Assembly: GCA_009746045.1 (NCBI GenBank)
Contig: RPFO01000312.1
Coordinates: 2,880,779-2,944,778 of the forward strand
Direction: 5' to 3'
Length of the DNA stretch: 64,000 nt
Source of the DNA: Mesostigma viride
Taxonomy: Eukaryota > Streptophyta > Mesostigmatophyceae > Mesostigmatales > Mesostigmataceae
Positions 1 through 64,000 of the stretch are shown here, one piece after another. The stretch's first letter is position 1. Every line of letters starts with the position of its first letter. The notes under the pieces were generated by a model. The model made no database searches. It had not been told where the DNA came from and was given only the letters and a program-made list of their open reading frames with translations. The position numbers and the translations under genes were made by a program.

Positions 1-975
1 CCGCTGGCCCTGCGCATTGCCGGGCCATCTCTGCGTACGCCGTTGTCGAATAAAGCTCGCACGGTCACCGCAAGCAGCGAAGCCTCTGATGTTCCCAAGC
101 CCCTGGCTGGAGAGGATGCCGCGGTGTTTGAGCTGGAGCAACAGAGCCTGAAGTCGTGGGCTTACTTCTTCGGCGTGCTGGGAACCGTCATGGCCGCCCT
201 GTACGTGATCTGGCTCGAGCCCAGCATCGACTTGGGAGGCAAGCTGGTGGACAACCTGGAGGCCATCGCTGGCTCCCCCGAGGCCACAATCCTCCTCATC
301 CTTTTCGTGTTCGCGGTCGCCCACTCCGGTCTGGCCGGCCTCCGGCCCGTCGGCGAGCAAATCATCGGCGCGCGCGGGTACCGCGTCCTCTTCGGCGTCG
401 TCTCCCTCCCGCTCGCCGTCACCGCGGTCGTCTACTTCATCAACCACCGGTACTCGGGCACGCAGCTGTGGAACATCCAGAGCGTGCCAGGTGTCCACAC
501 GGCGGTCTGGCTGGCCTCTTTCATATCCTTCTTCTTCCTGTACCCGTCCACGTTCAACCTTCTCGAGGTCGCCGCGGTGGACAAGCCCAAGTTACACCTG
601 TGGGAGACCGGGGTCATGCGGATTACTCGCCACCCCCAGATGGTCGGCCAGTTTGTCTGGTGCCTCGCACACACCGCATGGATCGGGTCGAGCTTTATGA
701 TGGCGACGACCGCAGGGCTCATGCTCCACCATTTGTTCGGGGTATGGCACGGCGACCGCCGGCTGGAGGCCAAGTACGGCGACGCGTTTCGTGAGGTCAA
801 GGCCCGGACAAGCATCTTACCGTTCCAGGCGATCATTGAGGGTCGGCAGGTGCTCCCCCCCGACTACCTCAAGGAGTGGGCACGGGTGCCCTATTTCGGC
901 ATTCTCATCTTCACACTGGGGGCCTACTTCTCGCATCCGCTCATGCAAGCGGGCAGCTACTACCTGGGCTGGTAG
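1..975 (+). CDS. Z-ISO: 15-cis-zeta-carotene isomerase (Z-ISO), 5'-truncated by window edge
   Basis: The frame is open from base 1 and ends in TAG at 973-975. No convincing start codon lies inside, so the N-terminus, including the expected plastid transit peptide, is outside the window. From position 43 the protein has about 310 residues in a single exon. Z-ISO isomerises the 15-cis bond of tri-cis-zeta-carotene in the carotenoid pathway at plastid membranes. Supporting features are the NnrU-like multi-helix membrane architecture, the block GVMRITRHPQMVGQFVWC (positions near 612-665) with the conserved RHPQ histidine, the LFGVWHGDRRLEAKYG block, and a C-terminal segment with EGRQVLPPDY and AYFSHPLMQ, all very close to plant Z-ISO as I remember it. 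At least four hydrophobic helices are visible. Base composition is GC-rich, unlike the repeat-filled DNA downstream. It is the only clear host gene at this end. Confidence 0.95.
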   Translation, partial: PLALRIAGPSLRTPLSNKARTVTASSEASDVPKPLAGEDAAVFELEQQSLKSWAYFFGVLGTVMAALYVIWLEPSIDLGGKLVDNLEAIAGSPEATILLILFVFAVAHSGLAGLRPVGEQIIGARGYRVLFGVVSLPLAVTAVVYFINHRYSGTQLWNIQSVPGVHTAVWLASFISFFFLYPSTFNLLEVAAVDKPKLHLWETGVMRITRHPQMVGQFVWCLAHTAWIGSSFMMATTAGLMLHHLFGVWHGDRRLEAKYGDAFREVKARTSILPFQAIIEGRQVLPPDYLKEWARVPYFGILIFTLGAYFSHPLMQAGSYYLGW

Positions 976-1172
976 ATAATGGGGTGCAACGACTTGCAAG
1001 GACGTGCAAAGAGCTAGAGGAACGTGCAAAAGAGGGCTGGTAGGTGATGGAGTGCCAGGAGTTTCCGCGTTTGGCTTGACAATGGATTTGATGCTACGGC
1101 AAGCAAGCAGCTAGTACCTGGGCTAGTGGATTGAATAATTAATCGAAGCACGCGACTTTGTGACGTGAGCAT

Positions 1173-1424
1173 ACATTCTCAATGAAGTATAGTGATTCTG
1201 CGCTGGTTGTCTCATTGATACATTCTCAATGAAGTACAGTGATTCTGCGCTGGTTGTCTCATTGATACATTCTCAATGAAGTACAGTGATTCTGCCCTGG
1301 TTGTCTCATTGATACATTCTCAATGAAGTATAGTAATTCTGCGCTGGTTGTCTCATTGATACATTCTGAATGAAGTATAGTAATTCTGCGCTGGTTGTCT
1401 CATTTATTCATTCTCCATGAAGTA
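1173..1424. repeat. 47-bp minisatellite, five copies plus a partial sixth
   Basis: Units begin with ACATTCTCAATGAAGT at about 1173, 1220, 1267, 1314 and 1361. A diverged partial unit starts near 1408. The copies differ by a few substitutions. The repeat lies about 200 bp downstream of the Z-ISO stop codon. No coding function is visible. Confidence 0.9.
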
Positions 1425-1821
1425 GGCTGGTGCTTGATGGGGTGCAAGGATGTGCGAGGAGGTGGAACGATGCGCGGACGAACAACGTGCACTGGTTGGC
1501 TGTGCAAGGGAGTGAAAAGGAGGTGAACGAAGGCGAGAGGATGGTCCCATTGGGGTCTGCCAAATGGTGCAAAAAGGTCCTATGCACTGCATAGCTATCA
1601 CTACACGCTCCGTTGCTACGGTCATAAAGTCTGGTTGTCTCTTGATAAAGTCACCTAGATTCTTCTCCAGAGTTCGGGTCTGCGGCTGCGCTGCTTGTCT
1701 TGTTGATAATGTCACCTGGAAGTCAGCCACCAGATTAGGTTGGACCAGGGTCATCGCCGTGCGAAGCTGCAGGGCTTACTTCCGTCCCTGTGTAGCGTGG
1801 CCGGGGCTGGGTGCTACGGCA
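1425..1821. other. Intergenic sequence, no feature recognised
   Basis: Short open frames on both strands show no recognisable protein. The end of the stretch runs into a (TTAA)n microsatellite. Confidence 0.5.
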
Positions 1822-1978
1822 ATTAATTAATTAATTAAACTCGTGCTCCCGTTGGGGAGTCACGGAGCACCGAAGTGCTTTTAATCCCTGTGTGTGCACA
1901 ACAGGAGAAAGGGCAGAGACCCCCAGTCTCCTTCATGCCTAAGGCATGCCACAGCTGCATTCGGGCGCGCTAGCTAAA
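1822..1978 (-). repeat. Dispersed repeat A with (TTAA)n tail, minus orientation
   Basis: This block begins with a TTAA microsatellite followed by about 140 bp. It recurs nearly identically, in opposite orientation, at 59564-59722. Reading towards the tail it ends with GGGAGCACGAGTTTAATT. A simple-sequence tail at one end suggests the 3' end of a retroposon (LINE or SINE), but I recognise no coding domain in it. Confidence 0.75.
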
Positions 1979-2321
1979 CCGACACGCTAACGATACCGAC
2001 GCTTGCTACGGCAAGCGCCTGGTCAGCCAAATGGGCCCTGTCGACCCACATGCTGTGAGATGTTCCAGGACTATCCCCGGAGAGAAAGTGTAGGGGTGGC
2101 AGAAGCATCTGGAAACTGTTTTCATGGCATGTGAAGCACGTGGAAGTTCAGTGACACAGTCATACATGCTCTCGTCCTCCGTGTCTCGGTTAGTAGTATG
2201 CTAGGGGTGTGTATGGGCTCCACAACTCAGAAAAATTTTGACGTGTTAATTGAGTAATCAACTAAATCAATTAATTAATTAGCATGTTTGGCACATTGCT
2301 TGTGGGCTGCTGCCTGGGCTC
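1979..2321. other. Intergenic sequence, no feature recognised
   Basis: No plausible gene or strong repeat is visible apart from a short TTAA-rich piece near 2250-2282. Confidence 0.45.
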
Positions 2322-2405
2322 CCGTACTTTCCCCTCCCACTGAGGACTTATGCTCACGTGACGCAGTCACGTGTCTATTAATTATAATTAATTAATTAAT
2401 TAATT
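2322..2405 (+). repeat. Dispersed repeat B with (TTAA)n tail
   Basis: The stretch contains CCCCTCCCACTGAGGACTTA followed by a CACGTGACGCAGTCACGTG imperfect palindrome and a TTAA-rich tail. The same arrangement occurs at 6230-6308, and inverted at 6945-7010. It is a dispersed repeat, probably non-autonomous. Confidence 0.75.
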
Positions 2406-2909
2406 GTGGGCTGCTGCCTGTAAATGAACCCCACCTATACATCCGTCTTGGTTTCCTGAAAAAGTAAATGCCATCATTATGTGTTACGTGGGACCACCTG
2501 TTTAAAGGGTGCGATCGCATCCTGCCTGCACATCCAGGCACATTATATCTAGGTCATCTAGTCGCTCTTCACGCCAGCCAGCCACAATTTCAATGAACAA
2601 GGCTACACATTTCCATCTCCATTCATATTCATCATCCTGAACGACTAAAAAAAGCAGAAAAGATAACGGCAGGCTCGAGCTCAGTACCATCATGGTCCGG
2701 ATTAATTCTCCAGATTTCTGGCCTGCGCTGGTTGTCTCCTTGACATCAATTGTCCCTTCGATCCATGCACATGAAACATCTATGCTATATCAAGCTAGAT
2801 ACTACAGTAGTATATATTCATCGAGAATGATAAATTATGGAGGTGAGATTGGCATGCAACATAAGGAAAACCCCGAAAAGAAGAAGAACCCTGAAGAAAT
2901 TCATAGTAA
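2406..2909. other. Intergenic sequence, no feature recognised
   Basis: AT-richer DNA with scattered short frames. None looks like a protein and no array is present. Confidence 0.45.
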
Positions 2910-4170
2910 TCTGAAACGGGAATCCAAGGATCACGCCAGCTGCACAAGGTACAACGAACTACATCACAAAACTACAACACGCAGCAACATCGCTGCCGGC
3001 CCACCATGCAGGCCTGGGAGGGATCTAGACCGCCTGGGTCGCGACAAAGTCGGCCCGGGTGCGGCGGAATAACACATCAGCCACGGTGCGAGTGAGGGCG
3101 AGTGACAGGCGCTGCCGCCAATACGAGGACCACGTGCGGCCGGCAGACCACGGGGCGGTCTGACCCTCGAGGTTGAGGCGGTCTTCACGGTGCTGGCAGC
3201 ACTGAGTCGTGGAAAAACTCCGCCGTCTTGGGGCCCATGGCCCCGAACTCCTCAAGGACAAAGGGGATGACCCGGTGGGGCCCCACATTGCCGTAGGAGG
3301 CAAACTTGTCGCGCACAGCCACAGCGGCAGCAGCGCCGGCATCCACAGCCGCCCAGAGGATGTGGCGACCGGAGAGCGGCCGAGCCACGGAGACATCGAC
3401 GAGCAGGTGGCACCCCTGCCCATCATAGTCAACAAGCCGCACGGTAATGTCGGGGCGGTGGTAATTGGGTGAGTATAGACGGGGCGGCCCCATCCGCGTC
3501 CTCGCACTTGATGGTGGAGTGGGGAAAGACCGACCGAACCATGGCACACACCACGTGGAGGAGAGCGGTATGGAGATAGAGGTACAGTTCTGGTTCTGCT
3601 GGCCACTACCCATGCACGCGATGTAGTGCGTCCCAGTAGTATCGAGAGCAAGCCCGCAGCTGCCACAGGACGCACCCGCCGTCGGATGAGAGGTTGCGGG
3701 GCAAACAGCTGGTGGCGGAGGGCGATGGCGTAAAGGGCCGGAACCAGCGTGAACAAAGGGTTCATGGGGAGGGCGTGCCGGGAATGCGGCCCCCACGCTC
3801 CCCTCAAGGGAAACGAAGTAAAGCCAAGCCTTTCCCTGATCGTTCAAGTTCGCATGTAGACCCATCCAGTCGGCACAGTTTAGTATACCCGCGTAGGTCT
3901 TTTGTTGTTTTTCATCAAACGCAGGCAGGGAAGACACTAGGACTGACGACTGTCAGTGGACACGCCGGGCATGCCCCGCGGGGCAGGTGACGGTGGACGG
4001 CCTGGGCGGGGCGGGCGAGGTCGCAGGCCTGCTGGATCCCGAGGTAAGAATCCTGCACAGCCTGCACGAAGGGCAAGGGGGATGGGGTGACCCAGTCAGG
4101 AATGGCCAGCGCTGACGGCGCTGGGGACCAACCCGCCGGGATCTCCGCCCAGGCCTGATGAGCAACAGAG
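2910..4170 (-). pseudogene. LINE reverse-transcriptase C-terminal fragment (minus)
   Basis: Two overlapping frames (3185-3937 and the region around 3953-4165) together give the region that follows the RT domain in LINE ORF2 proteins. Visible are a Cys/His cluster (CGSCGLALDTTGTHYIAC), then RPDITVRLVDYDGQG, LLVDVSVARPL and an alanine-rich helix ending in FASYGNVGPHRVIPFV. This order is typical of the C-terminal zinc-finger region of plant and algal non-LTR retrotransposons. The RT catalytic core is missing, frames are broken and the 5' part is lost, so this is a dead 5'-truncated copy. A second copy lies inverted at 4185-5140. Confidence 0.8.
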
Positions 4171-4184
4171 CTAGATAAATATTA

Positions 4185-5140
4185 AGGGAGCGTGGGGGCC
4201 GCCTTCCTGCGTGCCCTCCCCATGAGCCCTTTGTTCACGCTGGTTCCGGCCCTTTACGCCATCGCCCTCCGCCACCAGCTCAGTTCGCCCCGCAACCTCT
4301 CATCCGACGGCGGGTGCGTCCGGCTGTGGCAGCTGCGGGCTTGCTTTCGATACTACTCCAGGACGCGCACTGCATCGCGTGCATGGGTAGTGGCCAGCAG
4401 AAACAGAACTGTACCTCTATCTCCATACCGCTCTCCTCCACGTGGTGCGTGCCATGGTTCGGTCGGTCTTTCCCCACTCCACCATCAAGTGCGAGGACGC
4501 GGATGGGGCCGCCCCGTCTATATACTCACCCAACCACCGCCCCGACATTACCGTGCGGCTTGTTGACTACGATGGGCAGGGTTGCCACGTACCTGCTCGT
4601 CGATGTCTCCGTGGCTCGGCCGCTCTCCGGTCGCCACATCCTCCGGGCGGCTGTGGATGCCGGCGCTGCTGCATGCCGCTGTGGCTGAGCGCGACAAGTT
4701 TGCCTCCTACGGTAATGTGGGGCCCCACCGAGTCATTCCCTAAGTTTGTCCTTGCCGGAGTTCGGGGCCATGGGCCCCAAGATGCACGGCGAAATTTTTC
4801 CACGAGTGCTGCCAGCGCCGTGAAGACCGCCTCGACCTCGAGGGTCAGACTGCCCCGACGGTGGTCTGCCCGCACGTGGTCCTCGTATTAAAGGCGGCAG
4901 CGCCTGTCACTCGCCCTCACTCGCACCGTGGCTGATGTGCTATTCGATCCGCCGCACCCGGGCCGATCCTTTGTCACGACCCAGGCGGTCTAGATCCCTC
5001 CCAGGGGCCAGGCCTGCATGGTGGGCCGGCAGCGATGATGCTGCGTGTCGTAGTTTTGTGATCGATGTAGTTAGTTGTACCTTGTGTAGCTTGTGTGACG
5101 GATCCTTGGATGTCCGTGTCAGATTACTACACGGTGCCGG
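4185..5140 (+). pseudogene. LINE reverse-transcriptase C-terminal fragment (plus)
   Basis: This is an inverted near-copy of the 2910-3810 segment. Frames 4192-4566, 4314-4688 and 4442-4891 share peptides with it, for example PLFTLVPALYAIALRHQL, DITVRLVDYDGQG and the ARPLSGRHIL block, but they are broken by several frameshifts. The shared 3' untranslated part extends to about 5140. Together the copies form an inverted pair with a spacer of roughly 375 bp. Confidence 0.8.
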
Positions 5141-5964
5141 CGAGGCGGGCGAGCGAGGGAGAGTGACAGGCGCTCTTAATATAGTAAGCATATTGGCTGG
5201 GGCACCGATGTGCTAGTTGGATGCAGGTTGAGGAGACCTTTACAATTAACGCCGTGCCAACCGCCTCAAACTGTCAGACAAGCTAGGGACTAGAATGATA
5301 TCAGGTCCCGAAGTATACTGCCGACCGGTGGGCGGTGGCGGTGCACGTACTCTCAGGGCACAGTGGACAGGACACGTGGCAGGCAGGGCCTGCACAGGCT
5401 TAGTAGCCTGCACCATCACGCGACTAGCCGGATACACAGTGTATATAGTATACTGAGGACGCAGCGGTCCTGTGGCTAGTAGAAGCCAGTAGCCAGCCAC
5501 AAGGTCTGCAAGGATGTAACTCCATGCAGAACTGTGGCAGGTCCTGTGCTATAACGTAGACACAGGATAGGCAGAGATTCCTGTGTGTTGCCTGCAACGA
5601 GGATGCAAGGCAACGATACGGGGCTCTGGCAAGGTAGCAGTGCACAGCGTTATTCATGACCGAGGAACAAGGATGGAACGAGGTAGCATATAGCTCGAGG
5701 CCAACAAGGCGATGAGCGTCTTCACACACGAACCTTGGTCGTCACGACGAGTGGCGAACCTATTGAGGGTCGAGTAGGCCTGGTGTGAGGATAAAGGTTG
5801 CTAGCCAAGCTGCCAGCCTAGTAGTCGCGCGCCTGGGCCTAGCCGGGCACCTGGCCCGCACAGATCAGGTAGACACATCAGATAGACTAGCGCTGGCACC
5901 AAGCCCGCCCAGCCTGGGCGATATGTCCTCACCTGGCGTGCCCCCGGCCGCGCGCGGCAGGGCC
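5141..5964. other. Intergenic sequence, no feature recognised
   Basis: Mixed composition without a convincing gene. A few short frames run on the minus strand, but none has recognisable motifs. Confidence 0.4.
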
Positions 5965-6206
5965 GCCACCCGTGGACTTTTCGTGATAGACTCGGCATGG
6001 ACATGTGCTACACTAGACGTGACGGGCTCACCCCCGGGCAGCCTCCTGGTTTGTCTGTAATATGGAGGCAGATGGTGCGCAAGGATAGATGGCAAGTAGT
6101 GATGAAGGAGACCACCCCCAAGCCTGTGGGGGCTCCGCGTGTGACCGTGTATGGCATTCATAGCGATTCGGGCCGCGGTGCCCACACCCCTGTAACTAGG
6201 ACCTAG
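5965..6206 (+). repeat. Dispersed repeat C, conserved coding fragment of a mobile element
   Basis: About 230 bp also present, inverted, at 59717-59960. In both copies the same frame is open, with shared peptides such as DGLTPGQPPGLSVIWRQM, VRKDRWQVVMKET and YGIHSDSGRGAHTPVTRT before a stop codon. Keeping the frame in both copies suggests the C-terminus of a transposon protein. I do not recognise the family. In the right-hand copy a (TTAA)n tract follows directly. Confidence 0.7.
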
Positions 6207-7055
6207 ATAGCTTATACCATCCATTCCATCCCATGTTCCCCTCCCACTGAGGACTTAATTATGCTCACGTGACGCAGTCACGTGTCTATTAATTAATTAA
6301 TTAATTATTATTTTAATGCGCATGGGCATGCCACGGAGTACTAATAGTATACTACAATATTATATGCTATAATCTTATTAGAAATTAAATAATTAGACGA
6401 AAGTTATAAATATCGTCTCCATTAGGCATTATGCCCCAACCATATAATCACTACAGGGGGATATTATCCTCATCTGAGCGCTGTCCTCTACTGTAATGGC
6501 AGGCGAGGCTAAAGAATACGCGCTAGGCGGGCAGACGTTAAGCTGATCGAATGGAATATTGAGCGCCCTGCGTAGCTAGCACATTGGTGACGGCGCCGTG
6601 CCACTGTCGAGCCGAGCCTCCATTTCCTGCATCAGCGTACTGATCCATGCCTCTGCCTCGTATGGTCTGAACCGTACGTCAGAATGACTAGCGACCTTGA
6701 ACAGGTCGCGTAGTGATCGACAAGCCTGGGCAGGGCGGGGGTGCCCCATCAGTGGCGGTGCTTCAATCTGGATTGAGCTGCCCCCACGCCATGTCGATCG
6801 ATCTGTATCTTCATGTCACATCCTCGCAACGTCGGGCAGCCAGCTGCTGTGCAGTTTGAAGCGGCCTGAAGCCCGGTATAATCACCTCGGTGTCGTCTAA
6901 CCAGAGGCGGAGCTGGGGTGGGGAGTCTACGTCAGGGGTGAACAGCCATTAATTAATTAATTAATAGACACGGGACTGCGGCACGTGAGCATAAGGCCTC
7001 AGTGGGAGGGGAACATGGGATGGAATGGATGGTATAAGCTATCTAGGTCCTAGTT
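6194..7055. mobile_element. Candidate non-autonomous element bounded by about 110-bp inverted repeats
   Basis: The sequence starting AACTAGGACCTAGATAGC at 6194 and running to about 6308 returns as its reverse complement at about 6945-7055. The arms contain repeat B and end inwards in TTAA microsatellites. The interior (6309-6944) is partly AT-rich and codes for nothing I recognise. No clear target-site duplication is visible. The first bases are shared with the end of repeat C, so the boundary is uncertain. It abuts the LINE ORF1 fragment that follows. Confidence 0.55.
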
Positions 7056-7497
7056 CACCGCCCACACCGAGGCCCTGGCCACACAGGTCCCCAAGATAGC
7101 GGAGCAGACGGCCACCATTGCATCCCAGCCACCCCGGCAGGATGCTGGCGACCTCCCGCCGCTCTCCTACGCGGACCTGCTGCGGTCAGCGACCGCCTCC
7201 ACCACCGACGCCATCGCTACAAAGCTCCAGGAGCTGGAGGACCACCGCCAGGCCCAGCAACGGGAGGTCACCGACCGCGCTCGCCGCGAGTGCCGAGTGG
7301 TGCTCCGTCGCTTCCCCCAGAAGCCAGGTGAGAGGTCAACCTCTCTTGCTGACGAGCTCAAGAACCAGCTTCTTACCCTCATGGGCCTGGTAGGTGAGGT
7401 AGAACTGCGTGGGTGCCACCGCCTTCCCCACTCACGGGACAAGGCGGCTCCCCCACCAGTCCTACTCACCTTCCCCTCCCCTGAGGATAAGCAGCGG
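7056..7497 (+). pseudogene. L1-like LINE ORF1 protein, part 1 (interrupted by insertion)
   Basis: The frame is open from about 7054. It encodes an Ala/Gln-rich coiled-coil stretch (around 7195-7300), then RRFPQKPGERSTSLADEL, GEVELRGCHRLPHSRDK and PPPVLLTFPSPEDKQR. This is the order of an L1 ORF1p RNA-binding domain (Transposase_22 type): coiled coil, RRM-like part, basic part. The 5' end is cut off at the neighbouring inverted-repeat element. The reading frame resumes precisely at 59104 after the 51.6-kb insertion and one copy of CAGCGG. ORF1p normally binds LINE RNA as a trimer. This copy is inactive. Confidence 0.8.
7492..7497. repeat. Target-site duplication CAGCGG, left copy
   Basis: CAGCGG directly precedes the left terminal inverted repeat and is repeated immediately after the right one at 59098-59103. 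Keeping a single copy restores the LINE ORF1 frame (...EDKQR then FLSRRKRL...). This shows that the six bases were duplicated by the insertion. Confidence 0.92.
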
Positions 7498-7523
7498 GGC
7501 GTCCCCAACATCTACTGCTCCAA
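7498..7523 (+). repeat. Left terminal inverted repeat
   Basis: Twenty-six bases starting GGCGTCCCCAACATC match the complement of 59072-59097 without mismatch. After this the two ends diverge, but both contain TGGTACTTTTGA a little further in. Confidence 0.93.
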
Positions 7524-8148
7524 TTTTGGTACTTTTGAAATTCCATGCCTGGAGCGCAAAGTTTGCAGTATATGTGCCGTTTGTAGCTCTAGCTCTATAA
7601 TAACCTGACCAACCCCGCATTCCTCAAAGTAGCACTTGTTGCCTATTCTCATTATGCGAATCACATGATTAGGATCTGCTTCACGATTGCTATTGCTCGA
7701 GATTCAATTAAGAATGATTGAGATCAATAAATGATGAACCAAATAAACCAAATTAGGCCACTTGACAAGTTCATGATCCATTTAAATTGTACAATTAAGC
7801 GATTAATTAATTCATAAATCATACATTACATGGGATACCCCCGTCGACGAGCTAGTGGTACGTACAATGAAACATTTGAGTTTGTAACATGTCTCCATGG
7901 ATATATACATGTATGCTGGACCTCGCGCATCTCAGCCCTCTAAGAAATGTTATTTGAACTCAGGTCTAGATCTAAATATATACATGATCTGGATAATATT
8001 ATACACTTCCTTAAAAGAGCATGAATCGAGCTTTACAATTCAGGACAAGGAACTCGTTTGCAAATCACGGCTGAAAGGCAAGTGCTCACAACGAAGCACG
8101 TGCTCTCAAGGCTGTCCACCTCGTCCAACCAAGCCCGGGCGAGCTGGC
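7524..8148. other. Left subterminal region, non-coding
   Basis: AT-rich DNA between the terminal repeat and the transposase stop codon. It contains short TTAA-type runs and no convincing frame. It would hold the 3' end of the transposase transcript and possibly transposase binding sites. Confidence 0.5.
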
Positions 8149-11100
8149 CTACTGAACAGGTCTCTTCTTGGCCAAGTTCGTGAGCCGTTTCTCGACGTCT
8201 GTCGGAATGGTCAAGATGGCCTGGCGATTGTTAGCTGGGTTGACAACAATGGTGTGTTCGAACCCCGCGTCCATGCACAGGTAGCAATTGACCAAGTTTG
8301 GCTGTTCAGCTTGCGCATCGGCGTCCATTTTGAACATCGTCGCCATACCCGGAAATCTGTCCCAGTAGCGCACCCCCACCACCCATTGTCCCTTACGGAA
8401 CAACTCCCTATCGACCTTGCCGTTTCTGTCGGCCACTCGCCTCACGAAAGTAGCGGCCACCTGATAAGGCTCCTGCAAGACTTCCGCTAGCCAATATGGA
8501 TGATCTGGATCGTGGGACTCATCACCAGAGTAGGACTCGACGGCAAAAATGTCTCGCAGCTTCAGTCTCCTTCCCATCATCGTCCTCTCTGCCTGTAGTC
8601 TGTTCAGTCGCGTCCCTGCGTGCCCCCCTTGTCCGTTTGGGTTCCTTTGCACTGGCTCCCCCAGTTTGTGGAGCTTCATCCGAGCACCTCCCACATTCCA
8701 GCCGTCCATGTCGGTCCACTCCTTTCGACAATCCCACCACCTTTCCTCGGCGCACGCACCGCCACAATAGCAGGAATACTGGCGCAGCATTAAGCGCGTC
8801 ACATTCGACTTGTCCATGCGCCACCAGTGCGCCTTCTTCACTCCTTTGATTTCGCCGCGCCCTGGGCTGTAAGGAAGCACCTGCGCGTCGAAGACAAGAT
8901 TTGCACAAGGGAAAGTTGAAGTTACGAGACCATCGAGCTAGTTGTGTTTTATTAAGCACTCCTGATCGCCAGGACTCCAAGAACGCCCTAGAAACGACGG
9001 CCGGCGTAACTATTCCCTGAACGAGGACTGTACACTTAATTACCTCGGGGAACTCGAAGAAGTTACGCCTGGTCGTTGTGGTCCCGCCCACCGCCCCCGA
9101 CGCCAGATTCTCCACCAACTGGGCGGCCGTCTGTTTGTCCTGGTTCTCTTCCCTGATGTGCCACCTCCTCAACATGCACTTCACAGTCCCACCAGCTCCA
9201 TCCACCTCCCCCTTTCCGTGCTGCTCCCCAAAGTAATTCCACTCAAATGACTCCAGGTGCGGATCCTCCGTCAGCAGCCGGGCCACTTCCGCGATCACAT
9301 TCCTTGACTTGAACTGCATGGAGCAATTGTCCGACCACCCAATGAAGCGCTTCACCTCTACCCCTTCTGACCGTAGTGTCGCCAGGATTTTGAGGATAGC
9401 AAAACGGAGGGCCCGCCCGTCCCTTTTCATTCCGCCCTGTCCGATGAAGTGAAACTCCCTTCTCACGACCTTTCCCGACGCTGGATCCAAGTAGCGCACG
9501 ATCCAGGGCATAAGGACGAATGTGACTGGATGCCAATACTGTGCTTGGAGATTGTGATAGGTGTAAGACTGGTAGTTCTCGGCGTAATCTGTGTGGCATA
9601 CAAGGTCCCCCACCCGCATCCTTGAGAGACATTCCTTGGAGGCGTCCGCTTGCCACCACGCGTTGAAGCAATGCTGGATGAAGTCCGGCCACTTGTCCAC
9701 AATTGCCTCCTTTAGCTCCGTTGGTGTGGACTTGACGTCGACTTGCGTCAATCGCTGCCCACCAGCCTTTGCGATCTCGTCACAGTCGTCCTGCATATGC
9801 GCAGTGTGCACATACAGAAAAGACATCAACTTCGACCCACCAATGACCTGTAGAAAGAAAAAAGACAGGACCTCAGGAAAAATTGAAAAAGAAACGCCTT
9901 GGGGCGCAACCACTCCACTAAAAATTACCTCTGGCCCAAGAACTTCAGGAAACATTGCAAAAGAAACGCCTTGGGGCGCAACCACTCCACTAAAAATTAC
10001 CTCTGGCCCAAGAACCGCACCCGGCGGCACATCCTGCATCTCGTATCTGGTCCATGAAATCAGGTGGTTGGAAGCCTCCTCCCGTTCGCATAACATGAAG
10101 TTCCGAATTCCACACTTGGGAGCCAGGCAAGTGCCCAACACACAAGCCTTACGCCGGATCGAGCAAACCCCCAACTCCTCGCCCAGGTCATGATCGGGCA
10201 CCCCTTCCTCGTCGTCCAGCACCCTCCCATGCATGGGCAGATCCTCAAGTTCGCCCTGAAAAGGCTGAACCTGCGGCCGCGACGACCCCACAGACGACCT
10301 CGAACCTCCCCCCTCCCTCATCCCCTCCACCTCACAAGTAAACTTGTTCACCCACTCTGTCGTGTGAGTGGCTTTGAAAATGGAACATGTGGGCACGGAC
10401 GACCCCACGTCGAGCTGGCTACCATGATCGCACGCGTGGCATTCAGGTCCGCACTCGCATCTGGCATGAAAAGTTGCACGAAATTTGGCCAACCCCCCAA
10501 CCATGGACTGCATGGTAGTGTGGTGCTGGCATGCGCACAAGTTCCGCATTTTCCACCGCCCCTTGACGCATGCGGGCATATGCTTGCAAAAAGTAGTGTA
10601 TCCCACATGAACTGTGCTCTTCTGATTCGTGCGTAGCATTGACATCCCTGCCTCCGTCTCCAAAATCACCTGATTTCCCCCCCTCACACCCTCCTCTCCC
10701 TCCCCCCCCCCCCTCCCTACTGTCCATCCGCCGCGGTGGCTTCAACTCCGGATGGCGGGAAATGAACACTTCGTAAATCTTCGACTTGGAGACAGTATAG
10801 TAGCGCGCACCCTCCGAAAACGCTAGTGTATGTTTGTAATCCTTTCTTGTCCATTCACAATGAACATCCTTCATGTTCGGAGACGCCCGCGTCAAGTTAT
10901 CATCCCTCCAGCACGCTTGTATCAGGGCAATGACTTCCGTCGGAAGCTCGTTTTCCTCTCTCCTCTCTGGCGCACTCATCAAAAGGTCGTCCTCCCCTTC
11001 TTCCATTCCATCCCTGTGACCCCGAACAGTTGCGACAAAGCGCCTGTCAATCCCGAACGCGCGCTCCACAATCCTGTCCGGGACGCCCTCCATTGCCTTC

Positions 11101-11495
11101 GTAACAAGTCCACACAAGGCCCACCTAAGCCCACGATCCTTCTCAGATGTTCCCAAGTCGCCAAAAGCCTTCTTGATGGTATCCCGAAGAGATTCCGCCC
11201 AACTTTCAGGAAGCCCGTCGTCACAGTTCTTCCTCTTCTTAATGCCGTTGCTCTCCGCCACCATGGCATTTAGTCTTGAAGCTGCGCAAGACAGAACCTC
11301 CGCGCTCATCTCTGGCGTCCTGTGGTTGTTTGCTTTCACGCGTTCCGCCATGATAGGAAAGATGTCATTGGCAATTTTGTACCCCTTGTTCTCGATGTAC
11401 TTGTCGCTCCAGGGACCGCGAAGTGCAGGCTCCCGGTCGTCATTGGACAAGGGACGCGAACCGTCGGAAACGGCCCCCCGCCCCGATCGCGCCAT
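8149..11495 (-). CDS. DDE/RNase H-like transposase candidate with N-terminal zinc-binding clusters, 4 exons
   Basis: I propose ATG at 11493-11495 and exons of about 11495-10735, about 10690-10001, 9847-9044 and 8880-8149 (stop), giving about 990 residues. Introns 10000-9848 and 9043-8881 have GT-AG ends and phase 0. The first junction is uncertain: it falls at a G-run near 10700, so it may be a short intron or an indel. The second exon has Cys/His clusters (CKHMPAC, CACQHH, CECGPECHACDH). The third exon carries three acidic motifs in the order of a DDE fold: DYAENY (codon 9587-9589), SDNCSMQFKSR (9329-9331) and HGKGEVDGAGGTVK (9200-9202). The last exon has YSCYCGGACAEERWWDC. I recall the same HGKG..DG.GG arrangement in uncharacterised transposase-like proteins of cnidarians and insects. 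The catalytic role is inferred. Its position beside the left terminus fits a transposase. Confidence 0.72.
8881..9043 (-). other. Phase-0 intron with dyad motif in transposase gene
   Basis: Minus-strand donor GAG|GTAATT and acceptor GACGCGCAG|GTG. Removing it joins NFFEFPE to VLPYSPGRGE in frame. It contains one sense-oriented copy of the element's dyad motif (8991-9011). The ORF happens to read through the intron, so an unspliced product is possible. Confidence 0.65.
9848..10000 (-). other. Phase-0 intron made of two tandem copies
   Basis: Donor CAGAG|GTAATTTTT, acceptor TTTCTACAG|GTCATT. Inside, a unit of about 70 bp is duplicated. It includes the last exon bases (TTGGGCCAGAG), the donor and one dyad motif (9890-9910 and 9962-9982). 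The intron therefore has two alternative donors. Splicing from the first gives AVLGPE-VIGGSKL. Confidence 0.65.
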
Positions 11496-11640
11496 CAGAC
11501 TTTGGTCAGACGGCAGCTGATTTTTTTCGCCTCTTAATCCCGCGGCACCGAAAGCCCTGAGGATGAGTAATGATAAATAATCACCATTAAAGACACGACG
11601 AAAACGATGGGCATCAAACAAGAACGACAAGCGTCATTAA

Positions 11641-12191
11641 TAACGCCGGCCGGCGCAACTGGATACATGTAAACCATACAAAAGTGATTTTATGAAACAC
11701 ATACAGTTTGTCATTAATAACGACGGCCGGCGTAACTCGGGCGCAATTAAAAACCATTAAGAAGCAACTCAGGATATGCAGGCAGAAATCCTTCAGGTGT
11801 AAAAAAGATGTACAAACACAATTTTGGTAATGGGGCCTGATTGCGCAACTGCAAGATACCATTGGAAACGCCGGCCGGCGCAACTGGATGCATGTAAACC
11901 ATACAAAAGTGATTTGCACAAAACCCCTACAATTTGTCATGAGTAACGACGGCCGGCGTAACTCGGTTGCATTTGAAAACCACAAAGAAGCAACTCAGGT
12001 AGTGAAGGCGGAAATCCCAGAGGTGATAAAATGTTTACCAACACAAAATGTTGATAAGCGTGCAAGCTTTTGCAAGTGCGCGCAAGATACCATTGGAAAC
12101 GCCGGCCGGCGCAACTGGAACACCAAAACAAAAAACTTGATTTGCACGAAACCCATTCAGTTCGTCATGGATAACGACGGCCGGCGCAACT
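11641..12191 (-). repeat. About 230-bp tandem repeat carrying paired dyad motifs, 5' of the transposase gene
   Basis: Units start near 11641, 11865 and 12096 (the last partial). Each contains two motif copies of slightly different type, with cores CCGGCC and ACGGCC on the plus strand: 11641-11660, 11718-11737, 11865-11885, 11943-11962, 12096-12116 and 12172-12191. All are in the transcriptional sense of the minus-strand gene whose start lies at 11495. This could be promoter, 5' leader or 5' intron sequence. Confidence 0.8.
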
Positions 12192-13290
12192 TCATGGCAC
12201 TCACCACTTTCACCAAATGCCATGTCGCCATTATATTGAGGAAAGCGAAGTATGCCCACTTGAAGCTGTGGTCTGCAGAACATTGACACAAAATATGCAT
12301 GGTATTTCAAGCAATGAATGCTATGTGTCAGGCATCAATGTCTTTATTGTATCCAAATGTGGTTAGGACGGAGGTTTACATTGGTTGCTATTTTAAGACA
12401 ATGGCGTATAACCAAACATTGCACACACTCAAGAGTGTACTTATGCTGAACTGGAAAGGAACATTAAACCAATAAGGTAGATATTTTTCTTTTACATTTT
12501 AATTTTTTATTTACTATTTATATAATATTATATTATATTATATAATATTATTATATTATATTATGTTATATGAAATAACATTAAAATTAACATAAAATTT
12601 AAATTATATTTATTATAGTATATTATATAATATTATTATATATTATATTCACGACGCTGTGTATTAATGAATATGAGACACACCTACACATCACATCGCC
12701 TTGATGTTTCCGTTTTATGGGTCCGGTCGGGCGTTGGTAGCTGGTCGACAACAATTCTACATTTCCTAAAAAAAAATGCGACCGTGCCTACATTCGAAGG
12801 CGCGCTGTGGCTGACCTGAACTATCGGTGAACACCTCGGCGTCACTTGACCGGCCTAGGTTGACATTTCGGCAGAGTAACGCTGCTTAAAGGATCATTGC
12901 GTAGTTCGCGCGATTTGGCTCTTTATATATGTTTTTGGAGACGACGAGCAAGCATCCGATTGGTCAGCCAATTCCTGTCCAGTCCTCGGACAGTGTCCAA
13001 TCCGGTGCTTGGGATCCAGAAAACGTGCTCGAGCCTGGCCACTCTTCGCGGGCGCCGCGCTAGTGGCGTCGCGCCCAAACCTGACCAGGCCATAGGAAAG
13101 GGCGGGGGCGAATGCAAGAATTATTGTTATATCCTGACCTGTCCTGGGGAAGGTCCGGGGCGAATGCAAGAATTAATATACCTGCGTATGCAACCAACAC
13201 GGCCGATCCACATACATAATCCGACTGAGCTGGACGGTACGGACCAAATTTCGGTGCAAATTGAGGCCCAAAAGCTATGTCGGCTGATTT
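12192..13290. other. Non-coding, with a very AT-rich core
   Basis: No gene recognised. About 12480-12660 is almost pure A/T with runs of TATTATA. The rest is mixed composition with short chance frames. Confidence 0.5.
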
Positions 13291-15235
13291 AATGGCGGTG
13301 ACTGCCTTTAGACGAAACGTGACAAATCTGGCACGCGGAAAGCAGAAATGCTCGATTGTTGGAGAAAATTAGTTACTGATTCTAATTTATGGCGGGATGG
13401 TTGCGATCTATAATGTCGCGGGCTTTTTTTCTTTGCCATCGGCAGGGGGGGTCCGGCCTGAATTTCTGTCGGGATGAATAAAGTATATGGATGCCTGCCG
13501 GGTTGATTGTCGATTGTTGCCAGTTTTGATGGTCGTAAGGAAAGCTAGTTTAATGATGTTTCTAAAGCCGTAAAAATTCCCGCTGCTATCTTTACCTTTC
13601 CCGTCATTTTGCGGTAAGATAACATTAGCCCTGCGCGATGCGTACTGCCCAACCACTCCATGAAAGGGTGGACTTTCTTGTGCGCCTGGGCACGAATAAA
13701 TGCCCGTTATGGTACGTTCTTGTGTTAAACGTCTTAAGCTTGCGTTTTCCTGCTTTCTTACCTCGTTGAGCGTAAGCTTTTTGCCTTTTTCCGGCCAGAT
13801 GCAGCCAGAAAGTTGCGGTCCTGGCGCTGCATCGCTGGATTCCTGGGTGTCTTTTAGCTAGTTCGTCTGTGACGTGGCTGGCTTTCTGCAGCGCGTGGCC
13901 CGCAACCTGTCGGGAAGGTGTAATGCTTTTATTTCCATGCTTCTCTGAAATTTCTTTTGCTTTATAGACAGTTGTGTTCGAGGAAATTCACGCGGTCTTC
14001 CTAAGCAGCGGCATCATTTTCCCCAGACACTGACGAGCTGGCACCTGTCTCCTAAAGAGAGCGGCTCGTGCTTGTTAGAAAGGAGGCAGTGTGCATTTTG
14101 CGGGACACAATGCTTTGGTGGCACATGCGTCAGGTAGGCTGTTCCAATGGTCTCTTCACCTTTCCCACTGAGTAAATGTTAGCATTTGTCATGCTAACCA
14201 GAGCAGCTAGCCACAGGTTGGCTGGATAAAAAGTCAGCTTATTTTCTCTTTATATACTGCGTGTGTGGTCCTCCACGTGTCCGGCTTGTTGGGCATTTTG
14301 GAAGAGGGTTTATAATGTGTTGTTGGGTGGAACAACTTGGTTGTTGGCACAAAATCACACATTATTAGCCTGAGATAGGCATGACATATGCTGCTCAGGC
14401 GTGTCGTCCTACCAGCCTTGTTGTTAAGGGTAGACTCACAAGGCTGGCTGTGCCGATGGAGGGGTGGGGCGTGCTAGCCCCCCCCCACACCCACGCATGC
14501 ATGCTAGCCCACCCCCACACCCACGCATGCATGCTAGCCCCCCCCACACCCACGCATGCATGCTAGCCCCCCCCACACCCACGCATGCATGCTAGCCCAC
14601 ACTCACACCCACGCATGCATGCTAGCCCACCCCCACACCCACGCATGCATGCTAGCCCCCCCCACACCCACGCATTCATGCCAGCCCCCCCCACACCCAC
14701 GCATGCATGACAGCCCCCCCACACACCCACGCATGCATGCTAGCCCCCCACACACACCCACGCATGCATGCCAGCCCCCATACACACCCACGCATGCATG
14801 CCAGCCCCCCCCACACCCACGCATGCATGCTAGCCCCCCACACACACCCACGCATGCATGCCAGCCCCCCCACACACCCACGCATGCAGGCTAGCCCCCC
14901 CCACACCCACGCATGCATGCCAGCCCACCCCCACACCCACGCGTGCATGCCAGCCCACCCCTAGCTTGAGCGTGCTTGTAAAGTTTTTGCATGGTTTATT
15001 AAAATGAGTGGAATATGTATTTATTGCATTAAATGTTAATTTTATCATGAATGAAAATGGTCAACATTGCCGAAGTGCCCCTAAATTGCTCAATATTGTG
15101 TGCTCAAGAATTCAATGAGGATTGTCATCATGGAAACCCGCACAAATTCACGATTCCGGGCATGCATGTGAAAGTATCAAGAACAATTTTCAATTAAGAA
15201 TGGTATCTCATTGTTCCATGAATCAATATGACTCC
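13291..15235 (+). repeat. Left arm of giant inverted repeat flanking the satellite
   Basis: From ATGGCGGTGACTGCC at about 13291 the sequence matches the reverse complement of 40712 downwards, with scattered substitutions and indels through the whole arm. It includes a CACGC-type minisatellite (14469-14957) and a 250-bp block (14980-15230) that is also related to the right subterminal region of the transposon. The symmetry continues into the satellite itself. Open frames here, for example 13408-13656, have no recognisable domain. Confidence 0.9.
14469..14957. repeat. About 28-bp minisatellite with CACGCATGCATGC core
   Basis: About 17 units of a C-rich stretch followed by CACACCCACGCATGCATGC and CTAGC or CCAGC. 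The opposite arm has only about five units (39393-39533). The alternating purine-pyrimidine core ACGCATGCATGC could adopt Z-DNA. The protein-like frames on both strands come from the repeat and are not genes. Confidence 0.92.
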
Positions 15236-18200
15236 ATGTACGTAGACAAGCCATGATGACCCCATGGGAGCCTGAATCCTCATCATTAAATACATAAATG
15301 CCACCCATGTACGTAGACGGGCCATGATGACACCAATGGAGCCTGAATCCTCATCATTAATTACATAAATGCCAACCATGTACATACACGGGCAATGATG
15401 ACACCATGGGAGCCTGAATCCTCATCATTAATTACATAAATGCCAACCATGTACGTAGGCCAGCCATGATGACACTGTGGGAGCCTGAATCCTCATCATT
15501 AATTTCATACATGCCAACAACACGTAGACGGGCCATAATGACACCACGGGAGCCTGAATCCTGATCATTTTTTTTTCTTTGACATCCATGTACGTAGGCC
15601 AGCCATGATGACACCATGGGAGCCTGAATCCTCATCATTTTTTTTCTGAGACATCCATGTACGTAGGCCAGCCATGATGACACCATGGGAGCCTGAATCC
15701 TCATCATTAAATACATACATGCCATCCATGTACGTAGACAGGCCATGATGACACCATGGGAGCCTGAATCCTCATCATTTACTATTCCTTGACATCCATG
15801 TACGTAGACGGGCCATGATGACACCATGGGAGCCTGAATCCTCATCATTTTTTTTTCTTTGACATCCATGTACATACGTAGGCCAGCCATGATGACACCA
15901 ATGGAGCCTGAATCCTCATCATTAATTACATACATGCCATCCATGTACGTAGACAGGCCATGACATCTGACACCATGGGAGCCTGAATCCTCATCATTTA
16001 CTATTCCTTGACATCCATGTACGTAGACGGGCCATGATGACACCATGGGAGCCTGAATCCTCATCATTTTTTTTTCTTTGACATCCATGTACATACGTAG
16101 GCCAGCCATGATGACACCAATGGAGCCTGAATCCTCATCATTAATTACATACATAAATGCCATGATCATCAATGACCCATGGGAGCCTGAATCCTCATCA
16201 TTAAATACATAAATGCCACGGTCCATGTACGTAGACGGGCCATGATGACACCAATGGAGCCTGAATCCTCATCATTAATTACATAAATGCCAACCATGTA
16301 CATACACGGGCCAATGATGACACCATGGGAGCCTGAATCCTCATCATTAATTACATAAATGCCAACCATGTACGTAGGCCAGCCATGATGACACCATGGG
16401 AGCCTGAATCCTCATCATTAATTTCATACATGCCAACAACACGTAGACGGGCCATGATGACACCATGGGAGCCTGAATCCTCATCATTTTTTCTTGACAT
16501 CCATGTACGTAGGCCAGCCATGATGACACCATGGGAGCCTGAATCCTCATCATTTTTTTTCTGAGACATCCATGTACGTAGGCCAGCCATGATGACACCA
16601 TGGGAGCCTGAATCCTCATCATTAATACATACATGCCATCCATGTACGTAGACAGGCCATGATGACACCATGGGAGCCTGAATCCTCATCATTTACTATT
16701 CCTTGACATCCATGTACGTAGACGGGCCATGATGACACCATGGGAGCCTGAATCCTCATCATTTTTTTTTTTTGACATCCATGTACATACGTAGGCCAGC
16801 CATGATGACACCAATGGAGCCTGAATCCTCATCATTAATTACATACATGCCATCCATGTACGTAGACAGGCCATGATGACACCATGGGAGCCTGAATCCT
16901 CATCATTTACTATTCCTTGACATCCATGTACGTAGACGGGCCATGATGACACCATGGGAGCCTGAATCCTCATCATTTTTTTTTCTTTGACATCCATGTA
17001 CATACGTAGGCCAGCCATGATGACACCAATGGAGCCTGAATCCTCATCATTAATTACATACATAAATGCCAACCATGTACATACACGGGCATGATGACAC
17101 CAATGGAGCCTGAATCCTCATCATTAATTACATAAATGCCAACCATGTACATACACGGGCAATGATGACACCATGGGAGCCTGAATCCTCATCATTTTCT
17201 TGCCATCCATGTACGTAGAGCCATGATGACACCATGGGAGCCTGAATCCTCATCATTAATTACATACATGCCATGTACGTAGACAAGCCATGATGACACC
17301 ATGGGAGCCTGAATCCTCATCATTTTTTCTTGACATCCATGTACGTAGACGGGCCATGATGACACCATGGGAGCCTGAATCCTCATCATTAATTACATAA
17401 ATGCCATCCATGTACGTAGACGGGCCATGATGACACCATGGGAGCCTGAATCCTCATCATTTACTATTCCTTGACATCCATGTACGTAGGCCAGCCATGA
17501 TGACACCATGGGAGCCTGAATCCTCATCATTAATTACATAAATGCCATCCATGTACGTAGACGGGCCATGATGACACCATGGGAGCCTGAATCCTCATCA
17601 TTAATTACATAAATGCCATCCATGTACGTAGACGGGCCATGATGACACCATGGGAGCCTGAATCCTCATCATTATTACAAAATGCCATCCATGTACGTAC
17701 ACGGGCCATGATGACACCATGGGAGCCTGAATCCTCATCATTAATTACATAAATGCCATCATGTACGTAGACGCCATGATGACACCATGGGAGCCTGAAT
17801 CCTCATCATTAATTACATAAATGCCATCATGTACGTAGACAAGCCATGATGACACCATGGGAGCCTGAATCCTCATCATTAATTACATAAATGCCATCCA
17901 TGTACGTACACGGGCCATGATGACACCATGGGAGCCTGAATCCTCATCATTTTTTTTCTTGACATCCATGTACGTAGACGGGCCATGATGACACCATGGG
18001 AGCCTGAATCCTCATCATTAATTACATACATGCCAACATGTACGTAGACGCCATGATGACACCATGGGAGCCTGAATCCTCATCATTTATTTTATGACAT
18101 CCATGTACGTAGGCCAGCCATGATGACACCATGGGAGCCTGAATCCTCATCATTTTTCTTTGACATCCATGTACGTAGACAGGCCATGATGACACCATGG

Positions 18201-21200
18201 GAGCCTGAATCCTCCTCATTAATTACATACATGCCATCCATGTACGTACACGGGCCATGATGACACCATGGGAGCCTGAATCCTCATCATTTACTATTCC
18301 TTGACATCCATGTACGTAGGCCAGCCATGAGACACCATGGGAGCCTGAATCCTCTTCATTTTTTTAATGAGAGGATTCAGGTTACATAAATGCCAACCAT
18401 GTAGGTAGACAAGCCATGATGACACCATGGGAGCCTGAATCCTCATCATTAAATACATAAATGCCATCCATGTACGTAGGCCAGCCATGGAGACACCATG
18501 GGAGCCTGAATCCTCCTCATTAATTACATAAATGCCAACCATGTACGTAGACAAGCCATGATGACACCATGGGAGCCTGAATCCTCATCATTTACTATTC
18601 CTTGACATCCATGTACGTAGGCCAGCCATGATGACACCAATGGAGCCTGAATCCTCCTCGTTAATTACATAAATGCCAACCATGTACGTAGACAAGCCAT
18701 GATGACACCATGGGAGCCTGAATCCTCATCATTTACTATTCCTTGACATCCATGTACGTAGACGGGCCATGATGACACCATGGGAGCCTGAATCCTCTTC
18801 ATTAATTACATAAATGCCATCCATGTACGTAGACAAGCCATGATGACACCATGGGAGCCTGAATCCTCATCATTTACTATTCCTTGACATCCATGTACGT
18901 AGGCCAGCCATGATGACACCAATGGAGCCTGAATCCTCTTCATTTTTTTATGAGAGGATTCAGGTTACATAAATGCCGACCATGTACGTAGACAAGCCAT
19001 GATGACACCATGGGAGCCTGAATCCTCATCATTTTTTTTATGAGACATCCATGTACGTAGGCCAGCCATGATGACACCATGGGAGCCTGAATCCTCATCA
19101 ATTTTTTTCTTTGACATCCATGTACGTAGACGGGCCATGATGACACCATGGGAGCCTGAATCCTCATCATTATATACATGAATGCCATTCATGTACGTAC
19201 ACGGGCCATGATGACACCATGGGAGCCTGAATCCTCATCATTAATTACATAAATGCCATCCATGTACGTACACGGGCCATGATGACACCATGGGAGCCTG
19301 AATCCTCATCAATAATTACATAAATGCCATCCATGTACGTAGACGGGCCATGATGACACCATGGGAGCCTGAATCCTCATCATTTACTATTCCTTGACAT
19401 CCATGTACGTAGGCCAGCCATGGAGACACCATGGGAGCCTGAATCCTCCTCATTAATTACATAAATGCCAACCATGTAGGTAGACAAGCCATGATGACAC
19501 CATGGGAGCCTGAATCCTCATCATTTATTACATAAATGCCATCCATGTACGTAGACGGGCCATGATGACACCATGGGAGCCTGAATCCTCATTATTATAT
19601 ACAAAATGCCATCCATGTACGTACACGGGCCATTCATGTACGTAGGCCAGCCATGGAGACACCATGGGAGCCTGAATCCTCATCATTAATTACATAAATG
19701 CCATTCATGTACGTAGACATGACATGATGACACCATGGGAGCCTGAATCCTCATCATTAATTACATACATGCCATCCATGTACGTACACGGGCCATGATG
19801 ACACCATGGGAGCCTGAATCCTCATCATTTACTATTCCTTGACATCCATGTACGTAGACGGGCCATGATGACACCATGGGAGCCTGAATCCTCATCATTA
19901 ACTACATAAATGCCATCCATGTACGTAGACGGGCCATGATGACACCATGGGAGCCTGAATCCTCATTATTTACTATACCTTGACATCCATGTACGTAGGC
20001 CAGCCATGGAGACACCATGGGAGCCTGAATCCTCCTCATTAATTACATAAATGCCATTCATGTACGTAGACAAGCCATGATGACACCATGGGAGCCTGAA
20101 TCCTCATCATTAATTACATAAATGCCATCCATGTACGTACACGGGCCATGATGACACCATGGGAGCCTGAATCCTCGTCATTTTTTTTTCTTTGACATCC
20201 ATGTACGTAGACGGGCCATGATGACACCATGGGAGCCTGAATCCTCATCATTAATTACATACATGCCAACAATGTAGGTAGACAAGCCATGATGACACCA
20301 TGGGAGCCTGAATCCTCATCATTTATTTTATGAGACATCCATGTACGTAGGCCAGCCATGATGACACCATGGGAGCCTGAATCCTCATCATTTATTTTAT
20401 GAGACATCCATGTACGTAGGCCAGCCATGATGACACCATGGGAGCCTGAATCCTCCTCAAAAATTACATACATGCCATCCATGTGCGTACACCGGCCATG
20501 ATGACACCATGGGAGCCTGAATCCTCATCATTTACTATTCCTTGACATCCATGTACGTAGGCCAGCCATGGAGACACCATGGGAGCCTGAATCCTCCTCA
20601 TTAATTACATAAATGCCATTCATGTACGTAGACAAGCCATGATGACACCATGGGAGCCTGAATCCTCATCATTAATTACATAAATGCCATCCATGTACGT
20701 ACACGGGCCATGATGACACCAATGGAGCCTGAATCCTCGTCATTTTTTTTCTTTGACATCCATGTACGTAGACGGGCCATGATGACACCATGGGAGCCTG
20801 AATCCTCATCATTAATTACATACATGCCAACAATGTACGTAGACAAGCCATGATGACACCATGGGAGCCTGAATCCTCATCATTTATTTTATGAGACATC
20901 CATGTACGTAGGCCAGCCATGATGACACCATGGGAGCCTGAATCCTCATCATTTCTTTTTCTTTGACATCCATGTACGTAGACAGGCCATGATGACACCA
21001 TGGGAGCCTGAATCCTCCTCATTAATTACATACATGCCATCCATGTACGTACACGGGCCATGATGACACCATGGGAGCCTGAATCCTCATCATTTACTAT
21101 TCCTTGACATCCATGTACGTAGGCCAGCCATGGAGACACCATGGGAGCCTGAATCCTCTTCATTTTTTTAATGAGAGGATTCAGGTTACATAAATGCCAA

Positions 21201-24200
21201 CCATGTAGGTAGACAAGCCATGATGACACCATGGGAGCCTGAATCCTCATCATTAAATACATAAATGCCATCCATGTACGTAGGCCAGCCATGGAGACAC
21301 CATGGGAGCCTGAATCCTCCTCATTAATTACATAAATGCCAACCATGTACGTAGACAAGCCATGATGACACCATGGGAGCCTGAATCCTCATCATTTACT
21401 ATTCCTTGACATCCATGTACGTAGGCCAGCCATGATGACACCAATGGAGCCTGAATCCTCATCATTAATTACATAAATGCCAACCATGTACGTAGACAAG
21501 CCATGATGACACCATGGGAGCCTGAATCCTCATCATTTACTATTCCTTGACATCCATGTACGTAGACAGCCATGAGACACCATGGGAGCCTGAATCCTCC
21601 TCATTAATTACATAAATGCCATCCATGTACGTAGACAAGCCATGATGACACCATGGGAGCCTGAATCCTCATCATTTACTATTCCTTGACATCCATGTAC
21701 GTAGGCCAGCCATGATGACACCATGGGAGCCTGAATCCTCATCATTAATTACATAAATGCCATCCATGTACGTAGACGGGCCATGATGACACCATGGGAG
21801 CCTGAATCCTCATCATTTTTTTTCTTTGACATCCATGTACGTAGACGGGCCATGATGACACCATGGGAGCCTGAATCCTCATCATTTTTTTCTTTGACAT
21901 CCATGTACGTAGACGGGCCATGATGACACCATGGGAGCCTGAATCCTCATCATTATATACATTGCCATTCATGTACGTAGGCCAGCCATGATGACACCAT
22001 GGGAGCCTGAATCCTCCTAATTAATTACATAAATGCCAACCATGTACGTAGACAAGCCATGATGACCCCATGGGAGCCTGAATCCTCATCATTAATTACA
22101 TAAATGCCATCCATGTACGTAGACGGGCCATGATGACACCATGGGAGCCTGAATCCTCATTATTATATACAAAAATGCCATCCATGTACGTACACGGGCC
22201 ATGATGACACCATGGGAGCCTGAATCCTCATCATTAATTACATAAATGCCATTCATGTACGTAGACATGACATGATGACACCATGGGAGCCTGAATCCTC
22301 ATCATTAATTACATACATGCCATCCATGTACGTACACGGGCCATGATGACACCATGGGAGCCTGAATCCTCATCATTTACTATTCCTTGACATCCATGTA
22401 CGTAGACGGGCCATGATGACACCATGGGAGCCTGAATCCTCATCATTAACTACATAAATGCCATCCATGTACGTAGACGGGCCATGATGACACCATGGGA
22501 GCCTGAATCCTCATTATTTACTATACCTTGACATCCATGTACGTAGGCCAGCCATGGAGACACCATGGGAGCCTGAATCCTCCTCATTAATTACATAAAT
22601 GCCATTCATGTACGTAGACAAGCCATGATGACACCATGGGAGCCTGAATCCTCATCATTAATTACATAAATGCCATCCATGTACGTACACGGGCCATGAT
22701 GACACCATGGGAGCCTGAATCCTCGTCATTTTTTTTTCTTTGACATCCATGTACGTAGACGGGCCATGATGACACCATGGGAGCCTGAATCCTCATCATT
22801 AATTACATACATGCCAACAATGTAGGTAGACAAGCCATGATGACACCATGGGAGCCTGAATCCTCATCATTTATTTTATGAGACATCCATGTACGTAGGC
22901 CAGCCATGATGACACCATGGGAGCCTGAATCCTCATCATTTCTTTTTCTTTGACATCCATGTACGTAGGCCAGCCATGATGACACCATGGGAGCCTGAAT
23001 CCTCCTCATTAATTACATACATGCCATCCATGTGCGTACACGGGCCATGATGACACCATGGGAGCCTGAATCCTCATCATTTACTATTCCTTGACATCCA
23101 TGTACGTAGGCCAGCCATGGAGACACCATGGGAGCCTGAATCCTCCTCATTAATTACATAAATGCCATTCATGTACGTAGACAAGCCATGATGACACCAT
23201 GGGAGCCTGAATCCTCATCATTAATTACATAAATGCCATCCATGTACGTACACGGGCCATGATGACACCATGGGAGCCTGAATCCTCGTCATTTTTTTTC
23301 TTTGACATCCATGTACGTAGACGGGCCATGATGACACCATGGGAGCCTGAATCCTCATCATTAATTACATACATGCCAACAATGTAGGTAGACAAGCCAT
23401 GATGACACCATGGGAGCCTGAATCCTCATCATTTATTTTATGAGACATCCATGTACGTAGGCCAGCCATGATGACACCATGGGAGCCTGAATCCTCATCA
23501 TTTCTTTTTCTTTGACATCCATGTACGTAGACAGGCCATGATGACACCATGGGAGCCTGAATCCTCCTCATTAATTACATACATGCCATCCATGTACGTA
23601 CACGGGCCATGATGACACCATGGGAGCCTGAATCCTCATCATTTACTATTCCTTGACATCCATGTACGTAGGCCAGCCATGGAGACACCATGGGAGCCTG
23701 AATCCTCTTCATTTTTTTAATGAGAGGATTCAGGTTACATAAATGCCAACCATGTAGGTAGACAAGCCATGATGACACCATGGGAGCCTGAATCCTCATC
23801 ATTAAATACATAAATGCCATCCATGTACGTAGGCCAGCCATGGAGACACCATGGGAGCCTGAATCCTCCTCATTAATTACATAAATGCCAACCATGTACG
23901 TAGACAAGCCATGATGACACCATGGGAGCCTGAATCCTCATCATTTACTATTCCTTGACATCCATGTACGTAGGCCAGCCATGATGACACCAATGGAGCC
24001 TGAATCCTCCTCGTTAATTACATAAATGCCAACCATGTACGTAGACAAGCCATGATGACACCATGGGAGCCTGAATCCTCATCATTTACTATTCCTTGAC
24101 ATCCATGTACGTAGACGGGCCATGATGACACCATGGGAGCCTGAATCCTCTTCATTAATTACATAAATGCCAACCATGTACGTAGACGGGCCATGATGAC

Positions 24201-27200
24201 ACCATGGGAGCCTGAATCCTCATCATTTTTTTTATGAAACATCCATGTACGTAGGCCAGCCATGATGACACCATGGGAGCCTGAATCCTCATCATTAATT
24301 ACAAAAATGCCAACCATGTACGTAGACGGGCCATGATGACACCATGGGAGCCTGAATCCTCATCATTTTTTTTATGAGACATCCATGTACGTAGGCCAGC
24401 CATGATGACACCATGGGAGCCTGAATCCTCATCATTAATTACATAAATGCCATCCATGTACGTACACGGGCCATGATGACACCATGGGAGCCTGAATCCT
24501 CGTCATTTTTTTTTCTTTGACATCCATGTACGTAGACGGGCCATGATGACACCATGGGAGCCTGAATCCTCATCATTAATTACATACATGCCAACAATGT
24601 AGGTAGACAAGCCATGATGACACCATGGGAGCCTGAATCCTCATCATTTATTTTATGAGACATCCATGTACGTGGGCCAGCCATGATGACACCATGGGAG
24701 CCTGAATCCTCATCATTTCTTTTTCTTTGACATCCATGTACGTAGACAGGCCATGATGACACCATGGGAGCCTGAATCCTCCTCATTAATTACATACATG
24801 CCATCCATGTACGTACACGGGCCATGATGACACCATGGGAGCCTGAATCCTCATCATTTACTATTCCTTGACATCCATGTACGTAGGCCAGCCATGGAGA
24901 CACCATGGGAGCCTGAATCCTCTTCATTTTTTTAATGAGAGGATTCAGGTTACATAAATGCCAACCATGTAGGTAGACAAGCCATGATGACACCATGGGA
25001 GCCTGAATCCTCATCATTAAATACATAAATGCCATCCATGTACGTAGGCCAGCCATGGAGACACCATGGGAGCCTGAATCCTCCTCATTAATTACATAAA
25101 TGCCAACCATGTACGTAGACAAGCCATGATGACACCATGGGAGCCTGAATCCTCATCATTTACTATTCCTTGACATCCATGTACGTAGGCCAGCCATGAT
25201 GACACCAATGGAGCCTGAATCCTCCTCGTTAATTACATAAATGCCAACCATGTACGTAGACAAGCCATGATGACACCATGGGAGCCTGAATCCTCATCAT
25301 TTACTATTCCTTGACATCCATGTACGTAGACGGGCCATGATGACACCATGGGAGCCTGAATCCTCTTCATTAATTACATAAATGCCATCCATGTACGTAG
25401 ACAAGCCATGATGACACCATGGGAGCCTGAATCCTCATCATTTACTATTCCTTGACATCCATGTACGTAGGCCAGCCATGATGACACCAATGGAGCCTGA
25501 ATCCTCTTCATTTTTTTTATGAGAGGATTCAGGTTACATAAATGCCAACCATGTACGTAGACAAGCCATGATGACACCATGGGAGCCTGAATCCTCATCA
25601 TTTTTTTTATGAGACATCCATGTACGTAGGCCAGCCATGATGACACCATGGGAGCCTGAATCCTCATCAATTTTTTTTCTTTGACATCCATGTACGTAGA
25701 CGGGCCATGATAACACCATGGGAGCCTGAATCCTCATCATTATATACATGAATGCCATTCATGTACGTACACGGGCCATGATGACACCATGGGAGCCTGA
25801 ATCCTCATCATTAATTACATAAATGCCATCCATGTACGTACACGGGCCATGATGACACCATGGGAGCCTGAATCCTCATCAATAATTACATAAATGCCAT
25901 CCATGTACGTAGACGGGCCATGATGACACCATGGGAGCCTGAATCCTCATCATTTACTATTCCTTGACATCCATGTACGTAGGCCAGCCATGGAGACACC
26001 ATGGGAGCCTGAATCCTCCTCATTAATTACATAAATGCCAACCATGTAGGTAGACAAGCCATGATGACACCATGGGAGCCTGAATCCTCATCATTTATTA
26101 CATAAATGCCATCCATGTACGTAGACGGGCCATGATGACACCATGGGAGCCTGAATCCTCATTATTATATACAAAAATGCCATCCATGTACGTACAGGGG
26201 CCATTCATGTACGTAGGCCAGCCATGGAGACACCATGGGAGCCTGAATCCTCATCATTAATTACATAAATGCCATTCATGTACGTAGACATGACATGATG
26301 ACACCATGGGAGCCTGAATCCTCATCATTAATTACATACATGCCATCCATGTACGTACACGGGCCATGATGACACCATGGGAGCCTGAATCCTCATCATT
26401 TACTATTCCTTGACATCCATGTACGTAGACGGGCCATGATGACACCATGGGAGCCTGAATCCTCATCATTAACTACATAAATGCCATCCATGTACGTAGA
26501 CGGGCCATGATGACACCATGGGAGCCTGAATCCTCATTATTTACTATACCTTGACATCCATGTACGTAGGCCAGCCATGGAGACACCATGGGAGCCTGAA
26601 TCCTCCTCATTAATTACATAAATGCCATTCATGTACGTAGACAAGCCATGATGACACCATGGGAGCCTGAATCCTCATCATTAATTACATAAATGCCATC
26701 CATGTACGTACACGGGCCATGATGACACCATGGGAGCCTGAATCCTCGTCATTTTTTTTTCTTTGACATCCATGTACGTAGACGGGCCATGATGACACCA
26801 TGGGAGCCTGAATCCTCATCATTAATTACATACATGCCAACAATGTAGGTAGACAAGCCATGATGACACCATGGGAGCCTGAATCCTCATCATTTATTTT
26901 ATGAGACATCCATGTACGTAGGCCAGCCATGATGACACCATGGGAGCCTGAATCCTCATCATTTCTTTTTCTTTGACATCCATGTACGTAGGCCAGCCAT
27001 GATGACACCATGGGAGCCTGAATCCTCCTCATTAATTACATACATGCCATCCATGTGCGTACACGGGCCATGATGACACCATGGGAGCCTGAATCCTCAT
27101 CATTTACTATTCCTTGACATCCATGTACGTAGGCCAGCCATGGAGACACCATGGGAGCCTGAATCCTCCTCATTAATTACATAAATGCCATTCATGTACG

Positions 27201-30200
27201 TAGGCCAGCCATGATGACACCATGGGAGCCTGAATCCTCATCATTAATTACATAAATGCCATCCATGTACGTACACGGGCCATGATGACACCATGGGAGC
27301 CTGAATCCTCGTCATTTTTTTTTCTTTGACATCCATGTACGTAGACGGGCCATGATGACACCATGGGAGCCTGAATCCTCATCATTAATTACATACATGC
27401 CAACAATGTAGGTAGACAAGCCATGATGACACCATGGGAGCCTGAATCCTCATCATTTATTTTATGAGACATCCATGTACGTAGGCCAGCCATGATGACA
27501 CCATGGGAGCCTGAATCCTCATCATTTCTTTTTCTTTGACATCCATGTACGTAGACAGGCCATGATGACACCATGGGAGCCTGAATCCTCCTCATTAATT
27601 ACATACATGCCATCCATGTACGTACACGGGCCATGATGACACCATGGGAGCCTGAATCCTCATCATTTACTATTCCTTGACATCCATGTACGTAGGCCAG
27701 CCATGGAGACACCATGGGAGCCTGAATCCTCTTCATTTTTTTAATGAGAGGATTCAGGTTACATAAATGCCAACCATGTAGGTAGACAAGCCATGATGAC
27801 ACCATGGGAGCCTGAATCCTCATCATTAAATACATAAATGCCATCCATGTACGTAGGCCAGCCATGGAGACACCATGGGAGCCTGAATCCTCCTCATTAA
27901 TTACATAAATGCCAACCATGTACGTAGACAAGCCATGATGACACCATGGGAGCCTGAATCCTCATCATTTACTATTCCTTGACATCCATGTACGTAGGCC
28001 AGCCATGATGACACCAATGGAGCCTGAATCCTCCTCGTTAATTACATAAATGCCAACCATGTACGTAGACAAGCCATGATGACACCATGGGAGCCTGAAT
28101 CCTCATCATTTACTATTCCTTGACATCCATGTACGTAGACGGGCCATGATGACACCATGGGAGCCTGAATCCTCTTCATTAATTACATAAATGCCATCCA
28201 TGTACGTAGACAAGCCATGATGACACCATGGGAGCCTGAATCCTCATCATTTACTATTCCTTGACATCCATGTACGTAGGCCAGCCATGATGACACCAAT
28301 GGAGCCTGAATCCTCTTCATTTTTTTTATGAGAGGATTCAGGTTACATAAATGCCAACCATGTACGTAGACAAGCCATGATGACACCATGGGAGCCTGAA
28401 TCCTCATCATTTTTTTTATGAGACATCCATGTACGTAGGCCAGCCATGATGACACCATGGGAGCCTGAATCCTCATCAATTTTTTTTCTTTGACATCCAT
28501 GTACGTAGACGGGCCATGATAACACCATGGGAGCCTGAATCCTCATCATTATATACATGAATGCCATTCATGTACGTACACGGGCCATGATGACACCATG
28601 GGAGCCTGAATCCTCATCATTAATTACATAAATGCCATCCATGTACGTACACGGGCCATGATGACACCATGGGAGCCTGAATCCTCATCAATAATTACAT
28701 AAATGCCATCCATGTACGTAGACGGGCCATGATGACACCATGGGAGCCTGAATCCTCATCATTTACTATTCCTTGACATCCATGTACGTAGGCCAGCCAT
28801 GGAGACACCATGGGAGCCTGAATCCTCCTCATTAATTACATAAATGCCAACCATGTAGGTAGACAAGCCATGATGACACCATGGGAGCCTGAATCCTCAT
28901 CATTTATTACATAAATGCCATCCATGTACGTAGACGGGCCATGATGACACCATGGGAGCCTGAATCCTCATTATTATATACAAAAATGCCATCCATGTAC
29001 GTACACGGGCCATTCATGTACGTAGGCCAGCCATGGAGACACCATGGGAGCCTGAATCCTCATCATTAATTACATAAATGCCATTCATGTACGTAGACAT
29101 GACATGATGACACCATGGGAGCCTGAATCCTCATCATTAATTACATACATGCCATCCATGTACGTACACGGGCCATGATGACACCATGGGAGCCTGAATC
29201 CTCATCATTTACTATTCCTTGACATCCATGTACGTAGACGGGCCATGATGACACCATGGGAGCCTGAATCCTCATCATTAACTACATAAATGCCATCCAT
29301 GTACGTAGACGGGCCATGATGACACCATGGGAGCCTGAATCCTCATTATTTACTATACCTTGACATCCATGTACGTAGGCCAGCCATGGAGACACCATGG
29401 GAGCCTGAATCCTCCTCATTAATTACATAAATGCCATTCATGTACGTAGACAAGCCATGATGACACCATGGGAGCCTGAATCCTCATCATTAATTACATA
29501 AATGCCATCCATGTACGTACACGGGCCATGATGACACCATGGGAGCCTGAATCCTCGTCATTTTTTTTTCTTTGACATCCATGTACGTAGACGGGCCATG
29601 ATGACACCATGGGAGCCTGAATCCTCATCATTAATTACATACATGCCAACAATGTAGGTAGACAAGCCATGATGACACCATGGGAGCCTGAATCCTCATC
29701 ATTTATTTTATGAGACATCCATGTACGTAGGCCAGCCATGATGACACCATGGGAGCCTGAATCCTCATCATTTCTTTTTCTTTGACATCCATGTACGTAG
29801 GCCAGCCATGATGACACCATGGGAGCCTGAATCCTCCTCATTAATTACATACATGCCATCCATGTGCGTACACGGGCCATGATGACACCATGGGAGCCTG
29901 AATCCTCATCATTTACTATTCCTTGACATCCATGTACGTAGGCCAGCCATGGAGACACCATGGGAGCCTGAATCCTCCTCATTAATTACATAAATGCCAT
30001 TCATGTACGTAGACAAGCCATGATGACACCATGGGAGCCTGAATCCTCATCATTAATTACATAAATGCCATCCATGTACGTACACGGGCCATGATGACAC
30101 CATGGGAGCCTGAATCCTCGTCATTTTTTTTTCTTTGACATCCATGTACGTAGACGGGCCATGATGACACCATGGGAGCCTGAATCCTCATCATTAATTA

Positions 30201-33200
30201 CATACATGCCAACAATGTAGGTAGACAAGCCATGATGACACCATGGGAGCCTGAATCCTCATCATTTATTTTATGAGACATCCATGTACGTAGGCCAGCC
30301 ATGATGACACCATGGGAGCCTGAATCCTCATCATTTCTTTTTCTTTGACATCCATGTACGTAGACAGGCCATGATGACACCATGGGAGCCTGAATCCTCC
30401 TCATTAATTACATACATGCCATCCATGTACGTACACGGGCCATGATGACACCATGGGAGCCTGAATCCTCATCATTTACTATTCCTTGACATCCATGTAC
30501 GTAGGCCAGCCATGGAGACACCATGGGAGCCTGAATCCTCTTCATTTTTTTAATGAGAGGATTCAGGTTACATAAATGCCAACCATGTAGGTAGACAAGC
30601 CATGATGACACCATGGGAGCCTGAATCCTCATCATTAAATACATAAATGCCATCCATGTACGTAGGCCAGCCATGGAGACACCATGGGAGCCTGAATCCT
30701 CCTCATTAATTACATAAATGCCAACCATGTACGTAGACAAGCCATGATGACACCATGGGAGCCTGAATCCTCATCATTTACTATTCCTTGACATCCATGT
30801 ACGTAGGCCAGCCATGATGACACCAATGGAGCCTGAATCCTCCTCGTTAATTACATAAATGCCAACCATGTACGTAGACAAGCCATGATGACACCATGGG
30901 AGCCTGAATCCTCATCATTTACTATTCCTTGACATCCATGTACGTAGACGGGCCATGATGACACCATGGGAGCCTGAATCCTCTTCATTAATTACATAAA
31001 TGCCATCCATGTACGTAGACAAGCCATGATGACACCATGGGAGCCTGAATCCTCATCATTTACTATTCCTTGACATCCATGTACGTAGGCCAGCCATGAT
31101 GACACCAATGGAGCCTGAATCCTCTTCATTTTTTTTATGAGAGGATTCAGGTTACATAAATGCCAACCATGTACGTAGACAAGCCATGATGACACCATGG
31201 GAGCCTGAATCCTCATCATTTTTTTTATGAGACATCCATGTACGTAGGCCAGCCATGATGACACCATGGGAGCCTGAATCCTCATCAATTTTTTTTCTTT
31301 GACATCCATGTACGTAGACGGGCCATGATGACACCATGGGAGCCTGAATCCTCATCATTATATACATGAATGCCATTCATGTACGTACACGGGCCATGAT
31401 GACACCATGGGAGCCTGAATCCTCATCATTAATTACATAAATGCCATCCATGTACGTACACGGGCCATGATGACACCATGGGAGCCTGAATCCTCATCAA
31501 TAATTACATAAATGCCATCCATGTACGTAGACGGGCCATGATGACACCATGGGAGCCTGAATCCTCATCATTTACTATTCCTTGACATCCATGTACGTAG
31601 GCCAGCCATGGAGACACCATGGGAGCCTGAATCCTCCTCATTAATTACATAAATGCCAACCATGTAGGTAGACAAGCCATGATGACACCATGGGAGCCTG
31701 AATCCTCATCATTTATTACATAAATGCCATCCATGTACGTAGACGGGCCATGATGACACCATGGGAGCCTGAATCCTCATCATTAATTACATAAATGCCA
31801 TTCATGTACGTAGGCCAGCCATGGAGACACCATGGGAGCCTGAATCCTCATCATTAATTACATAAATGCCAACCATGTACGTAGACAAGCCATGATGACA
31901 CCATGGGAGCCTGAATCCTCCTCATTAATTACATAAATGCCAACCATGTACGTAGACAAGCCATGATGACACCATGGGCCTGAATCCTCATCATTAATTA
32001 CATACATGCCATCCATGTACGTAGACAGGCCATGATGACACCATGGGAGCCTGAATCCTCATCATTTACTATTCCTTGACATCCATGTACGTAGGCCAGC
32101 CATGGAGACACCATGGGAGCCTGAATCCTCCTCATTAATTACAGAAATGTTAACCATGTACGTAGACAAGCCATGATGACACCATGGGAGCCTGAATCCT
32201 CATCATTAATTACATAAATGCCATCCATGTACGTAGACGGGCCATGATGACACCATGGGAGCCTGAATCCTCATCATTAATTACATACATGCCATCGATG
32301 TACGTACACGGGCCATGATGACACCATGGGAGCCTGAATCCTCATCATTTTTTTTCTTTGACATCCATGTACGTAGACGGGCCATGATGACACCATGGGA
32401 GCCTGAATCCTCATCATTAATTACATAAATGCCATTCATGTACGTAGACGGGCCATGATGACACCATGGGAGCCTGAATTCTCATCATTTACTATTCCTT
32501 GACATCCATGTACGTAGGCCAGCCATGGAGACACCATGGGAGCCTGAATCCTCCTAATTAATTACATAAATGCCAACCATGTACGTAGACAAGCCATGAT
32601 GACCCCATGGGAGCCTGAATCCTCATCATTAATTACATAAATGCCATCCATGTACGTAGACGGGCCATGATGACACCATGGGAGCCTGAATCCTCATTAT
32701 TATATACAAAAATGCCATCCATGTACGTACACGGGCCATGATGACACCATGGGAGCCTGAATCCTCATCATTAATTACATAAATGCCATTCATGTACGTA
32801 GACATGACATGATGACACCATGGGAGCCTGAATCCTCATCATTAATTACATACATGCCATCCATGTACGTACACGGGCCATGATGACACCATGGGAGCCT
32901 GAATCCTCATCATTTACTATTCCTTGACATCCATGTACGTAGACGGGCCATGATGACACCATGGGAGCCTGAATCCTCATCATTAACTACATAAATGCCA
33001 TCCATGTACGTAGACGGGCCATGATGACACCATGGGAGCCTGAATCCTCATTATTTACTATACCTTGACATCCATGTACGTAGGCCAGCCATGGAGACAC
33101 CATGGGAGCCTGAATCCTCATCATTAATTACATAAATGCCATTCATGTACGTAGACAAGCCATGATGACACCATGGGAGCCTGAATCCTCATCATTAATT

Positions 33201-36200
33201 ACATAAATGCCATCCATGTACGTACACGGGCCATGATGACACCATGGGAGCCTGAATCCTCGTCATTTTTTTTTCTTTGACATCCATGTACGTAGACGGG
33301 CCATGATGACACCATGGGAGCCTGAATCCTCATCATTAATTACATACATGCCAACAATGTAGGTAGACAAGCCATGATGACACCATGGGAGCCTGAATCC
33401 TCATCATTTATTTTATGAGACATCCATGTACGTAGGCCAGCCATGATGACACCATGGGAGCCTGAATCCTCATCATTTCTTTTTCTTTGACATCCATGTA
33501 CGTAGGCCAGCCATGATGACACCATGGGAGCCTGAATCCTCCTCATTAATTACATACATGCCATCCATGTACGTACACGGGCCATGATGACACCATGGGA
33601 GCCTGAATCCTCATCATTTACTATTCCTTGACATCCATGTACGTAGGCCAGCCATGGAGACACCATGGGAGCCTGAATCCTCCTCATTAATTACATAAAT
33701 GCCATTCATGTACGTAGACAAGCCATGATGACACCATGGGAGCCTGAATCCTCATCATTAATTACATAAATGCCATCCATGTACGTACACGGGCCATGAT
33801 GACACCATGGGAGCCTGAATCCTCGTCATTTTTTTTTCTTTGACATCCATGTACGTAGACGGGCCATGATGACACCATGGGAGCCTGAATCCTCATCATT
33901 AATTACATACATGCCAACAATGTAGGTAGACAAGCCATGATGACACCATGGGAGCCTGAATCCTCATCATTTATTTTATGAGACATCCATGTACGTAGGC
34001 CAGCCATGATGACACCATGGGAGCCTGAATCCTCATCATTTCTTTTTCTTTGACATCCATGTACGTAGACAGGCCATGATGACACCATGGGAGCCTGAAT
34101 CCTCCTCATTAATTACATACATGCCATCCATGTACGTACACGGGCCATGATGACACCATGGGAGCCTGAATCCTCATCATTTACTATTCCTTGACATCCA
34201 TGTACGTAGGCCAGCCATGGAGACACCATGGGAGCCTGAATCCTCTTCATTTTTTTAATGAGAGGATTCAGGTTACATAAATGCCAACCATGTAGGTAGA
34301 CAAGCCATGATGACACCATGGGAGCCTGAATCCTCATCATTAAATACATAAATGCCATCCATGTACGTAGGCCAGCCATGGAGACACCATGGGAGCCTGA
34401 ATCCTCCTCATTAATTACATAAATGCCAACCATGTACGTAGACAAGCCATGATGACACCATGGGAGCCTGAATCCTCATCATTTACTATTCCTTGACATC
34501 CATGTACGTAGGCCAGCCATGATGACACCAATGGAGCCTGAATCCTCCTCGTTAATTACATAAATGCCAACCATGTACGTAGACAAGCCATGATGACACC
34601 ATGGGAGCCTGAATCCTCATCATTTACTATTCCTTGACATCCATGTACGTAGACGGGCCATGATGACACCATGGGAGCCTGAATCCTCTTCATTAATTAC
34701 ATAAATGCCAACCATGTACGTAGACGGGCCATGATGACACCATGGGAGCCTGAATCCTCATCATTTTTTTTATGAAACATCCATGTACGTAGGCCAGCCA
34801 TGATGACACCATGGGAGCCTGAATCCTCATCATTAATTACAAAAATGCCAACCATGTACGTAGACGGGCCATGATGACACCATGGGAGCCTGAATCCTCA
34901 TCATTTTTTTTATGAGACATCCATGTACGTAGGCCAGCCATGATGACACCATGGGAGCCTGAATCCTCATCATTTTTTTTTCTTTGACATCCATGTACGT
35001 AGACGGGCCATGATGACACCATGGGAGCCTGAATCCTCTTCATTAATTACATAAATGCCAACCATGTACGTAGACGGGCCATGATGACACCATGGGAGCC
35101 TGAATCCTCATCATTTTTTTTATGAAACATCCATGTACGTAGGCCAGCCATGATGACACCATGGGAGCCTGAATCCTCATCATTAATTACAAAAATGCCA
35201 ACCATGTACGTAGACGGGCCATGATGACACCATGGGAGCCTGAATCCTCATCATTTTTTTTATGAGACATCCATGTACGTAGGCCAGCCATGATGACACC
35301 ATGGGAGCCTGAATCCTCATCATTTTTTTTTCTTTGACATCCATGTACGTAGACGGGCCATGATGACACCATGGGAGCCTGAATCCTCATCATTAATTAC
35401 ATACTTGCCATTCATGTACGTAGACGGGCCATGGAGACACCATGGGAGCCTGAATCCTCATCATTTACTATTCCTTGACATCCATGTACGTAGACGGGCC
35501 ATGATGACACCATGGGAGCCTGAATCCTCATCATTAATTACATAAATGCCATCCATGTACGTAGACGGGCCATGATGACACCATGGGAGCCTGAATCCTC
35601 ATCATTAATTACATACTTGCCATTCATGTACGTAGACGGGCCATGGAGACACCATGGGAGCCTGAATCCTCATCATTTACTATTCCTTGACATCCATGTA
35701 CGTAGACGGGCCATGATGACACCATGGGAGCCTGAATCCTCATCATTAATTACATAAATGCCATCCATGTACGTAGACGGGCCATGATGACACCATGGGA
35801 GCCTGAATCCTCATCATTAATTACATACTTGCCATTCATGTACGTAGACGGGCCATGGAGACACCATGGGAGCCTGAATCCTCTTCATTTTCTTAATGAG
35901 AGGATTCAGGTTACATAAATGCCATCCATGTACGTAGACGGGCCATGATGACACCATGGGAGCCTGAATCCTCATCATTAAATACATAAATGCCATCCAT
36001 GTACGTAGGCCAGCCATGGAGACACCATGGGAGCCTGAATCCTCCTCATTAATTACATAAATGCCAACCATGTACGTAGACAAGCCATGATGACACCATG
36101 GGAGCCTGAATCCTCATCATTTACTATTCCTTGACATCCATGTACGTAGGCCAGCCATGATGACACCAATGGAGCCTGAATCCTCTTCATTTTTTTAATG

Positions 36201-36305
36201 AGAGGATTCAGGTTACATAAATGCCAACCATGTAGGTAGACAAGCCATGATGACACCATGGGAGCCTGAATCCTCATCATTAAATACATAAATGCCATCC
36301 ATGTA
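15236..36305 (+). repeat. 71-bp satellite array, forward orientation, about 21 kb
   Basis: Around 300 tandem units of about 70-72 bp. The conserved half carries CCATGATGACACCATGGGAG and CCTGAATCCTCATCATT. A variable linker is of several types (ATTACATAAATGCC, ACTATTCCTTGACATC, TTTTCTTTGACATC, TTTTATGAGACATC). Linker types recur in fixed order and make higher-order repeats. The clearest is 2,809 bp, with equivalent points at 24790, 27599 and 30408. A 350-bp one is near 34837-35393 and a 212-bp one near 35360-35816. The many small minus-strand frames (GSHGVIMA..LRTWM type) are products of the unit and not genes. Confidence 0.97.
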
Positions 36306-39118
36306 ATTAATGATGAGGATTCAGGCTCCCATGGTGTCATCATGGCTTGTCTACGTACATGGTTGGCATTTATGTAATTTATGAGGAGGATTCAGGCTCC
36401 CATGGTGTCTCCATGGCTGGCCTACGTACATGGTTGGCATTTATGTAATTCATGAGGAGGATTTAGGCTCCCATGGTGTCATCATGGCTGGCCTACGTAC
36501 ATGGATGGCATGTACTTTTTTAATGATGAGGATTCAGGCTCCCATGGTGTCATCATGGCCCGTCTACGTACATGAATGGCATTTATGTAATTAATGATGA
36601 GGATTCAGGCTCCCATGGTGTCATCATGGCCCGTCTACGTACATGGATGGCATTTATGTAATTAATGATGAGGATTCAGGCTCCCATGGGGTCATCATGG
36701 CTTGTCTACGTACCTGGTTGGCATTTATGTAATTAATGAGGAGGATTCAGGCTCCCATGGTGTCATCATGGCCCGTCTACGTACATGGATGTCAAGGAAT
36801 AGTAAATGATGAGGATTCAGGCTCCCATGGTGTCATCATCGCCTGTGTACGTACATGGATGGCATTTATGTAATTAATGATGAGGATTCAGGCTCCCATG
36901 GTGTCATCATGGCTTGTCTACGTACATGGTTGGCATTTATGTAATTCATGAGGAGGATTTAGGCTCCCATGGTGTCATCATGGCTGGCCTACGTACATGG
37001 ATGGCATGTACTTTTTTAATGATGAGGATTCAGGCTCCCATGGTGTCATCATGGCCCGTCTACGTACATGAATGGCATTTATGTAATTAATGATGAGGAT
37101 TCAGGCTCCCATGGTGTCATCATGGCCCGTCTACGTACATGGATGGCATTTATGTAATTAATGATGAGGATTCAGGCTCCCATGGTGTCATCATGGCCCG
37201 TCTACGTACATGGATGGCATTTATGTAATTAATGATGAGGATTCAGGCTCCCATGGGGTCATCATGGCTTGTCTACGTACCTGGTTGGCATTTATGTAAT
37301 TAATGAGGAGGATTCAGGCTCCCATGGTGTCATCATGGCTGGCCTACGTACATGGATGTCAAAGAAAAAAAAATGATGAGGATTCAGGCTCCCATGGTGT
37401 CATCATGGCTGGCCTACGTATGTACATGGATGTCTCATTAAAAAAATGATGAGGATTCAGGCTCCCATGGTGTCATCATGGCTTGTCTACCTACATTGTT
37501 GGCATGTATGTAATTAATGATGAGGATTCAGGCTCCCATGGTGTCATCATGGCCCGTCTACGTACATGGTTGGCATTTATGTAATTAATGATGAGGATTC
37601 AGGCTCCCATGGTGTCATCATGGCCTGTCTACGTACATGGATGGCATGTATGTATTTAATGATGAGGATTCAGGCTCCCATGGTGTCATCATGGCTGGCC
37701 TACGTACATGGATGTCTCAGAAAAAAATGATGAGGATTCAGGCTCCCATGGTGTCATCATGGCTGGCCTACGTACATGGATGTCTCATAAAATAAATGAT
37801 GAGGATTCAGGCTCCCGTGGTGTCATTATGGCCCGTCTACGTGTTGTTGGCATGTATGAAATTAATGATGAGGATTCAGGCTCCCATAGTGTCATCATGG
37901 CTGGCCTACGTACATGGTTGGCATTTATGTATTTAATGATGAGGATTCAGGCTCCCATGGTGTCATCATTGCCCGTGTATGTACATGGTTGGCATTTATG
38001 TAATTAATGATGAGGATTCAGGCTCCATTGGTGTCATCATGGCCCGTCTACGTACATGGGTGGCATTTATGTATTTAATGATGAGGATTTAGGCTCCCAT
38101 GGGGTCATCATGGCTTGTCTACGTACCTGGTTGGCATTTATGTAATTAATGAGGAGGATTCAGGCTCCCATGGTGTCATCATGGCTGGCCTACGTACATG
38201 GATGTCAAAGAAAAAAAAATGATGAGGATTCAGGCTCCCATGGTGTCATCATGGCTGGCCTACGTATGTACATGGATGTCTCATTAAAAAAATGATGAGG
38301 ATTCAGGCTCCCATGGTGTCATCATGGCTTGTCTACCTACATTGTTGGCATGTATGTAATTAATGATGAGGATTCAGGCTCCCATGGTGTCATCATGGCC
38401 CGTCTACGTACATGGATGTCAAAGAAAAAAAAATGACGAGGATTCAGGCTCCCATGGTGTCATCATGGCTGGCCTACGTACATGGATGTCTCATAAAAAA
38501 AATGATGAGGATTCAGGCTCCCATGGTGTCATCATGGCCCGTCTACGTACATGGTTGGCATTTATGTAATTAATGATGAGGATTCAGGCTCCCATGGTGT
38601 CATCATGGCCTGTCTACGTACATGGATGGCATGTATGTATTTAATGATGAGGATTCAGGCTCCCATGGTGTCATCATGGCTGGCCTACGTACATGGATGT
38701 CTCAGAAAAAAAATGATGAGGATTCAGGCTCCCATGGTGTCATCATGGCTGGCCTACGTACATGGATGTCTCATAAAATAAATGATGAGGATTCAGGCTC
38801 CCGTGGTGTCATTATGGCCCGTCTACGTGTTGTTGGCATGTATGAAATTAATGATGAGGATTCAGGCTCCCATAGTGTCATCATGGCTGGCCTACGTACA
38901 TGGTTGGCATTTATGTATTTAATAATGAGGATTCAGGCTCCCATGGTGTCATCATTGCCCGTGTATGTACATGGTTGGCATTTATGTAATTAATGATGAG
39001 GATTCAGGCTCCATTGGTGTCATCATGGCCCGTCTACGTACATGGGTGGCATTTATGTATTTAATGATGAGGATTTAGGCTCCCATGGGGTCATCATGGC
39101 TTGTCTACGTACATGGAG
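36306..39118 (-). repeat. 71-bp satellite array, inverted orientation, 2.8 kb
   Basis: At 36305/36306 the satellite switches strand: upstream units read ...CCTGAATCCTCATCATT, downstream ones AATGATGAGGATTCAGG. The last units before 39118 mirror the first units after 15236, including the unusual types with TACATACACGGGC and with the CAACAACACG linker. The two array ends are therefore arms of one large inverted repeat. Confidence 0.95.
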
Positions 39119-40712
39119 TCATATTGATTCATGGAACAATGAGATACCATTCTTAATTGAAAATTGTTCTTGATACTTTCACATGCATGCCCGGAATCGT
39201 GAATTTGTGCGGGTTTCCATGATGACAATCCTCATTGAATTCTTGAGCACACAATATTGAGCAATTTAGGGGCACTTCGGCAATGTTGACCATTTTCATT
39301 CATGATAAAATTAACATTATGCAATAAATACATATTCCACTCATTTTAATAAACCATGCAAAAACTTTACAAGCACGCTCAAGCTAGGGGTGGGCTGGCA
39401 TGCACGCGTGGGTGTGGGGGTGGGCTGGCATGCATGCGTGGGTGTGGGGGGGCCGGGGCCGGGGCTAGCATGCATGCGTGGGTGTGGGGGTGGGCTAGCA
39501 TGCATGCGTGGGTGTGGGGGGGGGCTAGCACGCCCCACCCCTCCATCGGCACAGCCAGCCTTGTGAGTCTACCCTTAACAACAAGGCTGGTAGGACGACA
39601 CGCCTGAGCAGCATATGTCATGCCTATCTCAGGCTAATAATGTGTGATTTTGTGCCAACAACCAAGTTGTTCCACCCAACAACACATTATAAACCCTCTT
39701 CCAAAATGCCCAACAAGCCGGACACGTGGAGGACCACACACGCAGTATATAAAGAGAAAATAAGCTGACTTTTTATCCAGCCAACCTGTGGCTAGCTGCT
39801 CTGGTTAGCATGACAAATGCTAACATTTACTCAGTGGGAAAGGTGAAGAGACCATTGGAACAGCCTACCTGACGCATGTGCCACCAAAGCATTGTGTCCC
39901 GCAAAATGCACACTGCCTCCTTTCTAACAAGCACGAGCCGCTCTCTTTAGGAGACAGGTGCCAGCTCGTCAGTGTCTGGGGAAAATGATGCCGCTGCTTA
40001 GGAAGACCGCGTGAATTTCCTCGAACACAACTGTCTATAAAGCAAAAGAAATTTCAGAGAAGCATGGAAATAAAAGCATTACACCTTCCCGACAGGTTGT
40101 GGGCCACGCGCTGCAGCAAGCCAGCCACGTCACAGACGAACTTGCTTAAAAACATCCAGGAATCCAGCGATGCAGCGCCAGGACCCGCAACTTCATGGCT
40201 GCATCTGGCCGGAAAGAAGGCAAAAAGCTTACGCTCAACGAGGTAAGAAAGCAGGAAAGCGCTATCTTAGGACGTTTAATACAAGAACGTACCATAACGG
40301 GCATTTATTCGTGCCCAGGCGCACAAGAAAGGCCACCCTTTCATGGAGAGGTCGGGCGCGCATGGCGCAGGCCTAATGTTATCTTACCGCAAAATGACGG
40401 GAAAGGTAAAGATAGCAGCGGGAATTTTTACGGCTTTAGAAACATCATTAAACTAGCTTCCATTAGGACCATCAAAACTGGCAACAATCGACAATCACAC
40501 CTGCAGGCATCCATTATACTTTATTCATCCCGACAGAAATTCAGGCCGGACCCCCCTGCCGATGGTAAAGAAAAAGAGCCCGCGACATTATAGATCGCAA
40601 CTATCCCACCATAAATTAGAATCAGTAACTAATTTTCTCCAAGAATCGAGCATTTTTTCTGCTTTCCGCGAGCCAGATTTGTCACGTTTCGTCTAAAAGC
40701 AGTCGCCATGGC
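39119..40712 (-). repeat. Right arm of giant inverted repeat
   Basis: Reverse complement of 13291-15235 with a shorter minisatellite (39393-39533). Similarity ends around 40712, near GTCTAAAAGCAGTCGCC. It contains small chance frames (40195-40593) that correspond to chance frames in the left arm and have no recognisable domain. I see no target-site duplication at the outer ends. Confidence 0.9.
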
Positions 40713-41640
40713 CACTTCCGCAAGGGGTGCGCGCACCGTGCACCCACTTTTCACGGTACGGAGGGTACCGCGGAATTTTTTTGGCGCGGAAAATATTCGC
40801 CGCCAAAAATTAACCATGCATGCATGCCCGTCGTCTCCAAACATTGCATTACATGCACGTGACGGCGTGTTCCCTCGGTCATGGTGCGCGGCGGTGCCAG
40901 CTGGACTGATGTCATGCCCTCCACGTAGGCTCGTTCTACATTTCAGAACTGATCCATGGCGCATAATTAGAATTTTGGAAGGTAGAATCAGGTTCTGAAG
41001 GTTCTACATAGTAGCCTAGTAAGGGTACACTAACATGTAGCCCAGTAGTTACTAATCCTGCGATCATGACGGAATATACATGTAGTGATACTAATCGATA
41101 CATGTAGTACACATGGTTGGCGCACAGAATGTTGTACAACCTGCCCTACATGTCGGAAAAACGCACACTCTGACAAACGTGATTGGAATATATTGTACAA
41201 CATCATCACTAACGCTACATCCGGAACTGTTCTAGTGAATAGCATTACAATGTACTCCCCCGGCAGGTGTGGGTGCCCGAGTACTTGGAGTCTGAACACG
41301 CAGTGTCGACTCCTATTGGTGCAAAGGCATTTTTGTCGTCTCTTCATTTTTTTTTCTCCGTTACCACTATATATTGTACAATAGCATGTAGAATGGTACA
41401 TCCAGAACTGTTCGAGCGAATAGCAGGGGGATCTACACCCCCGGTGGGGATCTACACCCTACTCCAATACCTGGATGAGACCGGCAGTCGCCGTGTCGAA
41501 TCCTTTTCGCGGCATGTCAGTTTTCAGGGTTCTTTTTTTTTTGTTTTTTTCCCTTTTTTTTTTTTTTCTCCATTTTTACAAATCAGATTTTTCAGAACAG
41601 TGCATACGGCTAAGCTTTCATTTCGCAAGACAATTCTTAC
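40713..41640. other. Non-coding spacer, no feature recognised
   Basis: Mixed composition with a T-rich tract at about 41528-41572. Frames such as 41267-41758 show no known domain and run into the inverted repeat that follows. Confidence 0.45.
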
Positions 41641-42391
41641 GGCACCTTCCAAAGTCCCTGGTGTGTGTCAGTGCAGCGTCGACATGGCATGCGTGGAGGA
41701 TATTTGCGTACGTACGACGAATCATCTGAAACGACTGGTCCAACCTGAAAAATTTTGAATTTTTGCCGTGTCCAGTAACGGTCCTAGGTTGCACCCGCGG
41801 GCCGTTCCGGCAGCTGTACAGAATAGATCAGAAAGATACGCCGCGGAATGACGCCAGTGCCCGGCAAATGTGAGTCGGGAACTGAACAGTCACTACAAAC
41901 GTCGAAAATCTATTGCTCCACCCCCCAAAAAAAGCGTTCCGGAACTGTTCGAAGCGAATAGCACTGACAGGATTCGAACCTGCGTCCAGAGTGAGGTTGC
42001 GGAGTGAGGGAGGCCAGCCATCATGGTCCGCACACAAATCTGGCTCGGGTCCGATCCCTGTCAGTGCTCTTCGCTTCGAACAGGTCCGGAACGCTTTTTT
42101 GTGGGGTTGGAGCAATAAATACTCGACATTTGCAGTGACTGTTCAGTTCCGGGCTCACAAATGATTTGCCGGGCACAGGCGTCGTTGCGCGGCGTATCTT
42201 TGTGATCTTTTCTGTACAGCTGTCGGAACGGCCCGCGGGTGCAACCTAGGACCGTTACTGGACACGGAAAAAATTTAAAATTTTTCAGGTTGGACCAGTC
42301 GTTTCACATGATTCGTCGTACGTACGCAAATATCCTCCACGCATGCCATGTCGACGCTGCACTGACACACACCAGGGACTTTGGAAGGTGC
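41641..42391. repeat. Smaller inverted repeat, about 330-bp arms and 83-bp centre
   Basis: The left arm (41641-41972) and right arm (42056-42391) are complementary with few differences, for example GGCACCTTCCAAAGTCCC against its complement at the far end. Near the centre, both strands present the end AGCACTGACAGG...CCTGTCAGTGCT. Next to this lies TTCGAATCC on one strand and GTCCGATCC on the other, which resembles a tRNA T-arm plus acceptor end facing outwards in both directions. A foldback-type element or collapsed tRNA-derived sequence is possible. Confidence 0.8.
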
Positions 42392-42496
42392 GCACCCTGC
42401 CCGCCCAGGTAATTGATGCGGTGTTTTGCAGGCGCGCACCGCCGGATGCGCCCACCACGCCCGCCACCGCACGTCCAGTGACCGACTGTGGTCCAC

Positions 42497-43320
42497 GTTC
42501 TTTTTCGCCTGCGGGTGCAGCCCCCATAATGCGTACGAGCAGCTTCACGGCTTTCTTCTTTGGAAATCAAGAACAACGGGCCTGACAACAACAACAACGA
42601 CAGCAGCATCAGCAACAACAAGAGTGAGTTGCGGGATTTTACGTACGTGGTTTTCCTAATTTTTTTTCACCTGGCATGTTGAGTATTCATCCCATTTTGC
42701 GTCATGACGGCTTCCTGAACGACGACTCTCTCTCCCTCTCCCTCTCCCCCCCTCTCCCTCTTATTTTTCACCAGGTTTTTCATGCCGATTTTAAATCCCT
42801 TTTGCGTCATGCTCTTTGTAGCGTGATGTCGTCAATTGTCACTCACAACAATACTATCATTGTGGTTCGTTCTTTTTCGCCTGCGGGTGCAGGTCACGGT
42901 CGTTGCGTACGAGCAGCTTCACGGCTTTCTTCTTTGGAAATCAAGAACAACGGGCCTGACAACAAGAACAACGACAGCAGCATCAGCAACAACAAGAGTG
43001 AGTTGCGGGATTTTATGTACGTTGTTTTTCTCATGTTTTTTCACCTGTCATGTTGAGTATTCATCCCATTTTGCGTCATGCCGGCTTCCTGAACGACGAC
43101 TCTCTCTCCCTCTCCCTCTCCCCCCCTCTCCCTCTTATTTTTCACCAGGTTTTTCATGCCGATTTTTAATCCCTTTTGCGTCATGCTCCTTGTAGCGTGA
43201 TGTCGTCAATTGTCACTCACAACCATGCTATCATTGTGGTTCGTTCTTTTTCGCCTGCGGGTGCAGGTCACGAGCGTTGCGTGCGGTGCGTCATCAATCC
43301 AAGAACAAAACACGATGTGG
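42497..43320 (+). repeat. About 372-bp tandem repeat, block 1
   Basis: Copies begin with CGTTCTTTTTCGCCTGCGGG at about 42496, 42868 and 43240. Each contains a CAR-triplet stretch (CAACAACAACGACAGCAGC type), a CT-rich run and TTTTCACCAGGTTTTTCATG. The third copy runs into the CT microsatellite. The coding-looking frames are repeated identically in each copy and carry no domain. Confidence 0.85.
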
Positions 43321-43875
43321 CTAAACCCTCCCTCTCCCTCTCCCTCTCCCTCTCCCTCTCCCTCTCCCTCTCCCTCTCCCTCTCCCTCTCCCTCTCCCTC
43401 TCCCTCTCCCTCTCCCTCTCCCTCTCCCTCCCTCTCCTCTCCCTCTCCCTCTCCCTCTCCCTCTCCCTCTCCTCTCCCTCTCCCTCTCCCTCTCCCTCTC
43501 CTCTCCCTCTCCCTCTCCCTCTCCCTCTCCCTCTCCCTCTCCCTCTCCCTCTCCCTCTCCCTCTCCTCTCCCTCTCCCTCTCCTCTCCCTCTCCCTCTCC
43601 CTCTCCCTCTCCCTCTCCCTCTCCCTCTCCCTCTCCTCTCCCTCTCCTCTCCCTCTCCCTCTCCCTCTCCCTCTCCCTCTCCCTCTCCCTCTCCCTCTCC
43701 CTCTCCCTCTCCCTCTCCCTCTCCCTCTCCTCTCCCTCTCCCTCCCTCTCCCTCCTCCCTCCCTCCCTCCCTCCCTCCCTCCCTCCCTCCCTCCCCTCCC
43801 TCCTCCCTCCCTCCCTCCCTCCTCCCTCCCTCCTCCCTCCCTCCCTCCCTCCCTCCTCCCTCCCTCCCTCCCTCC

Positions 43876-43949
<74 letters not shown>

Positions 43950-44280
43950 CTCCTCTCTCCTCTCCCTCTCCCTCTCTCTCCCTCTCCCTCTCCCTCTCCC
44001 TCTCCCTCTCCCTCTCCTCTCCCTCTCCTCTCCCTCTCCCTCTCCTCTCCTCTCCCTCTCCCTCTCCCTCTCCCTCTCCTCTCCCTCTCCCTCCCTCTCC
44101 TCCCTCCCTCCCTCCCTCCCTCCTCCTCCCTCCCTCCCTCCCTCCCTCCCTCCTCCCTCCTCCCTCCCTCCTCCCTCCCTCCCTCCCTCCCTCCCTCCTC
44201 CCTCCCTCCCTCCTCCCTCCCTCCCTCCCTCCCTCCCTCCATCCCTCCCTCCCTCCCTCCCTCCATCCCTCCATCCCTCT
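43321..44280. repeat. CT-rich microsatellite (CCCTCT, CCCT, CT)
   Basis: Nearly 1 kb of pyrimidine-only DNA made of CCCTCT hexamers, then CCCT/CCTC tetramers, then CT dinucleotides, in repeating blocks. Long Ser/Leu/Pro frames on one strand and Arg/Glu/Gly frames on the other are artefacts. Such polypurine/polypyrimidine DNA can form triplexes. Confidence 0.97.
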
Positions 44281-44573
44281 TACGGTTACGCTTACGCTTA
44301 CGGTTACGCTTACGGTTACGCTTACGCTTACGGTTACGCTTACGCTTACGCTTACGCTTACGCTTACGCTTACGCTTACGCTTACGCTTACGCTTACGCT
44401 TACGCTTACGCTTACGCTTACGCTTACGCTTACGCTTACGCTTACGCTTACGCTTACGCTTACGCTTACGCTTACGCTTACGCTTACGCTTACGCTTACG
44501 CTTACGCTTACGCTTACGCTTACGCTTACGCTTACGCTTACGCTTACGCTTACGCTTACGCTTACGCTTACGC
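44281..44573. repeat. TTACGC hexamer array up to the assembly gap
   Basis: About 48 hexamers, mostly TTACGC with a few TTACGG at the start. The array is cut by the run of N and its true length is unknown. Confidence 0.95.
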
Positions 44574-44598
44574 NNNNNNNNNNNNNNNNNNNNNNNNN
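44574..44598. other. Assembly gap, 25 N
   Basis: Twenty-five N between a TTACGC array and a new copy of the about 372-bp repeat. The gap size is probably nominal. Confidence 0.98.
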
Positions 44599-45200
44599 AA
44601 CGACGACTCTCTCTCCCTCTCCCTCTCCCCCCCTCTCCCTCTTATTTTTCACCAGGTTTTTCATGCCGATTTTTAATCTTCTTTTGCGTCATGCTCTTTG
44701 TAGCGTGATGTCGTCATTGTCACTCACAACAATACTATCATTGTGGTTCGTTCTTTTTCGCCTGCGGGTGCAGGTCACGGTCGTTGCGTACGAGCAGCTT
44801 CACGGCTTTCTTCTTTGGAAATCAAGAACAACGGGCCTGACAACAACAACAACGACAGCAGCATCAGCAACAACAAGAGTGAGTTGCGGGATTTATGTAC
44901 GTTGTTTTTTCTCATGTTTTTTTCACCTGTCATGTTGAGTATTCATCCCATTTTGCGTCATGCCGGCTTCCTGAACGACGACTCTCTCTCCCTCTCCTCT
45001 CCCCCCCTCTCCCTCTTATTTTTCACCAGGTTTTTCATGCCGATTTTTTAATCCCTTTTGCGTCATGCTCCTTGTAGCGTGATGTCGTCATTGTCACTCA
45101 CAACCATGCTATCATTGTGGTTCGTTCTTTTTCGCCTGCGGGTGCAGGTCACGAGCGTTGCGTGCGGTGCGTCATCAATCCAAGAACAAAAACACGATGT
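44599..45200 (+). repeat. About 372-bp tandem repeat, block 2
   Basis: Copies start at about 44747 and 45121, preceded by a partial unit. They are near-identical to block 1 and again lead into CT-rich sequence. The whole series (372-bp repeat, CT block, TTACGC array) occurs twice in a row, so it is itself a compound tandem duplication. Confidence 0.85.
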
Positions 45201-47250
<2,050 letters not shown>

Positions 47251-47305
47251 CCCCTTTTACAAACACCATAATTCTGCCAACGTCACTCTTCCTGGACCGT
47301 GTGAT

Positions 47306-47707
47306 AGTTACGCCCGCCGTCGTTTTTGTCTTACTGGAAGAGCACATGACCAACATTGGTTGTGCTAGTTACGCCCGCCGTCGTTTCTTTTGCCTTTTCG
47401 ATGTCGAAATATATCTCGTGAAAGATGCACCCCCGTCAGTTAACTTGTCATCTTGTAAGCTCAATCTTTCCATGATAGTTACGCCCGCCGTCGTTTCTTT
47501 TGCATCTTCGATGTCGAAGTGTTTGTCGTGAAAGTTGCATCCCCGTCAGCTTCTTGTAAGATCAATGTTTCATGATAGTTACGCCCGCCGTCGTTTTTTT
47601 TTATTTTCGATGTCGAAGAATATGTCGTGAAAGTTGCAGCGCGTTCGTGTCCATTGTGATCTTGTGATATCAAAGTTTCCCATGATAGTTACGCCCGCCG
47701 TCGTTTC
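47306..47707 (+). repeat. Array of five dyad motifs upstream of the cargo genes
   Basis: Motif copies AGTTACGCCCGCCGTCGTTT at 47306, 47367, 47477, 47577 and 47687 lie in irregular units of about 60-110 bp. The units also share TTCGATGTCGAA and CGTGAAAG.TGCA pieces. All copies have the sense orientation of the plus-strand genes that begin at 47819. The array mirrors the one 5' of the transposase gene at 11641-12191. Confidence 0.8.
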
Positions 47708-47818
47708 TGTTGCTTCTCGTTCGTTTAAAATATCTAATGAAGTTTTTACCATCGTTCACCTAAAACAAATTACTTTAAATCTGCACCCGTTAAACCACAC
47801 CCCCCTCGAAATGACTCC

Positions 47819-48058
47819 ATGGTTGCAGAACAAATGTCAGAAGAAGAACCAAAAAAATGCTTCGGAAACCACAAGCGCAAAAGGAAAGCCGATGACAATT
47901 TAGAGACCCTCTCGGAGGATGTGCCGGAGTTGGTTTCTTCGGATGACGAGTTTGAATACTCAAAAACATCAGGGGGACAAGTTCTTGAGAAAGCATGGAA
48001 GGTGTTTGTGACAAACGCGTTTGTGGAATGGATAAAAAAAAACTATTCCGAGGAATAG
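47819..48058 (+). CDS. Small charged protein of unknown function, 79 aa
   Basis: ATG at 47819, stop TAG at 48056-48058. It has a basic stretch (KRKRKADD, NLS-like), a Ser/Asp/Glu-rich middle (LVSSDDEFEY) and a C-terminal amphipathic segment (VFVTNAFVEWIKKNY). No family recognised. A GTAACTTG at the stop codon could be a splice donor, with the next coding segment after GAAAAAG at 48127. It may therefore be the first exon of a larger gene. Confidence 0.45.
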   Translation: MVAEQMSEEEPKKCFGNHKRKRKADDNLETLSEDVPELVSSDDEFEYSKTSGGQVLEKAWKVFVTNAFVEWIKKNYSEE

Positions 48059-48126
48059 TAACTTGTTATTATAAAATAATAAATTAATGTTTATGAATTT
48101 TTTTGTTCGTTTTTTCCCTGAAAAAG

Positions 48127-48881
48127 ATGGAGTCCGAGATCGTGAATGAAGTCTACGGAAGCGTCCTTCAAAACGTTTTCAAACAAGTTCGCTTTCTGTC
48201 GCGTGTCATATTCGAGGAAGTTCGAGTCGCGCAGGAGAGGACAGGCCGCCACTTGGCCGTTTTATTGGCGTTTGATTCGTTCAGCCAAATGGAGAGAATT
48301 ATGTACGCCCAGCTAGCTGATATGAACTTCTGTATTCAAGAGGGTTTTTTCAGACCACAGATGGATCTAAGAGTGCCCATAGACCCAAGGACGGAGTTCC
48401 GCCTTTTGGTGTCGTTCATTACAAAGGGGCCAAAGATAGAGTTGGGGAAGAGGAAGGGGCTCAGCTTGGGTGCACCTACGGGCGCGCATTTTACCCGAAT
48501 GTTACGCATTCTCTGCGCGTGAGGGCTGATGCATGTGTAGGGGCAGTACCCCTCAACATGAACTTTTTCTTGCTCTCTGACCCGATCGTGAGGGATGGGG
48601 ATCGCATGCGTAGTACGCGAAAGTGCTCCAAGGAGGGGTGTGGGTGCGAAACAGGACCTCATATCAAGTGGTGTAGAGGATGTAGGGATGCCAGATATTG
48701 CAGTGAGGAGTGCCAGCGTGCGGACTGGAGTAGGCATAAGGATAGATGCGAACGTCTGAGGCAAGCGAGGGAGGTGCTGGCAGGGGTGAAGTGGGGGGTT
48801 AACGTGACGACGATACTGGATAAAACTATGGGGTCTGATGTCGACTTCTCCTTCAACTTCCACGACGGCTCTGCCTCTTAG
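48127..48881 (+). CDS. MYND zinc-finger protein with one frameshift, about 250 aa
   Basis: Frame 1 runs from ATG 48127 (MESEIVNEVYGSVLQNV...) to about 48400. A second frame, open well before 48519, continues with FGVVHYKGAKDRVGEEE and ends in TAG at 48879-48881. Joining them needs one indel near the TTTT at about 48405. The C-terminal third holds a complete MYND finger: CSKEGCGC, then WCRGC, RYCSEEC and HKDRC, with the expected Cys/Cys, Cys/Cys, Cys/Cys, His/Cys spacing. MYND domains bind proline-rich peptides and occur in SMYD methyltransferases and transcription cofactors. No SET domain is seen. The N-terminal two thirds are unknown. Inference: a DNA-element-encoded regulator. Confidence 0.65.
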
Positions 48882-48976
48882 AAAAACTTGAAATGTAGAG
48901 TAATAACTTGTTTATATGATGTTATTTTTAATAAATTAATGTTTATAACGTATCATTTTCCTCCTACGCGCAGGAA

Positions 48977-49177
48977 ATGGTGGAGGTTAAGGAGAGTTTG
49001 GCCAAAAGGCAAAGGACCGACACACTTCGACATAATGGAAGGAGTCTTCCATTGTACATCAAAAAAATAGTCGAGGATTACTGGCTCGCTTCCGATTCGA
49101 CTCCTCGTCCGAGTCCGGTGATACCGGACAGTGTCAAAGTCTGGAAGGTTTCAGCACATCAATCGCACATTGAATAG
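48977..49177 (+). CDS. Small basic protein of unknown function, 66 aa
   Basis: ATG at 48977 lies three bases after a splice-acceptor-like CTACGCGCAG. The protein has a basic start (KRQRT), a hydrophobic piece LYIKKIVEDYW and a Ser/Pro-rich middle. Stop TAG at 49175-49177. No domain recognised. The preceding spacer shares AATAAATTAATGTTTAT with the spacer before 48127, so the two spacers are duplicates. It could be an internal exon. Confidence 0.35.
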   Translation: MVEVKESLAKRQRTDTLRHNGRSLPLYIKKIVEDYWLASDSTPRPSPVIPDSVKVWKVSAHQSHIE

Positions 49178-49341
49178 ATAATGTTTTATCGCCATATTGC
49201 TGTTCGACAAGTTGCGCCTTGGGGCGTTTCTTTGCGCCAAATTTAAACCTTCGTATTAATAAACAAGTACAATAAAAAAATTTCAAAACGTTTTTTGAAT
49301 TTTATTTTCCGGGGCCGGTATGTTATCGTAACTTGTCGCAG

Positions 49342-50207
49342 ATGTCCGGTTCGACGGAAGATTCGTCCGATTCGTCTAGTCACCTCCTGATGGAGGATTG
49401 GCAACGACTTCAACAACACCAAGCGGTTGCCACTGTCATTCAGAGTGTTGCTCGCTCAATAGGGGCGCCGCGCAAGTGTGATGTGTCCACTTGCAAGAAA
49501 ACCGCTCTCGGATTTGACTTGTATTGCCGAAAGCACGAAGAACATTCTCGTCACATCGAAAATGCCCTCAGTCGCGGACTTGGAATGGCGGGCGCCCTCG
49601 GACCTGGATTGGCGGGGGGGCCTTGCGACTTCGCCTGGACATGACTGTCGGAGAGGTCTTGGGTGTAAATTTTGATTTCACCAGGGGAGACGAGTATTTC
49701 CTTGAAGATTGGATAGTCAAAGACTCCGCGACAGGTGCGGACTTGGCAAAGGGAGGCTACGTTGCCGGCGCCCAAGAAAATGGTTGGAGTAGCTTGAGAT
49801 GCTTTTTGATGACGACACCTTTTGCCGACTCGCGTGACACGGATGTAAGCGAACTTTATCGGCGTATGTGTTTTGCACTCGCCGACATTCCGCTGATAAC
49901 TCAACGAGAGTTCGATTTTCGCGTGGAAACAAAAGCCAAAGCGATTGTATCCGGCGTGAAGGCGATTGTGGAGGAGGAGCAGGATTCTCTGTGTGCAGAG
50001 TATTTGGAGAGAGTGGCCCCGATGAAGACTAGGAGGTCCGAAATCTATCCTGACACCGGCAACAAGGAGGCAAAGTTGGTGGCCGCCAAAGAAGAGATGT
50101 TCGCTCGTGTCGATGAAATGGCGGCGAAAGAGGTTCCGAGAGTTCGCTCGATCGGTTGTTGCAAAACCTGCAGAGAGTGGAACGAGTCGCGGGACAGTCT
50201 ATATTGA
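49342..50207 (+). CDS. Cys/His-motif protein, paralogue 1, frameshifted at a G run
   Basis: ATG at 49342 directly follows TTGTCGCAG. The first frame goes to about 49614, where a run of seven G shifts it. The second frame continues with RLRLDMTVGEVLGVNFDF to the TGA at 50205-50207, giving about 288 residues. Near residue 50 is the motif CDVSTCKKTALGFDLYCRKH (C-x4-C-x10-C-x2-H), likely a small zinc site. The neighbour at 50488 has the same motif and 5' leader, so the two are duplicates. Near the C-terminus is CCKTC. Family and function unknown. The frameshift may be an assembly error. Confidence 0.55.
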
Positions 50208-50487
50208 TATGAGTTGCGCCCGCCGGCGTTTCTCTGGTGTTGAATGCCCCCCCTCTACATACACATTATATTGTCTGGACATTCGTATGTAGTGACAATC
50301 GTAGTCGATGTGATTGCCATTCGTTTGTACGTAGAAAGTGGTTGTTGAGGAAGTTGCGCCCCAGGGCGTTTCTTTGTTGCATTTTCTTCAAATTTTAGCT
50401 CGCATAAATAGATGAAAATGACTTAATAAATGCCAGTTTTTTTTAATAATATAAACTACTCGCGGCCGGTATGTTCTGGTTTCGCAG

Positions 50488-51219
50488 ATGTCCAGTCTGA
50501 CGGTCGACATAAGGGGACGTCCATATCAGGACGCTGTTTTCCGGATTTTTGAGAAGGATCCCGAAAAGAAGTGCCGGGATAGGAAATGTAAAAAGCTGTC
50601 AATTACCGACATGGGTCTGTGTGGGGAACACATCGTAGCTTTCGGAAAGGACATGATTTCCCGTCATCTGCAACAATACGTTGACAACAATTGTGTGGGA
50701 GGGGCGCAGATGGACGTCCTTCTTGAGGATGGAGTGGACGGAGCCAAAAGGGCTGTAATTCGGCTGTCGGAAATGGATGATGACAAAGAGGACGTGAACA
50801 TTCGCCTTAGGAGGCACGACGACAACACGGCCGATTGTTTGTTTGGGTCTGGAGGAATGGCGGATGAGAGCCAGGTCTTCCATGATGCCGCGGAGAAGGT
50901 GGTTGAATGGATGATGGGTTGGTCAAATCTTGACGTACGCATATTCAACCGTCTGACGTCTGATTTCCTTCTTAGGGGAAGTTTCAAGATGGTTGACCTT
51001 GCAAGGCAGTCCAGGAACCAGGTATCCCTTTCCATGGCCAGTCCGATCGCACGCATGATTGAGGGCCCTCTTCCGCGCAACCTTGCCTCGAGATTTCGAA
51101 AATACCATGAAGGGCCCGACCGAAAATCAGCAGCGATTTCCCATTCGCGAACCACTTATGGGTCGACGGAGTTGGTAACCGAAATTTTTTGCATTTCCTT
51201 GCCAAATGATTCTTTATGA
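50488..51219 (+). CDS. Cys/His-motif protein, paralogue 2, 243 aa
   Basis: ATG at 50488 follows GGTTTCGCAG. The frame is intact to the TGA at 51217-51219. It has CRDRKCKKLSITDMGLCGEH (C-x4-C-x10-C-x2-H) in the same place as paralogue 1, then an acidic stretch (EMDDDKEDVN) and a helical C-terminal half. A possible donor GTAACC near 51174 would allow splicing onward to 51443 instead of termination. Leader sequences GGCCGGTATGTT...CGCAG|ATGTCC are almost the same in both paralogues. Function unknown. Confidence 0.55.
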   Translation: MSSLTVDIRGRPYQDAVFRIFEKDPEKKCRDRKCKKLSITDMGLCGEHIVAFGKDMISRHLQQYVDNNCVGGAQMDVLLEDGVDGAKRAVIRLSEMDDDKEDVNIRLRRHDDNTADCLFGSGGMADESQVFHDAAEKVVEWMMGWSNLDVRIFNRLTSDFLLRGSFKMVDLARQSRNQVSLSMASPIARMIEGPLPRNLASRFRKYHEGPDRKSAAISHSRTTYGSTELVTEIFCISLPNDSL

Positions 51220-51442
51220 GGGACATAGAGTTGTTTGTATAGTGAGTGAATTGACGAAAGTTGCGACGGCGGTCGCATCTTTTAGTGCGTCGTTCTCTTG
51301 TTATGAATCTCTGTTCTTTCTGAATTATAACGTTGTTTGTACCTTGACATAATGATGCATTCTTTGTATTGAGTTGCGACGTGGGGCGCATCTTCCTGCT
51401 GACTCGTATGATTTTTCCAATTTTTGTGTTTTGTTGTTGCAG

Positions 51443-52109
51443 ATGGAAAAGGGCGGCCCTACATCGCAGGTGGTCGGCGACTCTCCCCCTAGGGGGGAAG
51501 CGTCTGAAGGGCAAGCAGTTCAGGCCCAAGGCGCCTCCTCACAACAGCCTCCTCACAAGCGTGCAAGGGAGGGGCCCCCAATGGTGGAATCTGGTGTCAG
51601 CTTTGCCGCGGTCACTGGGAAGGATGAGTACCACGGTGGTCTTGAGATGGTGGACGATCCGGATAAGCGGTTCAGATTGAGCGGTTTGAGCGACTCGCGA
51701 ATGGCACTCGTGAACAGCAATTCGCGCTGTACCAAGACATCCTTAATGACAAACCTGAAGTCGCCAAGGTGCCTTATCCTCCAAGCGCACAATTCATGCC
51801 TCGTTTCGAAACCCTGCTCCAGCAGGAGCTAAGGTTGCGTCGGTTGGCTCAGAATGCGCCAGAGACACTAGCCGCCGCGCCCTCCCATGCCGCGCCTGCC
51901 GCAGTAGCCCAAAAGAGGGGGGAGAGTGTGCACGAGTCGGCCGCAGTGCCCTCAACCGCAAGGGATCCCCCCGCGACTTCCAAGCCGGTCGCGACGGGCG
52001 ATATGCCCCCGCCGCGGCCAAGGGGAAGGGGGAAGGGGGTCGATGGAGGGGAAGACCTCGATGTTTTCGAATGACGCCGGGCAATTTGGAAGGTGGCGGG
52101 CCGATCTTC
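51443..52109 (+). CDS. Long cargo gene, exon 1 (frameshifted)
   Basis: ATG at 51443 follows TTGTTGTTGCAG. The first frame is Gln/Pro-rich (MEKGGPTSQVV...). After about 51685 the coherent frame is FERLANGTREQQFALYQDIL to LLQQELRLRRLAQNAPETL, then an Ala/Pro/Arg-rich linker. Another shift occurs in the G-rich tract near 52030. The exon ends at a GTAAGT near 52110. No domain recognised; low-complexity linkers dominate. Confidence 0.5.
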
Positions 52110-52230
52110 GTAAGTCTCTGCCCATTTAATTGATGTCGTGAAATACAATAAGCATTTTTTTGCAATATTCGCCAGACATGTCATTTCCGACAACTAAGCG
52201 GATTTTTACTTTCCGTTGAAATGTTCGCAG

Positions 52231-52287
52231 GGCCGGCAAGAGGATGTGGGTGCAAGAGAAGCCCGCTCAATGGCGGGAAGCACCCAG
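52231..52287 (+). CDS. Long cargo gene, exon 2 (19 codons)
   Basis: Bounded by TTCGCAG and CCCAG|GTACAT. It is 57 bp long and in phase 0 at both ends, encoding GRQEDVGAREARSMAGSTQ. A short linker exon, accepted because exons 3 and 4 are also multiples of three in the same phase. Confidence 0.5.
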
Positions 52288-52416
52288 GTACATGAGTGCG
52301 TCAGATTCCTCTCCGCAGTTTACTTGTAATGAAATGGTTTGCGTGCGTATATCCTTGTTTATTTTTGTAGTAATTTTTTTCTTGTGAATGGACAATCGCG
52401 TTTGCTATTTTTACAG

Positions 52417-52497
52417 GGAAGTCCGTTCGAGCAGCAGGAGGGCGGTGAGAGGAGGGGAAGTGGATCTTACGGTGGTTCCACTGCAGAGGGGGGAAGG
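52417..52497 (+). CDS. Long cargo gene, exon 3 (27 codons)
   Basis: Bounded by TTTTTACAG and GGAAGG|GTAAGT, 81 bp, phase 0. It encodes a Gly/Ser/Glu-rich linker (GSPFEQQEGGERRG...). The following intron (52498-52622) carries one dyad motif at 52553-52573. Confidence 0.5.
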
Positions 52498-52622
52498 GTA
52501 AGTTACCGTTGACTTAGTAATCGAAAGTTTAGGTTCGTCCTCAATGGACAGAGTTACGACGGCCGGCGTTTCTTTACACTTTTCTTACATTATTTGATCT
52601 TCCGTTGATAATGTTCTTGCAG

Positions 52623-53129
52623 GAAGCCGGTCGTCAGGGTGGGGCAAATCTCCAGGGAGAGGGGGCTATCGCTGTCGGTGAGCCTGTGTCAGAGGGCGTG
52701 GGTGGAAGCGACGGCGATACTGCGAAAATGACACGCTTTAAGGAGCAAGCGGATGCTTATAAACTGAGGACGTTGGCAAAGCGGGTTGTGGCCGAGGTGA
52801 GAACGGAAACAGCCCCACCTGAGGTACGGAACCAGATGATGACTCTCCATCAAGTCGCTGAGTTGATCGTGAAGAATGCGTGCGCGCCCGATGGCGCCAC
52901 ACAGCCTGAGGAGATCCCGAGCGCCAAGGCCTTGATAAAGTGGATGCAGGAGAACCTGTTCGAGGGCAAAGCGAAGGAGAGGAAGTGTAAACTGTTGACG
53001 GTGACGATGGCGGACGCCAAGACTCTGATCAAGATGTTGAAGGAACACGATGCCCGCCGGGACAAGTCTCCGAAGACCGCGAAGGGGTCGAAGAAAGCGG
53101 CTGAAGCAGCAGCGGTTGAGGGGAATGAG
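52623..53129 (+). CDS. Long cargo gene, exon 4 (169 codons)
   Basis: Acceptor TTCTTGCAG, donor GAG|GTAAGT, 507 bp, phase 0. After a Gly-rich start it is helical and charged (MTRFKEQADAYKLRTLAKRV, KALIKWMQENLFEGKAKE, TMADAKTLIKMLKEHD) and ends in a Lys/Ala-rich tail. It looks like a folded helical domain of unknown family. Confidence 0.6.
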
Positions 53130-53560
53130 GTAAGTCTACCTCTGTTGTGAGGGGGTCTTTGTTCTTGAGGTCCACGTTTCATGTAGGTTGCGACGGCCGG
53201 CGTTTCTCAAGTGTGACATTTACTTTATTCCTTTTGGTTATGCTTTCCTGATTTTTTCCTATCATTGTTAAGGGGAATGAGGTAAGTGTACCTCTGTTGT
53301 GAGGGGGCTTCTTGAGATCCAGGTTTCATGTAGGTTGCGACGGCCGGCGTTTCTTAAGTGTGACACTTCCTTTCGGTTATGCTTTCCTGATTTTTTCATA
53401 TCATTGTTAAGGGGAACGAGGTAAGTATACCTCTGTTGTGAGGGGGGCTTTGATGTTGAGGTTCAGGTTTCATGTAGGTTGCGACGGCCGGCGTTTCTCA
53501 AGTGTGACATTTACTTTTTCCTTTTGGTTATGCTTTCCTGATTGTTTCGCATCACTGCAG
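53130..53560 (+). repeat. Intron made of three tandem copies, each with donor and dyad motif
   Basis: A unit of about 145 bp starting GGGGAATGAGGTAAGT (exon end plus donor) is repeated at about 53119, 53273 and 53410. Each unit contains AGGTTGCGACGGCCGGCG (53187, 53334, 53478) and TTATGCTTTCCTGATT. Only the last copy ends in a clear acceptor (ATCACTGCAG, 53551-53560). Units 1 and 2 end in ATTGTTAAG, a weak acceptor that would allow micro-exons encoding GNE. Confidence 0.8.
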
Positions 53561-54747
53561 TACGTGCAGGCCGAGAGGGCGACCCACGCGGCCATCCTGT
53601 ACTCAATCAGCCTCGACCAGCACGCGCGCAGCTCGGATGTGGAAGTAGCGAGTACGTGGACTGCTGCCGTCGACGAATTCCAGAAGGGACTCTCCGAAGC
53701 ACTTGCGACCCACAAGGGGAAGGCGCTGAAGGGAAAGGGGAAAGGAAAGGAGGTGGAGGTTGCGGATGCTCCCGTGTCTCTGCTTGAGAAATGGGAGAAG
53801 TCCCCGGTGTCGCAGGATGATGATGACATCCTGGATGTGAACGATGAGATCGCGAAGGGCAAACGGTTGCGGAAGCAGCTTGCCGTTCAGCCTCGGGACC
53901 TCGATGACATGTCCAAGGCCTTGGTGCATCGAAATCGGGTGTGGACAAGGAACCTGTTCGTTGGGCCTCAGAAGCTCCTCGCACGAGACTTGCATCTGTC
54001 TAGAGCCGAGCAGAACGCCACCATTTTTGCAAACTCGGAGTCCGACTACGGCCACGACAAGCTGGTGATTCCTGTGTGGCGGTACTCGTTCCAGTTTTTG
54101 GCTGACCGGTGCCCCAACAGTTTTCATGAATGGACGAAAAAGGAAGGTACCCAGCGTCAGCTCGCGCAACTCTTCGGGGAGATGGGGGGGCACGGACAAT
54201 GAAGGCTGGCTACGCTCGCGCAATGACTGACAAAGAGATTGATATCTACCTGCGAACGAGCTCGGCCAAGGAGATGGCCGAAGCTGCTTCCACCGCGGTT
54301 CTGACAGGACCGGCCGATATTCTGGACGATCTTAAGCCCGTGGACGTGAGAAAGGCCGCGCTTTTGGACAGTTTGTGCAAGTCCGCCTGGGAGATGGCTC
54401 CACTCGAGAGAAAGCCACCGTTGCCGCCAGCCATTTGCGGCTTTCTCGTGCTGGACGGGAACCACTTTACCACACTCATCAAATCGGTGAAATTCGAACT
54501 GGTCACCCCAAATATGACCGTGGACCAAAGATCTGTGTGGTACAAGGCAATGCTGAATGGTTTCATGAAGGCGGAAAAGCTCAGGGTCGTTGCGCGGGGA
54601 GGGAAGGAGCAGGAGGTCACGAAGACCGTGGCCGCGGCGAAGCTGGAGGAGTGGGCAACTGATTGGACGAATTTCGGGGGGGTGGACGTGCAGATGCTCA
54701 AGGGTGAGACCATCCTGCCGACCTGGTGGCAGATCCGTGAACAGAAG
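53561..54747 (+). CDS. Long cargo gene, exon 5, one frameshift
   Basis: Acceptor CACTGCAG, donor CAGAAG|GTAAGC, phase 0. The first frame (YVQAERATHAAILYSISL ... PNSFHEWTKKEG) runs to a run of seven G near 54186. The next frame continues MTDKEIDIYLRTSSAKEM ... LPTWWQIREQK. Together this is about 395 residues of mixed alpha-type sequence, with a basic GKGKGKE tract and an acidic DDDDILD tract. No catalytic signature recognised. Confidence 0.6.
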
Positions 54748-55002
54748 GTAAGCCAGGTTGCGACCGCCGGCGTTTCTATAAGTGGTTTTCTTGTGTTAAT
54801 TTCAGTATGCCATTAGTTCGGTCAAGATGCGACCGCCGGCGTTTCTATAAGGGGTTTTCATGTTCCACCTTAGTATCCATATTTTGGTCAAGATGCGACC
54901 GCCGGCGTTTCTGTGAGTCGCTTTATTGTTCTCAGTTGAGTTGTGCTTATTTGGGAGGACTGTCGATGTGTCTCTGCGCGTTTTTGCCATACGGCGATGC
55001 AG
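54748..55002 (+). other. Intron with three dyad motifs
   Basis: GTAAGC donor, ATGCAG acceptor, phase 0. Motif copies GTTGCGACCGCCGGCG or GATGCGACCGCCGGCG lie at 54757, 54826 and 54892, in units of about 60-70 bp that also share TTTCTATAAG-like and TAGTATCCAT-like pieces. The repeat growth resembles that in the 53130-53560 intron. Confidence 0.75.
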
Positions 55003-57670
55003 GTTTCCGAACGAGTCGGCGAGATGATCGGCATTGTCAGGCAGCTCGGGAACGCCATGAACGCGGAGGACACAGCCCAAGCCAAGGCAACGTGGGGCTC
55101 AGCGCTGGGGGATGTGCACCGGGCCTACCAGGCATATGGACCCGTCAAGAGAGGGAAGGGCGTGTCTCTCCCAACTCCTCTGTACGGCAAGATCTGGGCG
55201 ATTGTGAAGCCCTTTTGGCAGAAAGGAGAGCAAGCCAAGGCCGAAGGGGACGGCGCCGGCGACAAGGCAGGGGGGCTGAAGAGACCGACAAGTGGGGGCC
55301 GGACCAGAAGAACTTCATGCAGCGCTGGCTGTTCTGGTGTGAGGACCCTTTGAAGCCCGTTGTCGACGGCAAGCCGGCGATCGCACAGGATATCGCGGCT
55401 CGGCAAGACTTCCTTGACGCGCGCCCTAAAGACAAGGCGCACGAACTGTCCATTTTCACCGCGCATCGGGAACTTGCGAGTTTCCAGTACTTCGACAGCC
55501 TGATCCAAGCGCCGATCATGTCCTGTGAGGCCCCTCCCAGCAACCTGATAAAAATAATGGAAGTCGCCAAGAATTTGAAAGAGGCGGCCGTGCAATTCGC
55601 CCACATCAAGTTCCTGGAGAACCCCCCCTGATGGCCGCTTGCAAACAACTAGACGGGACCTTCAACCCCGTATTGGTGAGGGAGCACGTGTTTGGCGTGA
55701 AGCTGAAGGGCACCTTCGCCACGGACCTCGACAAGTTCATCGCCGACTGCCGCCTGACCAGAGACTTTTGGCGGGTGGTCGTCACGGCCACGAGGGCGAT
55801 CATTCTCACGCTGAGGGACCTTCCGCCGGCTAAAAGGAAAGTGGTCGACCAGAAGGACTGGAAGTTCCCGAGAGGGCTGCTCGCTTCCCACCCCCGTCAT
55901 TTGTATGACGATTTGGGGGTGAAGACCAAACATCTGCTGGGTGTGCCAAAGGAGGCGGCGGCGGAGGTCGAGAAGGAGGTCGAGGAGGCGGCGGAGGAGG
56001 GGACTACCAAGGCCAAGAAGGGGTGGCGGGACAGGTTGGAAGCCTACAGCGATTGGAAGGGGGTGAGGATGGGATCCGACTGGATCGCATACAGGACAAT
56101 GATATGGAAGGAAGACGAAAAAAGAAAGGATCTGGTGGTGACGAAGGTGGTGGACGAGTTGTACACGGGGTCTGACAAAATTCCTCGGTCGCTGAAGGAC
56201 CGGCGTTTGCTCTGCTGGACCTGGCAGCTGACAGCAACGAGAAGTGGAGGAACCTGCGCAAGTGGGACCCAGACTGCATTCCGGAGGACAGCCACATTCC
56301 CAAACCCTCCTCGCATTTCAGCCCGGTCGTGTGGGATGTGGTTGACAACATGACCAACGCCCTTTTTAGGGGACCCTGCAGAGTTCTGCTGGTGTTCGGG
56401 GAGACCGCCCATATCCGCCGGTGGAAGCGCCTGGTCCGCCTTATCAAATATCGGCTTGTAAAACTGGGTGGACAGACCTCGCCTACTTTGCCGACGACGA
56501 CGATCTTCGTCTGATGAGGGTGATGATTCGGAGAAGGGGGAAGAGGGGGAGGAGGAAGTGGGGGAGGTGGATGAGGATGAGGATGAGAAGGAGGAGGATG
56601 AGGAGGACGAGGAGGACGAGGAGGACGAGGAGGACGAGGAGGACGAGGAGGAGGATATGCTGATGGGCACCCGCCCGGGGAGGAGGGGGACAGGCGGAGG
56701 GGGAGAAAGGGGATGGGAGGAGGAGAAAGGGGATGGCCAGGAGGAGAGGGACGGGGGAGGAGATGGAAGGGGAGGGAAAAAGCGCAGTCGGGATGCTGGA
56801 GGCTCGCGGGAGGAGACAATGGGGGGGGATGAAGACAAAAGGGGGGGAGGTAAGCGCCAGCGTGCTGGTGAAGGAGACTCGAGGCCTGTCGTTGGAAACG
56901 CCGGCGGGCGTATCTGTGATGAGGAGGGGGATCGCCAGCAGGAAGGAGGCTCGCGGCCTGTTACTGGAAACGCCGGCGGGCGTATCTGTGATGAGGAGGG
57001 GGATCGCCAGCAGGAAGGAGGCTCGCGGCCTGTTACTGGAAACGCCGGCGGGCGTATCTGTGATGAGGGGGATCGCCAGCAGGAAGGAGGCTCGCAGCCT
57101 GTTACTGGTAACGCCGGCGGGCGTATCTGTGATGTGGATGGGGATCGCCAGCAGGAAGCAGGCTCGCGGCCTGTTACTGGTAGCGCCGGCGGGCGTTCCC
57201 GATTTACGGGAGGCGGTCGTGTCCGACAGATGGGAATGAGGCCTCGTCAGGATTCATGGGGACCCCCGGTTGAGGGGACCCCCGCCCTCGCCTCGGTTTC
57301 TTTGGGTATGGATGACGATCCCGTACCGTCGTCAGGAAGGACGGTTGTGATGACTTTGCCCCCCCGCCCGACGGGGATGGAGCAATGCCCGGACACGATA
57401 CTGCTGAATGAGGATGACGATCCGGTCCCGTCGGCTGACACGGATTTTGTTGCGAGCACCCCACTGCAGAAGAGGGTATTTGAGGCTCGTAACGTGGAGG
57501 GTCCGCCGACAGTCTCAGGTGGAGGGCCGGCGTTTGCCGGATTGATGCGCCCGACTGAGGTGGTCGATGTTGAGGCGCCGCCAGGGACATCGACCGCACC
57601 GTTGACCGCATTGACGGATATCTTCGATCGACAAGGATGCCCTTCCACGCTCCAACGGTACATTCGGCCG
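55003..57670 (+). CDS. Long cargo gene, exon 6, several frameshifts, acidic and repeat-rich C-terminal part
   Basis: Starts VSERVGEMIGIVRQLGN after acceptor GGCGATGCAG. Frame changes occur near 55269 (GGGGGG), 55622 (CCCCCCC), about 56208 and about 56470. Coherent pieces are KNFMQRWLFWCEDPLKPVVD, MAACKQLDGTFNPVLVREHV, WRNLRKWDPDCIPEDSHIP and FRGPCRVLLVFGETAHIRRW. Then comes a Glu/Asp-only stretch (56560-56655), a 24-residue repeat present five times (core GNAGGRICDE, 56880-57200) and a twice-repeated DDDPVPS motif. The likely end is CGGCCG|GTAAAT at 57670. The Trp-rich middle looks like a real domain but I cannot name it. Confidence 0.55.
56880..57205 (+). repeat. Coding 72-bp minisatellite carrying inverted dyad motifs
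   Basis: Five units of 69-72 bp, each a multiple of three. Each holds GGAAACGCCGGCGGGCGTAT (motif starts 56894, 56966, 57038, 57107, 57179), which is the reverse complement of the element's dyad motif. The encoded repeat core is GNAGGRICDEEGDRQQEGG. A strong donor-like GAG|GTAAGC at about 56850 leaves open that the stretch is spliced out in some transcripts. Confidence 0.8.
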
Positions 57671-57811
57671 GTAAATTTCATTTTCAATAAACGAGTTTAA
57701 TAAGTACCTTAATATATTTCTACATAAGTTTTTTTGCATCAGTCCATGGCTTCATTGATTTCTCACACGACCCTTCCGTATTCATGTTAATTGGCATGTG
57801 CTTACGTGCAG

Positions 57812-58538
57812 GGAAAGGCGAAGAAGAAACTCCAGTTCGGTTTCCCCGTGGATCCGCGTCTGGGACTGTGTCCGGAGAGGCCGGCCGTGTTGTTGGCCAG
57901 GCCGCGGTCGGCGCACCAGTTGCACAACCGGGGGCGGGAGGGGCCTCCCTCCCACCCAACGCACCCCACGCACCACCCTTACCGTGCGGTCAGCCAGAAA
58001 AAACGTACGAAGAGTTGATGGCAGAGGCGGCGGCTGCGCAGGGGCAGAAGGCAAAACGTCGGGGAGGGGGCAGGCGAGGGGCGGGGCAGGAGACGGAGGG
58101 TGCCGACGAACCTTCACAGCCGCAGAAGGGTGGTGGTCAGGGCAGAGATGGTGGGGGGCTGCCAGTTGCGGAAAAGGGGGCGGTTTGCACAGCGGTCGAC
58201 CCAATCAGGGACGTTGAGCCAGACGTCCGGATGCGCTTTATGGATGGCGCGAAACTGGGTCGCGGAGGTTGGACTTCGAAATGGGTAGAGGACATGTGGC
58301 TAAACTGGCAGCACAAGTACCCCAAAAGGAAGATTTTCTGCTCTTTGGCACCCTCCTGGGCCGCGAGAAGGAGAAGGTGGTGATCAGATGGTTTGATGAA
58401 GGGTACGAACTCGGTCGGAGTGATGAGAGCGAGAGAAGGTTTCGTTTCCCCCTGAAGTTCGCCAGCGAACATGTTACTCTCCTGAAGGAAGGCGCCAGCT
58501 GGGACAACATTCCTTCACATCGACCTGGCAAGCGATGA
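57812..58538 (+). CDS. Long cargo gene, last exon, frameshifted
   Basis: Acceptor TTACGTGCAG at 57802-57811. A Gly/Ala/Pro-rich linker leads to RDVEPDVRMRFMDGAKLGRGGWT and KWVEDMWLNWQHKYPKR. A shift near 58325 (CCCCAAAA) continues with KEDFLLFGTLLGREKEKVVI, RWFDEGYELGRSDESERRF and stops at 58536-58538. The first part can be read in two frames and the choice is uncertain. Function unknown. Confidence 0.5.
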
Positions 58539-59071
58539 TGGGCAAGGACTTTGCACGAAGTCGCGTTTTGCACGTTTGCCCACCGCAACATTGAGAAATG
58601 CAGATGTACATAGTAGTTCGATCAGTGACCGCGACTTCTGGAAGTGGCAGTTTAGTAGGGGTTGACGTGTCCAATGTATATATGGTGCGGCGCGTCCAAG
58701 GGGGTCCACGCTGATTGAGCACTTGCATGTGTTCTTTAAACATATTCGGACATGTATGAAATGAATAAATTGTTTGGACGATTGCAAATTGATTGATTGA
58801 AGAATGAGATACCATTATTAATTGAAAAATGTAAAACCTTATTGCGAATTTGTACTTCAAACTTTCACATGCATGCCCCAAATTGTGCATTTGTGCAGGT
58901 TTAGCTTATGAGAAGTAGCATTTATCTACAAATATTGAGAAATTTAGGGGCACTTGGGGTTGTTGGCCATGTTCATTCATGATAAAATGGACTTTTTATG
59001 CTGTAAAATCATATTCCACTAGTCCAAAACGCTGCTTTCATGACGTCAAAAGTACCAGCAATGGCCCTAGG
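58539..59071 (-). other. Right subterminal region, related to the satellite flanks
   Basis: Non-coding. About 58795-58995, read on the minus strand, resembles 14980-15230 and the complement of 39119-39370: shared are AGTGGAATATG, TTTTATCATGAATGAA, AGTGCCCCTAAATT and GGGCATGCATGTGAAAGT. This part of the transposon end is therefore present three times in the element, each facing a terminus-like boundary. Confidence 0.7.
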
Positions 59072-59097
59072 TTGGAGCAGTAGATGTTGGGGACGCC
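59072..59097 (-). repeat. Right terminal inverted repeat
   Basis: Exact complement of 7498-7523, ending ...GATGTTGGGGACGCC directly before the CAGCGG duplication. Confidence 0.93.
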
Positions 59098-59301
59098 CAG
59101 CGGTTCCTCTCTCGTCGCAAGCGGTTGCACGACCTCACCTGGACGCTGGATGACGACCTCACCCCCGCTCAGCAACAGCAGCGACGCGACCTGTGGCCGG
59201 AATACCTCCGCCATAAGCAGGACCCCCAGAAGCCCAAGGTGTACTGGAGGGGCGGGGACCTGATGATCAACCACAAGATGTGGACGCCCCCAGCGGGCTA
59301 G
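59098..59301 (+). pseudogene. L1-like LINE ORF1 protein, part 2
   Basis: After the right copy of CAGCGG (59098-59103) the frame continues with FLSRRKRLHDLTWTLDDDLT, PAQQQQRRDLWPEYLRHK and a short WRGGDLMINHK end, with TAG at 59299-59301. DDDLTP and the Arg/Leu/Trp-rich helix match the C-terminal domain of L1 ORF1p. Joined to 7056-7497 it gives about 215 residues in one frame. Confidence 0.85.
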
Positions 59302-59563
59302 AATAGCAATAGCCCTAGCTCGTAACCATTGGCGTCACTGCCGCTAAGGCAGCCATGCCTAGAATGTTGCCTAGCTGAGCCAACACACCTAGTCACGTGC
59401 CGCCAACGCACGGTACACAACCAGCCATAGCCTTAGCCTAGTCCTAGTACAGCCATGCTACGCCCTGGCTATGTTCAGATTACTTGCCCACGCTCCTTGC
59501 TATGATATGCTCACATGGGTCTTATTGCACCCACAGTTTGCCGGATCGTTAGCCTGTCCTTTT
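59302..59563. other. LINE spacer, no feature recognised
   Basis: The sequence after the ORF1 stop codon is presumably LINE-derived, but no ORF2 start is visible. CTAGCC/CCTAGC-rich pieces occur. Confidence 0.4.
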
Positions 59564-59722
59564 AGCTAGCCGCGCCCGATTGCAGCTGTGGCATGCCTTT
59601 GGCATGAAGGAGACTGGGGGTCTCTGCCCTTTCTCCTGTAGTGCACACACAGGGATTAAAAGCACTTCGGTGCTCCGTGACTCCCCAACGGGAGCACGAG
59701 TTTAATTAATTAATTAATTAAT
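59564..59722 (+). repeat. Dispersed repeat A with (TTAA)n tail, plus orientation
   Basis: Inverted copy of 1822-1978, ending in TTTAATTAATTAATTAATT. It meets repeat C tail to tail, the two sharing the TTAA tract. Confidence 0.8.
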
Positions 59723-59967
59723 TAGGTCCTAGTTACAGGGGTGTGGGCACCGCGGCCCGAATCGCTGTGAATGCCATACTTGGTCACATGCGGAGCCCCC
59801 ACAGGCTTGGGGTTGGTCTCCTTCATCACTACTTGCCATCTATCCTTGCGCACCATCTGCCTCCATATTACAGACAAACCAGGAGGCTGCCCGGGGGTGA
59901 GCCCGTCAGGTCTAGTGTAGCACATGTCCATGCCGAGTCTATCACGAAAAGTCCACGAAACAGCCAT
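59717..59967 (-). repeat. Dispersed repeat C, inverted copy
   Basis: Complement of 5965-6206 with few changes. The minus-strand frame remains open for 81 codons and shares WRQMVRKDRWQVVMKET with the other copy. Fragment of an unidentified mobile-element protein. Confidence 0.7.
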
Positions 59968-60417
59968 GGCTTCCGATAGGGGGCTGATTTGTAACCGACA
60001 GCACGTGCCTCGAGCGCCAGGCAGTCTAGCTAGCGCTGGGCAGATGCAGGCGTCTTATAATGACGTGATGTCGTCGGTCAGCTTGTGAATTCTGCTTGTT
60101 GGACAGCAAAGGGATAAGTGCATGGAGGACAAATAAAATTTATGGATAACATGTGCAACAAAAAAACTAGCTGTCTAGCTTGGGACAGATGCAAAGCCCC
60201 CGGGCCGTGCTTGAAAGTGTTATTTATGAAGTTTTATTTAGTGCAGGCAAGGTGGCACATGCGAGATAGCTCCTATAGCAGCAACATGACGCGAATTAAA
60301 CGATTGCACAAACATGATTGACTTCAAGTTATTATCGAAATTAAATGAATCATGTAACAAATTTCTGTGTCAGAAAAAAAAGCATCATGGCCCAGTACAC
60401 TCTCGAGGAATGGAGTG
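59968..60417. other. Intergenic sequence, no feature recognised
   Basis: No convincing gene. Small frames at 60118-60321 have no known domain. Confidence 0.4.
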
Positions 60418-60995
60418 GAGGTTGAGGTTGAGGTTGAGGTTGAGGTTGAGGTTGAGGTTGAGGTTGAGGTTGAGGTTGAGGTTGAGGTTGAGGTTGAGGT
60501 TGAGGTTGAGGTTGAGGTTGAGGTTGAGGTTGAGGTTGAGGTTGAGGTTGAGGTTGAGGTTGAGGTTGAGGTTGAGGTTGAGGTTGAGGTTGAGTTGGAG
60601 TTGGAGTTGGAGTTGGAGTTGGAGTTGGAGATGGAGTTGGAGTTGGAGTTGGAGTTGGAGTTGGAGTTGGAGTTGGAGTTGGAGTTGGAGTTGGAGTTGG
60701 AGTTGGAGTTGGAGTTGGAGTTGGAGTTGGAGTTGGAGTTGGAGTTGGAGTTGGAGTTGGAGTTGGAGTTGGAGTTGGAGTTGGAGTTGGAGTTGGAGTT
60801 GGAGTTGGAGTTGGAGTTGGAGTTGGAGTTGGAGTTGGAGTTGGAGTTGGAGTTGGAGTTGGAGTTGGAGTTGGAGTTGGAGTTGGAGTTGGAGTTGGAG
60901 TTGGAGTTGGAGTTGGAGTTGGAGTTGGAGTTGGAGTTGGAGCTGGAGTTGGAGTTGGAGTTGGAGTTGGAGTTGGCGTTGGCGTTGGAGTTGGA
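60418..60995. repeat. Two adjacent hexamer microsatellites, GAGGTT then GGAGTT
   Basis: About 29 GAGGTT units (60418-60591), followed by about 66 GGAGTT units with rare variants. Both are G/T-rich on the plus strand. The Val-Glu, Leu-Glu and Ser-Trp dipeptide frames are artefacts. Confidence 0.97.
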
Positions 60996-61347
60996 GTTGG
61001 AGTTGGATTTAGAGGTGAAGATGGAGTGGAGTTGGAGGTGTAGTGACCAGAACTGTAAAGACGCTAAAAAGCTGTGAAGGTGCACTAAGCACAGCTTCCA
61101 AGCATCAAGGATATGACTCTATTCATGCCTTAAACCAGCACAGACTATTGCCGAGCGGTCCAAGCGGGTTAAGGCCCGGGTAGCAACTGATTTAAGCCAA
61201 CGTTATTAAAATGCCTAATTTCGTCACCATCAAAATTGAGGAGCAACCTGCAAGAGCAGCAGGAGATCGAGTGCATTTCACTAGGGTCACTTCGCAAATG
61301 AATAATGATGCAGGGGCGCCCCAAAACTGCACAAGCCCCATCTACAT
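60996..61347. other. Sequence 3' of the VTC gene
   Basis: Unique DNA directly downstream of the minus-strand stop at 61348. It probably includes the VTC 3' untranslated region. A tRNA-like A-box occurs near 61153, but no matching B-box is present. Confidence 0.45.
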
Positions 61348-64000
61348 TCAGCGCAGGCCCTCCATTCTCGCGAATCCACGGGCCGCAATGGCACACATGA
61401 CTGCCACGGTGACGATGGCGATTCCAAGTGGCCCCCTCCGGTTGGACCACTGGGCGGTTTCCTTACTTCGCAGGGACCTAACGCGCGTGTGGAAGAGCAG
61501 AAGGCCGTACACGATGATGGCCATGGAAGAGAGCAGCAACACGATGCCCAGCTGCTGCATGAAGAGTAGCTGCATATGTAGTGCAAATCAAACCCAAGTA
61601 AAAAAGTTGAAAAAAGCAAGGAAATCGATTAGAACGGTGCACATAGAACCATGGGCATGAAAACGGCATGGTGTTAGCATCATCACCACCGTCCAAGATG
61701 CAAATAAACACCACCGTTTATGAACAGCATCAGCAAAGGACATTAGATTAACCCCAAACAGGTAGCTATTGCTAAACACCTGAATTAGATTAACCCAGCG
61801 CTGAATAGATTTACCAATTAGGAGCAACTTCAAACGTAGGCTAATTTCCCAGGGAAGCGGAACATGCTTTAATGGTTATATTGTTGTATTTAGTAGCCAT
61901 CTGGCAGCCAGTTACGTACAAGAGACCTAGACTTAATCGACGGGCCAGGGTGTTGAATACACACAAAGAATATCAAAGGAAAATTGACTTATAATAGTAA
62001 TAATAAATATAATATTATCAAAGGAAGATTGACGAGGAAGTTAGGCCAAAGGAAGCAACTTCCGACCTAGCCTAATGCAACCGGCTTCATTCTGGCAAAG
62101 CGCAAATAATGCCTGTAGAACAGTCCATGGGAGAACAGAATTTCTAAATAGATTAGGCTTTTGATTTGACCGTGGAAGGGTTGGCCTATGCGCAGAACAG
62201 ACTACTGGAAAATGTGCAGAGCTAAGTCGCCGCGAAGTCTCTAAGTAAGGGCTACCAAGCTATCAGGGTTACGTAAGAGATCAGCCAAGATGCCGCACCA
62301 GTGACATCATACCTAGCAACTGACTGGGCACGATACCAGGCATACTCATAGCTACAATAGTATGCACACTACTTTACTAGGCACAGTACTAAGGCACAGT
62401 ACTAAGGCACAATACATTTATGTGCCATCACATAAACGTGCCTACACCCGTAGGCATTTCGCTAGGGGCACTACCAGGCACACTGCAAGGCACACTACTT
62501 AGCCCAAAACTACTAGGCACACCAGAACCTACAGCGCGCATTTTGCTAGGGATGTTACGAGGCACACCGCAAGGCACAGTACTAGGCACACTACCAGGCC
62601 CAATACCAGGCGAAGGCGCAGGCACCAGCACCGGCACCGGCACGGGCATGGGAACCTACCGTGCGCACGTCCGCCTTTGCGCCCGCTGATGCGTACGAGA
62701 TTATCGCAGTCGCGGCGCTCCCCACAGTCGCCCCCGCGTGCAGCCAATCCAGGAACGTGCGCTCATTAGCCAAGAAATCCTTGGGCTTGAAGCTTATTGA
62801 CGGCTGGTCGGGGCAGGGCGGCCGGTCCCCTAACACCCATGTGATCAGCCCGACCAGCCCGGTCCCGTGACGGACGCGGTTGTAACGCCGGCGCTCCTCC
62901 GCCGCAACCGCGGATGCGATCGCTGTTGACGTGATCTGTTTCGCGGCCGCAGAGGCCTCTTCGTCCGCCCGCTTGGCATCTGTCCCTGAGTCCTTGGCAC
63001 TGCTGACGCCTTGTGTTGCCTTTTTGTTCTTGTGTGCCTGTTTGTCCGCGGAGGGGGCGTCGCTCTTCTTCTGGCTGCCGGGCTTGCTGCTGGCCACGTT
63101 TGATTCCTGGATGGTGCTGGTGGAGCCGTTGGTCGCGTTGGACTCTCCTGCACAGCCCAGTTCATGAATTTTGTTATTGTTAGCATTATTGGTATTATTG
63201 ATGTTATTATTATTTGATGTTATTATTTGGTAAGTATTATTGATGTTGCTATTATTACTGATATTATGATGGAAGAAAGAGGCCCGTGGTGAGAGACGGC
63301 GAGAGGCGCGGGGAGAACGATGGCAGTGGGAGACATACTGAACTGTGACCGAGACATAGTGACCCAAAGGACAGAGTAAACTGACCCGACGCGCCAGAGT
63401 AGCAGGCCCCATGTCCCCACACGGTGAGAGAGCTGAGAGATACAGGCAGAGTGTGCCTAGCCAAACTTTAGGAAAGAGCGATCCCCCGGGGAGTGGCAAA
63501 CCGACCGCGCACGTGCTTGTTTACTTGTATTAAAAAGGAAGCTACCCAACCCCTGAGACTCCAGCAACCACACGCGATGCAATATGTACAAAAATGTTGT
63601 TACCTAGGAGCTACTACTTCCGAACTTTCTTGAATAGCTTTCTTGAATACCGTAGTTTTCTATGATTTCTTCCGCCATCCACAACACCAATCATTCGTGT
63701 GCTGATTGTCTCATGCACATCATTCCTTCCCACGTCGCATGACTAAACTAAATTCATGTCACCTACCTCTTGAACTGACGGGCAGCGAGATGGCCTGGTC
63801 ACCCTCCAGGGTGGTCCCGTTATCACCCGCCAGGCCGTTGTCCTCTGTCTGCGCGCCCATGTCCCTCCCCGCCACCCGCACTTTGCTAACGGCCGGGACG
63901 GTGCCGTCACCGGTCGAAGAGGAGAGGATGGAGGCCTGCAGCGAATGGTCGCCGAACCAGTAGGGCACGGACTGCGCCAGCTCCGGCAGCACCGCAGCCG
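61348..64000 (-). CDS. VTC-type vacuolar transporter chaperone / polyphosphate polymerase, 3' exons
   Basis: Minus-strand exons are 64000-63767 (5' end outside the window), 63147-62660 and 61569-61348 (stop). Boundaries: donor GAG|GTAGGT, acceptor TGTGCAG|GAGAG (phase 1 junction); donor ACG|GTAGGT, acceptor TATGCAG|CTACTC (phase 0). The joined protein begins with a piece like the end of a VTC catalytic domain (LPELAQSVPYWFGDH), then a Ser/Lys-rich linker, then a DUF202-type membrane domain: FLANERTFLDWLHAGATVGS (helix 1), MQQLGIVLLLSSMAIIVYGL (helix 2), GPLGIAIVTVAVMCAIAARG (helix 3). VTC complexes make polyphosphate from ATP and pass it into acidocalcisomes or vacuoles. The SPX and most of the catalytic part would lie upstream. 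The subunit type (VTC4-like or not) cannot be decided here. Confidence 0.85.
61570..62659 (-). other. VTC intron with degenerate GGCAC repeat
   Basis: 1,090-bp intron. Between about 62300 and 62640 a diverged short repeat around GGCACAGTACTAAGGCAC occurs many times. No nested gene is seen. Confidence 0.7.
63148..63766 (-). other. VTC intron
   Basis: 619-bp intron between the linker exon and the catalytic-end exon. Near the acceptor it has a TTATTG/ATTATT-rich tract (63170-63270). No other feature. Confidence 0.65.

Follow-up and report, generated by a model that had tools for sequence, protein, structure and literature searches.

A giant DNA transposon of probable Sola affinity, and its family, in the genome of Mesostigma viride

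Introduction

What kind of element interrupts a LINE-like open reading frame (ORF) with more than 50 kb of DNA bounded by perfect inverted ends? Such an insert lies in a 64,000-nucleotide stretch (hereafter the window) of the 440-Mb genome of Mesostigma viride. Cut-and-paste transposons are mostly small. The element is far larger than most of its apparent kind, and transposition efficiency is said to fall with cargo over 6 kb (PMC6431247). An initial annotation of the window had described a giant DNA transposon with 26-bp terminal inverted repeats and a 6-bp target-site duplication, inserted into an L1-like ORF1 and assignable to no known superfamily. Here, we report that the element is a real DNA transposon belonging to a large family in the host, that it has apparently been active recently and seems to be mobilised as a single unit, and that it is very probably a giant autonomous transposon of, or near to, the Sola type (Table 1).

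Table 1. Features of the element and its insertion site (window coordinates)
Feature	Position	Strand	Remarks
LINE-like ORF, 5' part	7054..7497	+	interrupted
Target-site duplication, left copy	7493..7496		AGCG; base 7497 (G) is the element's own
Whole element	7497..59098		51,602 bp as assembled, including a 25-N gap
Left terminal inverted repeat	7497..7523	+	27 bp, GGGCGTCCCCAACATCTACTGCTCCAA
Predicted transposase gene	8149..11495	-	split; ORFs, with start codon and splice sites predicted
Putative catalytic core (P0001)	9047..9850	-	D88, D174, D217 (HGKGEVDGAGG)
Palindromic motif, six copies	11638..12190	-	upstream of transposase gene
Internal inverted repeat, left arm	13300..14600	+	95.8% to right arm
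71-bp satellite array	15233..36300	+	longer period 2809 bp
71-bp satellite, reversed	36301..39117	-	
Internal inverted repeat, right arm	39390..40704	-	
Palindrome	41642..42391		750 bp, 88.7% self-complementary
CT-rich low-complexity block	42496..47242		holds 25-N assembly gap, 44574-44598
Palindromic motif, five copies	47307..47706	+	GTTACGCC-CGCC-GTCGTT
MYND zinc finger gene	48127..48881	+	261-aa ORF in copy L036
Accessory gene	49342..50207	+	inside 310-aa ORF in copies; two frames in window
Accessory gene	50488..51219	+	
Further accessory ORFs	51443..58538	+	split or frameshifted
Right terminal inverted repeat	59072..59098	-	27 bp
Target-site duplication, right copy	59099..59102		AGCG
LINE-like ORF, 3' part	59104..59301	+	interrupted

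Results

Ends, target duplication and empty site

The perfect 26-bp inverted ends are present at 7498-7523 and 59072-59097, each occurring once in the window, and CAGCGG does stand on both sides of the insert; the lengths first given to the repeat and to the duplication both required revision. A G precedes the 26-mer in 36 of the 36 distinct junctions read, so that the inverted repeat is 27 bp long, with termini GGG...CCC, and the target duplication shortens to 4 bp, AGCG. The same junctions, together with identical 4-mers flanking 12 of 16 end pairs (15 from elsewhere in the genome plus the window's own), rule out a 6-bp duplication, and the 6-bp match is a coincidence. The chance probability of the agreement in 4-mers is 2e-26, for a 4-bp frame that was picked after the junctions had been seen; the pairs without a matching 4-mer are C2:5535063, C156, C190 and C366.

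The LINE-like reading frame runs on once the insert and one CAGCGG are taken out, just as had been claimed; the L1-like label goes by the look of the ORF, whose 5' part has no Pfam match. The expected empty site was found in the form of uninterrupted LINE-like copies, and the best 40 of 1272 candidates, which were scored, were all 100% identical over 153 nt (40/40).

Copies elsewhere in the genome

The exact 26-mer occurs 546 times in the genome (287 + 259) and a reversed control 0 times, which excludes a chance origin of the ends. Among the first 100 of these 546 ends, at least 15 inward-facing neighbour pairs lie 23,805-110,130 bp apart; a search for inverted pairs, with 6-bp direct repeats, had been proposed as a check in the initial annotation. 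The two arms of the element recur, facing each other, in all five further copies compared. The transposase arm of three other copies is 99.5-99.6% identical to that of the window over 3.5-4.4 kb, and that of a fourth aligned only jointly with the satellite (97.2% over 9.8 kb). The left arm of the internal inverted repeat is matched in four of the five copies and the satellite array in two, with N runs at that place in the remaining three. The lengths of the other copies are uncertain because N runs, mostly several kb, occupy the middle of four of the five (N runs occur in L030, L033, L035, L036, L038 and L039), and diverged copies are under-counted because the scored searches retained the best candidates only (143 of 689 for the cores, 40 of 1272 for the empty sites).

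Transposase gene

The predicted transposase gene lies 1.55 kb inside one element end and is nearly invariant: the best 143 of 689 core candidates, the window's among them, are all 100% identical and free of stops (143/143), and in 44 of 48 cores the terminus is 1549-1559 bp away. Introns are predicted at 10000-9848 and 9043-8881 (GT..AG), and the frame varies among copies at a poly-G run near 10710. The core has no match among Pfam, PHROGs or NCBIfam models, and for neither the core nor the 738-aa ORF did Pfam give a match at E up to 10. The sole relative found, a distant one, is a 690-aa ORF in L064 (BLASTP E=5e-13), likewise with no Pfam match above cut-off, in which D88, D174 and D217 are all aligned; on this conservation, the three residues are the putative catalytic DDD. 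Two structure models were poor (pLDDT 43 and 41), and fold searches returned no confident match.

Interior and accessory genes

The 71-bp satellite totals about 24 kb in the window and, with the low-complexity DNA and its gap, makes up half of the element, whose true length is uncertain on account of that gap. Neither the satellite, the gap nor the transposase gene had been reported in the initial annotation. The window's MYND gene carries one frameshift, as indicated by two overlapping frames there. Between the window and the copies, the accessory ORFs have a dN/dS of 1.02 (44 synonymous and 154 non-synonymous changes, with codons at indels and stops skipped), which as a whole gives no sign of constraint; the MYND gene is free of differences over 250 codons, and the ratio of 0.10 for the 310-aa gene comes from only 3 synonymous changes and 1 non-synonymous change. 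No RNA families were found across the window at the gathering threshold. Several sub-threshold protein matches were disbelieved: L-rhamnose mutarotase, which reached 22.6 bits (E=1.3e-4) where the cut-off is 23.4, along with two further families, all in the same chance satellite ORF; Herpes_US8A (E=0.07) and DUF6109; and two PHROGs, a phage tail family (E=0.019) and an uncharacterised phage family (E=0.078).

Palindromic motif

A palindromic motif, GTTRCGMC-N4-GKCGTTTC in its strict form, recurs at about 30 places across the element under a looser pattern; the genome-wide count is 4423, against 3 for a control. On C1, all 94 of 94 sites lie within elements or a short way inward of an unpaired end, which rules out a feature of host introns. 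An RNA hairpin was set aside as well, since in many of the listed sites the variable position 7, which is A or C, no longer pairs with position 14, as judged by inspection of the list rather than by statistics; this loss of pairing makes a DNA palindrome of two half-sites the likelier form.

Discussion

The paired ends, target duplications and empty sites bear out the initial reading of a giant DNA transposon in a repeated LINE-like gene. We propose that its DDD transposase would bind the 27-bp ends, excise the element and join it to two target phosphates 4 bp apart, after which gap repair would yield the AGCG duplication. As the enzyme would act at the ends only, the interior would be free to grow, through satellite expansion and nested insertions.

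The gap and the N runs in the six copies named above would suit an assembly artefact in which two unrelated pieces were fused across the gap or satellite. This is extremely unlikely, as the flanks form a single LINE-like copy whose uninterrupted version appears 40 times among the scored matches, the duplications match in 12 of 16 pairs, and the two arms face each other in five copies elsewhere. That recurrence of both arms, with the confinement of the motif to elements on C1 (94/94 sites), also makes it highly improbable that a small transposon flanks host DNA by chance in each copy, as a composite or by capture, an idea with which the MYND finger as the sole recognised function among the right-arm ORFs and the lack of an overall selection signal there would agree.

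An endogenous virus or Polinton-like element integrating by its own integrase would likewise be large, with several genes and inverted ends; the 6-bp duplication, as first read, would have fitted Polintons, and there are the three viral-family matches (E=0.07, 0.019 and 0.078), far below a useful threshold. We consider this very unlikely, given a duplication of 4 bp and the selected ORFs put to Pfam (three sets of 10, which small exons could escape), among which, as noted initially, no polymerase (PolB), integrase, protease, packaging ATPase or capsid domain was found. There is a real possibility that the transposon belongs to another or an undescribed superfamily with a 4-bp duplication, since the likeness to Sola is by description and both the core and its L064 relative are without a Pfam match above cut-off; against this, the pairing of DDD with 4 bp is that given for Sola (PMC10741241).

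That units 24-110 kb long have moved recently is indicated by the hundreds of ends, the near identity of the transposase genes, the exact empty site and the agreement of the duplications, and the family could serve as a vector for very large DNA. The element-wide motif suggests a testable way in which so long a segment could be handled, admittedly a long shot: the roughly 30 sites might bind an element-encoded DNA-condensing or bridging protein, so that one transposase complex could join ends 24-110 kb apart. If so, short derivatives would be immobile, which would account for the lack of any pair under 23.8 kb among the 15 pairs from the first 100 ends, and the element would represent a eukaryotic transposon that carries a parS-like means of compaction of its own.

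Among known systems, Polintons (Mavericks) are large and have inverted ends, as does the element. Pfam includes a KDZ model, and no KDZ (Zisupton) transposase domain was found in the core or the 738-aa ORF at Pfam E up to 10; KDZ and EnSpm duplications are of other lengths than 4 bp. The giant KDZ and EnSpm transposons of algae, as described in PMC12477816, share size, accessory genes and nested insertions with the element, whereas the transposases differ, the core having no Pfam match. The Polinton comparison drawn at first was based on the 6-bp duplication of Polintons (PMC10045372) and falls with it, and none of their viral genes (PMC6431247) was seen in the ORFs put to Pfam. Teratorn, at 180 kb (PMC10175614), is likewise a giant DNA transposon, and its enzyme is DDE-type and piggyBac-related (PMC6431247); it is a piggyBac-herpesvirus fusion, and no viral gene was found here. 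Dada elements, given as having 6-7 bp duplications in small RNA genes and no terminal inverted repeats (PMC3706591), are unlike an element with 4 bp, 27-bp inverted ends and a LINE-like ORF as target, and the TGT...ACA termini of IS481EU (PMC10045372) differ from GGG...CCC.

Sola is described as having a DDD transposase, a 4-bp duplication and inverted ends of 11-1124 bp (PMC10741241). Three conserved Asp residues (D88, D174 and D217, putatively catalytic) in combination with a 4-bp duplication (12 of 16 pairs) fit this description, and 27-bp ends fall within its range; where initially no known superfamily could be named, Sola can thus be proposed, and the element probably belongs to it, as likened by described features rather than by Sola sequences. 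Sola elements are mostly 2-9 kb, a typical rather than a defining size, with some over 15 kb, against 23.8-110 kb for the present family (16 pairs, as assembled). For a giant Sola laid out in this way, or a giant cut-and-paste element containing satellite DNA, a search of the open-access literature gave as relevant the 21.5-kb Sola-1 (Sola1-1) of Ectocarpus, which has an accessory gene (PMC12477816). No ParB or methyltransferase domain was found in those ORFs of the Mesostigma element that were scanned, and the element differs further in its satellite core and dispersed palindromic motif.

Element boundaries and target-site duplication

The initial annotation had assigned the element 26-bp perfect inverted ends and a 6-bp CAGCGG target duplication. 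The inverted ends are present, and because a G precedes the 26-mer at 36 of 36 distinct readable junctions (the window's two counted in), with the next base outward variable, the true repeat is 27 bp long and the element extends one base further on either side. The duplication had been overcalled, as it consists of AGCG (4 bp), with the outer C and G matching by coincidence.

In the host genome (439.9 Mb, 2243 contigs), the exact 26-mer was found 546 times and its reversed control 0 times. The first 100 of these 546 matches yielded 15 neighbouring inward end pairs, 23,805–110,130 bp apart, and no inward pair closer than 23,805 bp. Together with the window's own, 16 pairs were available, 12 of which have the same 4-mer at both junctions (AGCG, AGAT, CGAT, TGGC, AACA, ATTC, TACT, AACA, CTCA, TACT, GAAT, and TGCA), with no clear consensus among these 12; the chance of such agreement is 2e-26, the 4-bp frame having been picked after the junctions were seen. 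Identical 4-mers were absent from the pairs at C2:5535063 and on C156, C190, and C366, the last three being contigs of <40 kb. In the host assembly (G000), an identical left flank (cttgctctaggtgcag) stands ahead of the elements on G000:C190 and at G000:C224:5551111, their right flanks being unlike, which would reflect either an allelic contig or a chimeric assembly.

The whole genome was also searched with an empty-site query made of 77 bases of left flank and 76 of right flank with one CAGCGG retained, and 40 of 40 scored matches (the best 40 of 1272 candidates) were 100% identical over 153 nt. These matches are the LINE-like gene without the insert, as anticipated from the restored reading frame, and they fix the element's boundaries. 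The end of the window's LINE-like ORF (GGACGCCCCCAGCGG) closely resembles the right junction (GGACGCCCAGCGG) ~190 bp upstream, probably by chance. The window also contains a DUF202 gene (E=4.8e-6) and a gene of the NnrU type (Pfam E=3.6e-36), and hexamer arrays lie in its right flank. The plant carotene isomerase Z-ISO is an NnrU protein, so the host may be a green alga.

Coordinates of features in the window
Feature	Position	Detail
Element	7497–59098	51,602 bp
26-bp inverted ends	7498–7523; 59072–59097
Transposase ORFs	11.6–8.15 kb	minus strand
Transposase catalytic core (P0001)	9047–9850	minus strand
Internal inverted repeat	13300–14600; 39390–40704	1.3 kb
Satellite orientation reversal	36301	71-bp unit
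Assembly gap	44574–44598	25 N, inside element
Right arm	46555–59098
ORFs starting at or just past GCAG	48900–51450	e.g. GCAG|ATG
Repeat with motif variant	near 57 kb	possibly coding
LINE-like ORF end	59281–59301
Long near-perfect hexamer arrays	60418–61037	right flank; (GAGGTT)n and (GAGTTG)n

Transposase

The transposase ORFs can be read as a single gene with two predicted introns, the frame of which is shifted by a poly-G run in the window and in the copies L034 and L031 and is unbroken there in the copy L035. The catalytic core aligns at 24% identity with a 690-aa ORF in L064 (BLASTP E=5e-13), and D88, D174, D217, and the string HGKG..DG.GGTVK line up. The 4-kb contig L064 is catalogued under a bacterial MAG and is probably eukaryotic contamination; the transposase probably belongs to a widespread eukaryotic family, of which L064 encodes the one relative seen in this analysis. 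All 143 scored host copies of the core (the best 143 of 689 candidates, the window's included, so that diverged copies may be hidden) were 100% identical and free of stops, and we infer a young family. Among 48 identical cores on contigs C1–C544, 44 have a terminus 1549–1559 bp past the C-terminal side (1549 in the window) and four have no listed terminus beyond that side.

Interior and comparison of copies

The internal inverted repeat flanks ~24 kb of satellite, either side of which right-subterminal-like sequence is also found, and is followed by a CT-rich low-complexity block containing the assembly gap. The right arm carries at least four accessory genes, one with a MYND finger and the others with no domain above the cut-off. 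Several ORFs there begin at a 3' splice-site-like GCAG, which may denote 5' UTR introns or trans-splicing.

The comparison with the window drew on five other copies, four of them retrieved complete, in stretches, and the fifth, of 110 kb, nearly so. All five have both arms, and four have the internal inverted repeat; two, C2:6212755 and the 110-kb copy, match the satellite. The other three have N runs where the satellite stands, and their assembled lengths of 24–29 kb are therefore uncertain. The 110-kb copy, which likewise has a 25-N gap, represents the same element plus stretches that match either the window's LINE-like repeats or nothing in the window; we read these stretches as nested insertions.

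The transposase arm is 99.5–99.6% identical to the window's over 3.5–4.4 kb in three copies and 97.2% in a fourth, where it was aligned jointly with satellite. The window's right arm is just 93–98% identical to the others (2–7% diverged), whereas divergence in the transposase arm is 0.5%. Of the other right arms, three are mutually 99.5–99.8% identical, and the fourth (C224:3890000) matches them at 99.7% initially and then at 94.9% and 98%. Such uneven identities indicate several right-arm lineages or recombinants, the window's arm being a putative second lineage or product of recombination. Substitutions between the window and the other copies showed no overall constraint (dN/dS 1.02).

Palindromic motif

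Two half-sites form the palindrome GTTRCGMC-N4-GKCGTTTC, which in the window is dispersed upstream of genes, within introns, and past stop codons. With a slightly looser pattern, the element has 32 matches spread over 30 places, and there was no match in the window flanks (12.4 kb), in four further retrieved stretches of 8.4–10 kb that lie outside recognised parts or between them, or in 50 Markov sequences. Genome-wide, the strict motif had 4423 matches vs 3 for the reversed control, and the 94 sites on contig C1 (14.3 Mb) all fall either within paired elements (61) or no more than 20 kb inward of an unpaired terminus (33). We infer that they are putative protein-binding sites. The empty-site match at G000:C1:4907883-4908035 has a motif site of another element on either side and is close to that element's transposase gene; from this spacing, the LINE-like copy seems to have inserted in turn into that element.

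Proposed mechanism and comparable elements

The anatomy is consistent with cut-and-paste movement in which the element-encoded DDD transposase would cut with a 4-bp stagger; the chemistry and splicing are predicted. Sola transposons are described as having a DDD transposase, 4-bp duplications, and lengths of mostly 2–9 kb, some >15 kb (PMC10741241). The giant elements described in Ectocarpus include KDZ, EnSpm, and Sola-1, the last being 21.5 kb long and encoding a ParB-like and methyltransferase protein (PMC12477816). The present element would share their mode of working at a larger size, and it is a candidate member of Sola.
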